The translations under genes and the position numbers were made by a program. Below, piece by piece: positions 1 to 64,000 of a DNA stretch of 64,000 bases (its first letter is position 1; each line of letters opens with the position of its first letter). The notes beneath the pieces were generated by a model. That model made no database searches and had not been told where the DNA came from. It was given only the letters and a program-made list of their open reading frames with translations. This stretch comes from Amphibalanus amphitrite (lineage: Eukaryota > Arthropoda > Thecostraca > Balanomorpha > Balanidae): positions 186,001-250,000 of the forward strand of contig NW_024881840.1 in assembly GCF_019059575.1 (NCBI RefSeq), read 5' to 3'.

Positions 1-253
1 CGAAGTGCCCTGCTGAAAGCAGTGCGTGATTTCTGTATATACAGCTCTTACATTTTAAGACGAAAATTTTTGAGCAGAGGAGCGATCTGCCGAAGAAACT
101 CCGACTGCAAATTTGATATGGAACAGACTATAGGTGTGCTTTTTCGGAAAGGATTGCGAATGTGTACCTCGACTCGTCAACCCACTCGTTTCCCCAGTCG
201 CTCCGCGGTGACCTAGCCTAACACTGCCGTCCTTTCTGTTTGCTCCCGGACAG

Positions 254-411
254 GTCACAAGGTGGCGAAGGCGGGCGGTCGTCGGCGCGGCTCTTCGCGC
301 GCCGGCAGCGAGGCCGGCTCGGATGTCGGCAGTGACCTCGGCTGGGACGACGCCGCCTCGAGCAACGCTGACCCGGGCGTCATCTCTGAGGGCGAGGAGG
401 ATGAGTTCGGG
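254..411 (+). CDS. Rab11-FIP (Rip11-like) internal exon 1 of window
   Basis: First recognisable coding exon of the + strand Rab11 family-interacting protein gene. It follows a CAG acceptor at 251-253 and reads through about 52 codons (HKVAKAGGRRRGSSRAGSE, then SEGEEDEFG) rich in Gly, Ser, Arg and acidic residues. This looks like the low-complexity linker between the N-terminal C2 region and the C-terminal Rab11-binding domain of class I FIPs. The incoming phase needs one base from an upstream exon outside the window. The donor is uncertain: GTCAGT at 412 leaves phase 0, but the next exon at 5042 needs phase 1. A weaker GTGACC donor at 416 would fix the phase, or a small exon lies unseen in the 4.6-kb intron. 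Assignment rests on linkage to the downstream exons, not on a conserved domain here. Confidence 0.6.
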
Positions 412-3269
412 GTCAGTGACCGCGCCTCGCACGGGTGTCCGGAGGGTGTGGTTTGTGTGATTGGTCTGAAATGATTAGGGCAGTCTCTGAGCTGAAATGA
501 AAATGTTTTTTACCCGATTTACCCGTTTAAATATGGTTAAACCCGATGCAAAAACCATACCTTGCCGTTGCATTAACAACAACCTTGCTGTTTGTTTGAA
601 GTAATACTTCATTCAAATATCAACACGAGTACCAGCGTTAGAGGAAGCGGCTCCTAAGTAGGTGGTTGTTTCCACGCAGGCCCCGGGAGGAGCTCAGTTG
701 CCACCTCTTTGTGCGGCGTGCCTGGGAGGCTGGCTGGGTACAGGTCACCGCTGCGGTGGTCGGCAGAGGAGCCGCCCCTCTGCGGTCGGCGGGCAGGCGG
801 CGGCCGAGGTCGGGGAGGGAGGGGCGCCAGCGGCCACCGCGCCACCGGCCGCCGAAAGCGCCTGAGCGCATTATTCCGCGGCCAGTGACGAGATTTGGAT
901 GATCGCCTTCCGCGAATCATCTCACTCTGCTAGTTTGCATTCTGAGTGAAAAGTTCAGAAGGCGAGTATGGATAAGATCGGGCAGTGGGGCTCCGATTCG
1001 GTTTGTGCTATGAGCTGGCATGCTATTATTTTATAAACGAACATGACGGTTTTTTCTTAGTCACGCTTGGATACATGCACACACGGACATCGGTGGCTGT
1101 GAAAAAAAATCAGCTAAACAAATGTAGTGTGGGTGCATGCAGACCATCGGATTTACCCCTGCATTCGTACTACGAAAAGATGCTTAGAATGTAGGCAAGT
1201 GAAGGCAGTTGTGTGATTCATCAGCTGATTTGACCCATGATACAATTAAATTGCCACCCAATAGGCTGGAAACAAGTGTGTTTATGCATCGTGTCCGTCA
1301 GCATTTTTAATTCATCTCCAACGATTTTGTCTGGAATTGGGAGCATGCTACGCAGTTAATGCTCATTTTGACCGCAACTTATGGCCACTCAACAGATCAT
1401 TGTTCTGCCAGTACGGTGAAAATCCCTCGTCAATAATAGGTTTACAGAAAGCTGTTTCCGCGATAACCTGGCTCCTCGGCGGAGTAATTTTGCTGGATCA
1501 GATCGCTCACTGGGCTGGCCTATTGCTGTGCCGGTCGATTGTGTGAGTAATTGCTGGGTTGTGGCGGCCGGTGGGGCTCGGCGGCGTCGGCGTTCTCTGT
1601 TCCCTGCCGTCGGGTCATCGGTACGACAGCCGATCGGCCCGCAGCGAACAGCGGCGAGCCCGCACACCGGCCGGGCTCCTGGGCCGCGCCGATAACCGCG
1701 CCACCATATTTACGGGTATCTGATTCTGCGGCCCAAAGTGTTTGTGGGTTCGCCGGCGTCCCCGATAACCCTGCGGCAGTGGCTGCGCCGCCCGGACCCG
1801 CCGGCACCTGTTCTCACGGCGCCCCATCCGGGTCGGTTCGGCACATCAGCGGCCAGTCGTGTCCGCACTGCCCACCCGGGCCCGCTCGGCGGCGCGTCGT
1901 TAGCACTCCTAATCCCGATTCCGGAGAGCCATTAGCCGGTGTGTGGCCGAGCAGCGCGGTTCGTGCACTGTCCCGTTGCCGTATGATCGGATATCCCAGC
2001 TGGTCCAAGGAACAACCATTTCAACAGATCACCATCAAAATTGCTTAACGGGAAACCCACAACTGCGGACTACTGGCGATTGCCAATTCAGCGGAACTCG
2101 CCTAACGACTGGTCGGTCGTGACTTGGAGGGCAGCGTATTGGATGGGTCATGTGCTAGCTGTTTGCCTTTTTAAAGGTTGTTCTCGTGGTACTTTGAACG
2201 AGTGAAGTTCACCAGCTATCGACTGCGTCGACATCAGTGTCCGAGAAATCGGTTGCTTCATAATATTCCTTGTGCTTCAACAAGCTTGAAACGTGACGAG
2301 GCCAGGCGCCGCGATTTTGCAGAATAACGCCCATCGCCTCTATGGAAAATGGAAAATACAAATGTATCTATTGGATTTTTTTCACCATGCTTTCTAGAGC
2401 TGTACACCAGCCATTTCCTACAAGTCTTTACTCGGGTTTGGTTGTGGTGCTCAAATTTAATTTAGTTTTTGCCCCAACTAAGGTTTGTCGTCATAGCTTT
2501 GATTTTGCAATCATAGGACTTGAGATTGGTGTAATTTTTATTACTATGCTGCTTTGCTACCACGTACATAATGATCAGAGATGCAAGTGTCGCCATTTAT
2601 CCTTCTGTCGGTCCGGCTGGGCGCTGTGCAGTGAGCTGCTGAGCGCCGGACCCGGCTGCTCGGCGGCGGGCGGGCGGGCCCGGCAGCGGCCGCCTGCAGC
2701 CAATAGTGCGCGTTTGACTTGCTGATGTGGCGCCGCCCCGGCCCGGCCCGGCCACGCCTCGCGGCCGGGCAGTCTGGGAGCGATTCCGGGCGGCTGCACC
2801 GGCCGCCCTGCGCCGCGCCTGCGACTCGGGGCCAGGGAAGCCGTGATGTAGCCACTGAAACGATCAGCGGCGCTGCCCAAACAGTCCGTATGGCGGCGTA
2901 ATTGAACAGTCAAGGGCTTATGTATCGCTTATGTATCATTGTTCCTGTTTGACTGGGCTGATTGAACACGGACTTCTTCTCGTGGCTAGGCAATCGACAT
3001 GCTGATTAATGTTAATGCTGGCCATTACGCAGTCTCAAAGTTGAGCGTCGTCGTATAATCTTTGAGTGGATAAGATACATTATTTTGTAATTAAAAGCCA
3101 ATTTTTATGTATGTCATTACGGGTGTATTCACATTATTACTCGTAGTTGTACCGTGCTTTTCATCTAGGATGCAATTTGCCGATCGTAGATGACTGTGAT
3201 GATTGGTTTACATACGTGGCAATGATTGGAAATGAGCTGAGCCGCCACCGAATGGATGTCTTGTCTGTG

Positions 3270-3560
3270 TGTTGGTGTGTGCCGTGCCGACTCGAGCGTG
3301 GCGTCTGCCATACTAACGCGATTGTGCCGTGTGTCCTACTGTATCGAGTCTGCCGTGTGTCATACTGATGGGTTGTGTCGTGATCCATACTGACGCGATT
3401 GTGCCGTGTGTCATACTGTATCGAGTCTACCGTGTGTCATTCTGACGGGTTGTGTCGTGACTCGTGATCCATACTGACGCGAGTGTGACGTATCTGCCAT
3501 ACTGACTCGGGCGTCACATGTTTGTCTTACTGAACGCGGTTGTGCCGTGTGTGCCACAGT
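3270..3560. repeat. Minisatellite, ~26-bp unit with three-unit higher order
   Basis: Repeated phrases such as CATACTGACGCGATTGTGCC and GTGCCGTGTGTCATACTG recur about every 26 bp. Three variants alternate (ACGCGATTGTGCCGTGTGT, TATCGAGTCTRCCGTGTGT, GGGTTGTGTCGTGATC), giving a period near 77 bp. Units decay toward both edges. It lies in a host intron and has no coding potential. Confidence 0.75.
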
Positions 3561-3718
3561 TTGATGACCACCACCACGGCCGTAAGCCGGCGACACCGGA
3601 CCTGCACGGCTCCCTGGGACGTCAGCTACACAGAGGTGAGCCGCCGGCGAGCAGAGGGAGCCAGGGAGAGGTTAGAGGTCGGCTGGGTCACGTGACCAGC
3701 CTGGTCTGCCGGCCACCA

Positions 3719-4401
3719 GGCATCGGTAAAATCCTTTTTGAAAGGATTGCATTCCCAATCCACATTCCTAGTGCCGAAGTGGATTGCATTCCTACCCGCA
3801 ATCCCCTTTTTTCACTTGGATTGTGATCAAATCCGCAATCCTTTTTTGCAATCCTGTTGTATTATTATGTGCACTAGTGGATCTGGGGGAGGGAGGGAGG
3901 GCCGTGCTTCTATCCCCAAATCACCCATTTCTAGTACCTGGTCTTGCTAGTAATTCCTTTCTAAGGCACAGGTATTTTATGGGAAATATTTTTTGCCTCA
4001 AACACCCCCACATTTTAACCTCTACCCAACCAGTGTTTTATATTTTTAAAACTCGCCCTCAAATACGTAATTTTGCCCTTCCATATGTAGTTCATCAGCG
4101 TATATTATTTTGAGCGTTTAAATTAAAAGCGTTTAAATTATTTCAAGTTTCGATGTAAAGCCCTTGATAGCAAAGTACATTAAGCCGATGAAGCCGATCT
4201 CATAATTTTCAATCGCTACAAACCATTTCAAAGCACCTATCAAACACAATCCGGATTGGATTGCAAAAATTGGAAATATGATGCAATCCAATCCGCAATC
4301 AAATCCTGTTTTTTGGAATGGATTTCAAATCCAGGTGCAATCCACCAAAAAGGAATGCAATCAGGAATTTGCAATCCTGCAATCACAATCCTACCGATGC
4401 C
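3719..4401. mobile_element. Inverted-repeat (MITE-like) element, 683 bp
   Basis: The ends are GGCATCGGTA and its inverse TACCGATGCC. Inside both ends are degenerate runs of GGATTG/CAATCC (GGATTGCATTCC on the left, GGAATGCAATC and CAATCCTGCAATC on the right), so the subterminal regions are also inverted. The element is flanked by TGCCGGCCACC at 3707-3717 and 4402-4412, an 11-bp direct repeat separated from the left terminus by one base. A duplication of 9-11 bp would suit a Mutator-like element, but no transposase is present and superfamily is not settled. Confidence 0.65.
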
Positions 4402-5041
4402 TGCCGGCCACCGCCCGCTCGCCGGCCGGCCAAACCCGGTAACTGAATACCGCGACTCTGAGAAGAACCCCACCGTATGCCCGGCTACCTGCATACACAT
4501 GCTCTACTGATGTTCTATATCGAGCCAGCCGTCTGATGGCGGCCGGGAGCGCGGCTCGCGCTAAACTTGGGAATAGCGATCTATTGATTGGAATACTTGC
4601 GCCGTCTTGATGAAATGCGAAGCCTCAACACTAATTTTCAACCTTTCTGACTTTTGTTCAAGAATGTGCAGACTTATATGGGTTTAATTAGCGTTTATAC
4701 ATCAATGCACTTAGATGTTCGTGCATTCGTTAACGGCAGAATTGGTGAGTTGTGTGCGTATTTCGAGAGCTCTTGCCTTTTGGAATGGCCGGCGGATGTC
4801 TGCTATGGGTTATGACCGGAATTTGTCGCTGTCTGCTGGAACGGAAGACAACTGGTGGTGTTTTTTTGTGACCGGTAGCTGTTAAAGTTCTGATTGTACT
4901 TGCTGTCAACTGTCCTCAGTTGCTGCGCCTGGCATCTGTCTGATGTGGCTAGTTGTCTGGTCAGTACAGTTGCAAACAGAGTGGTGAGTTTGCCCGTGTA
5001 CGTGCCCTGGTGCACTCTGACCGGTGTCTGCTGTGTCCCAG

Positions 5042-5197
5042 GCACGCCGACGGTCGACGAGACGCCGCTCTCCAGCCTGTCGAGCTCGGTGCAGTCGGGT
5101 CTGAGCGAGGCGCCGCCGGCCGCGCCGCACCTGGCCGCCATCTCTGAGCGGCCGGCCGAGACGGCCCAGGCGGCCGCGCGGGCCGACAGTCCCGAAC
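5042..5197 (+). CDS. Rab11-FIP (Rip11-like) internal exon 2 of window
   Basis: The exon lies between CTGTGTCCCAG and GTGAGT. It enters at phase 1 and encodes about 51 residues (TPTVDETPLSSLSSSVQSGL, then SEAPPAAPHLAAISERPAE and AQAAARADSPE). It is a Ser/Pro/Ala-rich, probably disordered linker with candidate phosphorylation sites. It ends with one base (phase 1), which fits the acceptor of the next exon. The strong consensus sites and high codon-position GC, unlike the surrounding intron, support it as coding. No named domain lies in this stretch; the assignment comes from the phase-compatible join to the Rab11-binding exons downstream. Confidence 0.75.
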
Positions 5198-5418
5198 GTG
5201 AGTACTGCGACGGGACCAGGAGAGACACACGGCGCCGGGACCGACGAGAGACATAGTACGGTCCCGGCGCCGGAAACTCGCCGGATCACCTACAGGGTGT
5301 CCGGATAGTTCTGGCGCTTTTCAACATTTTCTAAAACAAATGCCATTGGTTCATAGATACTAATCAATGGATCAAAACAATGACCAGGGACACCAAGCCA
5401 CATGCTTCCGCTACGTGC

Positions 5419-5945
5419 TCATTCAATGTAACCATCGCCGGCGCCGACGACGGCCTCGACGTAGGGGAGGAAGCGTCTGCGGGTTTTGACGATGCGGGGC
5501 ATTTCCAGGTCCTCCCATGCTGTCATGATGCGAGTCTTCAGCGACTCCAGGTTGGGGTGAGAAATGGCCTAGATCCTGTTCTACAAAACGCGTAGCACGC
5601 CTTAGTCGAGCGGGTCAGGTTAGGAGAATAAGGCGGCCTGATCTCATTTCGCCACGGTGATCTGGCCCGGCAAGCTCCTCTGTCAGTTTAGCTTGAATGG
5701 CAGCGGCGTTGTTGGAGGGTGCTCTGTGCTGTTGAAATGCGAAGTGACCCTTAGGGCATGTCGTCTTGACCCTCGGGTTGATGTGGCTGTCCAGGAACCC
5801 CTCGTGGGCCAGCCTGTTATTCATTTATTCGACATTGACGAAGATGATGGGACATTTTTGTCCATCAGACCCCCGCACTTTCTTCGATTGCCGCGCTGAA
5901 ATGCTGCTCCGTTCCCATATCGCGTTCGAAACGGTCTGAGAATAT
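5419..5945 (-). pseudogene. Mariner transposase, C-terminal remnant
   Basis: Reading on the - strand gives blocks typical of mariner-family DDE transposases: GSDGQKCPIIFVNVE, then INPRVKTTCPKG and GHFAFQQHRAPSNNAAAIQA, and near the end LKTRIMTAWEDLEMPRIV followed by FLPYVEAVVGAGDGYIE and a stop at 5419. The block usually written FQQDGAPSH here reads FQQHRAPSN, so the second catalytic aspartate is replaced by histidine. Frame breaks separate the blocks. The copy is dead. It belongs to the same element as the N-terminal piece at 7319-7423. Confidence 0.8.
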
Positions 5946-5949
5946 TTTC

Positions 5950-7318
5950 TAAGAGAGAGAGAGAGAGAGAGAACTGTATTTACGGACTCATGGTCCAATT
6001 GTAAATGAGACAGAACCACTTTACACTGCCAACAGTGCCCGATTCCACACAGCCCTATATCTAGAGCGTATGCTCACATCACTGTTCACAAGAGCGCTCA
6101 AAACAGTGTTTTTGGTCAAACCGAGCCTTCGGAGAAATATCCATGATGACTTTCTGAACATAACATCAAAGCTATCAATGCCTTCGCGAACATGCATTGC
6201 AGAAGCACTACAGAATCTCTCGTAGCCAAAAAACATTCGAGCAGCATTATTCAGGCAAACCTTAAACTTGTTGATAACAGACACATTGAACACGTGCCAA
6301 AGGTGAAGGCAATATACAGTGGCACAATAGGACATATACAGAAACTTCTTTACCTGATACGAGCACATCGAGAATTTCCGAATCAGCGAGTTCGTTCGAC
6401 AGCACAGTAAACGATATTGCTGCTGGATTTCCAAATTGTCAGTTGAGTCTTCAGAAATATTAAAACCTAAATATTTATAGCTATTCACATATTTCAGAGT
6501 TTCACCGCAAAGAGTAAGCTGTGGCAAACACATATTCGTGAACATTTTTGGGCGCAAGCACATACACACAGTCTTTTTCGTATTATAAACAATGTCATGT
6601 TCATTCGCATATTTTTCACATGTGTTTAGTAGGACCTGAAGGCCAAACGGCGTAGGTGACAAAAGAATCATATCATCAGCATATGCTATGTGGTTCATAC
6701 TACCTAGGTAGCGACAGCCAACACCAGTGTTATCAAGGCTCACAGACAAAGAATCAACATACAGATTAAACAAAAATGGTGAAAGAATGCCCCCCTGTCT
6801 GACCCCATTGCAAACAGTGAAGCCACTTGTAACGTACTGTCCCCATTGCGTATGAAATGATTGTGTACCATACCATTCCACGAGAAGATTTACAAGGCAA
6901 GCATCCATTCCCCTACGCAAAAGCTTGTCAAACAATTTCCAATGATTAACTCGATCAAACGCCTTTTTAGCATCAAGAAAGCACAAGAACACTGGGCTAT
7001 TGTTTCGCAAGTAGTACTCAGATAATTCCTTTACAGCATATATAGCCATGTCAGTAGAGTGTGACGGCTTAAAACCAAACTGATGGTCACTGGTACAAAA
7101 GACGTCACGGCTACGATTTAAAACGATTGACTCCAGCACTTTGGAGCTGACACTCGCTAAGGCAATCGGCCGGTAATTATCCTTATCAGAAATATTCCCA
7201 GTTTTGTCCTTCACTATGGGAACAATCACAACTTTGGTCAAACTTTTGGGCAGGTAGCCATGTATGTATTCTAAGGAATTCCCGAGTCGAATTAAACCTT
7301 TACCTGCTAAACCATTCA
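5950..7318 (-). mobile_element. 5'-truncated non-LTR retrotransposon (CR1/L2-like) inside mariner
   Basis: A LINE copy runs antisense to the window, with its reverse-transcriptase ORF at 6021-7318. After the stop comes a short 3' UTR ending in a (TC)n tract (seen as AGAGAGAG at 5952-5972), which serves as its 3' tail. The 5' end is cut off within the reverse transcriptase, so the endonuclease domain is missing; this is the usual result of incomplete target-primed reverse transcription. The insertion lies between two halves of mariner transposase, so it postdates the mariner. Confidence 0.85.
6021..7318 (-). CDS. LINE reverse transcriptase, 5'-truncated ORF
   Basis: About 430 residues without a stop encode the reverse transcriptase and thumb of a jockey-superfamily LINE, closest in feel to CR1/L2 clades. 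Visible blocks in order are: fingers region (PKSLTKVVIVPIVKDKTG, DNYRPIALASVSSKVLESI); HQFGFKPSHSTDMAIYAV; motif A (FLCFLDAKKAFDRVNHWKL, with its catalytic Asp); motif B (NGVRQGGILSPFLFNLYVDS); motif C (IAYADDMILLSP, the catalytic Asp pair); then KYLGFNISED and the C-terminal RKFSMCSYQVKKFLY region. The open frame can be extended upstream to 7388, but those first residues come from mariner DNA and are not LINE protein. No endonuclease domain is present, so this copy cannot move by itself. The long intact frame implies a fairly young insertion. Confidence 0.88.
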
Positions 7319-7423
7319 TCGAAAAACGCCGCATCGCGCTGCAACTCGAGCCTCGTTCAAGTCGCACCCGGCCGCCGCGCGCAGGCATTCAGCGACAAGG
7401 CGCATCTTCGCCCATCTACCCAT
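7319..7423 (-). pseudogene. Mariner transposase, N-terminal remnant
   Basis: About 34 residues on the - strand from an ATG at 7423 (MGRWAKMRLVAECLRAAAG, then EARVAARCGVFR) fit the start of a mariner helix-turn-helix DNA-binding domain. The sequence stops where the LINE begins. About 150 bp separate the ATG from the right terminal repeat, the normal leader length for a mariner. Confidence 0.6.
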
Positions 7424-7787
7424 CACTGAAAACGATTTCAAGGTCATATTTACACGACCTCTGGCTGAGCAATCAACGAGGGGTCATGTCTGTGATGATT
7501 GGCTGAATGTCCAATAATCACAGCGCGCGTTACACGGCGTCCAAAAGAAGCGCCAGGACTTTCCGGACACCCTGTATTCATATTGTGGTCATAAGTCATG
7601 ATATGATAATGGTCGGGTCATGTATCGGGTGAGACACTTTTTAATGTTGCCTTGCACAATATTTGGTATTTACGACGAATGCACCTATATTGAAATGGTT
7701 TATAGGTGATGATTTGATATGAATATTTTCCATCTCTTATTTGTTTGTGTTATATAACGGAATAAGTCCCAAGCGCGGGCCCATATA

Positions 7788-8595
7788 CCGGGTGGCCCAA
7801 AAAAAACGTTCCGAACTTTGTAGGCCTATATCTCAAATTCGAGTGCAAATAACGAGCCAAAATTTTCATCAAGGTTGCGTCACTTCTTTGCGCATTGGTA
7901 TGCCAAATTATAACACTGTAAGATCATTTTCAAGCCAGCTATCTTATGTTGAATTAAGTAAGACGTTTTTGCTTTTTTTGCCGATGTTGAACGGCAGTAA
8001 TGATTGGCTTAGACGTATGGACGTACCATGTTAGAAAAAAAAGAATGGAAAAATAAAACACGTGAATGAAACCAGCACGTGTGTTGTTATTTTAAATATT
8101 TTTGTCCCACTTATGTGCCAAATATTCAAATACTGAGCCAAAATAGTGTTAATGGATGCCATTTGTTTTAACAAGTCCTGTTTCGAGCAGGAGTGGCACG
8201 GTGCATGGGTGACTGCTGATCGCCCTCCATTCAAGAAGATCAAACAGTAAATCGACCGAATAAGGAAAAAAGCTAGAGGGAATGTGTCACCCTGAGGCCT
8301 GAACCATCAATGAGACTAGTTGCCAGTAGCAGTCATGGCTGCGGGCCGTGGTGCCGAGATGGAAGTGGCCCGTTCACTCACATTTTTTAGTAAACACCTG
8401 AGCAAAAAAGTAATTTTTACATGGCATGCTAGAAACACGAACCATTGAAACAGTAATTGACCGAATAACATAAGAATCATACCATTTACTGAAAATGTAT
8501 GCCGCATTGACTATTGGAAGTTGTAATGTTGTATCGTTATCGCTTTCTGAGAAATATTGATTTAAAGTTGGGAACGTTTTTTCTGGGCCACCCGG
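7788..8595. mobile_element. Mariner-type MITE, 808 bp
   Basis: The ends are CCGGGTGGCCCAAAAAAAAC and, inverted, CCGGGTGGCCCAGAAAAAAC, each followed by GTTCC. Both are flanked by TA. The open frames inside are short and none shows transposase motifs, so this is a non-autonomous copy. Confidence 0.85.
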
Positions 8596-8994
8596 TATAG
8601 CCACTCTGTCCGTTCTGCTCGCCCCATCGCTCCCATTTTCTCGTCACCCTCGGTGGCTCAGCCGCGCTGACAGCGATGGGAGTGCCAGCAAAGCATGTCC
8701 ACTGCAGCCCCGGATTCTCCCGAGTGTATTTTGCGTCGTGCCTGTTCTTGTTTTCCTGTCAGATCTGGTTTCTCCCATCTTGTCCTTTCCTGTCCGGTCA
8801 TGTCCTGTCATGTCCTGTCCCGTCATGTCACGACCTGTCCCGCCTTGCCCGTTCTGATCTGCTCTACCCTGCCCTGCCCTGCTCTGCCCACTGCCCAGCC
8901 CTGTCCCGTTTCGTCCACTCTTATCCTCCCCCCCCCCCCCGCTCGTTCATGCCGTGCGGGACCTCTGACCTCAGCCGTGGTGCGCTACCCTCAG

Positions 8995-9249
8995 CGTCAG
9001 CTCGGCGGCTGGGAGTGTCGGCTCGCTCGTCGGGCCGCCTGGGACGCGACGAGCCTCGGGAGAGGGTCGCCGTCGCCGACGACACGCCCGACGAGCCGCC
9101 CGAGGGCGACGTCAAGGCGAAGAAGAAGCTGGAGAAGATGATGTCGCCGCTCAAGAAGACGCCGCAGATCTTCCGCCAGCTGGCCGCCAAGAAGGAGAAA
9201 GATCCGATGGATGTGTTCGAGAGAGAGCCGGCTTCGGAAGAGCAGTCAC
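8995..9249 (+). CDS. Rab11-FIP (Rip11-like) internal exon 3 of window
   Basis: About 85 codons enter at phase 1 after CTACCCTCAG and leave at phase 1 before GTGAGT. A second in-phase acceptor 6 bp inward (exon from 9001) is equally possible and would drop two residues. The protein begins SARRLGVSARSSGRLGRDEP, passes through an acidic patch (DDTPDEPPEGDVKAKKKLEK) and ends with MSPLKKTPQIFRQLAAKKEK and DPMDVFEREPASEEQS. Basic and acidic clusters alternate, as in the regulatory linker of class I FIPs. Codon usage is strongly GC-ending like the other exons. The phase matches both neighbours exactly. Confidence 0.82.
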
Positions 9250-10820
9250 GTGAGTTTGGAGGGGAGAGGGGCAGCGCGCGGATAGCGAGGTGACAGCGGA
9301 TGGGCATGCAGTTACACGCTCTGGGGGAATTATGCCAGGAGACTCACTGATCAGTTATCGTCTCTAGCCTGCATCGGTTATTTAAGTTGAGGCCGAGATT
9401 GGTCAGTTAGGTCAGAATGTAATTGTGAAAAAAATCAAACTACTGACTTGACCACGTCAATAACAATTGCAGTCATCATAATTATGTCGGAACATTATCC
9501 TCAATTGTTTTGCTTACGAACTTGGACAAACCATTAGCAGTAGCAGTCATATCCCTGACCAGTATTGACCATAACCATTGTTCAGTGATATGACTGCTTA
9601 TCACGATTCTGGCCTTGCCGACCGGCGACGCTGTAGGTTTTCTTCCGGTGACTTTGCTTAATGTCGGCTGCGTCGTAGTAAGTAGAGGCGTAGAATGTCG
9701 TCCTCGGAGGGCGTGCCGAGCCTGACAGTCGGCTTATTCCGGCCGAGATTGGCGGCTCGTGAACTTACCCCGCAACTGGTGATGTCCCGGCGGTCCTTCC
9801 GCGCGCCAGGGGGAGATCGCCCCCCCCCCCCTGGTGACATTCTTTGTACGCGGCATTATCGCCGCAGAGGCGGCGGCACTGACCACAGAGAGAAATCGCC
9901 GCCGCCTTCTGGGAACGGTGGCCGCCGGTGCCGTGAAAAGAGGATCGGCCGCCGCCCGGCGCCGTGTTGTTGGCCACGCGCTCGGACTGCGTGGGGATGA
10001 GCTGGCGGCTGCAGGGAGCCGGGGAATGCGGTCAGACGCGCTGCGTAACGCCATTAGTGGAGGAGTGAGCGCAAGGCGTATTAATTACCAACTTAGTGGT
10101 AATTGCAGACAGGGATTTGTCTAATCCTGTCCTAGGATGATGTCATCGCTATTTTTGACCGTCTGTTGTGATGAGTTTCCTGTCAGTGTTGTTATGACAC
10201 TTTCGTGTAATACTGTTAGCATTCCTCTAAAGGGTTTTTTTCGATACAGTACATGTATTTCATTTCTCTGGAAATGTTAGACGGGACTGGCACATCGCTG
10301 CTCGCTTCCAGTTCTACGATACGCTTACCAGTCTGGTTAAGAGAAGCTAACAGTTACACCTGTAGTCTGTTTGTTCTCGGCCTTTTTCCGTGTACTTGAC
10401 ATGTAATTCGTTTATCCGACGAGGAAAATGTCTGGTGTGAACAGGTACTCGGTGCTGCTCGCAGGGTGCTGGAACACCACCTGTGTTGCCGGCCTTTTCC
10501 ATGTTTTCCACGAGGAAGACTAGGTGCCGGGTGTCGCCGTGGCCCGGGAGGAGGGGATGTTTTGTGGACCACCCCCGATCCACGCCGGCGGAGGTTGCCG
10601 TGCCTTCAAGACGAATGATGGAAACTCTTTCTGTGCTTTGATTGCTTTCTCCTCTCTTTTGGTTAGACCCGTCTATTTCTTCTCCTCCCGCTCCCCTCCC
10701 AATTATCCCACACGCCAGTGCTCTCTCACGGATTCTGCTCCCTCACAGTGACCGCGGCCCGTCCCGCCGATCCCCGCTCTCTGAGTCGCCGCACTGACCG
10801 GCTGCCGTCTCCTTTGACAG
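9250..10820 (+). other. Rab11-FIP intron, 1.6 kb
   Basis: No coding exon or mobile element is recognisable. A GC-rich stretch at about 9700-10030 gives overlapping open frames on both strands that I regard as compositional. Near the 3' end is a pyrimidine-rich region (about 10620-10820) leading to the acceptor TTTGACAG. Confidence 0.6.
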
Positions 10821-11044
10821 CGGGCGCCACCGTGTCACTGCTGCCGCTCTCTGACGGCCGCGAGTCCCGCGTGGTGGAGGGCGGCAACGAGCGACGGCCG
10901 GCCGCCGCCGAGCCGTCGCGCCTCTCGCCAGAGACGCTGCGCGCCTTCGACGGCCGCTCGCGAGACAGTCTGATCGAGCAGGTGCGCAGCCTGCAGGACG
11001 AACTGAAAAAGGTCAAGGACGAGCTGAAAAAGTCCAAGGCACAG
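10821..11044 (+). CDS. Rab11-FIP exon with first half of the Rab11-binding coiled coil
   Basis: Seventy-five codons after TTTGACAG, entering at phase 1 and ending at a codon boundary before GTGAGT. The N-terminal part (GATVSLLPLSDGRESRVVEG) is linker. From RLSPETLRAFDGRSRDSLIE the sequence becomes a heptad-patterned helix (QVRSLQDELKKVKDELKKSK) that forms the coiled coil preceding the FIP Rab11-binding domain. In the family this parallel coiled-coil dimer presents two Rab11 sites and recruits the protein to recycling endosomes. The helix continues without a break into the last exon. Confidence 0.87.
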
Positions 11045-11516
11045 GTGAGTCACTCCGAGCAGGACTGTTGTCAACGTGATGTTGTTACCAACAGTGATCA
11101 CCTTGGCTTTGGTTTCTAGGCTGTTTTTATGTATCATTCTTTTAGTTTTGTATCTGGTATGTTTGCTATAATATGCTTTTTTTATAAAAGTGTAATTGGA
11201 GTCAGCATGTGTGTATTTCCCATGAAGCTCTAATGGCTAATGCTGGAAACGTGCAAATGGTTGGCATTGTTTCGTTATATCTATCAGCATGCCACTAATA
11301 ACGTGTAGTTTGTAGGTGTGTGGTACTTTCTGTCTTGTCGTTGATAGTTGCCGCCCGGCCGCTCTGTGCTCGCTGTCGCCACCGCTCCCGTCCGAGCCGT
11401 CCCGCCCGGCCGTATGTGCTCGTTGTCCTCTGCCGCGTCCCGTCCGAGCCGCCCCGACCTGCTGTCTGTCCGTTTCCGCGCCCCGCCTGAACCTCCCCGA
11501 CCCGTTCTGTCCACAG
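11045..11516 (+). other. Last Rab11-FIP intron
   Basis: A 472-bp GT-AG intron. The first half is AT-rich. The second half is pyrimidine-rich with loosely repeated CCGTCCGAGCCG phrases, ending TCTGTCCACAG. Confidence 0.75.
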
Positions 11517-11639
11517 GCGTCTGACCTGGAGGAGTACCTGGACACGCTGCTGCTGCGCGTCATGGTGTCGCACCCCGACCTGCTGCAGAACCCGCTACGT
11601 AACGCCGCCGGAGTCAAGTACGCCGGCCGCGCCTGCTGA
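11517..11639 (+). CDS. Rip11: Rab11-FIP terminal exon: Rab11-binding domain and stop
   Basis: The final 40 codons and TGA stop, entered at phase 0. The core, ASDLEEYLDTLLLRVM followed by VSHPDLLQNPLR, matches the C-terminal Rab11-binding motif shared by all FIPs (vertebrate copies read LEDYIDNLLVRVMEETP, then ILRVP). The acidic/aromatic EYLD and the following Leu/Val-rich helix are the residues that contact Rab11 switch regions in known structures. With the upstream coiled coil this defines the gene as a Rab11 effector working in endosomal recycling, exocytosis and polarised trafficking. A class I (Rip11-type) identity is favoured because there are no EF-hands in the visible part, but the diagnostic N-terminal C2 domain is outside the window. 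The protein ends VKYAGRAC, an unusual cysteine C-terminus. Confidence 0.88.
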   Translation, partial: ASDLEEYLDTLLLRVMVSHPDLLQNPLRNAAGVKYAGRAC

Positions 11640-14600
11640 GAGCCCCCCGCGGCCAGGCACGGGTGCGTAGACCGACCGGGGCGGGACTGTTCAGGCCGGG
11701 CAACAGGCTGGGCTGACCTGTCACGCAGTCACCCATACTCTCACAGACTACTATAGTTGTCTGATTGGCCGACGCTGACACCGAACGCGGCCTGACGAAA
11801 AGGCTCAATCACGACGCGCTTGAGTTATGTGATGACCCACTCGCTTTTTACTGACACATTTTTTTCCGGAAACTAGACTAAGGTTGAGTTGAATCATCAC
11901 CGCGGAAGCTGGACGGTTGAATCGCTCGCTCGGTGATGAATAGTGCTCGAGTTTCGGCCGCCAACTTTTGTGTTGTAGCTGGGCAACTTTATGGTGTTAT
12001 TACGTTTGATGTCGGGTTCAGATGAAACTCTCTGCGTCATGTTGCAATGAGTGGGCCCCGGGCGGCCAGCGCCTGGACCTATCATCTGTTCTGCTTGCTG
12101 CGCATTTGAGCATGGATATAATATGCAATCTTTTACAAAATGTGCACTACTCTGCTCGCGTATTTCAGCTATGAAAAATGCAATCATCTGCAAAATTGTT
12201 AGTTGTTGCTATCTAAATGACTTGCGAGTGCAAATGGCTCAGTTCGCTTCACTGGATACGTATCCGTGTGATGCAACCTTAGCATTGAATGCAATGTCCG
12301 CGCTTTGACCCGCCCAATACGCGGCAGCTGATCCCGATTTGCGCCCCTGCCTGTCTGGACGGTTCTGGCGGCAGAGTGGCACGGCTGGTCGGTCTGTTGT
12401 CACCACGATGGACGGCGCTGACCGGGGTAAAGCTGATCGCTCCCCATCACCTCTGTGGGCGGGTGACACCGAGGGCCAGCCTGCGGTCAGCCGAACGCGG
12501 CCGCCGGGGGCCCGGCCCGGTTATCCGATACTTGTTTGTCCGTGTCCTGACCGGGAACCGTGTGGGCGGCCGCCCTGTGGCTAGAAACATGCATTATCTT
12601 GTTCCATTCATTCGCTTCCCCGTCTTCGTGGCGGTGAGTGTTCCGGGAAGTTGCATGAGCATTGAGCGGCTGGCACAGGGCCCGGCTTAGTGTGGCGCGG
12701 CGTTTATGTCGGGTCGTGTTACGTCTGGCCTGCTCGCCACTGACAGATGTTCTGACGCTCCTCAGGTGCGGACCGGACGTTCGGATGGCGGTGTCGGCGA
12801 GCAGAAGGCAGTGCGGACAGCGGGGACATCGGCCGGCGCTACCGGTAGGAAGAAAACGTCCCAGGAAAAGGCAGCCGGGGAATTAATGTCAGTCTTCGGT
12901 GGGTGGCATCCGTTTCGGCCCTCATTCACCGTCAGCATTTTTTATCAGCCAATAATCGGTAGTAGTCACGCTAGCCGTCGCCCGTCTCCGCGGGCAGCCG
13001 CGCGGCAGGGCGTGGCGGCCCGCTCCTGAGCAAGTGTCGTCGGGCGGGCCGCCGCCCGCCGCAGCGGCCACCGTTGTTTGATCGGACTTTGATCAGTTGA
13101 TTGGTGCAGTGGCCGAGTGCAGTGCAGGCCCGGCTGCTGCTCAGAAGCGCAGCCTGTTCGCTCGTCTGGCCAGCGGCAGCTGAATGCGCTCCCGTCTTCC
13201 GCGTGCCGGCAGCGTGTCGGTCTGATTATGACTGCCAGTGTGTGGTCGGCCGGTCGCGGGACCAATCGCTGCGCTGCGGCTTCCCTCTCTCAGTGCCCTC
13301 GGCCACGCCGGGTCGCAGGAGCCGTCTGCTGTGAGTAAAGGCTCTGTATGTAGAGCTCTGGCGGCTCTATGTCTCGCTGCACTGCTGCTGCGCAGTAGGA
13401 CAGCTAAACAGACTGTCGGATTACGGCGACGGAGCGATGCGACTCCAAATGGCCCGACGACTTAAAATGTCACGCTGATGGTAATGGACGATTGTTCCAG
13501 CTGCCCTAGCTGCGTAGATTTCAGAGCCAGCGCACCTCACTGTTCCCGGGCGCTGCTGCACATTTGCGTGTATTGGGCCCAACATCACCTTGTAATCGCC
13601 GCGCGATCACGTTTTCCCAACACCACTTCACACCCCTCAGGCAGCGTATTGCCCACTAGCCTATACCACGAACTCTGCCCCGCGCGGCCCTCGGCTCGGA
13701 GTGTGCTTCGGAGTGTGAATGGGCCGTGAACAAGGCTTCCTATTGACTTATCTTCCTGTTCCGTCTGTATGTCTTCCGTCCAGCCTTCCCAGTCGGCAGC
13801 TGTCTTTCTGCCGTCCTTTCCGAAGTAGCCGCCGCCCCTCCCCTACTGGGGGCTCGTCGGAGACGATTACCCGCATGCGATATGAGAGCGGGCCGGGTCG
13901 GAGGAGGCTTGATAGTGGCCGAGACGGCCAGTACCGGCCGGCGGCGCGGCCATCCGCCGGCGCGTATGGCCGCTATCCGCCGGCCGGCGAACACTTCTCG
14001 GAAAGTCGTGTGGACGCCGCGCGCGGCCCGCGTCGGCGGCGACGCAGCCGGGTTCTCGGTACCGCCGACGGTGTTGTGTCGGTCGCGTCGCGGCCCAGCG
14101 AGCGGCAGAGTCTTCCGGGAGTCGTTTTCGACGAATGATGTGTGTTGATGTGGCTGAAATGCGGGCGGCTCCGTCTGCGAACGGCGATCTGCAGCCGGTT
14201 AGGGTCGCCGGATGGCCGGAGTGGCCGTCGGCTCGGCCCGGGTCGCGCTCTGTGGTCGGAGTGGGGACGGTGATGGCGGTGTCCCGGCCGGCCCCGTCCG
14301 AGATCGGGGGACGGGGCCGCTGGCGCCGGTCCGCCCGATCCCGCACTGGCACCGGCCCTGGTCCACAGTGGCTCGGTTATCGCGGCTCACCTACTTAGGA
14401 TCGACTGTAGTGCCAAACGAGAGGCAGCAGAGTCTCTGACTGGCCGGCGCCGCCCACCGGCACATCTCCGCGACTCCAGCTTTAACGTTCTTGTTACAAC
14501 CCGCGTTATAGAACGGAGTTTTATCAGCACAAGCGTTTTGTTATTTCTGATTTATGTTATGATACACTATTTGGTGGTGGTAGTTAGTTAATTGTTAGGT

Positions 14601-14960
14601 TCACTTTATTGTAATGGCGAGTTACTTAGTTACCTTACTAGCACACCATTTAGGCACTTGATATTGTGCGCGTTGAGCCCTGTGTAGCAGCAGCAACCGA
14701 TGTCTTCCAAGATACAGAGTATATTTATGCGTATTGTTATCACTATTTATTGCGTTGTAGTGCGTGATTCGGTCACACACAATTCATTGTCGCTTGTTTC
14801 GTAACGTGTATCCTAAACACTGGTTGTGTGCCGAAAACTGGCTGTAAATTTTGACCGTTTACATTATATGCAGTAATGATACGCTCATGGAATGTATGAT
14901 CACACTGCACAAGCCCTGTATTGCCGCGACACTTTATAATAAAGCACATGCTCAATGAAT
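11640..14960 (+). other. Probable Rab11-FIP 3' UTR
   Basis: No coding exon is supported. The first 2.8 kb is mixed, with GC-rich blocks (about 12960-13340 and 13850-14400); the last 450 bp turns AT-rich in the manner of a distal UTR. The region is taken as UTR because no acceptor-flanked exon is seen before the polyadenylation signal. It could instead be intergenic beyond an earlier, unseen poly(A) site. Confidence 0.45.
14938..14943 (+). terminator. Candidate polyadenylation signal AATAAA
   Basis: AATAAA in TTATAATAAAGCACATG is followed within 30 bp by CTTGTGTCAGTG, a GT-rich downstream element. It is the best-placed signal after the Rab11-FIP stop. Confidence 0.5.
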
Positions 14961-17900
14961 CCTTGTGTCAGTGCACGGCGGCCGCGCCTGATGGTTCAGT
15001 ATGCTAATCTGAGCGGCGCAGAGCCGAGAACGGTGTCGCCGGCGTGGCTCTCGGCTTAGCGCGGCCGGCCGGCGGCTTCAGTCGTCTGGTCTTCTCTGAA
15101 GGCTTATTAGTGAATCACGCGTCGCGCCGGTTGGAGTTACACAACTGCTGTCGCCTCGGATCATCCCTGGCGGCGGCGTCTTCGTGTGACAATGAGCGCG
15201 TCGGACCGTCCCCTCTCTCACTGGCCCGGGTCGTGTGTGTCTGGAGGGGGTTGGGGGTCGTGCGTTCTTTCAACAGGCTGAACCATGTGTCGGGGGGAGG
15301 TTGACGTGCCGTTTTATCATCGTTCCGCCAGTGCCTCTTTCCTGAACTCGTCGTAACGTCTTCTCACTTGATCCAGCTGTATGCCGGGGTATAGTCGCTG
15401 CTCAAGTGCCCCCGACTGAACATTACCAGGCCACTGCGGTGTAGTGTAGATGGCGCTCTGCTCGGTAGCAATAGAGCTGACCTGGGAACCTTGGCAATGT
15501 GGCGTTAACTCTGCCTAATTCAGCGCTAGTTGACCGAAGCTAAAATGCAGAAAGTAAGATGTGCACAACACAATTTATGCGCGACAGAATGGGTGCATCA
15601 GAACAGCTGCTGCGTATTATGCCTACCCCGCTGCAGTGCGATCATTCGACGAACTCTTGGAAAAGATGCGTGCTTCACCCCAGGCACTCATTTCCTGGTC
15701 AACAGACTAGTGGACATATATGTGAGGATGGTGTGGGGCAGGTAGACAGGTAGCTGATCAGTTGCTGGAACATTAGTAGGCACTGCATTGACATACTAGT
15801 CTGTGCCTTTTGACCATATTGTGTTGTATCAACAAGAAATTTACTATGGAGCCGTTCGAGGTTGAAAGGTTTCCAGCTACGGTGCGCCGCCTACACCCGT
15901 ACTTGGTACTGCGAACGCAGCAGCAGTCGATGCACTGGCCGTCTCCGGGTATTCGGTGTGGCTGGCCATTACTGTATTAATGCGCTCGGCCATTCGCTCA
16001 ATGTGTGTGCAGTCAGCTCCAGGCTGACCGAGCCGCGGACCGGTGACAGCTCCGGACGTATTGAAGGCGAGGAAATGGATTGGAGGCGGTTTCATCTGGC
16101 TAGGCGACCACATTGCGGAAGTCGCCTCTAATGCGCGTAATGTGTCTGAAGTTTTCTTCTTATGGTTATGTGATGGATCAACGCAGTTATTTCATTGGGG
16201 CACAACTGCAGACGCCTCGCTGCGATATTTTTTTTGCACTGTGTCTGTGGGTCTAAGCTCTCTGATCTCCAGGGCGGGCGGCTGTTGCTGCCTCTCGGCT
16301 GTGTGGTGGCGCCCAGTGGCGCCCACCACTCACCCCTAACCCCGTGTCACGTGTACCCACGTGTCGCGCCGCATACCACCGGTACGGCGGCCGGTGAGGC
16401 ACCGCCTCTTACCGCCTGTGTTGTCAAGCTGCAGCTCGAATTAAGCCCAGATAACGGTGGAGTGTGTATGACACATGTTGCGCCAGCACTTCCTGAACTT
16501 TTCGGGTACGTCTGTTCTGGGAATAACAGAGTAAATCTTCCTCAATGCGCGAAGCTCCGTGAGAGTTGCCACGCCAGCCGTTTGTTCACTCCACGCGTCG
16601 TGTGCATAAGCGTTATAAATAACGCGATTTGTTTGTAATGCCTTGTTTCGTAGTCGCTGCCTTCGTATTCTTCCGGAATGATTACTTAGGATGTCCGATT
16701 GGCACGGATCTATCGCGCTAGACTGGCTTCTCAAGACGCCTCAAGAAATGCACCTGACATTAATATTTAGTTTAAGTCCCTCCACCGGGCCATGAGGGCT
16801 AATTTTTGCAACACAGGTTGAATAATTTTACTGATTTTACAACAGCTCATCCTGACCTAGGGTGTGGCCGCCTAAAATTGTTGGAAGCGATCACATAAGA
16901 TGATCGCTTCTCGGGCCTCCAATGCTTTAGTGGGATGTTATCGGATGCGAAGACTATTGTGGTGTTACGTAATTATCTTTGACCTAAAGTATTACTTTGT
17001 CTTGGCCGCAGGTACTGCGCATTGGTTAGACGGGAATGCCATTTTACGCCCAAAAGGTCCGTACTCTGTAACCCCGTAGTGGACGTCTATTGCTTTTTCT
17101 GTAACCATTTTCTCTCACTTTATCCTTTTTTACAAATGTGCAGAAGGTAAACTCATAGATCTGTGTATCTTGTATGCAGATGTTTCTAGTGAGCTCGATT
17201 ACCGCTGGTAAGATGGTCATCGTCATTGTTAATAGCAAAATTACAAATGCTCACGGGTAAATCATGCCCAGCTATCACTGCCTGGATCTGAAATAATTTG
17301 GCTTCACCTACTAGGAACAAAAGTAGCTAGTTCGGGCGTTTTGAATTCATTAATATCTAATTTATTGGCGCCAAATGTTTTTTTTTTTTCAAATTTAGAG
17401 TGAACGCTTTTGATGCATAGATTGACTGATGAAGCTTGTGCATTTCTACCTTACCTGTGCAAGGCCGTCAATGTGCAATGTGCAGGTCCTGGCCTCTGCC
17501 GTCCGATGCGCCGGATAACGAATGCGTCACGTAGGGGCCGCCCTCTTCGCGAGTATAGATGACGCCACGTCTGCCCTTACCAACCATGCATCTTATTGCT
17601 TGCTTGACCATGCAACAAAAGTTGTGTCTACTTTACTCTTTCCTGGCCTTGGTTGCGGCAATTCCAGCTTGCATTCGGTGATGATCGTAGCTAAGAAATG
17701 CTCGAAAACTATTTCGATGTTTTGAGCATTTTTTCCAACTGTCGTGGGCAGTGTTGATGCGAGGTAGCACCATTGTGGACATGTCAACTTTATGTGAAAT
17801 TGTGTAGGAATTGCTCATTAGCTTACGTTTTAAGTGACTGATGGCTTCCGGTGACACTACTTTTACCTAACTTTAAAGATTCCTAATGAACATTGATTCA

Positions 17901-18040
17901 TAATTTGATAATCATTCGAAATTCGCTCAGTTTTCTCGGGCTGCTCCTCCTTACATCAGGAGCCTTATTGGAGGGATGGCAGCCTCACAGCGCCTTCACC
18001 CCTCCCCTTCGTCTACTAATGGCTCTGTCATTTAAACAAT
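14961..18040. other. Intergenic spacer between convergent genes
   Basis: About 3 kb between the two converging 3' ends. I see no exon, RNA gene or element with recognisable ends. The open frames present are short and lack splice context. Confidence 0.5.
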
Positions 18041-18059
18041 TACCTTATCATGCAGTGCA

Positions 18060-18065
18060 CTTTAT
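18060..18065 (-). terminator. Candidate polyadenylation signal for the secreted-protein gene
   Basis: TTTATT on the + strand reads AATAAA on the - strand (CCAATAAAGTGCACTGC), about 1.2 kb after the stop at 19239. Placement is plausible, but no cDNA evidence is available. Confidence 0.35.
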
Positions 18066-18949
18066 TGGAAACATTTGAATCAAACAACTTTTTAGACGTG
18101 GGCAGAAATAGATAAATAGTCACGGACAAATATTGTTGGACTCGCCGTGAATTGGGCGATCGGACTCGACGCCCTGTCCTGCGCTCGCCTCTGCTGAGCG
18201 AGTGACCTCGCTCGACTATCCATCCTTCAAACCAAAGTCGCAGGCGTCACCGGCTCCACGACTTAATAGCTACCGATACATCAGCTCGACGCGGCTGACC
18301 TCAGTGCTCACACGCGCAACATATGTAATGGTACCGTCACGCACACTCGATCATTCCACGCGCACTGCACTGTGATCGTAATACCTATGCACCTAACAGC
18401 TGACACTATACATGCAGCACTCCCTCAAGCTTTCAAGCGCAACATCATACATTACGGTGGTCGCTCCAGCTTCGTATTGGCTGTAAACGGTGCCACTCTT
18501 TGGTCAGTTAGCATGTTTGTGCGAATATGTGCTCATCATGTCACGATAAAGGTGGGTGGTGAACTTACTGCAGCCTCGTGCTGCTTCTCGTCTTATGCTA
18601 CAACTGCTTGGAAATATTATATGAAAACGGAAACACATCCTATTCACATCAAAATCGTCAGTCAGGCCCCAGATCACTCAGTCACGACATGCAGCTATGC
18701 TCGAGTCTCCTGTTGACTGACCACATCGGCGGTCGCTCCTTGCCATCACTTGCTCCTCGGGAGCGCACCGCCGGACCGTGACGTCACGAGCACGGATGAC
18801 GTCACCGGAGTGAGACGGATGGAGCGGCGCACCGCGACGGGCAGGTGGTCCACTTCCGGCGGCGTTGTGACGTCACTCACACACACACCGGTCGGAGGTT
18901 CGTCACCGTGTCACCGAGTGTTCACTGACGGCCGGACTGAGCGACACGC

Positions 18950-19215
18950 AGACCAGACCAGACCAGACTCGATCATACCTGACCAGACCGGATCAGATCA
19001 CGCCAGACTTAACCAGACATGTTCAGACCAGGCTGGACCAGACCATGCCATACCGGACCAGGCCCAGACCAGATCAGATCGAACAAGGCCCAGGCCAGAC
19101 TAGACCAGACCCGACCCAGATCAGACCCGGAGCAGACCAGACCCGACCCGACCCGACCCGACCAGACCCAGATCAGACCCGACCAGACCCGAGCCGACCC
19201 GACCAGACCAGGCGG
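18950..19215. repeat. Degenerate GACCA pentanucleotide array
   Basis: Tandem GACCAGACCAGACCAGACT decays into variants (GACCCGACCCGACCCGACC, CAGATCAGACC). The array lies 25-290 bp beyond the stop codon of the - strand gene, inside its probable 3' UTR. It explains the proline/aspartate-rich open frames seen here. Confidence 0.8.
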
Positions 19216-19238
19216 CAGCAGACCGGGGTCCGTGCCGC

Positions 19239-19596
19239 TCACCGTGCTGCCAGCGCGGCCAGGAGGCCGGCGGCGAGGGTCAGGGCGGCGGCGGCGGCGC
19301 CTCCGGCCGCCGACTCCTGGCGCTGCGCCTGCGCCAGGTCGTCGATGGCGTTGTTGGCCAGCCAGACGGAGGTGGTGGTGTCCGGGTGGAACCAGCTCTG
19401 GTAGGGCGTGGTGGTGGCGCCGGGCCGGGCCACCGGCGCGGCGGTCGGACCGGGCCGCGGCCAGCGCCGCTCCTGCTCCTCGGTGGCGCGGTGCTCGGGC
19501 CGCAGCTCCGGCTCCGGCTCCGGCTGCGGCTGCGGCTCCGGACGGCGGCCATAGTCGTCCACCCGGGTCTGACGGGGCCCGGCGCAGTGCCGAGGA
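19239..19596 (-). CDS. Secreted Cys-rich protein, last exon (hydrophobic GPI-type tail)
   Basis: The final exon reads, after the splice, PRHCAGPRQTRVDDYGRR, then a Pro/Glu repeat (PEPQPQPEPEPELRPEH), a polar stretch with YQSWFHPDTTTSVWLANNAI, and ends ESAAGGAAAAALTLAAGLLA-ALAAR before TGA at 19241-19239. Small residues followed by about 20 hydrophobic residues and no cytoplasmic tail fit a GPI-anchor signal; a plain C-terminal membrane anchor is the alternative. Two acceptors keep this frame: one at 19597-19599 pairs with the consensus GTGAGT donor (total 307 residues), and one nearer (exon from 19568) pairs with a GTGTGA donor two bases upstream (297 residues). I favour the first because of its stronger donor. 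Other long frames over this exon are shadows. Confidence 0.82.
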
Positions 19597-22319
19597 CTGA
19601 ACCTGGCGGGTCACACGGATGAACGTTACGGAAAATACTCGGCGGCGTCACGGAATGTGGATGCAACAGTCATGGCTAGGGTCACGGGATACATTATTGG
19701 TGTAACGCTGGGTACCTCTGGAGTCACTGTGACTGTGGGTACGACTGGCGGGTCACGGGTAGCTGGAACCACGGCAGCTATTACTGGGGTCACGAGAGGT
19801 ACTCTGGTGGTCTTGGTCGGTAGACCGACCGCTGTGTGGAGTGCTGCGGCACCTTAGCTTATCGGCAGAGAAGTAAGGACTTTAAGAAATTATTTGCAGC
19901 TTCCCCGCGTCCATTGTTATCCAGGCTTCTAATTTCTCCTAACCTAATGTCACCTCTCCTTTCCTCATAGCAAAGACTTTTACTTATAATGAGAGTTTTC
20001 TGCGTCGTTAGCAAGATCAATCTCAATGGCTGGCTGATAAGACTAAAAAAGTGTTTTGGGGGGTCACGTTCTTTTGTGAGAATGCTTTGCATCTAAACGA
20101 TAAGGCACGAAGGCAGTGCCTTTTACCAAGCTAGGTATTGTATAATGAGGACTTTCTAATGCTACAAACAATGGATCATCTGCGCATCGATGCATATTGT
20201 TTGTCTTATTGGCTGATCTCACGGCATTGGTTATGAAATCGACCAGCAACGCAGGCGATTGCACAACCATTCATTCCTATATGCCGCCATGCGTAACTTA
20301 TTCCCCAAAGGAACCAAGGGAATCGTTGCAGAGGTGAATGCGATATAAGCGATGAGTCTGGTAACGCGGCTGCCGAGCCGGGAACTCACACATAGTTGTG
20401 GCACTTCTCGTCGAAGACGTGCAGGCCGTTGTCGAGGAATTCTCTGACGAACTCCTGCACGGAGGAGTCGCGAGGCGAGCTGTCGCACGAGCCCTGCTCG
20501 GCCATACAGTCGCGGAACTTGCGGTGCAGGCTGCGGGAGGAGGGCGGTGTGGTCACCCAAACTGCAAACATCATACGACAAACAAAACCTCACACGACAA
20601 ACACGTACGCCGGTCTTTTACCCGTCAACAATCCGAGCCACTCCCATTCTTTAGCTTCGGCAGCTGGCGAAAGCTTTTATTTCGGTCATATCCAAGAAAG
20701 TAGTCAGCCGGGGCTAATTTGGCATCCGCCGTCCTTTCGACTACCGTGGAAAAGCCTGTGACAGTCATTGGCGTGTCGGCACTCACGGTAAAGCCTTTGA
20801 TGATTCCAGACCCGCGCAGTGATGCGGCAGTAATGGGGGACTGCGCTGTGAATTACGCTGAGCGCTCGATGTTAACCGCTGCGATTACACGAACAGCGAA
20901 ACGCAGGCAGTTACCATTATTTCGTGCCAGCGATGACCTTGGCTGACAAAATCCAGCCAGGTGTCCTACTCATTTCCGGACGGTCTGCCCTTGGCCCCCG
21001 GTGTGTTGGTGACTGCGAGAGAGCGTGCATACGGCATACGTCATGGTTGGGTCGTGAGAATAAGGTGTTTCTGAGGTTTGCGAGGGTACCGCCCCGAAGA
21101 AACCGTTATGTCATGCAGCGATTGTATCCATCCACTCAGCAGAGCTCTGCATAAACCAGAGTGTTTTGCTGCACATGGGGGAATCTAAGTGACGACTGAC
21201 GTGTGTTTGTTGTATGATATTGCGCAAGAGAATGGTAGGAGTCTAATGTCTTTAGCCCAGCTACTAGGCGCACTGTCAAGACGATGGTTTTTGCGGAATC
21301 CCTTCAAGTAACTTCAATTGTTGGCACCTTCTCGTCGCAACGCCCAATCTTGGCCGCGAAAAGTGACGAGGCTAACACTCAGCCGGCTCGTTTTGAAGTT
21401 TTGAACTGTCACGGGAGGCGAATGCAATAGGTTCTGTGCCTATGAATTGGAACTAATGGCAATTCAGAATGGTTTCTGCAGCTAGTTAGTGACAGGGCTG
21501 AGGAGCGAACAAGCTTATAACAATTACTTACTGTCTCAGATTACGCTATGCATAATCATATCGCAAAGTTATGGAGTAGCGTCTGCGGTCATGAAACGTG
21601 ACACCTTTTTCGAGCCAGCGGCGCCTTTCGGAGCACCGGGCTAATTACCGACGCTGCGACTCGGCGGGGTCACGCCCGCCGGCTATCCGGGCCGGCTCGA
21701 GGTCAGGTGAGCACAGACGTTACGGCCAGCGGGGCGGGCCGACCCCGGGCCCCGCCGGCACTCCGAAATGACTGAGGGCCGCAGGGCCAGCTGCCGAGCC
21801 ACGTCGACGGCAGCGGTCGGTCAGTGCATGTCATCGCCATCAGTAGCCGCTGACAGGCGCAAATTGAGTCGGTTGTACCGCCGCCGGGAGGGGAGCGGCG
21901 AGCGGCCCTGCCTAGCTCGGAGCGGGCCGGCGGAGGGCGGCCGCGCGCGCTCCAGTAACGGTTGTCGCCGGCTGGAGCCGCCGAGCCGAACGGTCACGGC
22001 GGTCAGCAGTCACAGTCAGCAGTCACAGTCGCAGTCACAGTCACCGTCACAGGCGCGGGCCCTGGCAGTGATAACGGCCGCGGTGACGGCTGCTCCGGAG
22101 GTATGCGGGGTCGACGCTCGACAGTCAACCCCAAAATCAGAAAGCAGAAACTGTTTTGACTCGTTTCGTGCCGCTGTTCTGAAGCCGTCGCCACTGTTTG
22201 GAATAGCTGCTCAGTCAGCTTTACCCGACAGGGAAACGTGCTACTTTTTGAACATTTTACATCATTGTTGGTGCGACTAGTCGTGGTCAGATGACGAGTG
22301 ACGACCGTCGGTGACTTAC
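19597..22319 (-). other. Introns 5 and 4 around exon 5 of the secreted-protein gene
   Basis: Apart from exon 5 (20390-20530) no exon is seen. A GC-rich patch at about 21640-22100 contains a short (CAGTCA)n-like microsatellite near 22010-22050. No transposon ends were found. Confidence 0.6.
20390..20530 (-). CDS. Secreted Cys-rich protein, exon 5
   Basis: Exon between CCTCCCGCAG and GTGAGT. It completes the codon begun in exon 4, giving the paired cysteines of ICCLHRKFRDCMAEQGSCD, and continues VQEFVREFLDNGLHVFDEKC to HNY. The spacing CC-x7-C-x6-C-x27-C lies in amphipathic helices, as in helical disulphide-rich arthropod secreted proteins. The exon ends at phase 2 with the GTGAGT donor. Using GTGTGA two bases earlier would give phase 0 and the shorter protein. 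Confidence 0.86.
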
Positions 22320-22443
22320 CAGCAGATCTGTTCGTCGGAGCCGGTGCCGTCGGTCACAGCGCGCGCCATGTTGGTGTAGTAGGTGCCGCACCGGGACGGC
22401 TCCATCGTCATCTGCTTGATACACGGCGCGTGCCGCAGATAGG
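22320..22443 (-). CDS. Secreted Cys-rich protein, exon 4
   Basis: Exon between CCCTGCAG and GTAAGT. It reads AYLRHAPCIKQMTMEPSRCG, then TYYTNMARAVTDGTGSDEQI and C with a split TG|C codon. Three cysteines (about residues 108, 119 and 141 of the precursor) plus the split Cys 142 alternate with helix-like stretches. It enters at phase 1 and leaves at phase 2, both matching the neighbours. Confidence 0.86.
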
Positions 22444-22570
22444 CTGCAGGGACGGGAAAACGCGATCGTCAGTGAATAAACGACTCACTAGAAACGAACG
22501 AACATTGGGACGAACCAATAGCCCAGCTTGTCGTGAATTGTAGACATATCGTCGCTGGTCGTCAACTTAA

Positions 22571-23515
22571 CCCTCGCCCATGTAGGGGGGGGGTTGGTGC
22601 AACCCCCCCCCCCCCTGAGGTTTTTCGGAAATAGTGCAAAAACGGCGGCGCGCAGCGCCGCCAAATTTTGGGTACCTTATGGGGCAAACCTTGCGCATCT
22701 TTTGATAAAAAAAATTTGACCGGGTCATGTCAGGTCACGGAGTTATGACGTCACAAAGGGAACAGCCTCCGGCCGGATTTTCACAAACTGAGTGCCAACG
22801 CCCGAGGTTTCCTGCCGATGGTACGGACATCGGTTGATGGATCGTGATGAAACTTCCCATGCATGTTGGGGCAAGTATTGGCTATCATATGGTATAAGAA
22901 ACTTGACCGGGTCAGGTCAGGTCACGGAGCTATGACGTCACAAGAGGAACAGCGTCCGGTACTATTTTTGAAAAGCGCCCGAACCACTATTTTGCTAATT
23001 CTTGTCACCTCAATGGGAATATGCAGCAATATTAGCTTCTATAGGGAGCAAATGGACCTCCCAAATCCAAAAATACAATCAGATTTCAAAAATTTAAATT
23101 TTGATTTTTCGAATTTCTGCCGCCGACTGTGACCTTGCCGACTTCCGGCGCTCCCAACGCGCCATTTTTAGAGCTAGGGAAACGAAATACATACCAAACG
23201 ATAGAGAATTGATCAAGGAACACGATAGTGAAGGTTTCAAGTCGATATCTCCCACCGTTTTGCCGCAATCGCCGCGGAAAGTTGAAAAAAGTCTATTTTT
23301 CCGAAAATTTGACCTTTGACCGGTCAAAAGTAGGTCAAATGTTGACCTAGGACCAAAAAATATACCACCAATCGCGAGATCTCGTTGAGAGCAATCCGTT
23401 GGTTTTTTCCGCTAAGCTCTACGACGCTCCGTTTTCAAACGCCAAGGGGGGGGGTCGCACCAACCCCCCCCCCCTGCATGGGCGAAGGTGGCAGATCGCC
23501 GTTTACGGGCGAGGG
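22571..23515 (-). mobile_element. TTAA-flanked piggyBac-like non-autonomous element, copy A
   Basis: A 945-bp unit flanked by perfect TTAA (22567-22570 and 23516-23519). The left end is CCCTCGCCCATGTAGGGGGG; the inverted right end starts CCCTCGCCCG and has a second TCGCCCATGCAGGGGG about 29 bp inward, so this copy is oriented on the - strand by the double-motif rule. Each end has a G-tract/C-tract hairpin with loop TTGGTGCAA or its near match. The interior has AGGTCA half-sites and TGACGTCA at about 22746 and 22933. No transposase is present. TTAA plus CCC termini suggest the piggyBac superfamily. Confidence 0.85.
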
Positions 23516-24093
23516 TTAAATATAATCTCAGTGTTGGCAAGGTCGAGACGCGGATTTCTGCCATCGGCAGCGCGGGCCGCGATGTGAGCCCCTCCCTCTG
23601 CCCTCGCCGACAGACCGCTGTCGGCAGCCTGTCGGGGCCTGCAGTGGCAGCTGGGCCGTCCTGCCGGCATTGTTCCGGCGTGCCGACCGTGGCAGCAGCG
23701 TTTCACAACTCCATAACCTTCAGCCGACCCCGCCCCAGCACCCCACCACCGGAGACCCTTACCAGTCCCAGCGGCTTCATTCTACAGTAGTATTAGAATT
23801 AAGAATAGTGCGAATGTGTCCATAACCCTCATTAGTTCACCTAGTTGTTCGTTGTGACTTGGTTCAGTTTCAGTTCTCAGCTAATTATATAGATTGGCAA
23901 AGGAATGGATCTGAAGAATGGTAAGCAATACTGCTGTCCACGTAGGCAGAAACTTGGTTTAAAATGAAGATTGTCTTAACCCGGAAGGGCGCATTTTATT
24001 ATACACCGACAAACCCCAGAACCCCAGAAGGTACATTTTACTATGCATCGCGACAAAAGACTGTGGTTTTTCATCTCGATTTTTTCATCGCTA

Positions 24094-25407
24094 ATGGGTG
24101 TTAACTAAAAATTGAGATAAAGTTTAGCAGGCTGTATCTTCGGTAAAAATGTACCGATTTAAACAAACGAGGCATTGTTGTAATGCATACTGCATCTGCT
24201 GCAAGCCCTAGAGCGTCAACAGATTTGCCTGATCCCCATAGGTCATTTTTGGACATTTCCTTGGAAGTGTTGTCACAAGCTCTGGCACCAGTGGACCGTG
24301 ATGTTGGCCAGTTGATGGTGGTAATGAGCAACCAGTTGATATTTTGTATGAAATCGAAAGACACAAACATACGTTATAACCTTAGGCAAATCACATTAGA
24401 TACTCATTTGTTAAATTTCAGGCGTGGAAAATGGGTTATCGGGTCTCGTTCCAATGGAAATTTTTACATCGGCCGGGGCCCTCAAGGCACCCCTTGGTTA
24501 GTGTGCTGGCGCGAGGTCGGACCAGAAAATCACCTTGTGGTTACATATGTTGTTCTGCATGAACCTCTAGTGCTTAATAATACACTTGGCTCAAAAAGTA
24601 TCATATTGTAAAGGACCAGTCTGGAAGAATAAAGCCGAACTGATGATATTCTCTGAAATAACACATACACCACGGCATCCAGCGTTAGCTTGCATGCTGA
24701 CACTTAAATGGACGTTAGCCCTTGTATCATCGATCACATCACAACAGAACACTCCATTGTCTAGTCAATTGTCGCCCTTTAACTAAAAACATGATTTTTC
24801 TACCTTAAATAGTTAAACTTTTTTCTGCATTTTTTGTCCCTTTTTTGACCATAGCATATTTACTTCTCTGACCTTATGTTGTTCCCAGTCGCTTCGAGAA
24901 ATCATTTGCGCCGGTTGTAACTCAGCCTAGTCTCAGGTGTGATATATCTTCTTCGCTTAGGCACAGTTAATGCCTTACTGATCAGCAGCATTGCGCCGTG
25001 AGGTGTCAAAAAGCCCCTCCACGTGCATTTTCGGGGCCCCGACCCTTCCTCAGGTCAATATCTTCACAATTACACCACTTCAGCTTTTTGGACTCCCACA
25101 CCCTCTAGAACTTTCGTCCCACTGTACGGTATGTAACTAAATTTGACATTTTAAGTTTTCATTTGGCATTTGTACGTGCCAAACTCTCCCATTGACGTGC
25201 TATTTTGGGTAAGCCTGCCAATGGGCTTTTGGTAGTCCTTGTTTAAAACGACCTCCAACGCCACTGTTTTCATTACATCCGTGAAATTTTATGCTCGGCA
25301 ATGATAAAAACGTCCCTTTTATCTCTATGCTAAGTTGCATCGTAATAGCTTGCTTCACTTTTGATATGCAGCCATTCAAAGTTTGTGTCAATTTTTAGTG
25401 AACACCC
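24094..25407. mobile_element. TA-flanked Tc1/mariner-type element, 1.3 kb
   Basis: The left end reads ATGGGTGTTAACTAAAAATT and the inverted right end ATAGGGTGTTCACTAAAAATT, both continuing GA, with TA flanks at 24092 and 25408. The 142-codon open frame at 24183-24611 is not recognisable as transposase, so this is a decayed or non-autonomous copy. Confidence 0.7.
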
Positions 25408-26190
25408 TATATGTGGAAATCAACATGGCCTTATTATACACCTCAAAGTATACATATTTAGATGGTCTATTTGAAATGGAAGTTACATGCTGTTGAAGCT
25501 CACTTTTAAGTTTTAACTACTCGTATCTTTGTGTTGTGATGCTTTGCAATTAAGCCACTGAATGCGAAATGCAGTGACTCCTACGGTATTTTATACGTGT
25601 CGCCACCACGCTTAAGAGGATTTTATGGTTAGAACAATTGTCTCTGTGTAAAGTTGCGAGGCTTAATTGCTTCTCATTAGCCCAAAGTAAGTCGTGGTGA
25701 GTCATAAAGAGGTGGCATTGTTTGAAGTTATATCTTGTAACCCAAAATAGCCCGCTAAAGTACACCCAATTCAAAACTCCCGGACTCAAAAGCGCAAGTT
25801 GTGTCGGCCGCTCGAATTGCGCTCATCAGAACAAATGGGAGCCGCAGGGTGGTGCTGCCAACTGGAGTTAGTCAGGCTCCAGCCCCCAAGCGCGGTCGCA
25901 ACCGGTGGTCATAACGGCTGGAGGCGCAAGGTCTCGGTTACCTAACTGCATGCTTGTTGACGTGCTTTATAGCATTCTTTACCAGCGCTACCGCTTACGG
26001 ATATGCATTTCTGAAGTTAAAACTGGTAGGTAATTTTACGAGCATCTCAGCTGCCCTCACTATTTCATACCCTTTTGTGAAAACGGTTGATTTCGAACAT
26101 GCTAATAAACATGGTGACCGGTGTCTATGTAGTCCGCCACGTCTGCCCGCAATGCATGTAGGTAGATATTTCATATCCCTAGGGACTGAC

Positions 26191-26333
26191 CTTCGCTGTA
26201 CTGCGGCTCCTGGCACATTCGGAACACGTTACGCACGGCCGTTTCCACCGCGCCGTTGAAGGCATCCTTCTGCTCACTGGTGTACTTCTTTGATACGTAA
26301 TTGTTGATGCAGTCAACAAATACGCGCCATTTC
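26191..26333 (-). CDS. Secreted Cys-rich protein, exon 3
   Basis: Exon between TTTCAG and GTCAGT. It begins by completing Glu 53, then KWRVFVDCINNYVSKKYTSE, QKDAFNGAVETAVRNVFRMC and QEPQYSE. Cysteines near residues 61 and 93 flank a long amphipathic helix. It enters at phase 2 and leaves at phase 1. Confidence 0.86.
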
Positions 26334-26669
26334 CTGAAACATAAGTCAAACAGGTAAAGTAGTCGATCAAAGTAGTCGTCAAAATAGGAAGGTAAGTGTG
26401 CTTCTGACGTAAAAATTGCTTGGACAATTTGAAAAGTGTCAAGCATTTACCTAAAAACATTAAGTTGATAATAAACCACAAGCTGAATAAGTTTTTCAGC
26501 ATCGATACCTCGAGGGCCGTACTTCGATAGGTTTGCAATGTGATGAGATACAATGAGGGCCATTCGATCTGGAAAGCACTTGAGCATATCGCGACTGCCC
26601 GTCTGTTTGTAAGTACATATGTGGGTATCAATCCAGAGTCCCCTCCCGACCACATGGCGGCGTACTCAC

Positions 26670-26799
26670 TCGCATACGGTTCTGAGCTCCTCCCGAGTGG
26701 ACGGCACCACCAGGTGGGTCTCGCTCAGCAGCGGCATCGCCAGCTGGATACACTTGTTCATCACCTCCTCGGCGCGGCCCGCTCGAACCGCCGCCAGCG
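26670..26799 (-). CDS. Secreted Cys-rich protein, exon 2
   Basis: Exon between GTTGACAG and GTGAGT. Joined to exon 1 it gives the rest of the signal peptide (ALAAVRAGRA) and the start of the mature protein, EEVMNKCIQLAMPLLSETHL, then VVPSTREELRTVC. Cysteines fall near residues 26 and 52. The separation of a signal peptide from a helical Cys-rich domain within one exon, and phase agreement on both sides, make the model firm. Confidence 0.86.
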
Positions 26800-27632
26800 C
26801 TGTCAACGGGCGAGGAGGGACGGGGCCGGTTAGTGAGAGCGGCTGCAGAGTGGCGAATTGTAACTCAATCAGGGACGGTCTAAAACAGAGGCCGCTGAAC
26901 AGCTGGCCGGATGGTGTCGGTCGGAGAGAGCGGCTGCAGAACGGTCAGTGGGGGACGGGTCGGTCAAAATCAGCAGCCGTCGATTTGAATGGGGAGACTA
27001 TAGATTATAGAGCTAGTCAGGTGGAGCATTCGCTGAGCAGTGGGCTAAGGTGCCGCGCGCCTGGGCTGATATACCGTGCCGGCCGGCAGGGGTGTGCGCC
27101 GGTACAGCTTACGTTTCAGGCGGCAGAGCCGCGGCGTTCCACTCGATCGCGGTTTCGAGCAATGACGGCGAGCGCCGCTCCTGATCGGTACTTTAGCATT
27201 GCTGCTACTGTAGTAGTAGGTGTTGAATCTATGCCGTCTAATGTATTTGCTTCAGCCCTTCTAAGTTCTAAGGCTGAAAGCTATCAAACGACACGACGAG
27301 CATATTATGAACGATGGACGCATCGAAATGCCTTTCATTTCAACTTTCAATCAAAATATGAGTTTTACCTACATAATCGCATATATTATATTTATATGGG
27401 TCAGTGTTTTTATCCCTCACGATTTTCATCGCAGTCGTCACGCCTGGTGTTTGACGAATAGACAGCGATATCATCACAGTTCCCCGACCATGCTACAGTA
27501 CCGTAAATAGCCTCCACAGACAAAAGTACCTATTGTTATTTTTATCACCGAGGAACGGCTTCATAGTGACCACTGTTTCACTGCGCAGACGGAAACGACT
27601 GTCAAGTGTGTGTTGAATGATGGCACAGTATA

Positions 27633-28972
27633 GGGTAGGGTGGGGTAATTTGAACATGTGGGGCAATTTGAACATAGTGTGAATAACTCAAAATTACGGA
27701 AAATCCATAAGTGGCATGACAATAAGACCAATGAGAGAAATTATCGTAACTAAAAGGGCTATCATATGAATGGGGTTTAAAGTTTCAGGGAATGAAGATG
27801 TTCACGCACAGTGTAAAAAATCAATTTCGCAAGGAAAAACGCCTAACAACACGTCATTGCAACTTCATTGCAGCGCAAAATATTGCATTGCTAGCGCCTA
27901 ATACGCAACGGCTTTTGTTGTATAATGACCTAATCAGTGCCTTCAATCCAAGAAATTTGCTTTTGAACCCTGTTTTTTAAAATGGCAAAATAACTTTTGG
28001 CGTGGGGTAATTTGAACATAGTGTGAGAATTTCAATGAAGACAGGGATATCTCCGAAAAAAAACAACGCTCCCAGTTTTTTTTTGCCAATATTTTCGAAC
28101 CAAAGCAGTAGCAGATAAGTGATGCCAGTTTAAGAAAATTTACGTCTAGTATCCGTCTAGTGTCCGGCATTTTCGTTGATTTTCCGTCCAAAATGTTAAA
28201 GTCAACTATATGTCCAAATATGTTCGAATATTATGCAGCTATCAACACTCAAAACCGTCATTTATATCGCTTATCATGTAATTTTACCAGCCGAAAAGTG
28301 TTCATTATATTGAGAGCTTAACAAGCTTTCCATTCGCCAATCAATGCTATGCACCATTACTTTATAAAAAGCGCTGAAGTGTAGCAAGCCATCGTCCAAT
28401 GTTGTCCAGTCTGCTACCTTTGTCCAACCAATTCCGAATTGGACATTGGACAAAATCAGAACTCCAAATGTCCAGGTTTCGATTGGCACCACTTTAACAG
28501 ATGTAGTAAGGTTGGGAGAGTTTTTATCGAACAAAAATGATAGACGTTCTGTTAATTGAAGAGGGGCGAATTCTGTTAACTGACCGGTGTCCAGCGTGCA
28601 GATATTAATACTCTGCAACTGTTATTTTTGCTGTTGTGTTGATTATTCAAGTGAAGGTATGTCTACAATTGTTCTGCCTATTTGTTTATGGGTCACACAA
28701 CATCGGTGCTGGCGAGACTATCGTTTTTATGACAGGTAAAGGCAGTGTGTTCAAATTACCCCACGGTGGGGCAATTTGAACACACCGTGACTTGGTGGAG
28801 AAGTGAGGCTATGCTATTCAAGGTATGCTCGGCTCGTCCAAAAATGAGGCTTGCATGGTGAAAGCAAGTGACACTTGCGCTACTGAAGCAGTTTTTCTTC
28901 ATCCAGGGTTGAACTGGAATTTGGTACAACGGAGAAGACGTAAAAATATGTTCAAATTACCCCACACTACCC
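27633..28972. mobile_element. TA-flanked MITE with reiterated TTTGAACA motif
   Basis: Ends are GGGTAGGGTGGGGTAATTTG and, inverted, GGGTAGTGTGGGGTAATTTG, both continuing AACAT and flanked by TA. The phrase GGGGYAATTTGAACA recurs inside in both orientations (27660, 28001, a head-to-head pair near 28750-28785). Size is 1.34 kb with no transposase, so it is a non-autonomous Tc1/mariner-type element. Confidence 0.85.
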
Positions 28973-31900
28973 TATGCTGTGAATGTGGTGCACAGCGACT
29001 GCGAGTTGCGTAAAGAAATATGTTGAACTTGATCAATGATCACCACTGCCTTGTTCAATGCTTGAAGTGGTGCTCTGCTGCCTCGCCCCCCCCCCCCCTC
29101 ACCTTCCCGCACAGTATATGGAATACTGACTGGAAGTATAGCGCTCGTCCAACAGGTCGTCCTCTTCTCTGTCCCAATTTACGTTCGTTTCTTTCAATCG
29201 GTGCCAATATCATCGGCACGCGCTTCTCACATGGATGCGCTCAGCGCGCGCTGACCGCAAACGCGCGTGCAAAAATTCGCGCCAAATCCGGGGATGGGGC
29301 TAACCGGGTCAGCGGTGTGCGCGAGCGCGTCCTCCGTGACGCTCGCGCTGCCCACGTACTACCGCGGTACTATCGGCCCACCACTGCGCATCGCTCAGTC
29401 ACCGCGGCGCGGTGGGGAGAGCGCCCGTCGGCACGCTGGCTTCCGGTGCGCCACACCCCGGGCCGAGCCCCCCTCCCCTCTCTCCCCTGCGGGTGCCACC
29501 CCCCGGACTGTGGCGCGGGGCGCCGCCGGACGCCGGGCGGATACCGCCGGCCCTTTGAACCTACCACGTGCTGTGGGACCTCTCCCAACGCTCGGAAAGT
29601 GTATGGATGGTAGAACATTGCTGTCAGGATAACGCCCCCGCCGGTGACACCGCGGGAGGGGCTGGGCGGCCCCTGTCGATATGCAAAGCACTGATTCGGG
29701 TCTGAATGCCAGAATAGAGAGGGACTGGCACATCCCGGACGCTGCTGCTGTGTAGCACTGTTCGCCGTTTGACGCACTGTTGCGTCATGGTAATGCCAAA
29801 AGATTTTGTTTTGTGTGCCGTCATCCGTGATAACGTAATGGGGAATGATTTGTCGTTTAGTTCGTATCAACTATCGCAGTCAACATGAGGAAGAACACGC
29901 TTTAGACGGCAGGGTGTACTTTTTGTGCAGTTCCGCGGTCAGAATATTGCTGAGCAGAGCAAACATGTCGTGCAGATAATTGCGCGCTGTTCGGCAGCCC
30001 CCGGGCGAAGCGGTGCAGCGGTGGCGTGGTGACGCGATAATCAGAAAAGTTTGATATGGGATCGCTTTCGGCGTGCCGTCAGCTCTGTCAGGTCTAGTCC
30101 AATTAGTGACAGCACAGCATCAGTCATGTCTGAGGGCTGCCAACCTTATTCAAACATGACCGTCTGCATTTGTTATCATTACCGTGTATCCTGATTCCTG
30201 CATGACCGTTGTTGACTTTTCTAAATGCCTATTGGACTATGGATGTATGTATAGTGGCATGCCAACACCTTGGCTGATGAATAACCAGCGTGGCTGAGAG
30301 GCACATATTCTGCATAGTGCTTAGCTGACCTATCAGAATAACTAGTTGGTATGCGTTGTAAGTAAATAAATATGTCCAATATTAACCCGCGCGGGGCTGG
30401 GGTCTCCAGCCGAACGCGCGGGGCTGGGGGGGGGGGTAAATTTAACCCCCCCCCCCTGTTATCTCCCGAACTAATGGTCCGATCTGGAAAATTCAAACGC
30501 CAATCGAAAGATCTCATCACGAACAACTAAAAACATGTACTTAATTTTAAGTTTGAGGTCAAGGTCAAGGTCAGGTCAAGGGTACAAATTGCAAGTTCCT
30601 ACAGTATCGGCCTTGCACCGTAGTTGCCGAAGAATGGAGTCATGGACTGAGACTGATCGCCCAAAACGTGTTCTTAGGCTACCAAGACAATATTCGTTGC
30701 ATACAATATCATTCAGAGGTCAAGGTCAAGGTCAGGTCAGGTCAGGTCATGTCACCAAAAACAAAATATAGAAAAGGGCATGTGCGACACATGTTTTATG
30801 GGTCATTTTACTCATAGAATTCAATAGGCACACTCAATAAGTGATAACTGATATGGACCACCTCTGGATGAATTTCAGGTCGAGGTCAGGTCAAGGTCAG
30901 GTCAAGTGAGGTCAAATTTTGAAGTTGGTTATTAAGGCCTAAAAAGGTGTCTATCTGATGCAGTTTTTCACGGCGAATCGAATGGTGCTACTTTTGTTTC
31001 CGTACGAGGTCTAGAACTTCCAAAAAAGTCATTTTTCAATTTTTGTGTGTGTCGTGACGTCATACAATTTTGAATAACTCCCACATTTTTGAACCGATTC
31101 TTGTAAAACTTGGTATGTAGGTGCACATCAGTCCCACGCACAAGGGGGAAAAGCTAAAAAAATTGAGCGGGCCCCATTATGAAGGAATAGGCGAAACGAT
31201 GGTATTTTACAATGCCTTTAGCGTCACACTACAGCAAATATCGTATCCAAATAAGGTATCAATGGCAAGAGAGAGCAACAAGGTTTCTTCTCGAACACTC
31301 GCCGTGATAATTTATATCGGTGTTTTTGGAAAGAAAATGCCCTAAAGACGCTCAACTTTTTGAGCGCCACTTGTCGTTCGGGACCGCGATACTCAATAAA
31401 TTGAGCGCCACGACAGACGACAGTCAGCTGGCGCTCAAAAAATTGAGTGCCGGCCAGCATCTACACTCAATTTTTTGAGCGTTCTCCGTGACAGGTGAAG
31501 CCGGTACTGGCTGCCATTTTTGATGTTATGTTCGTTGAAATACGTTAAACTGAGTTGAAACAGAAATGCAGGAAGTTGAATGCTACGTGGTACCTAAACT
31601 TTTCACAAACCCATGGCATCATGTCACATTTTCCACTAGTAGTTTTATCGGTCTTTCGGATTCGGCACACCTCAAATAATTATACAAGGCTTGAATAATC
31701 CGTATGAATACTGTAATTGATATTCTCTGACTGTACTGGGAGAAGGGAATACGTGAATACAGAGATATCCACCCACCCTTGAATATTGGAGAATTATAGC
31801 AGGAAAAACTGTATTGCCACGGTTACAACTTACAAGGCCATCGGCCGCAAACAAACAAAAATATTATACAATGTGGGTTAGATACACAAACATCATCACG

Positions 31901-32224
31901 TGTGGAACACAGAGACGAGCAAAACAACATCACATTATCGCATGCCAGCCCGACCACATTGGAACCGGGTCCGGGTGACCTGCGACCGGAACCTGCGTCT
32001 TGCCAGCATACATCACAAAAGCAGGAGGCAGTGTCGTACTGCTTTGATCCAAAATATGCCATATATCAAATGATATAAACGACCTAAGCTCGGACTAAGC
32101 TTATCATTATCAAATCCTTAACATGTAAAAGACGAATGGAAACATCGAGTCTCAGACCAGCAGTAGCAACGATCACAGTAGCAACATCACAAAGAACACG
32201 CGGCATTATCAGACAGCCGTTTTG

Positions 32225-32830
32225 TTATCGGGCTACAGGCGGCGACGGCGTGGTTGCAGACCAGCTGCGAGGTAGCGGCGTGCGGGCAAAAGGCGCGGGC
32301 ACACCTCCATGTGGCCGTGCGGGCAGTGCGCGGTCGGCGTCGCATAGTGGGCGGCATCGGGCTGTCCCGGGCCGTCGAAGCCGCACAGGTTGTCGGCGCA
32401 TGTGGGCGCGCGCGGTCACCACGGCCAGCTGCTCACCGCCAGCACAGACTGCGCAGCGTCGCCGCTCCGCCGGCCAGAACACGCAGACAACCCTTCTTGC
32501 AGTCGCACAACACGTCGCCAAACTCATTCACCTGCTCCACCATGTTGTTGATGTCACCGAGTCGTTCGAGTTGTGGCTCGTGCCGTCGAGCATGACCTGC
32601 CCGATCGGACACGGGTCAGCGGCTTCTGCTCCAGCGAAGTCTTCATCTTAGTGACGTCTTGCTGATCTCCACAAAGGCTGAGCAGATGACCTTACCCACA
32701 GAGACGGCCGACGTCCTCGCCAGCGACCGCTCGGTTGTGCAGACCTGCCAGAAAAAGAAAAGCTGTTTGGTGATCTCAAACGATTTTTTTCTTTATGCAG
32801 TGGAACAAAACGGAAAATATGTCATACAAC
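32225..32830 (-). pseudogene. Degenerate Cys-rich coding remnant of unknown origin
   Basis: On the - strand, clearly protein-like but broken pieces occur: LGDINNMVEQVNEFGDVLCD with CKKG, then ADNLCGFDGPGQPDAAHYAT with PTAHCPHGHMEVCP, and in another frame a second Cys/His stretch. GC-ending codons and paired cysteines suggest former coding sequence, but the frame shifts several times. I do not recognise the family. It lies within the 31130-34043 element, so it may be element cargo or a captured host fragment. Confidence 0.35.
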
Positions 32831-33067
32831 AGGAACTAAAAAAAGATGCAGCCTAGGTCGTCTAAGAAATGGGTGCAACATTGATAAAATTCTTCATTGA
32901 ATGAATTCTGCAAATGCTTTTGATAAAATGTGTGGTGATTATAAGGAGACCACTTTACTATAAAATTGCTCAGGATTCCCTATCTGGACCTGTCAAAAAA
33001 TCCTGACTGCACACCAACAATGAGCATTAAATCCAAAACCTCTACCAGGTACCTAGGGATAATTTAA

Positions 33068-33770
33068 AGGGACCCTCCCACCCTCAAAAAAGTTTATGAA
33101 TTGGCATGAAAGTGATGTCGCTCGGTTCAGAAAGAGCGAAAACGAATATCTATCAAATTTCACCGAAAAATATTCACTGGTTTTCAAGATATTAGACTTT
33201 TACTTTTGTTTACTTATTTGGGATCTCCGCTGTTTCTAGCGACTTTATTTTATAAGTGCGGCGTTTGCGGCAGATGTTGCGCGCAAATAGCATATACCAC
33301 CGCGTGCTACAAAACGTTTTAGTCAAACATTTAAAAATCGTTAGATATTTGCGCTGACGTCACACATTCAGAGGGGTATTCCTAAGCATTAGCCCCTCTG
33401 AATCAAAATGCAAATCGAGGAAAACGTGAATTGATTGACGTTTACGTGTTTCCAAATTTAAAATCACAGCATATTCAAACTTTTCAGTGTACCTTTTAAC
33501 ATCTAAGTACAACTAAAACGATAAAAACTTACCCTCAACACAAGGACGACAACAACCACGCGACCGGAGACGTCGCGACGAAATAAACAAACGGCGCCGC
33601 CAAATCAAAATATTCTCCGATAAGGGTAATGTGAAATTGAATCGCAATCATTTCGGGTAGTATGAAAAATGCTCTTTCCAACAGAACCCTAGTAAAAAAC
33701 GTGAATGGACAAAAAATAACTTTTATTTCGACATAAATATTGACCTGTTTTTAAGTCATCCTGGTATGCC
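33068..33770 (+). mobile_element. Partial copy of a TTAA-flanked MITE (AGGGACCCTCCCACC ends)
   Basis: After TTAA (33064-33067) the sequence AGGGACCCTCCCACCCTCAA and about 370 bp following closely match the complete copy at 54273-54760, including GCTGACGTCACACATTCAGA. The match then stops and no right terminal repeat is found. The right boundary given is approximate. Confidence 0.7.
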
Positions 33771-36420
33771 GTAAGATTTCGACCTATAAATTGGTGTTCC
33801 CCCAATCATTGAAGCTTGAGCAGTGAAAAATATGAAAGCCTAATCTGTTTTGCATCATTAGTGATTCTCCTAGGGTGTTGCCATTTCTCCCTAGGTGTTG
33901 CGAGTTGCTTTTGCAAAACGTGTTCCTGAAACGGCTCAATTTTTTGAGCCCTCAGCATTACGCCTATGGGAGCCTCTGACGTCACACGCTCAATATTTTG
34001 AGCGCTCAATAATTTGAGCTTTTCCCCCTTGTGCGTGGGACTGACATAGACCACTTCTCTGACATATATTCCGGTTTTTTCGATACACTCAAAATTTTGG
34101 ATTTTATAGCTATTTTCAAAAAAAAAATCAGTTTTTTGAAAAATTTGGGCCAAAATCCAAAATTTTCAAAAAACCGAGATAGCCATTTGATAGACAAAGT
34201 AAAATTACGTGTATCCTTTTTGATACGTCTTGATTCCTTTAAAAATGAAGATGTTAGCGGCGTTTGAACTTTTGCCGTTTTTGAGGCGAAAATGGCGAAC
34301 ATGACGTCACTAAAACGTCAATTTCTCAAAAATTTTCCGACGGATTTCGCTCAAATTTTCAGGGAACGTGTCAAATTGATGTAAGAAAAGGTACTGAAAG
34401 TTTGGCGGCGCTGCGCGCCGCCGTTTTTGAGATATTGCAAAAATTCGCGAGGGGGGTAAAATTTACCCCCCCAGCCCCGCGCGGGTTCATGTGCACGCAT
34501 GAGGAGAAGGTAGTAGACAATCATGCAGGGACGCTTTGACCTTCGCCCTTGCGATATACGGGTTGTGAGGCAAAGATAAAACTTCTAGGAGAGTGAAGTC
34601 TAGGTGCATTGCACATGAATCAGTGCATCATTGCAGAGAACGAGTGCGTCTTCGTCGATGTATTCGGCCATTCTGTGTGCTCAGTAGTTGGGCCACTGGC
34701 ATTCAGAAGCGTAACAGCAGAACTAGGCTATGAGGTAGGGTTAATGCCTTATGATCCAGCTCATGAGATTATCCTATACTCCTGGTGTTACATGCTCCCA
34801 TATAATGGGATACAAATGACGCGACAAAGTACCAGCCAGACTCAAAGCCGAAAGGTGAAATGCCAAGTGAAAATGCCATTTTGATTGGCTTTGTCATTTT
34901 CACTTTGAAACCACGGTAATGCAATCATCTTAAGCTGCACAGATAATCCAGAAAGCAGGCTACCTCACGGTTCTACGCAGCCCGTGACGCTCGGCAGCGT
35001 TACGCTGGGCGCGTGACCACTGACCTGGCCGTGACTCGGCAGGACAGAGCTGTTTCGGTGCCTGTCGCCACCCCTTCCGGCGGTGGGCCGCGCCGCTGTG
35101 ACCTTGGTGCTGCCTGAGAGCTCCGGAGGAAGTCGGGGCGCCCCGCCCATCCCCTCGGTGACCATCCTCCGGCACGGCCGCCGCTGGATCCTCCGGAAAC
35201 ACCTGCTGCCGCGGAAACGGCAGCCCGCCGGCCACACTTCGGATATCGCCTGCGGCTGGACCGTAGCAGATTTTGAAAGATCCTATAATGGTGATTGAGC
35301 ACTGGATGCATGTTATTATCCAATACATTAATTTATTATTTAGGTATTGTATAAAATGATAAATGGAAATATTGTGGCAATCAGAGATGAAGTCGAATGT
35401 CCAAATCGTAAGCCTTCGATGCCGGATATGGAGTCCTCCTCGGATCTGCCCGGTTTCAATTGGGTCCTGCTGAGTCCTGCCTGTGACGCTCGGCTCTGTG
35501 AGATCATCTTCGGCCCTGTTTACTCGCACAGTCCCGTCTTTCCTCACTCGCTCCTGTTCGACCTTCTTTAGCTCCAGCCTGCTCAGTTCGACCCTCCTCA
35601 GTATCGGTCCGTCCCGTTGGGTCGTGCCGGGTCCACCGGAGGCCACCGGCCGCCGACAGGTGTGGTGTGGCCTACCGCTCCGTGGAGCGTTTCGGACCGG
35701 CGGCGGCGCGCGACCACTTGGCCCGCGCCGGCCGGCTGAGCACGTGCTGGGCACGAGCCGCCCGTGACGGCCGCCCCCGCCCCCGCCCCCGCCCGCGCCG
35801 CCGCCACCGCAGTAATCACTCCACAGCCACGGCAAATTATCATACCGCAGGCCCGTCACCCTCGAGCGGCTGCGCCTTCAAATAAAAACTGGAGTGTGGC
35901 CGTCGCGCGCATTGGCTGCACAAATCGGCTCAAAGTGAGGCAGGGACTGGAACCGCCGGTAATGATTTGTGATTTCATAATGGAATTGGAAATTATACCA
36001 ATAATACATTTGTGCTACTGGAGGGAATCATTAGCGGCTGACTTGGAGTTAATACAAGTGTTTAAATAACTTTTTCATTCAAGCCTTGCGTGCCGAATTT
36101 GAGATAGGTTTGTGATTGCATGCACAGTTTGTTCAGACGAATCGTAGCGGAAAAAAGTAGACAATCGCTAACTCAGCCCTTGCCGTCGGGTGTCAGTAAA
36201 GGATGTTCTGTCCGTCAGCCTTAGCACAGACATTGTAAAATTGACTTTTGGAAGCAATGTGGTGATGTTACTTCTCACTCCAGTTGAAACGAGTTCAATA
36301 ATTTCCGCAAATGTCCTGTAATCAACAACACGAAAGACACCTGCTTTTTGTTCTTTGATAATCGCATAAAATTCATAACGGAGCCAAGTTCAGGGATGTT
36401 GTTGATGGGTCTTCAGATCA

Positions 36421-36841
36421 GGTGACTTCCTCTGAGTATGGGCGCCGAGGCAGTTCGTCTGATCACGTGACCCTCCCTGGCGGACGGGCGCATCGGCGGC
36501 TCGTCGGGCGCACGATGTCGTCGAGCCCACCGCTAACGATCAAGCGGGCGCACTCAAACGACAGCCAGAACAAGCGGCGTTCGACTCCACAGAGTCGCGG
36601 AATCGGGGACAGCGGCAGCGGACCGGGTGGTGCCAGCCCCGCCCCGGCTCCGCGCGCCCCGACCCCGCCTCAGTCAGCCGGAGCGCTACGTCGTTCACTG
36701 CGCCACAGCCGAAATCGACTCGGCCCTGAATACTCGAGAGAAGACAAACACAGTGATGGCGGGATTATTTGCGGGAAACGGAGGACACTTGGGCGTGCAC
36801 GATGTTACGCGGTTACTGGGCAGCATGTTTGGGCATCGTAG
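36421..36841 (+). other. CpG-rich open frame of uncertain status
   Basis: A 139-codon frame (MTSSEYGRRGSSSDHVTLPG, TMSSSPPLTIKRAHSNDSQN, RRSTPQSRGIGDSGSGPGG) on the + strand within intron 1 of the opposite-strand gene. Composition and Ser/Arg/Pro content look like host linker sequence, but there are no convincing splice sites, domain or partner exons. It may be a gene fragment or chance. Confidence 0.2.
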
Positions 36842-37123
36842 CTGTGTAGCTAATGTTACAAATTGTCCCTGGGCTTGAGTTGTGAGGCTGTATCTTTCTA
36901 AAGCACTACGGAGAATGTATATCTTTTCCAATTGCATGCTTCGTAGGCATATGCAATTCTGTGTACACATAGCTGATCATGTACGGCAGCGCATTAGGCG
37001 CTTTCAGGGATGTGGATGATGAATATCGGTTTCTTCAGCTGATTCGGGGGAGCAAGTAAGAAGCTACCTTTACAAACGGGAAGCAAAACTTAAAACGGGT
37101 AAACGTGAAAATTTATCAGCCAA

Positions 37124-38022
37124 CCCTCGCCCGCACATGCCATTTTCCCATCCTAGAACGCACATGGGGGGGTGGTTGCCACCCCCCCGCGCCATTTCGT
37201 TCCTGTTGGAGATAGAGCTTAGCGGTAAAGACCAAAAATATTCTTTGGGAAGAGACCAATCTAATGATACCCAGTTTTACCTTCTCAGGTCAGTCATTGA
37301 CCTTCCAGGTCAGGTCAAACTAAAAAATGTTGCTGTTTTGGGTCACCGTTGGATATCAAGTGCGCTGCTTATCAAATACCGATGACGATGCTGTTTTCTG
37401 GTGCCAAGCCAGCTAGAACCTCTTGATCACACTACCCGACCAGAATTTTGCTGCTGAGGTCATTTCAGGTCAAGTTAGGTCAAGGTCAATTATATGTGTT
37501 TGTATGTCTGTGTGTGTCTGTGTGTATACTGATGTGTGCACCGATTGTTTTTGGGTCCATATTACATGAAATCATGATCTGAGAAGCTTTTACCAAAAAT
37601 GCAGTCAAAAAACTTCACAAAAAGTAAATTCGGCTTGCCTAAAACGCAATTATCTTAGATGACCTAGGTTGACCTTGACCCTGACCTTGACCCCTGTACA
37701 TCGTCGAACAACATGTTCCATGATAGGTGGGAGGTAAGACTGGCAAAAAAGGCCGAAATCAGGGTGTCAAAAGCTCACAAGGCCCATGGCAAACGCAAGT
37801 TGTTGAGAATTGGCCATTTGGGTCATGACATGACCTGAAAAACAAGGTCATATCTCCGAAACCAAAAATCACAGAAACTTGAAATTTTCAGTGGACATCA
37901 AGAAAGGATAGAGGAGCAGCTATACGAAAAATCAGCCTTCTAGCTTCAAAAATGTTGAGTGCAGAGCAGAAAGTCTACCTGGGGGGGGTGGCAACCACCC
38001 CCCCCCCATGTGCGGGCGAGGG
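37124..38022 (+). mobile_element. TTAA-flanked piggyBac-like element, copy C
   Basis: Right flank TTAA (38023-38026); left flank decayed to CCAA (37120-37123). The left end has the doubled motif (CCCTCGCCCGCACATG, then CGCACATGGGGGGG 27 bp later); the right end is single. The hairpin loop is TGGTTGCCA at both ends. It carries GGTCAGGTCA-type half-site runs (37290-37320, 37460-37490, 37660-37690). Size is 899 bp with no ORF of note. It lies 15 bp from copy D. Confidence 0.85.
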
Positions 38023-38041
38023 TTAAATACTAAGTTCTTAA

Positions 38042-39225
38042 CCCGCGCCCCACTGGGGTCTGCGTATAACGCGCCCTACTGGGGGGGGGCTCTCCATAGC
38101 CCCCCTCTTAACTCTGAAACTACTGGGCCGATCGTCAAAACTCAAACGGCGTCTGATAGCCCAAGAAAAACTGTCGTACGAAACCTAATTTCATTGACCT
38201 CGAGGTCATCGACGGCGTCACAGGTCAGGTCAAAGTAAAATGTATTAGCATTTTGGCTTGTTCACATTTTGGGCTCTGGCCGCCGTCTTACAAGTCAGAT
38301 CAGGCCCATTTTTTGTTACACACTTGTGAACAGATGCTTTAGATACCCTGAGGGTAGCAAACTTGTACTTTGATTTTCAGGTCAGGGTCAGGTCATCACA
38401 GGTCACGGAAATATTATATCATACGTCGGCCACGTGACAGATGTTTTATGGTCCATTTAGGCCGTAGATTTCGAATTTGATGTCGTTTGTGTCATTCGAG
38501 GTCATTTTGAGTTGAATTTAGCTTAGGTCAGGTCACTTTCAGGTCAAAAAGGTCAAATTTTGAAACTAAAATTTTTCAATAAAAAATGTGTGTATTGGAT
38601 GCAGTTTGAGCTCAGGAACACGATAGTGCTATTTGTATTGGTGTACGATGTCAAATACGTACTGAAAATTGATTTGAAAAAATTATAATTGTGAATTTTA
38701 GGCAATAATTCGTATAACTTGGCCATTTTTGAAGATACCTATTTAGCTAAAAACTTGCTACAGTAAGTCATAAGCATGTGTTCTATCACATATATTTCGT
38801 TTTTTCGAAAAGTCGAAAAGTGTTTGAAAAAATATGAAAAAATAAATTTTGAATTTTATTATATATAATTTTCTAAATTTGCAAAAGTTTTGAAAATCCG
38901 AGATAGCAGTTTGATAGCACAGTCTATTCTGAGTCCTCGCATGCAAAGAAATTGGATCTAGCTTAAAAACTGAGCTCTTGGGAGTTGGGAGCGATTGCCG
39001 TGGTTCAATGTTTTGCGTCGAAATCGGCCGAACATGACGTCACTCTGACGTCATTCCCGACCGACCTATGGCAGCTACGAAGTTCATATTTTGACACCAG
39101 GTGTCAAATTAATGCAGCCGAAGGTACTGAAAGTTTGGTGTCAATACGTCAAGCAGTTTGGAAGTTATTGCAGAAAAACGGGAGGGGGCTATGAATAGCC
39201 CCCCCCCCCCGCAGTGGGGCGCAGG
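38042..39225 (+). mobile_element. TTAA-flanked piggyBac-like element, copy D
   Basis: Flanked by TTAA at 38038-38041 and 39226-39229. The left end is doubled (CGCGCCCCACTGGGG, then CGCGCCCTACTGGGG about 26 bp on); the right end is single (CAGTGGGGCGCAGG). Hairpin loops are CTCTCCATAG on the left and CTATGAATAG on the right. It has runs of AGGTCA and paired TGACGTCA at 39026-39050. Its sequence is very close to the copy at 59058-60147 and homologous, inverted, to copy E. Size is 1184 bp. Confidence 0.88.
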
Positions 39226-39664
39226 TTAACAATATCTGTTTGATACAACAATTTTAAACCCCACAAAGAAAAGGCTAATGCTACATGTAATAAAAAGGAC
39301 GGGAGGCACTCGTTTATTCATATGGCTCAGTATCTGTTCGCCTGCTTTATACTGCGATGGTAATATAGACAGATATTCACAGTTTGTACTGTTCGATGGC
39401 CTCTGTTCGCCTTGTTTGCACTGGCACGTCTATCCCAGCGCCGTTGGATCGGGCCCGCAGGTGGAATCAGAGGAGAGGTGGGGAATGGTGTGGCCACCCC
39501 ATCACCCACCAGTATCGACCCAGCGTGCCGGCGAGACACCCCACCGCCCAGCCGTGTTTGATCAGCGCGCCAGAGTTCAATTTAGCCACAAATCGATGAT
39601 TAACTGCAAGTAAGCTCGTGAATGTTTGAAACGCAGTCACTCCCATAATTTGAATACTCATTAA

Positions 39665-40852
39665 CCCGCGCCCTGGTGGGGGGGGCTATTTTTTGCCCCC
39701 CCTCCAGACTTTTCGTCATATCTCCAGAACCGCTGCGCCGATCGTCACCAAACTTTCAGTACCCTCCCGGACATCAATTTTACACATTGTGACCAAAAAT
39801 TTTTCCAAAGGCTATGATAGGTTGGCCGGAAATGACGTCAGAGTGACGTCATGTTCTGCCGTTTTCGACCTAAAAAAGGGTTTCGCGGGAAGAGCTGTCA
39901 GGCCTATAGCTTTGCAAATACAGAAAAATGATAAAGACATAAAAGCTGTAGAATTGACAGGGCTACAAAACTGCTGTCTCGGATTTTTGAAATTTTTGGA
40001 TTTTGACCCTAAAAAAATCAAAAAATAGATTTTTTGAATATAATAGCCGAAAAATCCAAAAAGTTTTTAGAATTTCGCAAAAACCGGAATATATGTGATA
40101 GTTCTTACCACCTTCTATCCACATACCAAATTTCAGATTGATACCTCTTTTTTTGGCGAAGTTTTAGCGGAAAAACTGTTCAAAATTGATGACGTCAAAT
40201 TTTCAAACTCAATTTTTAGCAATTCTAGACCCCGTAGCGCAAAACAAAGACCACCATTAGACTCCCCGTGACGAGCTGCATCGAATCAATACCCATTTTA
40301 TGCAAAACTATCAACTTTAAAATTTGACCTTTTTTGACCTGACCTTGACCTGACCTTCACCAGAAAGTGACCTAAGCCGTACCTGATAGTCTTATAACCA
40401 ACACCATTGAATTGGAAATGAAAAATTAGCCATAAAACATGCATCGCACAACCTTAGTACCTAAAGTTAGGTTCATGTGACCTGACCTGTGACCCTTGGT
40501 GACCTGACCTGTGACCTGACCTTGTATAGTGAGCTCTTATAGCAACATATGTACTAGGCAACTGACGCCCTATCGCTGATTCTCGACAAAATGCGTTTTC
40601 TTCGGTGTTATAGCGCATTCCCTAGATGACCCGTGAACGGTGAAACATTGCACCTTTGACCTGACCTGTGACGTCATCGGTGACCCCGAGGTCAATGAAA
40701 TTTGGTTTCCCCCGACAAATTTGACAGGGCTATCGAACGCCGTTTGAATTTTGCGGATCCGTCCAGTAGTTTCGGAGATACGAGGGGGGGCAAAAAATAG
40801 CCCCCCCCCCCCCACCAGGTCGCGTTATAAACAGACCCCACCAGGGCGCGGG
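39665..40852 (-). mobile_element. TTAA-flanked piggyBac-like element, copy E
   Basis: Flanked by TTAA at 39661-39664 and 40853-40856. The doubled end is on the right (CCACCAGGTCGCG, then CCACCAGGGCGCGGG), so it is inverted relative to copy D. Hairpin loops are CTATTTTTTG and CAAAAAATAG. Its interior matches D in reverse (for example the ATTTCATTGACCTCG and ATGACGTCACAGGTCAGG blocks). Size is 1188 bp. Confidence 0.87.
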
Positions 40853-41314
40853 TTAATGGCGTTTCAATATTCTTGAGTTATTTGACAAAGTCATTAAGCA
40901 AGGAAAATGCAATTGAATGATTGATGAACATATGATTTACAAGGAGAGTGTAACGAAGTGGACGAGCAACTTTTTTGGGATAAGTACCAGCTTCTTTGAT
41001 GATATTTACCAAAGATGGCGTCAAACACGAACTACCTGTGTCGTCGATGGATGCAAAATGATCAAAATGATAAGGAAAAAATGAAAGTGTAATGAAAGTT
41101 TAATAATAAACTAAAGTGCATGGGAAGAATTCAGGTAAGGTGAATTCAATTCAATTTTTTCTAATTCAGGTAAGGTGAAAGTCGATAAAATCCACACATT
41201 TGTTTTTCACACTTCAAAGGGTTGCAGAAATCCAAAGCCAACGCCAGTGTGCTTAAGACACGGGTAATTGCGAATCGCGAAGAGAGTCTTTTCATTGTAA
41301 CGCACAAATCTTAT

Positions 41315-42335
41315 CACGCGCACTGCAGCGGGTCTGAGCCGAACACGAACTGCAGGGGGGGGGGGTTGAAACCCCCCCCCCTGAGATCTCGAAAACGGCG
41401 CAACGTATAGCGACAAACGGTAAACGGCGTTAGATAGGTGGAGATGTTACTTAGAGGAAATACTAAGTCATTTTGTCTCAGGTCAAAAACGAGGTCACCA
41501 GAGGTCACCGAAGACAAAATGTTACGATTTTCACAACAGGAATTTCGCGGTAGTTTTTCTTGAATAACTTGTCTTGCACACAAGACAGAGGATCGATTCG
41601 AACGCCATCGTTCTTAGCTCGTCAAGGCGCATCGAATGATATATAATATGACCTCGAAAGGTCAAGTTGAAAATTTGACCTCAGGTCAAGGTCATGACCT
41701 GACCGAAATAGGTCATGTTGCATATCATTCGATCCGCATTGACGAGAAAAACACGATAAACGTCGAACGGAGTCTCTATCTCTATTCAATCTCAGTTATT
41801 GAAGAAAAACCGCTGGTGACCTCAAGTGACCTAAGATGACCTGGAGATCACCTTCCAAAGGTCATAAGTGATATGTTTCGGTGAAATCACCATCAGGGAC
41901 CTGTAATACTATGATCCTGAGCGTATTGAAGTCATAGGATGGCATTCAGAGTAAGTTAAAATTTCTCCCATTGACTTATAATGGGCCGGTCGCAAAAATG
42001 ACCTGACCTTAGGTCATCGATATAAAAATTCCGAGATATACAAAATGTAGCTCGTGATGACTTTACTATTTCCTGTGGGTTTCAAGATCATATCTCAACA
42101 ACTGTGGGCTTGGTGGGATTGCAAACTTCGAAATTTACGTTTCGAGGTAGGGTCACTTGACCTGACCTGGTGACCTGACCATAAGTCACCTGGGGTCAAA
42201 ATTTTTACTCAAGTTGTGCAAAAGTTGGGAGAACAGGTATGCGAAATTTGGCGGCGCTACGCGCCGCCGTTTTCTCGCGATTTGCGAAAAACCACAGGGG
42301 GGGGGGTTGAAAACAACCCCCCTGCAGTGCGCGTG
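41315..42335 (+). mobile_element. TTAT-flanked piggyBac-like element, copy F
   Basis: Flanked by TTAT on both sides (41311-41314 and 42336-42339), a variant target. The left end is doubled (CACGCGCACTGCAG, then ACACGAACTGCAGGGGG); the right end is single (CTGCAGTGCGCGTG). Hairpin loops are TTGAAA on the left and TTGAAAACAA on the right. Its interior has many AGGTCA/TGACCT half-sites (41480-41720, 41815-41860, 42150-42200). Confidence 0.83.
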
Positions 42336-42861
42336 TTATTATGGGATCATCGTCCCGAAGTGCATGCTTTTAATGTCCTGACTCAACACTGAGACTTATG
42401 TTTCTTGGAACCGTCAATACAAGTTAAAATGCAGAGCATCGCATTGCCATCAGCGAATGAATTTGCATCACGTACTTACAATAGGCACAATTCATACCCT
42501 TATTTATTTGCCCTACTTAAAGTCATTCTCTTGGCCAAAGTTAAATACGAGCATCGACAAGATCGTTTGTGATACGTTGCCTCCGCACAGCACTAACCGA
42601 ACCCGATCAATAAAATTAAATAACCGTCTCAATTAATAAAACGTCTTCCCTCAGTCACTCGCAGAGCAGAGCACAGACTGGACAAATCATGTCACCTTTA
42701 ACTTCCTACAAGAATTCAGATCTCAGTAGACTGACTGAGCTTCATAAATTCAAACGATTTTTGGGTATCGGCATTTAGTACATTACAGCACTTATTATTT
42801 ACCCCGGTGTTTTCACCCGTTGTCCTCTATGTTTGACAGACGAGGTTGCCTCCCCACTCAC

Positions 42862-42889
42862 CTATCACGAGAGTCAGCCAGGTCTTCAT
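42862..42889 (-). CDS. Secreted Cys-rich GPI-type protein, exon 1 (start and signal peptide)
   Basis: The start codon at 42889 and nine and one-third codons before a GTGAGT donor. Joined to exon 2 it gives MKTWLTLVIALAAVRAGRA, a textbook signal peptide with predicted cleavage before EEVMNKC. The whole gene is six exons (42862-42889, 26670-26799, 26191-26333, 22320-22443, 20390-20530 and 19239-19596) and encodes about 307 residues: signal peptide, a helical domain with 11 cysteines (about 26, 52, 61, 93, 108, 119, 141, 142, 150, 157 and 185), a Pro/Glu-rich spacer and a hydrophobic tail. The cysteine layout recalls arthropod hemolymph-glycoprotein-like (DUF1397-type) families, but I cannot assign it. 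It would act at the cell surface or in extracellular fluid; function unknown. All phases join without a stop. Confidence 0.84.
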
Positions 42890-43090
42890 CTTCTCCGGCT
42901 GTTTGGAGCTCGATGGGCGGGCTGTGTGGACGGACAGGGAGTAGCTGCGGGCGGTGCGGGTCGGCCGGCGTCACTGACGGCGGCGCACGCGGCGGGGTGC
43001 CGCCGGCCGCCGGCGGTCACAGTCGGCCTCCCTCGCCCCCCGACACAGCTGGCCGGCCACCGACCCGTGACCGGCGCCGGTAACAAAGGC
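42890..43090 (-). promoter_or_regulatory. CpG-rich 5' UTR/promoter region of the secreted-protein gene
   Basis: Immediately upstream of the start codon is a 200-bp CpG-dense block (GCGGCGGGGTGCCGCCGGCC and similar) standing out from AT-rich flanks, as at many arthropod CpG-type promoters. No TATA box was identified and the start site is not determined. Confidence 0.45.
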
Positions 43091-43738
43091 ACGCAGCATA
43101 GATGGCCAGCGCTCGTCCGTGCCCTTTTTGCACGATATGAAAGAATGGTGGCATGAATTAAGGGGTTGTGGTTTACCCAATATTTGAGGGAATAGCTGTA
43201 GAGAATATGTGCGTGAGTAAATATGAACATCACCCATCAAGAGGACATTCAGATCCCTATCACAGCCAGTTTCCATAGCTAAGAATATCGAAAACCAGGG
43301 CTTCTTGGGTTGAGAAATAACTGCTGTGATAAGCATATTGGTCACGTGGTGGACTTCACAATCATCCACACCAATGTCAGATGAGCTTCAAAAGGCGGTG
43401 TTAAATCCGAACTCCAACGTTGAATGAATCTGGGTGTGAGTAACGCCAGAACCTTCCAGCAAGTCTCGCCGAACCGAACGCTGATTCAGGAGTTCACGAG
43501 TCAGCGAGCGTGACTCGCATTCCATTGTGTCAGAGGTTACTCAGAGATCATCGTGCGTGAAATGAGTCTGAACCATGATTGCGGCATGAAACTGTCGACT
43601 CTAGAGTGCCACCGTGGTTTGTAAAAAAAGGCAAGACGTACTGATATGATTTTCTTTCATTTCTTGTTCGGCTAGGATCTAACTGGAAATCAGAGCTTGG
43701 ATGATGAAAAATAGCGGTATTTGATCTCCACCATTCGT
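43091..43738. other. Upstream sequence without recognised features
   Basis: About 650 bp of apparently unique sequence between the CpG-rich promoter region and the first distal TTAA-type element. Open frames are short and unsupported. Confidence 0.5.
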
Positions 43739-43742
43739 TTAA

Positions 43743-46440
43743 CCCTCGCCGGCCGAGGGGGGGGGCGGCGGCGGCGAGGGGCGGCACCCGCCGGCAGCCG
43801 GGTGCCGCCCCCCATAGGGTTTTTTTTCGCGATAGCTCCGAAGACGCTGGCGATAGAGAGCTGGAACTTGGCACACCTGACCTTTGATTCAGGCCGGATC
43901 TTTTGACACCAACCGCATTTTTTGGGTCAGGTCAGGTCACTGGCCTATGACGTCATAAGTGAACCTCTGCACGGTCTTCAGATGTCACAACTTCGCAACG
44001 CCCTCACTGCCAGAGGAGATGTCACAGGGAAATGAATCTTGCAGGATCTAGTATCCATTATGAGTCTCACAACTTGCACATCTCGGATTTTTCCTAAAGG
44101 TCATATGAGGTCAGGTCATTTTCGTGACCTCACCATTTTAAGTCAATGGGAAAAATGAAAAGTGCTATTCTGGCGCCGGGAACGATCTCCAACCATCTCA
44201 AGCACCCAGAATCGTGATTTGATGCAAGGTAAGATGCGTCACTTTTGCAATGTTGACCTTGCGTGACGTCATTTAAGACGTCATCAGGGTCATATTCGTT
44301 TTTCGTCAATAACTCTTGATCAAATTGAGCTAGCGAGTCGGGAAGGCCACCAATGGACTCAGGAAGACCTGCCAAATCGAATGATATGCGACATGACCTC
44401 TTTCGACCAACTTCGTGACCTGGGGGTGCTGACCTGACCTTGACCTGAGGTCAACACCCTAAGTTGACCTGACCCGAACAAAAAGTATATCATTCGACGC
44501 GCCTGAGCGAGGCGAACACGATGCTGCCAAAATCGCGGCTCTGGCGAATAGTTGCGATAGCTCTCGAACGCTTAGGGATAGGAAAGCGAAACTTTCAGCA
44601 CCTTTTCTCCCATCAATTTCACATCTTCTGAAGTAAAAACTTTGGACCTAGCTTCCTTGATGACGTCACAAGGTCCATTTTTCTAGACCCCTGCACGGCA
44701 AACTTTGGCGTCACAGACTCAAACTTCAAATAGCTGCTAAGAATAGAGTTTTAGAGATAAAGACAAATTACGAGCACGGTTGTGTAGCGTTTGACCTAGA
44801 GGAAAATAGAAAAATAGTTTTGGTGACCTGAGGTCAGAGGTCAGGTCAACGACCCCGAAATGTGGTTTTAGTTTTCGCAAATATGAAATAACTTCGACAA
44901 AAAATGGCCCTAAAGCTACGGCAGTGGTACCATCGCATTCGCCTTGTCAAGCCGCGTCGAATGATATATATTTTGTCCGGAAAAGGTCAAATTTTATGTT
45001 GACCTCATGTGACCTCGAATGACCTCTGGTTGACCTTGACACATGAAAGGTCGTTTAAGATGGATTTGTACCCGCTGATCACGAATCTGGCATTTATTTT
45101 CCTCTAAGCCTTGATTTAGAGCTTCCGGATGGCAAAGTTGTCTTATTTATTATTACTAACTTGAATCAGTGACATAGCCTCTAGCAGGGATACTCTTCTG
45201 TGACCTTGACCTTTGAGCAGCCTTGTATCGTAAGATGAACCACAAATAGGGAACTGATAAGCCTCAAAACGTTTCAAAACATCTTGGAAGTTAGCACGCA
45301 AGATGTGCGAAAAAGTGCCAAGTTTGAGGTCAATTTTGAGCATGACCTTGACCTTGATCTTTAATTTTGAGCACGTTTTCGGAATCCTCAGATTCTCTTC
45401 TTTCGTTTGACACCCAATTTTGCCGGTTTGATGCAGCCTGCCGTCCTCTAGAAGGCTTACTTTGAGATCACTACACATGTGCCGGTTTTTGCCTTTGACC
45501 TGGACCTCTGACCTTGGAAATTGACCTGAGGTCAAAAATTTTAGGTGCTTTAGAATCGTCTCGTAAGGACCTTTCGTTTGGTATCGCTTTTGTTTCCGTA
45601 GCTCCCTTATTTACGAAGTTAGACAGGGGGGGGGGGGGGCGAAAAACGCCCCCGGGCTGCATGTGGTTGGGACTACCCCCGGGCCCGGCCGGGCTACCTA
45701 AGGTGTATAATTGACAGGGCTACACAACTGCAATCTCGAATTTTGAAATTTTTGAAGTTTGACCCCCAAAAATAAAAAACTATTTTTTATATATAAGCCG
45801 AAAAATCCAAAAAGTTTTTCGAGTTTCGAAAAAAACGGAATCTATATGATAGTATCTATAGCGTCTTCTATCTACATAGTTTCAAGTTGACCTTTCAAGG
45901 TCAAATTATAGTTCATTCGACGCGTCTCGACGAGAGGAACACGATGCTGGCAAAAGTAATGTCATGGCTTTTTTTAGTCAAAAGTTATTAGTTATTACCG
46001 AAAAAAACGCTTTTCGTAAAAACGGCTATTTTGGAGTTTTTGCCCTCTGAAGGCTAAACCGTTGACTGAGGTCAAATCTGAGAACATTATTCACTTCAGA
46101 AAGGTCTGTAAAAGGGCTATCGAATGCGCTTTTCCGCGGCGCTGTAGCTCTATCGGTTCCCGAGATAGCCGTCGGCAGTTTCCAAAATGTTGAAATAGTC
46201 AACATTTTACCTTTGGTGACCTCTGGTGACCTGACCTTTAACCTGACCCAAAAAATGACCGAAGTGTTTTCGTCCTTATTTTGGAGTCTTGGACGTTCTT
46301 TCGATTTCCGCCTAGGAGTCGCTACGTGGCCCAGGAGCCGAGGGAGGTGTTCAGACACCCCCCCCCCCCGGCCCGGCGCGGAATCTCAGACTGCAGGGGC
46401 GCGGGAACTACTTTCCGACTGGGGGGGGGGGGCACACCAT
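43743..46440. mobile_element. Cluster of degraded TTAA-type elements (copy G and fragments)
   Basis: A left end of the TTAA family, CCCTCGCCGGCCGAGGGGGG after TTAA (43739-43742), is followed by 2.7 kb full of GACCTGACC half-sites and TGACGTCA sites (43948, 44262-44280, 44660). Internal hairpins (G-run-GCGAAAAACGC-C-run near 45627; C-run/G-run pairs near 46362 and 46425) mark ends of at least two further copies. No matched right end for the first copy was found, so the boundaries of single units are unresolved. Confidence 0.55.
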
Positions 46441-46806
46441 AATAGAGATTGACCTAGGGTACCCCCAAATCTAGTTTTCTCGCCGGTTTTAGGCCACTTA
46501 TTTTTCACCCCTCGGCTTTTTCAACAAAAAAAGAAAACATTTGCAAAAAAAGTGTGGTATTCCGTCTCAAAGCTGTGGGGGCACCGCCCCCACGGCCCCA
46601 GAGTTGTGGGGGGGGGGGGCAAGCTGCCCCCACTGCCCCCCCCCCCCCGGCTCCCGCGCCTATGTCTCAGAGCACCGGCCCGGCCCGGCGGTGTTAGACG
46701 AGGCCAATGCGGTATATACCATATACCGACTAGACCCTGCTGCATAATACACCATGTTTTTATTTGATACCCGCTTCCCTCCCGCTTATATACGGCCTTG
46801 CTCCCG
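46441..46806. other. Short stretch with G/C-tract hairpins, otherwise unassigned
   Basis: It contains another strong G-tract/C-tract region near 46605-46650 (GTGGGGGGGGGG with CTGCCCCCCCCCC downstream) but no recognisable gene. It adjoins the left end of the large hAT-type unit. Confidence 0.4.
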
Positions 46807-47090
46807 CTTATTACCAGCGTTACCGCTGGCGTCTCGCTGGTTTCCCCAGATTCTCACGAAAATTTCCCTATTTTAAAAATCATTTCCCTAGATGCGGTTA
46901 TTTTCATGGAATTTGACGTACTTTCCTCATTTTGACCATTCGTGTTATAGTCGCTGCGTCCTAAAACAGCAATTAACTACATTCTGTAACGTTAACGTAA
47001 GAGATTCTAATGAAATTGCTGGCATATAGCAAATTACTGTATGTGGTATAATATAATTGCGCGGTATATCGCAAATTGTGGTGTGTTGTG

Positions 47091-47872
47091 CATGGGTGGA
47101 GCTTTTCCAGGAAAGTTGGTGGGGCAAAAAGTTGTCAAACCTACAATGTCCGATTGTTAAGTTAGATAAAATTCAACAATGAATCAATTCTTTTCATTAC
47201 AGAGATACGATAGGCGTTATCACAAGTGTATTCGCGGCCATTGGGGCGACGTAAGAAAAGAAGAAACCAACTGGCCCCAAGAACTTTAAATTATCAGTTA
47301 GCATGCACCTTTTCCTTGATGTGTAGAGAATTTACCATTATTTGTTACAGAAAATTGCATTTAAAATCTTCCATTTATGCTTTTTTCATCGTTTGCACAA
47401 TATTTTCTTTTACTAAGCTAGAAACACTAATTAGAAATAGTTCCCGCATCATCAAGAACAATAGGGAAGGCTTGAAGTGAATAAAATAATTTAAACGGTT
47501 TTGTAATCTATGTGAGGGCACTTCTAAAATTGCCTGTAAAAATATTGAGGGCAAAAGTTCAACTTTTCACAAGACGGATGTCTATAAACCTATTTAACTT
47601 GTGACAACTCAGCCGGTATTTCGTCGCCTACAGCCCAGCTTTCCCTAGTGACCGATAGAGGCGCTGCTATCGATGTCCGCCCGTGCCGCCTAACGAATAT
47701 TTTGCATTACACAGACATTTCAAAGCTCCTCAATGCGAAAAACATAGGTTTGTTAAGCAGTAAAGTCCTGCAAATGGGCTTAAGTTGGTGGGGCAAAACG
47801 CTTATTGGTGGGGCAAAATGGCAAGTTGGTGGGGCAGGCGCCCCACCAAGTGAATAGGAAGCTCCACCCTTG
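47091..47872. mobile_element. hAT MITE with 8-bp duplication GTGTTGTG
   Basis: A 782-bp unit with ends CATGGGTGGAGCTTTTCC and, inverted, CAAGGGTGGAGCTTCC. It is flanked by GTGTTGTG at 47083-47090 and 47873-47880. The subterminal motif TTGGTGGGGC occurs four times (once on the left, three times on the right near 47785-47840) with one inverted GCCCCACCAA. Non-autonomous. Confidence 0.85.
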
Positions 47873-48126
47873 GTGTTGTGGGACGCGGGAAACTACCAAC
47901 ATCGTGTGGGTAGCGGTAGTGCTGGCGTAAGAGACGAGTCGATGCATTATTTTGCACCGTCAGTTTGACCGTAAGGAAGTGATATGCGTTAGAAATAGAC
48001 ATTGTAAAAATTGCGTCAAAATAAAAACTTTGATGCGAAAAATTAGCCGCACCCGAAATGGAACAACGCAGAAGCAGTTTGTTTTGGAATAATAGCAAGA
48101 ATTATATATACATGCATAGGGTGAAG

Positions 48127-49573
48127 TCGTATAAGAGTACGCACTTCGCGGTGTTCTGTCTGAGAAACAGCACGGTTTTATCGAACATCGTAGTTGCGAA
48201 AGTAACCTATGTCACATTGTCCGTGCAGGCTGGCAGGCAATCTCAAACGGTAACCAGCTTGATTGCATATACACCGACTTCTCTGCCGCCTTCCAAAGTG
48301 TTGACCACCGTCTATTGTTACACAAGCTGCACAAATCGTACGATATCAACGGCCCTGCTCTTGCACTACTAGGCTCGTTTTTAGAAAACCGTAAACAGCG
48401 GGTGGTGTTAGACGGTCAAACGTCTGCTTGGACTCCGGTGATTTCGGGCACGCCGGAGGGTAGCCTGATTTCTCCCCTCTTGTTCATTGCATTTATTAAT
48501 GATTTGCCATCGTATGTTCACTCAGAATGCCTGATGTACGCTGACGATGTGAAGATTCACCGGGAGGTACGCACAGATGCAGATGCCGTGCTGTTATATG
48601 ACGATCTCACCCGCCTAGTAGAATGGTCGTCATCCTGGAGATTAAAACTAAATGCGTCAAAGTGCAAGTCATTTACCATCACTCTCAAACGGTCACCCAT
48701 CATCAGTCCCTATAGAATAGGTGGAGTGACGTTAGATCGCGTCACCACTATGCGCGATCTGGGAGTTACTCTGGACCAGAAACTCACCTTCGAGCGGCAT
48801 GTTGATTCGATTGTCGCGGCGGGCAATAGAGCACTCGGCTTGTTGATTCGGTCACTCCAAGCCGGAGCGAGAATTAGGTATGACACTGGCGCTATCACCT
48901 CAGCATACTTCGCCAATGTACGTTCGGTTCTCGAGAACTGCAGTGTTGTGTGGGGCGGAGCGGCGAGAACACATACGGATCGCATAGAACGAATCCAGCA
49001 TAAATTCCTTATTTGGCTTACAGTTAACTCTGTCACCAACTCGGATTCTCTCTCTTACGAAAATCTTCTTTCGGCACATTCTTTCACTTCTCTGGCAGCA
49101 CGACGGGTGCAACATGACTTGGTTTATGTAGCTCGTCTTTTCAAGCACAAAATTGACTCCAGTTCCCTGCGATCTCATTTTGGCCTCGCCGTCCCGCCTC
49201 GATCAGTTCGCCGCCGTGATCTGCTCGCCGTGCCGTTCGCCAGAGTCGAAACCATCAAGAATGGGCTCTATTGTAGGGTGCCGAGGCTTGCAAATGAATT
49301 TCTGCGTGAAAACAACCAGCTAGACCTGTTTACGGACTCCTTAGCCACAGTGAGGAAAACAGCTAAGTCTTACGCTGCTCAGCTATCCTCCCGCGCCTTT
49401 CCCACAGACCAATGATGTTGCCGTGTGTCGCAAGATTGCGGTCTGTTTTGTATCATTTACTGTATACCTTTATTACGTGTTTGTATGATCAGTGTGCCTA
49501 TGCCTATGTGACTTTACCCGTAAATGGGCTTTTCCCGTGGGTGATACTGTGAATAAATGAAATGAAATGAAAT
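48127..49573 (+). mobile_element. 5'-truncated LINE fragment with (GAAAT)n tail
   Basis: A non-LTR retrotransposon 3' part on the + strand. The reverse-transcriptase frame ends at 49415, followed by a 140-bp 3' UTR and the tail AATGAAATGAAATGAAATG. The 5' end is missing inside the reverse transcriptase; no endonuclease domain is present. Confidence 0.85.
48153..49415 (+). CDS. LINE reverse transcriptase, 5'-truncated
   Basis: An open frame of about 420 codons, read upstream of the first usable start because motif blocks continue there: VLSEKQHGFIEHRSC, then motif A (CIYTDFSAAFQSVDHRLLLH, with its Asp), motif B (ISGTPEGSLISPLLFIAFIN), and motif C (LMYADDVKIHREV, the catalytic Asp pair). After these come LKLNASKCKSFTITLKR, RDLGVTLDQKLTFERHVD and a C-terminal region with WGGAARTHTDRIERIQHKFL. 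The blocks place it in the jockey/I-type group of endonuclease-encoding LINEs rather than the CR1/L2-like copy at 6021. All three catalytic blocks are intact and the frame has no stop, so the copy is young; but it lacks the N-terminal half and cannot act alone. Confidence 0.87.
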   Translation, partial: VLSEKQHGFIEHRSCESNLCHIVRAGWQAISNGNQLDCIYTDFSAAFQSVDHRLLLHKLHKSYDINGPALALLGSFLENRKQRVVLDGQTSAWTPVISGTPEGSLISPLLFIAFINDLPSYVHSECLMYADDVKIHREVRTDADAVLLYDDLTRLVEWSSSWRLKLNASKCKSFTITLKRSPIISPYRIGGVTLDRVTTMRDLGVTLDQKLTFERHVDSIVAAGNRALGLLIRSLQAGARIRYDTGAITSAYFANVRSVLENCSVVWGGAARTHTDRIERIQHKFLIWLTVNSVTNSDSLSYENLLSAHSFTSLAARRVQHDLVYVARLFKHKIDSSSLRSHFGLAVPPRSVRRRDLLAVPFARVETIKNGLYCRVPRLANEFLRENNQLDLFTDSLATVRKTAKSYAAQLSSRAFPTDQ

Positions 49574-49799
49574 GAAACTTACAGGGGCGTAATCACTCCT
49601 CAAAAAATGGGCTGGAAATAACTCCCTCCGGGGGCGGCACCAAATGCCAAGGGAAGGGCGGCACTTGTGTTTCGGGAGCCAGAGGTGAGTACTTGAGGGC
49701 ATTTACTGTGTCGCTGTTGTGTGTCAAATTCTTGCGCTTTGTGAAATACGAACAATAATCAGCAGTCAACTGACTACACGTTATAAGGGGCAGACGCAG

Positions 49800-50449
49800 A
49801 GAACACGCCACAGCTCTGCTGTTCGAGATACTGGTACTTTATGTCGGTTTATGGCATTTGTGGACAAACTCAAAAACACCGCATTCAAAAGCTGATCAAT
49901 TTTGCCGCACGTGTGCTGAGCGGCCGTCGTAGACACGAGCATATTGCTGACGTGATATGTCGTGCTGGGTGGCTGAGAGCAGATCATCTCATTCAGTATC
50001 ATAGAGTGATGGCTGTGCACCGTCTGATCGCGTACCAACTGCCCGTATCCCTGGCCCGCACTATCGGTCCTACCGCCAATCAGCGGCACCAGCACCACAC
50101 GCGAGGCGCTGAGCGGCGGCTGCTGCCTCAGATTCGAACCGAGGCTGGTCGCAGTCGACTGAACTACAGTGGAGTAATAGATTACGATAGCGCACTGCAA
50201 CATTCGAATGGCATCGTAACGAAAGCGAATGTGAAGAAATTTGTAAGCGGTAACGCCCAAACTTGACCGACAGCCGTCCACACGAGTGTTTGAGCCTCGT
50301 ACGTGAGCGCGTGTGAGTGTGTGAACTGTGTAGAAATGGTAGCCCATCTGTCATTTATTTTAGCTTGTGTTTGACGTGCGGATGTGAAAAGCCACAGCGT
50401 GCAGTGGATCATTCGTTAATAAACATTCTGATTCTGATTCTGATTCAGA
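49800..50449 (+). mobile_element. LINE 3' fragment with (GATTCT)n tail
   Basis: The C-terminal end of a LINE reverse transcriptase (49841-50266) plus 3' UTR. It ends AATAAACATTCTGATTCTGA and a short GATTCT microsatellite at 50427-50446, the 3' tail typical of CR1-type and related LINEs. The TA element at 50452 sits directly in this tail. Confidence 0.8.
49841..50266 (+). CDS. LINE reverse transcriptase, C-terminal fragment
   Basis: A 141-codon frame, MSVYGICGQTQKHRIQKLIN, then FAARVLSGRRRHEHIADVIC and RAGWLRADHLIQYHRVMAVH, matches the region after the thumb of CR1/jockey-type LINE proteins (the IQKxxNFAARV block). None of the catalytic blocks is present. It is a different family from the two other LINE copies in the window, judging by sequence and tail. 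Confidence 0.75.
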   Translation: MSVYGICGQTQKHRIQKLINFAARVLSGRRRHEHIADVICRAGWLRADHLIQYHRVMAVHRLIAYQLPVSLARTIGPTANQRHQHHTRGAERRLLPQIRTEAGRSRLNYSGVIDYDSALQHSNGIVTKANVKKFVSGNAQT

Positions 50450-50451
50450 TA

Positions 50452-51480
50452 GGGGAGAGCGGGGCCAGTTGAAACACGGGGTCAGATGAAACATGGCTTT
50501 ATTTTCAACAGTATGCAACATATGGCGTTGCCGACACCACTGCGCATCCGCGCTCGACCACTTCCTTTGTCAACGGCGTTTGGGCGGCAAACGGACGGTT
50601 ATTTTGATTTGACACTTGGTGACTTGTTTTTGTGTTTTTGAGGGACGTTTGGAAGAAATCGTTTTTATGAATATTTTGTGATATCTCATATACCTTTGTT
50701 TGCTGAAAGAAGAACTCCTGGCTCCGGAATAACACCTTATTTGGCCCTTCATTCAGCATGATGCCGTCCCTCCAGCTCGTTTGACATGTGCTTTACGGCG
50801 CGTGCGAGATGGCGGGAGCAGATGGGGTCAATTGAAACGCTTCTCTGAGGGTCAGTTGAAACAGGGTCACAGGCCGTTTCAATGGACCCCGGTGACCTTT
50901 GCAATGGTTATTGTTCAGGGGCTGTAAACATTAAAGGAAATAGTCTACCTTTGTAATGAGATTTTTAACTGAAATAGTAGTTTAATAGAGCTCAATTTTT
51001 GACCCCTTTTTCCTTAGCCTTTTGCTTGAAAGCACACTATAGCCTGAGACATTTCTCATTTTCCTCATCCACCCATTTTACCATAGTCTATGTACTTTAT
51101 CTCACCTATTATGAGGAACTTTGCACTTTTAGCTTTCCAACGACCTATTGAATGAAGCATTTGGAAAAGTAAACCGGACAAAATATCTCCTTAAGAAAGT
51201 GGCCTTAAAGAGGAAAACATCCCATTGTTAAGGATAGGTGCAATTGACCCCATGGGCTGGTTCAATTGACCCTCGCATCGGGGTCATTTGAAACGGGCGT
51301 AGAGCTGTTTTATAAGCATGCGTTTGGCCGCAAAATATGTTTGAAACATAATTTTACATATCTTAAAATAAAGCCAAAAGAGCATATTTTTCATGGCATT
51401 GTGCATTTTTCGATATGCCAACTAGATCTCGCTGTGCATGTCAATATATAAAAAGTGGTTCAACTGGCCCCGCTCTCCCC
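50452..51480. mobile_element. TA-flanked MITE with reiterated GTTGAAAC motif
   Basis: A 1029-bp unit between TA dinucleotides (50450-50451 and 51481-51482). The ends are GGGGAGAGCGGGGCCAGTTG and its near-exact inverse. GGGGTCA(A/G)TTGAAAC-type phrases recur inside in both orientations (50482, 50827, 50851, 51239, 51285). No transposase. Confidence 0.86.
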
Positions 51481-51639
51481 TATGCATGCGTAAGATGGGT
51501 GGTCAGCCCGCTGCTGGCAGTTTGACTTTGCTACTACGCACCGGATTGATAAATGATAGGCACACTCTTCAATAGTTCACTTCATTCAGGTGAGTTCAAT
51601 TGCAATGGGATCTGACCATGGGCGTCGAAAGCGGGGGGG

Positions 51640-53900
51640 GGGGCTCAGCGGTCTCTAAGGGCCCTTACCGGCCTCAGGGCCCTTACCGGCCTCAGGGCCC
51701 TTACCGGCCAGAGCGTCCTAACCAGCCTGAGGGGCCTTACCGGTCCATTAGGGGCCAGCTCTAGGGGCCCCAGGCCACACCCGTCTGTGACGGTCCCACA
51801 CCAATTTCTTTGAGGGCCCCGTAATGGCGACTGATAGCCCTCACCGGCGCCTCTGAGGGCCTAAACAGGTCCCGAAGGTCCCCCACACGGGCACGAGGGG
51901 CCCTGTGGCGCCAATTGGCCGTTGAGGGTTTACTGACCATATTTCTGTCATATTTCGACTCAGAAGTGCCCCACAGGGCTCGTAAGGACATCCCATGGGC
52001 CCCTGAGTAGCCACACTAAGTTCTCCATAAAGGCCCTACGCCACCTTCTGAGTGTCCCTTGCTGGCTTCTGAGGGCCCTTACCGGCCTATTACGGGCCAC
52101 CTCTAGTGGCCTCGAACCCGCCTGTGATAGCCCCACACAAATTTATGAGGGCCCATAACGGCGACTCTGAGGGCCCTCACCGGCGCCTATGAGGTCCCAA
52201 ACCGGCGTATCTGAGGGTCCCACCCCCCCCCCCCAACTCTGACGGCCTACACCAGTGTCTCTAAATGCCCTGTATCGGCGGTCCTGAGGGCCCCACACCA
52301 GTGGCTCTGACGGCCTCACACTGGTGACTCGGACACTCGGGGGCAGATTGATGTTCCACCACTCCCCACCCATCGGGCTCCCATAGCTCAGCACTGGCTG
52401 CTGCAGTGTTGCCTGCCCTCAGCACTGATCAGCACTGCCTGCCAGTGCCAGTGCTGCCAGTGCTGCCACTGGCAGCAGCCAGTGCTGAGCCATGGGAGCC
52501 CGATAGGTAGGGAGTGGTGGAACATCACTCTGCCCCCGAGTGTACCAGCAGCATCTGAGAAAACCATGCCGGTGTTTAAGGACCCCACAGGGCTCCTCAA
52601 GGCACCACCGACTTCTGAAATCCCCTTGTCGGCTTATGAAGGGTCCAAAACAGCAGCTCGCGCCTCTGATGTGGCCCTGTGTCTCTGAGGGACTCCACAT
52701 TGGCGCCTGTGAAGGGCTTTGCCGGCGACTGTGCAGGTCCTACAACACCGGCGCTTCTGAGTGCCCCCACACTGCCACCTCTGAGGGCCTCATACCAGTG
52801 CTTCTGAGGGCCCCACGCTGGCACTCCTGAGGGCCCCACACCGTGCCTCTTTAGGACCTTTATCAGCGGCTCTGAGGACCCAACATCGGCGCCTCTAGGA
52901 GGGCCCCACACCAGCGCATCTGACGGCCACCCACCGGTGACTTTTGAGTGCCCTACATCGGCGACTATGAGGGCCCCACCGGCGTCTGAAAGTATTGTGC
53001 CGGTCTCTAAGGACCCCACAGAGCTTCTGAAGGTATCGCCGGCCTATGGGAGCCCTTTGCTGGCCTGAGGGCCCCTTGCTGGTCTCTGAGAGCCCCTGCC
53101 GGCTTGTAAGGGGTTCAGACCAGCAGCTCTAGCCTCTATGGGCCCCACATTCGTCTGTGACGGCCCCACACCAGTGTCTCTGAGGGCCCACAACGGCGCT
53201 TGTGAGGAACCTCACTGGCGTCTCTCAGGGCCTCACACTAGCACTTCTGAGGGTCCACACCGGCACCTCTTTGGCCTCAGTCAGCAATAATACCTCTGAG
53301 GACCCCACAATAATGCTTCCGAACCGGTCCTACCGAAGGCACCACTGAAGTCCTTTATCACCTCGCTAAGCTTCAATCCCATACTGGCCTTCGGAAGGCA
53401 CCACGCCAGTGCACTCACTGCCCCACATGGGCAACTGTAAAGGCTTCACACTGACCTCTCTTGAGTCTCACACCGGTGCCTTCCTCTCAGGGTCCCATAC
53501 CGGCTCATTGCCCACGGCCCGGCCACTCACCGGTGATGCTGAGAGTCCTCACCGGTGACTCTGAGGGTCCTACACTGAAGACTCTGGAAGCCCCCACCAG
53601 CTTTTAAGAGCACCACGCGACGCCGGCCTCTGAGGGTATCACGCCAAAACCTCAACGGATCACACACCCGCCTGTGAGAGCACCACGCCGACGCCTCTGA
53701 GAACCTCAAAGGGCTTGACCAGTGCATCTCTGAGGGCGTAACACTGGCATTTTAAGGCACCACGCTGGTCTTTGGGTGCCCAACGCACAGGCCTTCTGAA
53801 AGCAGTACGCAACTTTTAAGCAGCCACGCTTAACTCTCAGAGGCTCACACCGGCCTCTGATAGCCCCTAAGCTTTCGAGCCTGCCTAAAGAGGACCCATT
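51640..53900. repeat. GC-rich minisatellite, ~30-bp unit, 2.2 kb
   Basis: Tandem variants of CTCTGAGGGCCCCACACCGG repeat every 28-33 bp throughout, starting with near-perfect 22-bp copies (GGGCCCTTACCGGCCTCA) at 51660. Degeneracy increases to the right. A 210-bp inverted repeat (52333-52543) interrupts it. Open frames across it reflect the repeat. Confidence 0.85.
52333..52543. repeat. Snap-back inverted repeat within the minisatellite
   Basis: Two arms of about 75 bp (ACACTCGGGGGCAG on the left and CTGCCCCCGAGTGT on the right; GGGCTCCCATAGCTCAGC against GCTGAGCCATGGGAGCCC) flank a loop of CAGTGC/TGCCAGTGC repeats. Mismatches are few. It could be a small foldback MITE, but no clear target duplication is seen. 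Confidence 0.8.
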
Positions 53901-54268
53901 CCAGGCGTGAGCATGCAGGACGGGATCCAGCCAAAGACCTCACCCACTCAAGGGCCCCACAGTAGACCGAGGACTCTTTCAAGTGCTCAGCTTTACTCTT
54001 GAGTCTTGCTGCGCGCTCAGGGCACTACTCATTGGCTCGGAATGTTTACATCAAGCAATCACACAGGGCCTTTTCGCGACTTCGATGGTTGTTTGTGATC
54101 AGAGCGTCTCACCTGACGCTCTCATGGGCTGAATTCGCATAGGCGAATCCCTTAGACTTATCGAGCCCAAAATGTAACACTTTGTGTTGGGCAGCATACA
54201 GAGCCCGCCAAAACGTGCGCACGTCCTTCATTTGCAGGGTATATTCTTCATTTGCCGATTTGCGCACG
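53901..54268. other. Spacer without recognised features
   Basis: About 370 bp between the GC-rich minisatellite and the TTAA MITE. I see no repeat structure or coding potential. Confidence 0.4.
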
Positions 54269-54272
54269 TTAA

Positions 54273-54760
54273 AGGGACCCTCCCACCTTCAAAAAAGTTT
54301 ATGAATTAGCATGAAAGTGATGTCGCTCGGTTCAGAAAGAGCGAAAACGAATATCTACTAATTTTCACCGAAAAATATTCACCGGTTTTCAAGATATTCG
54401 ACTTTTACTTTTGTTTACTTTTTGGGATCTCCGCTGTTCCTAGCGACTTTATTTGGAAGCAATAGTTTGGCAGCTGAAAGTGCGGCACTTGTTGCGCGCA
54501 AAGCAGCATATACCACCGCGTGCTACAAAACGTTTTAGTCAACATTTAAAAATCGTTAGACATCTGCGCTGACGTCACACATTCAGAGGGGTATTCCTAT
54601 GTATTAGCCCCTCTGAATCAAAATGCTGCAATTTTGAAATTCAATATTTCCGATTTAAGGCATTTCTCGATGTTGTGAGTGCCGAAACCGGTAATTGTGA
54701 GCCAGGGACCCCATTTTGGCTATCTCAACTCAAATCTAATGTTAAGGTGGGAGGGTCCCT
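54273..54760. mobile_element. TTAA-flanked MITE, 488 bp, complete copy
   Basis: Flanked by TTAA (54269-54272 and 54761-54764). The ends are AGGGACCCTCCCACCTTCAA and, inverted, AGGGACCCTCCCACCTTAAC. It contains TGACGTCACACATTCAGAGG. A partial relative lies at 33068. A second TTAA-type family, lacking the G-tract hairpins of copies A-L. Confidence 0.87.
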
Positions 54761-54938
54761 TTAAGAGTAGCAACCAAACTGTGATACCTAGGCATGGAAT
54801 TATGAATCCCCCGGTCCGCACGATGTTCACCTATCGGAGACGTTTCAGCACAATTCGCCAAGTCAATGCGTAGCTATTATATGTAAACAGCAGCAATTTA
54901 AGCACCCCTGACTGAGCTATTGCAAATATTCGTCAGGG

Positions 54939-54983
54939 TTAGGGGCGAAAAACGCCCCCCCCCGGGCCAGCGAGGGCTAGCAT
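54939..54983. mobile_element. Orphan right end of a TTAA-type element
   Basis: GGGGCGAAAAACGCCCCCCC followed by CCGGGCCAGCGAGGGCTAG has the subterminal hairpin and GCGAGGG terminus of the TTAA family, with the target decayed to CTAG. No left end was found. The same loop (GCGAAAAACGC) is seen near 45640. Confidence 0.5.
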
Positions 54984-55690
54984 TCCGGGGAGAGGTGGCA
55001 GAGCGCCTGACGAGAGCAGCACAGACGTCGATGGAGCGTTATAGGGAGGGGCGAATCATTAAACCTTTTGACGCATTTTGGGAAGGGGAGGCGCGTAAGG
55101 GCAGAAAGGCGTCTGGGGAGGGGCGGCACGTAGCGGCGGCAAGGTGCCTTGGGACTTTGGGAGGGTGGCGCCGACTGCGATAGAGCATTGTGGGGAGTGG
55201 CGGCTTGTTGAGGGCGGTGGGGTGTTGTGGCGAGGGGCGGCACATAGTGGGCGCCAAGATACTCTGGGGAGGGCGGCAAGGCGTTTATGGAGGGCGGCAC
55301 AGACGGTGGTAAAGCGTTGTGGGGAGGGGCGGCACATTGGGGGCGGCGGGGTTTGTGGTGAGGGGCGCCACATAGAGGGCGCCAAGGCACTTCGGGGGGT
55401 GGGCGCACATATGGCGATAGAGCATAGGGCGGCTTATTGAGGGCGGCGGGAAGTTGTGGCGAGGGCAGCACATAGAGAGCGCCGAGGTACTCTGGGGAGG
55501 GCGGCACAGACGGCGATAGAGCTATATGCGGAGGGGCGGCACATTGAGTGCGGCGGGGCTCTGTGAGGGGCGGCACATGAGAGCTCCGAGGAACTTGAGG
55601 GGAAGTCGGTGCGGAGGGGCGGAAGGACATCTGGGAGGGGCGGCATGTAGAGGGCACCTAGTTATTTTAGTGAGGAGCGGCACGTTGAGG
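54975..55690. repeat. Minisatellite, ~20-bp unit (GAGGGGCGGCACATAG type)
   Basis: Units such as GAGGGGCGGCACATAGTGGG, GCGCCAAG and GAGGGCGGCACAGACGG repeat every 19-21 bp. It is the reverse-strand equivalent of the array at 57725-59057 (GCCGCCCCTC). Overlapping open frames (for example 54977-55657 on the - strand, encoding Pro/Ser-rich repeats) are products of the array. Confidence 0.85.
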
Positions 55691-56227
55691 TCAGGCGTAT
55701 AGTGGACCGAGCAGTGCCGTTTCTTTTTTCTTGGTTTTGAAGTCCGCGAGTCCCGCAATTGCAGTTTTCCTCAACCGGGGGCGGCATTTCAGCATCCCAA
55801 AAATGGGCTGGAATTTCCAGCGTTCCAGCGCGGTGGTTACGCCCATGCGCACTTAGTGGATTTCTTGCTCTCATTTGTTTAATATTTGAAGGAAAGAAAT
55901 CGCAAATAGGGAATATTAAAGTTCATTGAATTAGCCATCAACCCATGGGGCAACGATCCTTCAGCGTAAATGGAAGTGGTCTAAAACTGACATTTTCTGA
56001 ACCGTTGCACTTGCGTACTCTTACCATATGGGGTGTGTAAGAGTACGCACGCCAGGTGGGTGGAGTACGCAAGCATATGAACACACACCTATGCAGCTTG
56101 CACTGTCCAAATGCTTAACTTCAAACTGAGAAGGCATTTAAGTTAATTCTAGTATCCAAAAAGAAAAACATGAAATAAATCTTTCAAGTCTATAAATCAG
56201 GAAATAATCATGTCGTGTGTTTCTTAA

Positions 56228-57079
56228 CACGCGCAGTGGAAGGGTTGCGAGTACTACGCCCAGTGGAAGGGGGGGCGGATGTCGCCCCCCCCTAAGATCT
56301 CAGCTCCCACTGGAGCTAGAAAGACGAAATTTGGAGGGTAGGTGGGGGCCATGGGGAACTCTGTTGTGTGTGAATTTCATGACCCTAGGTCAATATCTTC
56401 AAGGTCAAATGAGGTCAAATGTGGTCAAATCTGCCATATTAGCGACTTTTTTGCGTTTACACGCCGATAACTCAAAAAGTTACCGGCCGATTTTCTTTTT
56501 TCTTTCACTATACGAAAGAACAAACATTTGGGAGTATGTATGGTGAATTTCTAGATAATCCAACAATAAATATGGCAGTTAGAAGCCTGCTAAGGATAAG
56601 ATGTTGCCGGCTGAAGCGGGATCGGCGGACGCGGGAAACGCGGCAATCACAATTTTGTGTTTACACACTCATAACTCAAATTGTTTCCGGCCGATTTTCA
56701 AAATTCTTTGACCATATGATTGCCTGTACATTTCTCAGTCTTCTCACCGAATTTGACGCGAATCTAATATAATCAGCGGTAAGGAGCGCGATGTAAAGAC
56801 GGAACCGTCCCGCCCCGGCACAGTCTACAATTCAGGCGGCGCGTAACGGCTAGCGCCGGCCGCCGCGCCGCCGCGCCGCCGCCGCGGCAGGATGTTTGAC
56901 TTTACACCGCTATTACTAGAAAAGTTGTGAACCGATTTTCTTATTTCTTGCACGAGAAGATCTGCAATTCAATTTTGGACAGGTAGCCAAAATTTCACAT
57001 TGATATTATGTTCGCGGCGCGAGTTATTGGCGAAAAACAGGAGGGGTGGGCGAAATCCGCCCCCCTTCCACTGCGCGTG
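56228..57079 (+). mobile_element. TTAA-flanked piggyBac-like element, copy H
   Basis: 852 bp between TTAA at 56224-56227 and 57080-57083. The left end is doubled (CACGCGCAGTGGAAGGG, then TACGCCCAGTGGAAGGGGG); the right end is single (CCTTCCACTGCGCGTG). Hairpin loops are CGGATGTCG and CGAAATCCG. Only a few half-sites (56400-56430) are present, fewer than in copies B-F. A CpG-rich block, GCCGCCGCGCCGCCGCCG, lies at 56858-56886. Confidence 0.86.
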
Positions 57080-57724
57080 TTAAAAAAAATGCACAATCAA
57101 AAAGGAGAATAACTCGTATTTGGAAGAATTTCGGGTACGCATCTGCATCACAGTGCTCCATTGATGATATACCTACAAAACAATCGTCATTGAGCGATAG
57201 ATTAATAATTCTATATTTCTGTATATTCGATTTAATGTATAATTCTGCGTACTCTTACCCTCCTGAACAGTGCGTCCTCTTACCGTTCATGCAATTCGCG
57301 CACAAAACAACCCCGAAACGTTGTGCAAAACTTCGCAAACAGAATATTGCACTGTACAGTATTTCCCCAGATAACCTCACAAGTTTCCCACAACAATCAC
57401 GGAAATGTTCCTTATCTCAACTGCCAAGTATCAAAATTATTGTACCATATCATAATAATATCATAACGCTCGAAAATAATATTCATCGCCTTAAACTCAA
57501 CAGCGTCGCCGCTCAACGCCCACGTTCCGTTGGTGACATGCACGCACTGGCGGCTTCATGTCACTTCATGAACTCGACAAACCCGCGTTGCTAAGCAACA
57601 GGGCGTATTTTAACATGTTAACTGGGTCGGCAATTGCCGACCCAGTCACGGAGAATGCCGACCCAGTGACAGCCGTTTGCCGACCCAGTTGCCGCCCCCT
57701 CTAGGATGCAGCACGCACATGCAG

Positions 57725-59057
57725 GCTAGGTGCCGTCATTCATAGTGAGGCTGCTGCCCTCCGAAATGATAATGCCGCCTCTTAAAGTGAAGCAGCCGTC
57801 TATAGAAAGTGATGATCCCACAACTCAATGTGACAGTGCCGCCCCTAAATCTGTTAGTAGTCCCACTCAATGTAATGGTGCCGCCCTTCTAAGCATCTGT
57901 GGAGCCCCTCAATGTGATGATACCGCCCCTCAAGAAGATGATGCCGCCCCTTTCAGTATCGGTGGCGCCCCTCAATGTGATGGTGCCGCCCTCAAAGTGC
58001 CGGTGGCGCCCCTGAAAGTGATGGTGCTGCCCGCCAACGAGTCGATGGCGCCCCTCAAAATGATGCTGCCGCCCCTTAAAGTGTTGGCGCCGCCCCTTAT
58101 AGTGTCAGTGACGCCCTTCGAAGTGTCGGAGGAACCCACCAATATAATAGTGCCGCCCCTCTAGATATCCACATAGCCCCTCATTGTGATGGAGCCGCCC
58201 CTCAAGCAGATGATGCCGCCCCTGAATGTGATGGTGCTGCCCGCCAACGAGTTGGTGGCGCCCCTCAAAATGATGCTGCCGCCCCTTAAAGTGTTAGTGC
58301 CGCCCCTTATAGTGTCAGTGACGCCCTTCGAAGTTTCAGAGGAACCCACCAATATAATGGTGCCGCCCCTCTAGGTATCCACATAGCCCCTCATTGTGAT
58401 GGAGCTGCCCCTCAAGCAGATAATGCCGTCCCTCAAGAAGATGATGCCGCCCCTTTCAGTATCGGTGGCGCCCCTCAATGTGATGGTGCCTCCCTCAAAG
58501 TGCCAGTGGCGCCCCTAAATGTGATGGTGTCTCCTGTCAACGAGTCGGTGGCACCCCTCAAAATGATGCTGCCGCCCCTAAAAGTGCTGGTGCCGCCCCT
58601 TACAGTGTCAGTGGCGCCCTTCAAAGTTTTGGAGGAACTCATCAATACAATGTTGCCGCCCTCTAACTTTCTGTAGCGCCCCTCCATATACATCATGGTG
58701 CCGCTTCTCAAACCATCCGTGGCGCCCCTCAAAGTGATGGTGCCGCCCCTTACAGTGTCGGTGGTGTCTCCTCAAAAGTCAAGGTGCCGCCTCTCAAAGA
58801 AATGCTGGTGTCCCTCGAAGTGTCGGAGGCGCTCCTCAATGTCATGTTGCCGCCCCTCAAACCTTCCGTAACGCCCCTCCACGTCATGGTGCCGCCCCCC
58901 AATGTGCTCACGGCGCCCATATGTGATAGTAACGCCGGTCAAAGTGCTCCTGGCAGTGTCGGTGGCGCCCCTTATAGTGTCGGTGGCGCCCCGAACAGTG
59001 TCGGTGGTGGCCCTCAAAGTGATGATGTCACCCTCAAACAAACGGTGGCGCCCTTCG
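57725..59057. repeat. 21-bp minisatellite with higher-order repeats
   Basis: The unit is close to GATGGTGCCGCCCCTCAAAGT, repeating every 21 bp. A larger block of about ten units recurs (the block ending with GAACCCACCAATATAAT at about 58130-58160 recurs at 58343-58374, and partly again to 58660). Because 21 is a multiple of three, frames stay open and spell heptapeptides such as MVPPLKV on one strand and LRGGTIT on the other. These are not genes. Confidence 0.88.
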
Positions 59058-60147
59058 AACTACTGGGCCGATCGTCAAAATTCAAACGGCGTCTGATAGC
59101 CCCGGAAAAACTGTCGAGCAAAACCTAATTTCATTGACCTCGAGGTCACCGATGACGTCACAGGTCAGGTCAAAGTAAAAATTATTAGCACTTTGGCTTG
59201 TTCACATTTTGGGCTCTGGCCGCCGTCTAACAAGTCAGATCAGGCTCATTTTTGGTTTCCACACTCGTGAACAGATGCTCTAGATACCTTGAGGGTACCA
59301 AACTTGTCCTTTGATTTTCAGGTCAGGGTCAGGTCATCACAGGTCACGAAAATATTATATCATGCATCGGTCTCGTGACACATGTTTTATGGTCCATTTA
59401 GGCCATAGATTTCGAATTTGATGTCGTCTGTGTCATTTGAGGTCATTTTGAGTCGAATTTAGGTCAGGTCATTTTCAGGTCAAAAAAGGTCAAATTTTGA
59501 AGTTGAAATTTTTCAACAAAATAGGTGTCTATTGGATGCAGTTTGAGCTCAGGAACACGATGGTGCCATTTACATTGGTGTACGATGCCAAATACGTACT
59601 GAAAAATTGATTTAAAAAATTAATAATTGTGAATTTTTTGCAATAATGCGTATAACTTGGCCATTTTTGAAGATATTTTGCTAAAACTTGCTAGAGTTAG
59701 TCATAATCATGCGTTCTGTCGCATATATTCCATTTTTTTTCGAAAAGTCAAAAACGTTTTGAAAAATATAAAAATATAAATTTTGAATATTATTATAAAA
59801 AAAATTTTTCGAAATTTTCAAAATTTTGAAAACTCGAGATAGCAGTTTGATAGCGCGGTCAATCCTGAGTCCTTTCATGCAAAGAAATTGGATCTAGCTT
59901 AAAACTGAGCTCTTGGGAGCGATTGCCGTGGTTCAATGTTTTGGGTCGAAATCGGACGAACATGACGTCACTTTGACGTCATTTCCGGCCGACCTATGGT
60001 AGCTACGAAGTTCAAATTTTGACACAAGGTGTCAAATTGATGCAGCCGAAGGTACTGAAAGTTTGGCGTCGATCTGTCAAGCGGTTTGGAAGTTATTGCA
60101 GAAAAACGGGAGGGGGGCTATAAATAGCCCCCCCAGTGGGGCGCGGG
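59058..60147 (+). mobile_element. TTAA-type element, copy I, left end missing
   Basis: The right end is intact (CAGTGGGGCGCGGG before TTAA at 60148-60151). The left terminal hairpin is absent and the sequence joins the minisatellite directly at CTACTGGGCCGATCG. The remaining 1.09 kb matches copy D (38117-39225) almost base for base, including the paired TGACGTCA motifs (59965 region). Confidence 0.85.
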
Positions 60148-60159
60148 TTAACGATCTGT

Positions 60160-60525
60160 AGCACCCCTCCATATGATGGAGCCGCCCCTTAAAGTATCCT
60201 TGGCGGTCCTTAAAGTTACAGTGCCGCCCCTTACAATGTGGGTGGCGTCCTCAAAATAAAAGTGATGTTGCCCCCCCCCCGAGTAATGTTGGCGTCTCTT
60301 TCTTCTTTAAGTATCTGAGGCGCTCCTCATTGTCATTTTGCCCCACATCACTGCTCACATGGCGCCCTTCAATGTAATGGTGCCACCCCGCAACGCTCAA
60401 AGACATAATTGCGCTCCTCACAGTGTCGGTGGCCCTAAAAAATATTGGTGGCGCGCCGCAAAAATCAAAATGATGCTGTCGTCCCTTAGCATATCTGCAG
60501 CGCCCCCAAAATGATAGTGCCTTCC
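60160..60525. repeat. Continuation of the 21-bp minisatellite
   Basis: GCCGCCCCTTAAAGT-type units resume directly after copy I, more degenerate. They show that copy I inserted in, or recombined with, the array. Confidence 0.75.
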
Positions 60526-60530
60526 CTTAA

Positions 60531-61491
60531 CCGGCGCCGGGCTGAGTTTGTTTAAACCCCCCTCCCGACCCCTATAACTTGGCTACTTAGGCCACGTAGC
60601 GACACGCGGTAAGCGGTATTCGAAAGAGTGTCAAAAACTGCTTGGGTTAGTTGGTTAACCGTGCTTTTGTTAGGTCAAGTCAAATGTCAAATATCAGGTG
60701 ACCAGAGGTCATCAAAGGTGAAATGTGGGTGAAATGTTGTCTGTTTCAACATTTATTGACAAACTGGCGCATAACTCGGGGAAGAATAGAACTACAGCAC
60801 CGCGAAAAAGCGCATTCGATAGCTCTTCAACGTTCCTATGAAGTCCTCAGACTTGACCTAACATCAACGGCTTAACCTACAGAGCACAACTTGTTTAACC
60901 CGTGCCGGGCCGGGGAGGGTTGGAGGGGACAGTGGACCCTCTGCGCCCCTCTACTGAGCTGTTTTAATGAAGAACCTTTTTACTGTAATAATTATTGACT
61001 CACGAAAGTTATGACATTGTTTTTTCAGTACTGTGCTCCTCTCGTCGAGATGCGTCGAATGAACTATAATTTGACATTCAAACGTCATTTGGGAAATTTG
61101 AGCTCAGGTCCAGGTCATGACCTGGCTGGTAAATGTCATGTTGCATATCAGTCGATTTGTATCGTCAAACTGAAATCATCATATGTAAGGTGTTTTCATC
61201 GCTCAGGCATGTCGCATGTCTCTATCAGAAGTTATTGGAAAAAACTGCTGGAGGCCTACCATGACCTGACATGACCTCAAGGACATAACAAGGGGTCGTG
61301 GGTGTCAATTTTCCGATTAAGTGTGTCATTTTTGATTGTTTTCTGATGTTTAAATTCGTTAACTTTGACATTTGTCTACCTATAAAAAGAGGCACATGCC
61401 CTGATTTTCTCCCATTTCCTTTTACCTAATGGAAGGGTCGCAAAATTGTCCTTACATTTGGTCAGAGACATCGCAATTTCGAGACTTACAT
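60531..61491 (+). mobile_element. Two truncated left ends of TTAA-type elements (copies J and K)
   Basis: TTAA at 60527-60530 precedes CCGGCGCCGGGCTGAG with a short GTTTGTTTAAAC-like hairpin before a C-run. A second TTAA at 60895-60898 precedes CCCGTGCCGGGCCGGGGAGG. No matching right ends are seen. Interiors show GGTCA half-sites (60680-60720, 61100-61140). Both look like broken copies in tandem. Confidence 0.55.
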
Positions 61492-61495
61492 TTAA

Positions 61496-62401
61496 CCCTC
61501 GCCGGTTGATGCAACCCCCCTAAGGTTTATCGCGAATAACTCGCGTAAAAAGCGGCTGATCGCAACGAAACTTTCAGTACCCTCGAATTGATCAATTTTA
61601 CACCTACCCTGCAAATTTTATGACCCTGACTCCAATGACCTTTCACCTGTGACCTCTTTTCCGTGACCATGTTTGGCCGAAATCAAGATTCGGCGTATGT
61701 CGGCTCGCATTAACCGCGCGTTTGCAAGCTTTTCGTGGTTTCAAACGTTCAAACATGTGATTTGATGTTGCTCCCATGCATTAGGGTGGGTGTCAAGGTC
61801 ACCTGAAGGTCAGGTCAGGTCATTGACCTTTGGTGACCTCGGTTCACTTTTTCGAGTTTTACATGTTTCTAGGCTAGTTTTTGGAGCTGAATTCGAATTT
61901 AGCAACCATTTAAATATTTACGAAGTAGTTTTGGTGCCTTCGTAACATGTTACGAAGCTGTCAGAGGCGGATGACAGGTACTACGAATACCCGGTACGAC
62001 CCCTACCGGTTGACCTGACCTGACCTGACCTGACCTGACCCGACCTGGTCTAAACGCTTAACGACATCATCTGTGATCAAAACTAACACGATATTTGTGA
62101 TCAGCACCCCGGAAAACCCCTTAGCAGCCACAATTTACGACTTTCAAACAGGTCCCGATATTCCCGATTTTTGGGTCATTGACCTGACCTGGAAGGTCAA
62201 CCGATGACCTAGGACCTTGAAATTGGGTATCATTGGCTTCCTCTCGTGACGGGCAACACGCTCGTTTTTTTTCTGCGAAGCTCTAGCTCCATCAGGGGCC
62301 AAACGCGAGGGGGGGGGGCCAAATGTACGACCCCCCCCGGGGGGTCGTACCAACCAACCTTGTGCCGTCGAAGGACTCAAAATGGCCTGTGCCGGCGAGG
62401 G
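61496..62401 (-). mobile_element. TTAA-type piggyBac-like element, copy L
   Basis: Left flank TTAA (61492-61495), right flank TTAT (62402-62405). The left end is CCCTCGCCGGTTGATGC. The inverted right end starts CCCTCGCCGGCACAGG and has a second CGGCACAAGG about 29 bp inward, so it is oriented on the - strand. It contains GACCTGACC repeated six times at 62008-62045 and further half-sites at 61795-61840. Size is 906 bp. Confidence 0.82.
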
Positions 62402-62496
62402 TTATATGTATATACAGTTACACACTGTTTGTCTTATCAATCGCTGAAGTTATAAAGGGATCGTTCAGTCGGTATATCTATGGTGAGCATTTGCCT

Positions 62497-62570
62497 GTTC
62501 CGTGGCTCAGTTGGTAGAGCACCGGACTCCCCGCATTGTCTTCGCTTGCGTTTTGTCCGCCGGCCGAGCC
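62497..62570 (+). other. tRNA-like A-box segment (possible SINE head)
   Basis: TTCCGTGGCTCAGTTGGTAG followed by AGCACCGGACTCC matches the 5' half of a tRNA, including an RNA polymerase III A box (TGGCTCAGTTGG). The 3' half does not fold and no B box (GGTTCRANTCC) follows, so it is not a functional tRNA gene. It may be the head of a tRNA-derived SINE. Confidence 0.35.
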
Positions 62571-63398
62571 GGAGAGAAAGTTACCGAGTGAAGGTCATTC
62601 AAATTTCAAAAACTCAATGACAATGTCACTGGGGTCACGAAAATGTTTGAGTAGGTAGGTATAACATTCATTAACCTGGGGAGGGGGGAGGGATAAACGT
62701 ATCGTTGCAATACGCTGTTCATTACGCGAGTAACTAATAAATAAAAAAATGTATGAGTTAATCCTTACTCCACACGCTCTCCCTCTCCATAAAAAAGAGA
62801 TTTAATTGTGTTGCATTTTATTTATACCTATGCAGAAAAATAGAGGCGTCAAAGGATATGGCCGAATATCAGCGACCCTTGCTGTGTAAGCAATGGGGTA
62901 TGACAAGTGGGGGTCCAGCGCCCATAAAGTGGGCACACTCGTGCGACCTGCCGACCACTGTTCTAGATAGAGCCATAAAACGCCGTGAATATTTTAAGCT
63001 TGACGATACGAATCGACTGGTATGTAACATGTTTACCTCAGGTAAAATTTTAAAATTATTTTTTGTTAGGTCAAATTATAGTTCATTTATCGCATTATGA
63101 TGAGAGAAATACTATATCCCGGAAAAATAAACGTAATACCGCTGAGCTTAGGTTGAATCTGAAATCATTACTTAGGAAGAGTTATAAAAGAACCGTCGAA
63201 CGTGTCTTTTTTGGTCATTAAATATCAGTAAGTATGCCGCCCCCTCAGATGCCAAGTGCCGCCCCTATGAGTGCAAAATGCCGCCCCTAATTGTGATTGC
63301 CGACCCAGTGAAAATCCCTTAAAATACGCCCTGCTAAGCAACCGAAACAGCTGATGCGTACTCTTATCGCCCGCGTACTCTTACCCGCCCTTACCCTA

Positions 63399-64000
63399 CA
63401 TTGGTAGGTATGTAATTCCCTTTATATCTTTAAAACGAGGGTCCTATTAACCTAAATTTTTGAAAAATGTTCTCACATTTAATTGGTATGACATGCGGAA
63501 GAATAATTCATGACAACAATGATTTCCATTGTTGAAAAAACAACAATTTTCGGGTTGGTGGTATTTCCCTAGATTTCGTGTGAAATCCATATATCCCTAG
63601 ATCTTCGCTGATTTCCATAGAAAAGGGAAATTTCCCTAGCAGCGGTAACGCTGCTTATTACGGGTGAGACTAAATGCTTACTTCGAAATCTAAGCTGCGT
63701 TGCGGCATTGGCGGTTATGTGCGGCGTGTATGCCGCATGATTAGTAAGCGGCGACCACTAAATTAAAAATTCAATAGCTTCGACCTGTTTTCAATGGATA
63801 ACACTGCATACCAAAAATGTCCATCGCTCTCGTCATAGGATATTTAGATTTAAATAACTAACTTATCTACATCATTGTTTTGAACCAAATTAATACACAG
63901 CCGCGAACGTATAAGGTATAACCCCTTGCCGTTTCGCTCCTGATCAAGCTAGAGCTTCGCGGAAAAAACGAGCGTGTTGCCCGTGACGAGAGAAAGCCGA
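63399..64000. other. Right edge of the hAT-type unit and start of another TTAA-type element
   Basis: The stretch 63540-63653 holds TTTCCCTAG repeats belonging to the hAT-type right end. From about 63920 the sequence (GAGCTTCGCGGAAAAAACGA, GTGTTGCCCGTGACGAGAG) matches the inverted right part of copy L (62230-62300), so another TTAA-family copy begins here and runs out of the window. Nothing else is recognised. Confidence 0.55.

Follow-up and report, generated by a model that had tools for sequence, protein, structure and literature searches.

Elements, flanks and hairpins

The window (the whole 64 kb stretch of Amphibalanus amphitrite DNA that was analysed) contains eight loci at which both ends of a TTAA-type element can be recognised (A, B, C, D, E, F, I and K), together with one-ended or decayed relatives (D2, G, M, N and J) and fragments of related interior sequence (Table 1). 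The original prediction had described copies with TTAA or TTAT flanks, CCC or CAC tips and hairpins made of a G run, a loop and a C run, and this description was borne out. At the two-ended loci, the flank is TTAA in 11 of 16 cases and TTAT in 3 (together 14/16). The 4-bp flanks are identical left and right in five of the eight loci, with TTAA on both sides of A, D, E and K (4/8) and TTAT on both sides of F; B, C and I have a single TTAA each and an altered flank on the other side. Fifteen of the 16 tips begin with CCC or CAC, the exception being the right tip of D (CCT), and the five-letter tips are CCCTC in A, C and I, CCCGC in B, D and E, and CACGC in F and K. A scan for five or more Gs, 3-14 nt and five or more Cs found 19 hairpins in the window, as compared to a mean of 0.53 and a maximum of 2 in 100 dinucleotide shuffles, and the reversed order (C run first) matched once. 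By coordinates, element ends hold 16 of the 19 hairpins; the other three lie at 9809, 46577 and 46608.

With B counted without its insert (1183 bp), the elements measure 852-1188 bp; B itself reaches 4.1 kb because a 2.9 kb element has inserted within it. Matching tips and the absence of a detected Pfam domain recall MITEs, but the length exceeds the under 500 bp given as usual for MITEs in PMC2872659. As several loci have interior sequence in common, the count of independent subfamilies is uncertain. Element I is exceptional in that its left end has lost the G tract and its right hairpin begins only at bp 64, rather than near bp 42. The insertion nested in B had been overlooked in the earlier description of this DNA, as had the asymmetry between short and long ends and the AGGTCA arrays.

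Table 1. Positions of the elements, solitary ends, fragments and chained AGGTCA repeats in the window (flanks are given left/right)
Feature	Positions	Strand	Length and flanks	Ends and hairpins	Remarks
A	22571..23515	-	945 bp; TTAA/TTAA	short left, long right; hairpins 22585-22615, 23446-23474	
B	30386..34485	+	4100 bp; TTAA/TTCA	long left, short right; hairpins 30426-30456, 34451-34472	
Insertion nested in B	31128-34044		2.9 kb	42-bp inverted repeats	
C	37124..38022	+	899 bp; CCAA/TTAA	long left, short right; hairpins 37166-37188, 37981-38007	
Chained DR4 AGGTCA	37457..37482	+			interior of C
D	38042..39225	+	1184 bp; TTAA/TTAA	long left, short right; hairpins 38081-38105, 39184-39210	
E	39665..40852	-	1188 bp; TTAA/TTAA	short left, long right; hairpins 39678-39702, 40784-40813	
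F	41315..42335	+	1021 bp; TTAT/TTAT	long left, short right; hairpins 41355-41381, 42297-42322	
G	43743..45620	.	TTAA (left)	left end with extended GC hairpin (by eye); matching right end not recognised	interior with 34 AGGTCA
Chained DR4 AGGTCA	45000..45025	-			interior of G
End M	45626..45693	-	flank not TTAA	long-type; hairpin 45626-45653; 27-bp repeat	tip placed by eye
Fragment H with end J	45697..46405	.			interior related to E, OP and F
End N	54944..54987	-		solo end	loop CGTTTTTCG, identical to the M loop
K	56228..57079	+	852 bp; TTAA/TTAA	CAC tips; long left, short right; left hairpin 56269-56292	
D2	59058..60147	+	TTAA (right)	left end missing; right end intact, hairpin 60112-60134	second D copy
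Fragment OP	60531..61480	.		two TTAACC-type tips	AGGTCA-bearing interior related to F and H
I	61496..62401	-	906 bp; TTAA/TTAT	short left, long right; hairpin 62309-62338	

Short ends, long ends and the palindrome

In every two-ended element, a short end is paired with a long one. The hairpins, which had been placed 20-50 bp inward at both ends, do lie at the ends, but their G run starts 14-16 bp inside at short ends and 40-43 bp inside at long ends (eight of each), and the two ends are therefore unlike. In nine of the ten long ends, an internal offset of 26 or 27 bp gives the best self-match, and the hairpin usually comes after this inner copy of the tip block. The exception is J, whose tip was placed by eye and whose best repeat, at offset 23, is no better than shuffles (571/2000). 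Support for the repeat is weak in A and M, where 220 and 120 of 2000 shuffles, respectively, score as high at some offset, and strong in the other seven long ends (0-17 of 2000). Identity between the inner copy and the short end is 81-100% over 14-16 bp in A-F and K (best of offsets 25-28), and in I the two agree at 7 of 11 positions. For 45 of 52 matches between element interiors, including all 19 of 60 bp or more, the orientation is that expected from the long/short polarity; when D2 is left out, the agreement is 32/38 and 13/13, respectively.

The G and C runs had been described as 6-12 nucleotides each; such runs are present, but their lengths extend from about 4 to 14, and the lengths of the two runs are uncorrelated (Spearman 0.16, P 0.58; 14 hairpins from A-F and K). 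In ten hand-picked loops (one per family, chosen after the data had been seen; B, D and F are represented by their better-pairing end), 28 of 30 stem positions are paired, as compared to 18.8 after re-dealing (P 2e-5). Using the worse-pairing end per family gives 25/30 against 17.9 (P 8e-4), omitting E gives 23/27 (P 2e-4), and omitting E, I and J gives 17/21 (P 0.004). For automatically parsed loops the value is 18/26 (P 0.015), which is lower because the loops of M and J were wrongly parsed. Since loop stems covary between subfamilies, it is the palindrome, rather than the tract length, that looks conserved. One could argue that the tracts have no function and arose by slippage during replication of GC-rich tips, as their lengths vary freely and are unequal between the two arms. 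We consider this very improbable in view of the constant order of G run before C run, the self-complementary, subfamily-specific loops and the fixed positions in 16 ends.

Single-strand folding recovers the hairpin in 7/7 ends folded (DNA energies of -10.6 to -34.1 kcal/mol; z of -1.4 to -6.1). This would be expected if the hairpins worked as DNA or RNA structures (an extruded cruciform, a quadruplex or a transcript hairpin) recognised by shape by the transposase or by host machinery, and the covariation of the loop stems is equally compatible with a folded stem and with a palindromic binding site. Nevertheless, such a role is unlikely: the G and C runs do not covary in length, the stem length is widely variable, and the sites lie as far inside the end as the piggyBac palindrome, itself described as bound as duplex DNA (PMC7351741). 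Given that the loop stems covary, the data are accounted for by an ordinary palindrome.

Relation to piggyBac and to other TTAA transposons

The TTAA-type flanks, the C-rich tips and the asymmetric ends with a shifted palindromic repeat (a feature of the T. ni piggyBac, which we do not claim for every piggyBac) suggest that these loci are probably non-autonomous piggyBac-type DNA transposons whose transposase would be encoded elsewhere, with a G/C palindrome in place of the usual internal repeat. As had been predicted, no copy appears to encode a transposase: six-frame scans with Pfam profiles detected neither a transposase nor a fragment of one in the elements, and the family link thus rests on ends and flanks.

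With the T. ni piggyBac, as described in PMC7351741, the elements share TTAA flanks, a CCC tip, a palindromic repeat just inside the tip, and short and long ends. In that transposon, LE35 and RE63 contain a common 19-bp palindromic repeat bound by a CRD dimer, and LE bp 7-35 recur almost unchanged as RE bp 34-63, a shift of 28 bp (63-35) that compares with 26-27 bp here (PMC7351741). The original prediction, which had proposed a piggyBac-type family, stands as regards TTAA-type, piggyBac-like elements with no detectable coding capacity, but its view of the hairpins as foreign to any piggyBac terminus is not supported, as the palindromes occupy the position of the T. ni internal repeat. The sequences themselves have no likeness (TGCGT..ACGCA in piggyBac, G and C runs here), the repeated part begins nearer to the tip here (about bp 4) than in piggyBac (about bp 7), and the piggyBac long end has a 17-bp insertion, which we count as a difference. 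CCC tips are usual in piggyBac, and CCCTC and CACTA are among the four tip motifs reported in PMC10813416; only CCCTC (A, C and I) matches one of the four in all five letters, whereas CCCGC (B, D and E) and CACGC (F and K) fall outside them. Occasional non-TTAA duplications are also known in piggyBac, but TTAT is not among the variants given in the same source (PMC10813416). In our elements, the TTAA flanks would represent target duplications. D2 sits within a 21-bp minisatellite, and its right flank aligns with minisatellite units at 30-33 of 43 positions (one side only); at the place of its TTAA, the six best-matching units read CAAA, TTCA, CTAA or CAAC.

Sola3 transposons make TTAA duplications, and an origin from another TTAA-duplicating superfamily (Kolobok or Sola3), with C-rich tips arising by chance, has to be weighed, all the more because the elements yielded no transposase in the Pfam scans and coding sequence therefore gives no decision. 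Kolobok likewise duplicates TTAA, but its termini are given as 5'-RR..YY-3' (PMC9587614), whereas the tips here are CCC or CAC apart from the one CCT. Furthermore, a separate TTAA-flanked element at 54269-54764, with AGGGAC tips and without AGGTCA, does fit Kolobok, and the 26-27 bp end asymmetry fits piggyBac. We therefore regard an origin from Kolobok or Sola3 as improbable.

Under the piggyBac-type reading, the tip block would be the site of cleavage and joining by the transposase at TTAA, and the palindrome formed by G run, loop and C run would stand in for the piggyBac internal repeat, bound by a dimer of C-terminal zinc domains. At the short end, the palindrome comes directly after the tip block and its loop is centred about 25-32 bp in; at the long end, the block is repeated 26-27 bp inward and the palindrome follows the inner copy, about 50-57 bp in. 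Such a layout, with the block single at one end and repeated at the other, would provide one transposase-dimer site at the first end and two at the second, as proposed for the piggyBac LE/RE synapse. Because the subfamilies differ in loop stem, the palindrome may also decide which transposase can use each of them.

In piggyBat from Myotis lucifugus, also a TTAA transposon with repeated subterminal motifs, the C-terminal domains bind an imperfect palindrome that lies inside the tip, but its left end is described as three motif-palindrome repeats 44 bp apart and its right end as devoid of palindromes, and the sequence is unrelated (PMC11707139). The coral CMITE elements are likewise non-coding and TTAA-flanked, with CCC tips and subfamilies that combine different TIRs with a shared conserved interior; they differ in being about 100 bp long with a single 75-bp conserved core, as compared to about 0.85-1.19 kb, AGGTCA arrays and G/C hairpins here (PMC2872659). 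Several subfamilies that differ in sequence but have the short/long layout and the covarying palindrome in common would amount to natural replicates of a piggyBac-like end design, and the end rule (block, 26-27 bp shift, palindrome) becomes testable. This is of relevance since the asymmetry of the T. ni ends was termed enigmatic by the authors of the structure (PMC7351741) and the piggyBat ends are arranged otherwise (PMC11707139).

Several further matches were set aside. In frames of the 37-46 kb region, Pfam gave weak matches to ORC4_C (E 0.14) and TNFR_nem (E 0.19), and a transposase model, DDE_Tnp_1_4, matched at about 42658-42891, between F and G (E 0.2); all were dismissed as far under the cut-offs. 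Of the 163 open frames with at least 90 aa, ten were compared with Pfam, which returned two reverse transcriptases and nothing else; Rfam gave no match at the gathering score, and ARAGORN no tRNA. In viral contigs, the tip patterns gave 0 and 5 matches, and we attribute the five to chance as their surroundings are without a hairpin; the hairpin pattern matched once, in a contig of 69% GC with no such tip in the 300 bases around. The interior motif of D and E had seven matches in prokaryote genomes, all in records titled as actinobacteria, which we also take as chance. Among the best-ranked matches of a literature search (judged by title and start of abstract, outside subscription papers and Repbase), no description of such elements, tips or arrays was found, which is not proof of unpublished status.

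AGGTCA arrays in the element interiors

AGGTCA occurs 161 times in the 12.8 kb of element interiors, a density about 18 times that of the surroundings. AGGTCA is a sequence bound by hormone receptors, and DR4 is a nuclear-receptor geometry. DR4 and DR0 are the commonest non-overlapping spacings, and there are 16 DR4 pairs where 1.5 are expected, a count reached in 0 of 5000 simulations; as far as spacing goes, these are half-site arrays of receptor type. The gap profile was also compared with that of 12 control hexamers, a weak control given that each is rarer than AGGTCA and some overlap it. The motifs are conserved between the close copies D and D2. We relied on this pair alone, since the comparisons among D, E and B and of 243/297 with 270/635 are biased by alignments that anchor on shared motifs.

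We tentatively suggest, as a possibility that may well not hold, that DR4 arrays are under selection and bound by a host nuclear-receptor heterodimer, which would open the element where the transposase acts and scatter hormone-responsive enhancers, with the end palindromes as a private transposase address for each subfamily. That the arrays instead serve as additional binding sites for the transposase, or are what remains of an ancestral satellite, comes somewhat closer to an even chance. Of the adjacent AGGTCA pairs, 32 overlap with period 5 and 11 abut, which favours transposase sites or a satellite, and coral TTAA MITEs are also reported to have a conserved interior of unknown role (PMC2872659). 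The 16 DR4 pairs, by contrast, have 15 different spacers, unlike a decayed satellite. The conservation between D and D2 cannot, by itself, separate these readings from that of receptor sites. Overlap with period 5 is not known as a standard receptor arrangement.

If the DR4 arrays were true receptor sites under selection, the elements would represent a DNA transposon borrowing hormone signalling and a ready source of host regulatory DNA. Alu elements with DR2 retinoic acid response elements are a comparable repeat family spreading nuclear-receptor half-site pairs, although Alu is a primate retroelement with DR2, whereas the present family consists of putative DNA transposons with DR4 and DR0 (PMC1785376).

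Hairpins and ends of the TTAA-type elements

The original prediction placed hairpins, each a G-run, a short loop and a C-run, at the ends of a family of TTAA-flanked elements, and our pattern scan bears this out: the window holds 19 hairpins of the form G5+, 3-14 nt, C5+, as against a mean of 0.53 and a maximum of 2 in 100 dinucleotide shuffles of the window, and by coordinates 16 of the 19 lie at ends of TTAA-type elements. Both ends are present in eight elements (A, B, C, D, E, F, K and I; Table), of which five have matching 4-bp flanks (TTAA for A, D, E and K; TTAT for F) and three (B, C and I) have unequal left and right flanks. A second copy of D (D2; 90% identity to D over 1082 columns) has no left end and sits within a 21-bp minisatellite, while G, M, N, J/H and OP each consist of a single end or a decayed fragment. 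In this one window of one genome, most subfamilies are represented by single copies, and neither an autonomous partner nor a true empty site was seen. The extra length of B is a nested element of about 2.9 kb, bounded by 42-bp inverted repeats (31128-31169 and 34003-34044, 93% complementary). Without it B measures 1183 bp, near D (1184) and E (1188), and both flanks of the insertion align with uninterrupted E sequence, loosely at the junction itself.

Table. Features of the window
Feature	Position	Strand	Remarks
Element A	22571-23515		tip CCCTCGCC..
Element B	30386-34485		tip CCCGCGC..
Element nested in B	31128-34044		
Element C	37124-38022		tip CCCTCGCC..
Element D	38042-39225		tip CCCGCGC..; right tip CCTGCGC
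Element E	39665-40852		tip CCCGCGC..
Element F	41315-42335		tip CACGCGC..
Element K	56228-57079		tip CACGCGC..
Element I	61496-62401		tip CCCTCGCC..
TTAA-flanked element, AGGGACCCTCCCAC inverted tips (AGGGAC)	54269-54764		complete copy; Kolobok-type termini
Minisatellite, 21-bp CTCAAAGTGATGGTGCCGCCC-like units	57740-59050 and 60150-60530		D2 inserted within
Degenerate repeats around CTGAGGGCCCCACACCGG	51650-53900		units ~22-23 bp in places
GGGCGGCACA-type repeats, irregular length	55011-55690		adjoin solo end N
Long open frame with reverse transcriptase domain	6024-7388	-	
Long open frame with reverse transcriptase domain	48135-49412	+	
Inverted-tip element, GTGGGGTAATTTGAACAT	27632-28976		by eye, coordinates approximate
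Inverted-tip element, GGGGAGAGCGGGGCCAGTTGAA	50450-51482		by eye, coordinates approximate

At eight short ends the tip block is followed directly by the hairpin, with the G-run at bp 14-16 from the tip; at eight long ends the tip block recurs in the stretch preceding the hairpin, which starts at bp 40-43. The exception is I, which has lost the left G-run and whose right hairpin begins at bp 64. The top self-match offset was 26 or 27 in nine of ten long ends (A, B, C, D, E, F, K, M and I) and 23 in end J. In 2000 same-letter shuffles the self-match was never equalled for B, D, E and K, and was equalled 4 times for I, 7 for F, 17 for C, 120 for M and 220 for A (2 for M and 9 for A at offsets 26/27 alone); the repeat in J is without support, 571 of its 2000 shuffles scoring as high. 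The long ends had been picked by eye before this test, which also used manually chosen tips for M and J and manually chosen lengths for M, I and J; the test is therefore evidence for a common spacing and not for the existence of the repeat. Within each element, the short-end block (bp 4 to the hairpin) agrees with the inner long-end copy, at the best of offsets 25-28, at 14/15 positions in A, 14/14 in B, 13/16 in C, 14/16 in D, 13/14 in E, 12/14 in F, 14/15 in K and 7/11 in I. The long-to-short polarity also fits the direction in which the interiors of different elements align: of 52 blastn matches (E up to 1e-3), 45 agree with it, as do 29 of the 30 with E below 1e-5 and all 19 that span at least 60 bp. 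The D/D2 and B1/B2 pairs, and fragments lacking polarity, had been excluded beforehand. When D2, which repeats D, is left out, the agreement is 32/38, and 13/13 at 60 bp or more. Based on this agreement, the end asymmetry looks ancestral and retained.

The hairpin is palindromic, and its core varies among subfamilies; among the loop cores are TTG..CAA (A and F), TAA..TTA, TGG..CCA, CTAT..ATAG, CGG..TCG and TGT..ACA. In ten hand-picked loops, one per family, the tract-adjacent stems pair at 28 of 30 positions, compared with 18.8 after re-dealing the 3' halves (P 2e-5), and at 26 of 27 when E, a relative of D, is omitted (P 4e-5). With the worse-pairing end of each family instead, 25 of 30 positions pair versus 17.9 (P 8e-4); dropping E leaves 23 of 27 paired (P 2e-4). 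All seven ends folded as single strands recovered the hairpin (z-scores -1.4 to -6.1), and G-run and C-run lengths showed no correlation among 14 hairpins. From these sequences, the feature under constraint seems to be a palindromic site, not the exact stem.

Comparison with piggyBac and Kolobok

These ends represent a variation on a design already known, and several subfamilies in the window show it. T. ni piggyBac has LE35 and RE63 as its minimal ends, and both LE and RE carry a 19-bp palindromic internal repeat bound by a dimer of the C-terminal cysteine-rich domain (PMC7351741). The LE palindrome lies at bp 17-33. RE contains a 17-bp insertion as well as a duplication, and its bp 34-63 are near-identical to bp 7-35 of LE. 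LE paired with LE is inactive in cells when the transposase is wild type, activity rises about two-fold when one more site is added, and the end asymmetry is termed enigmatic by the authors (PMC7351741). The elements described here follow the same plan of tip block plus palindrome; at the long end the pair lies 26-27 bp further in, and the palindrome centre is ~25-32 bp from the tip at short ends and ~50-57 bp at long ends. The palindrome itself is different, consisting of G and C runs here and of TGCGT..ACGCA in T. ni piggyBac. A matching transposase would bind the G/C-run palindrome as a dimer, and the long end could accommodate a second transposase dimer.

No transposase was found in the elements by Pfam in any of the six frames, in agreement with the earlier claim that no copy encodes one. 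A DDE_Tnp_1_4 match at about 42658-42891, between F and G, is very weak (E 0.2) and most likely due to chance.

The tips can be compared with a piggyBac survey which, in its accessible part, lists the motifs CACTA, CCCTC, CCCTT and CCCAT, with first three letters usually CCC, and occasional non-TTAA duplications, TTAT not being among those it names there (PMC10813416). CCCTC is matched by the tips of A, C and I, whereas the CCCGC and CACGC tips share only their first three letters with the surveyed motifs. Kolobok elements also duplicate TTAA, and their termini are RR..YY (PMC9587614); the hairpin elements lack such termini, which makes a Kolobok identity unlikely for them, and we favor the piggyBac-type reading. 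On its sequence, the element at 54269-54764, with zero AGGTCA and zero hairpins in the G5+/C5+ scan, fits Kolobok better than the hairpin elements do. A related copy of it starts at 33064, within the element nested in B.

The nearest precedent that we found for TTAA elements with interiors conserved above their tips is the coral CMITEs (PMC2872659). Searches of the literature outside subscription papers and Repbase, covered mostly by title and abstract, turned up no description of palindromes built from G/C tracts, or of AGGTCA arrays, in TTAA elements.

AGGTCA arrays in the element interiors

Among hexamers with at least 20 occurrences in the elements, the most enriched is AGGTCA, a nuclear-receptor half-site, with 165 in 15,880 bp of elements versus 32 in the 48,120 bp outside (161 in 12,805 bp when the insertion nested in B is removed). 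It is present in all elements and interior fragments, from 3.5 per kb in K, the lowest, to ~20 per kb in F and the left part of B; it is absent from B's right part. Between D and D2, the one copy pair on which conservation was tested, AGGTCA sites differ at 0 of 70 bases and other bases at 104 of 1012 (79 of 899 outside CpG), which 1 of 622 circular shifts equalled; AGGTCA is intact in 12 of 12 cases and hexamers of the same letters in 41 of 57.

The spacing of AGGTCA is non-random. Direct repeats with a 4-bp gap (DR4), a receptor arrangement, number 16 versus 1.5 in simulations (maximum 7 in 5000 runs) that hold sites per element constant, with D2 and period-5 chains excluded. The 16 pairs have 15 different spacers. 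The two with the same spacer (in F and in fragment H) could be a single inherited site, and no DR4 pair occurs in A. The other gaps are DR0 (11), DR5 (8), DR6 (6), DR1 (2), DR2 (1) and DR3 (1), and 12 control hexamers, all rarer than AGGTCA, gave at most 3 gap-4 pairs. Period-5 overlaps are common as well (30 without D2), which suggests simple repetition in part of the pattern.

The cAMP response element (CRE) palindrome, TGACGTCA, occurs 16 times in the elements and is not family-wide, as it is missing from C, F, H, K, OP and I. D, D2 and E also share a conserved CATGACGTCACT block.

Elsewhere in the window, the two open frames with reverse transcriptase domains are probably LINE-type elements. 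These domains, together with the kinds of element present and the overall character of the DNA, make an animal host probable. Units similar to those of the CTCAAAGTGATGGTGCCGCCC-like minisatellite recur near 63234.
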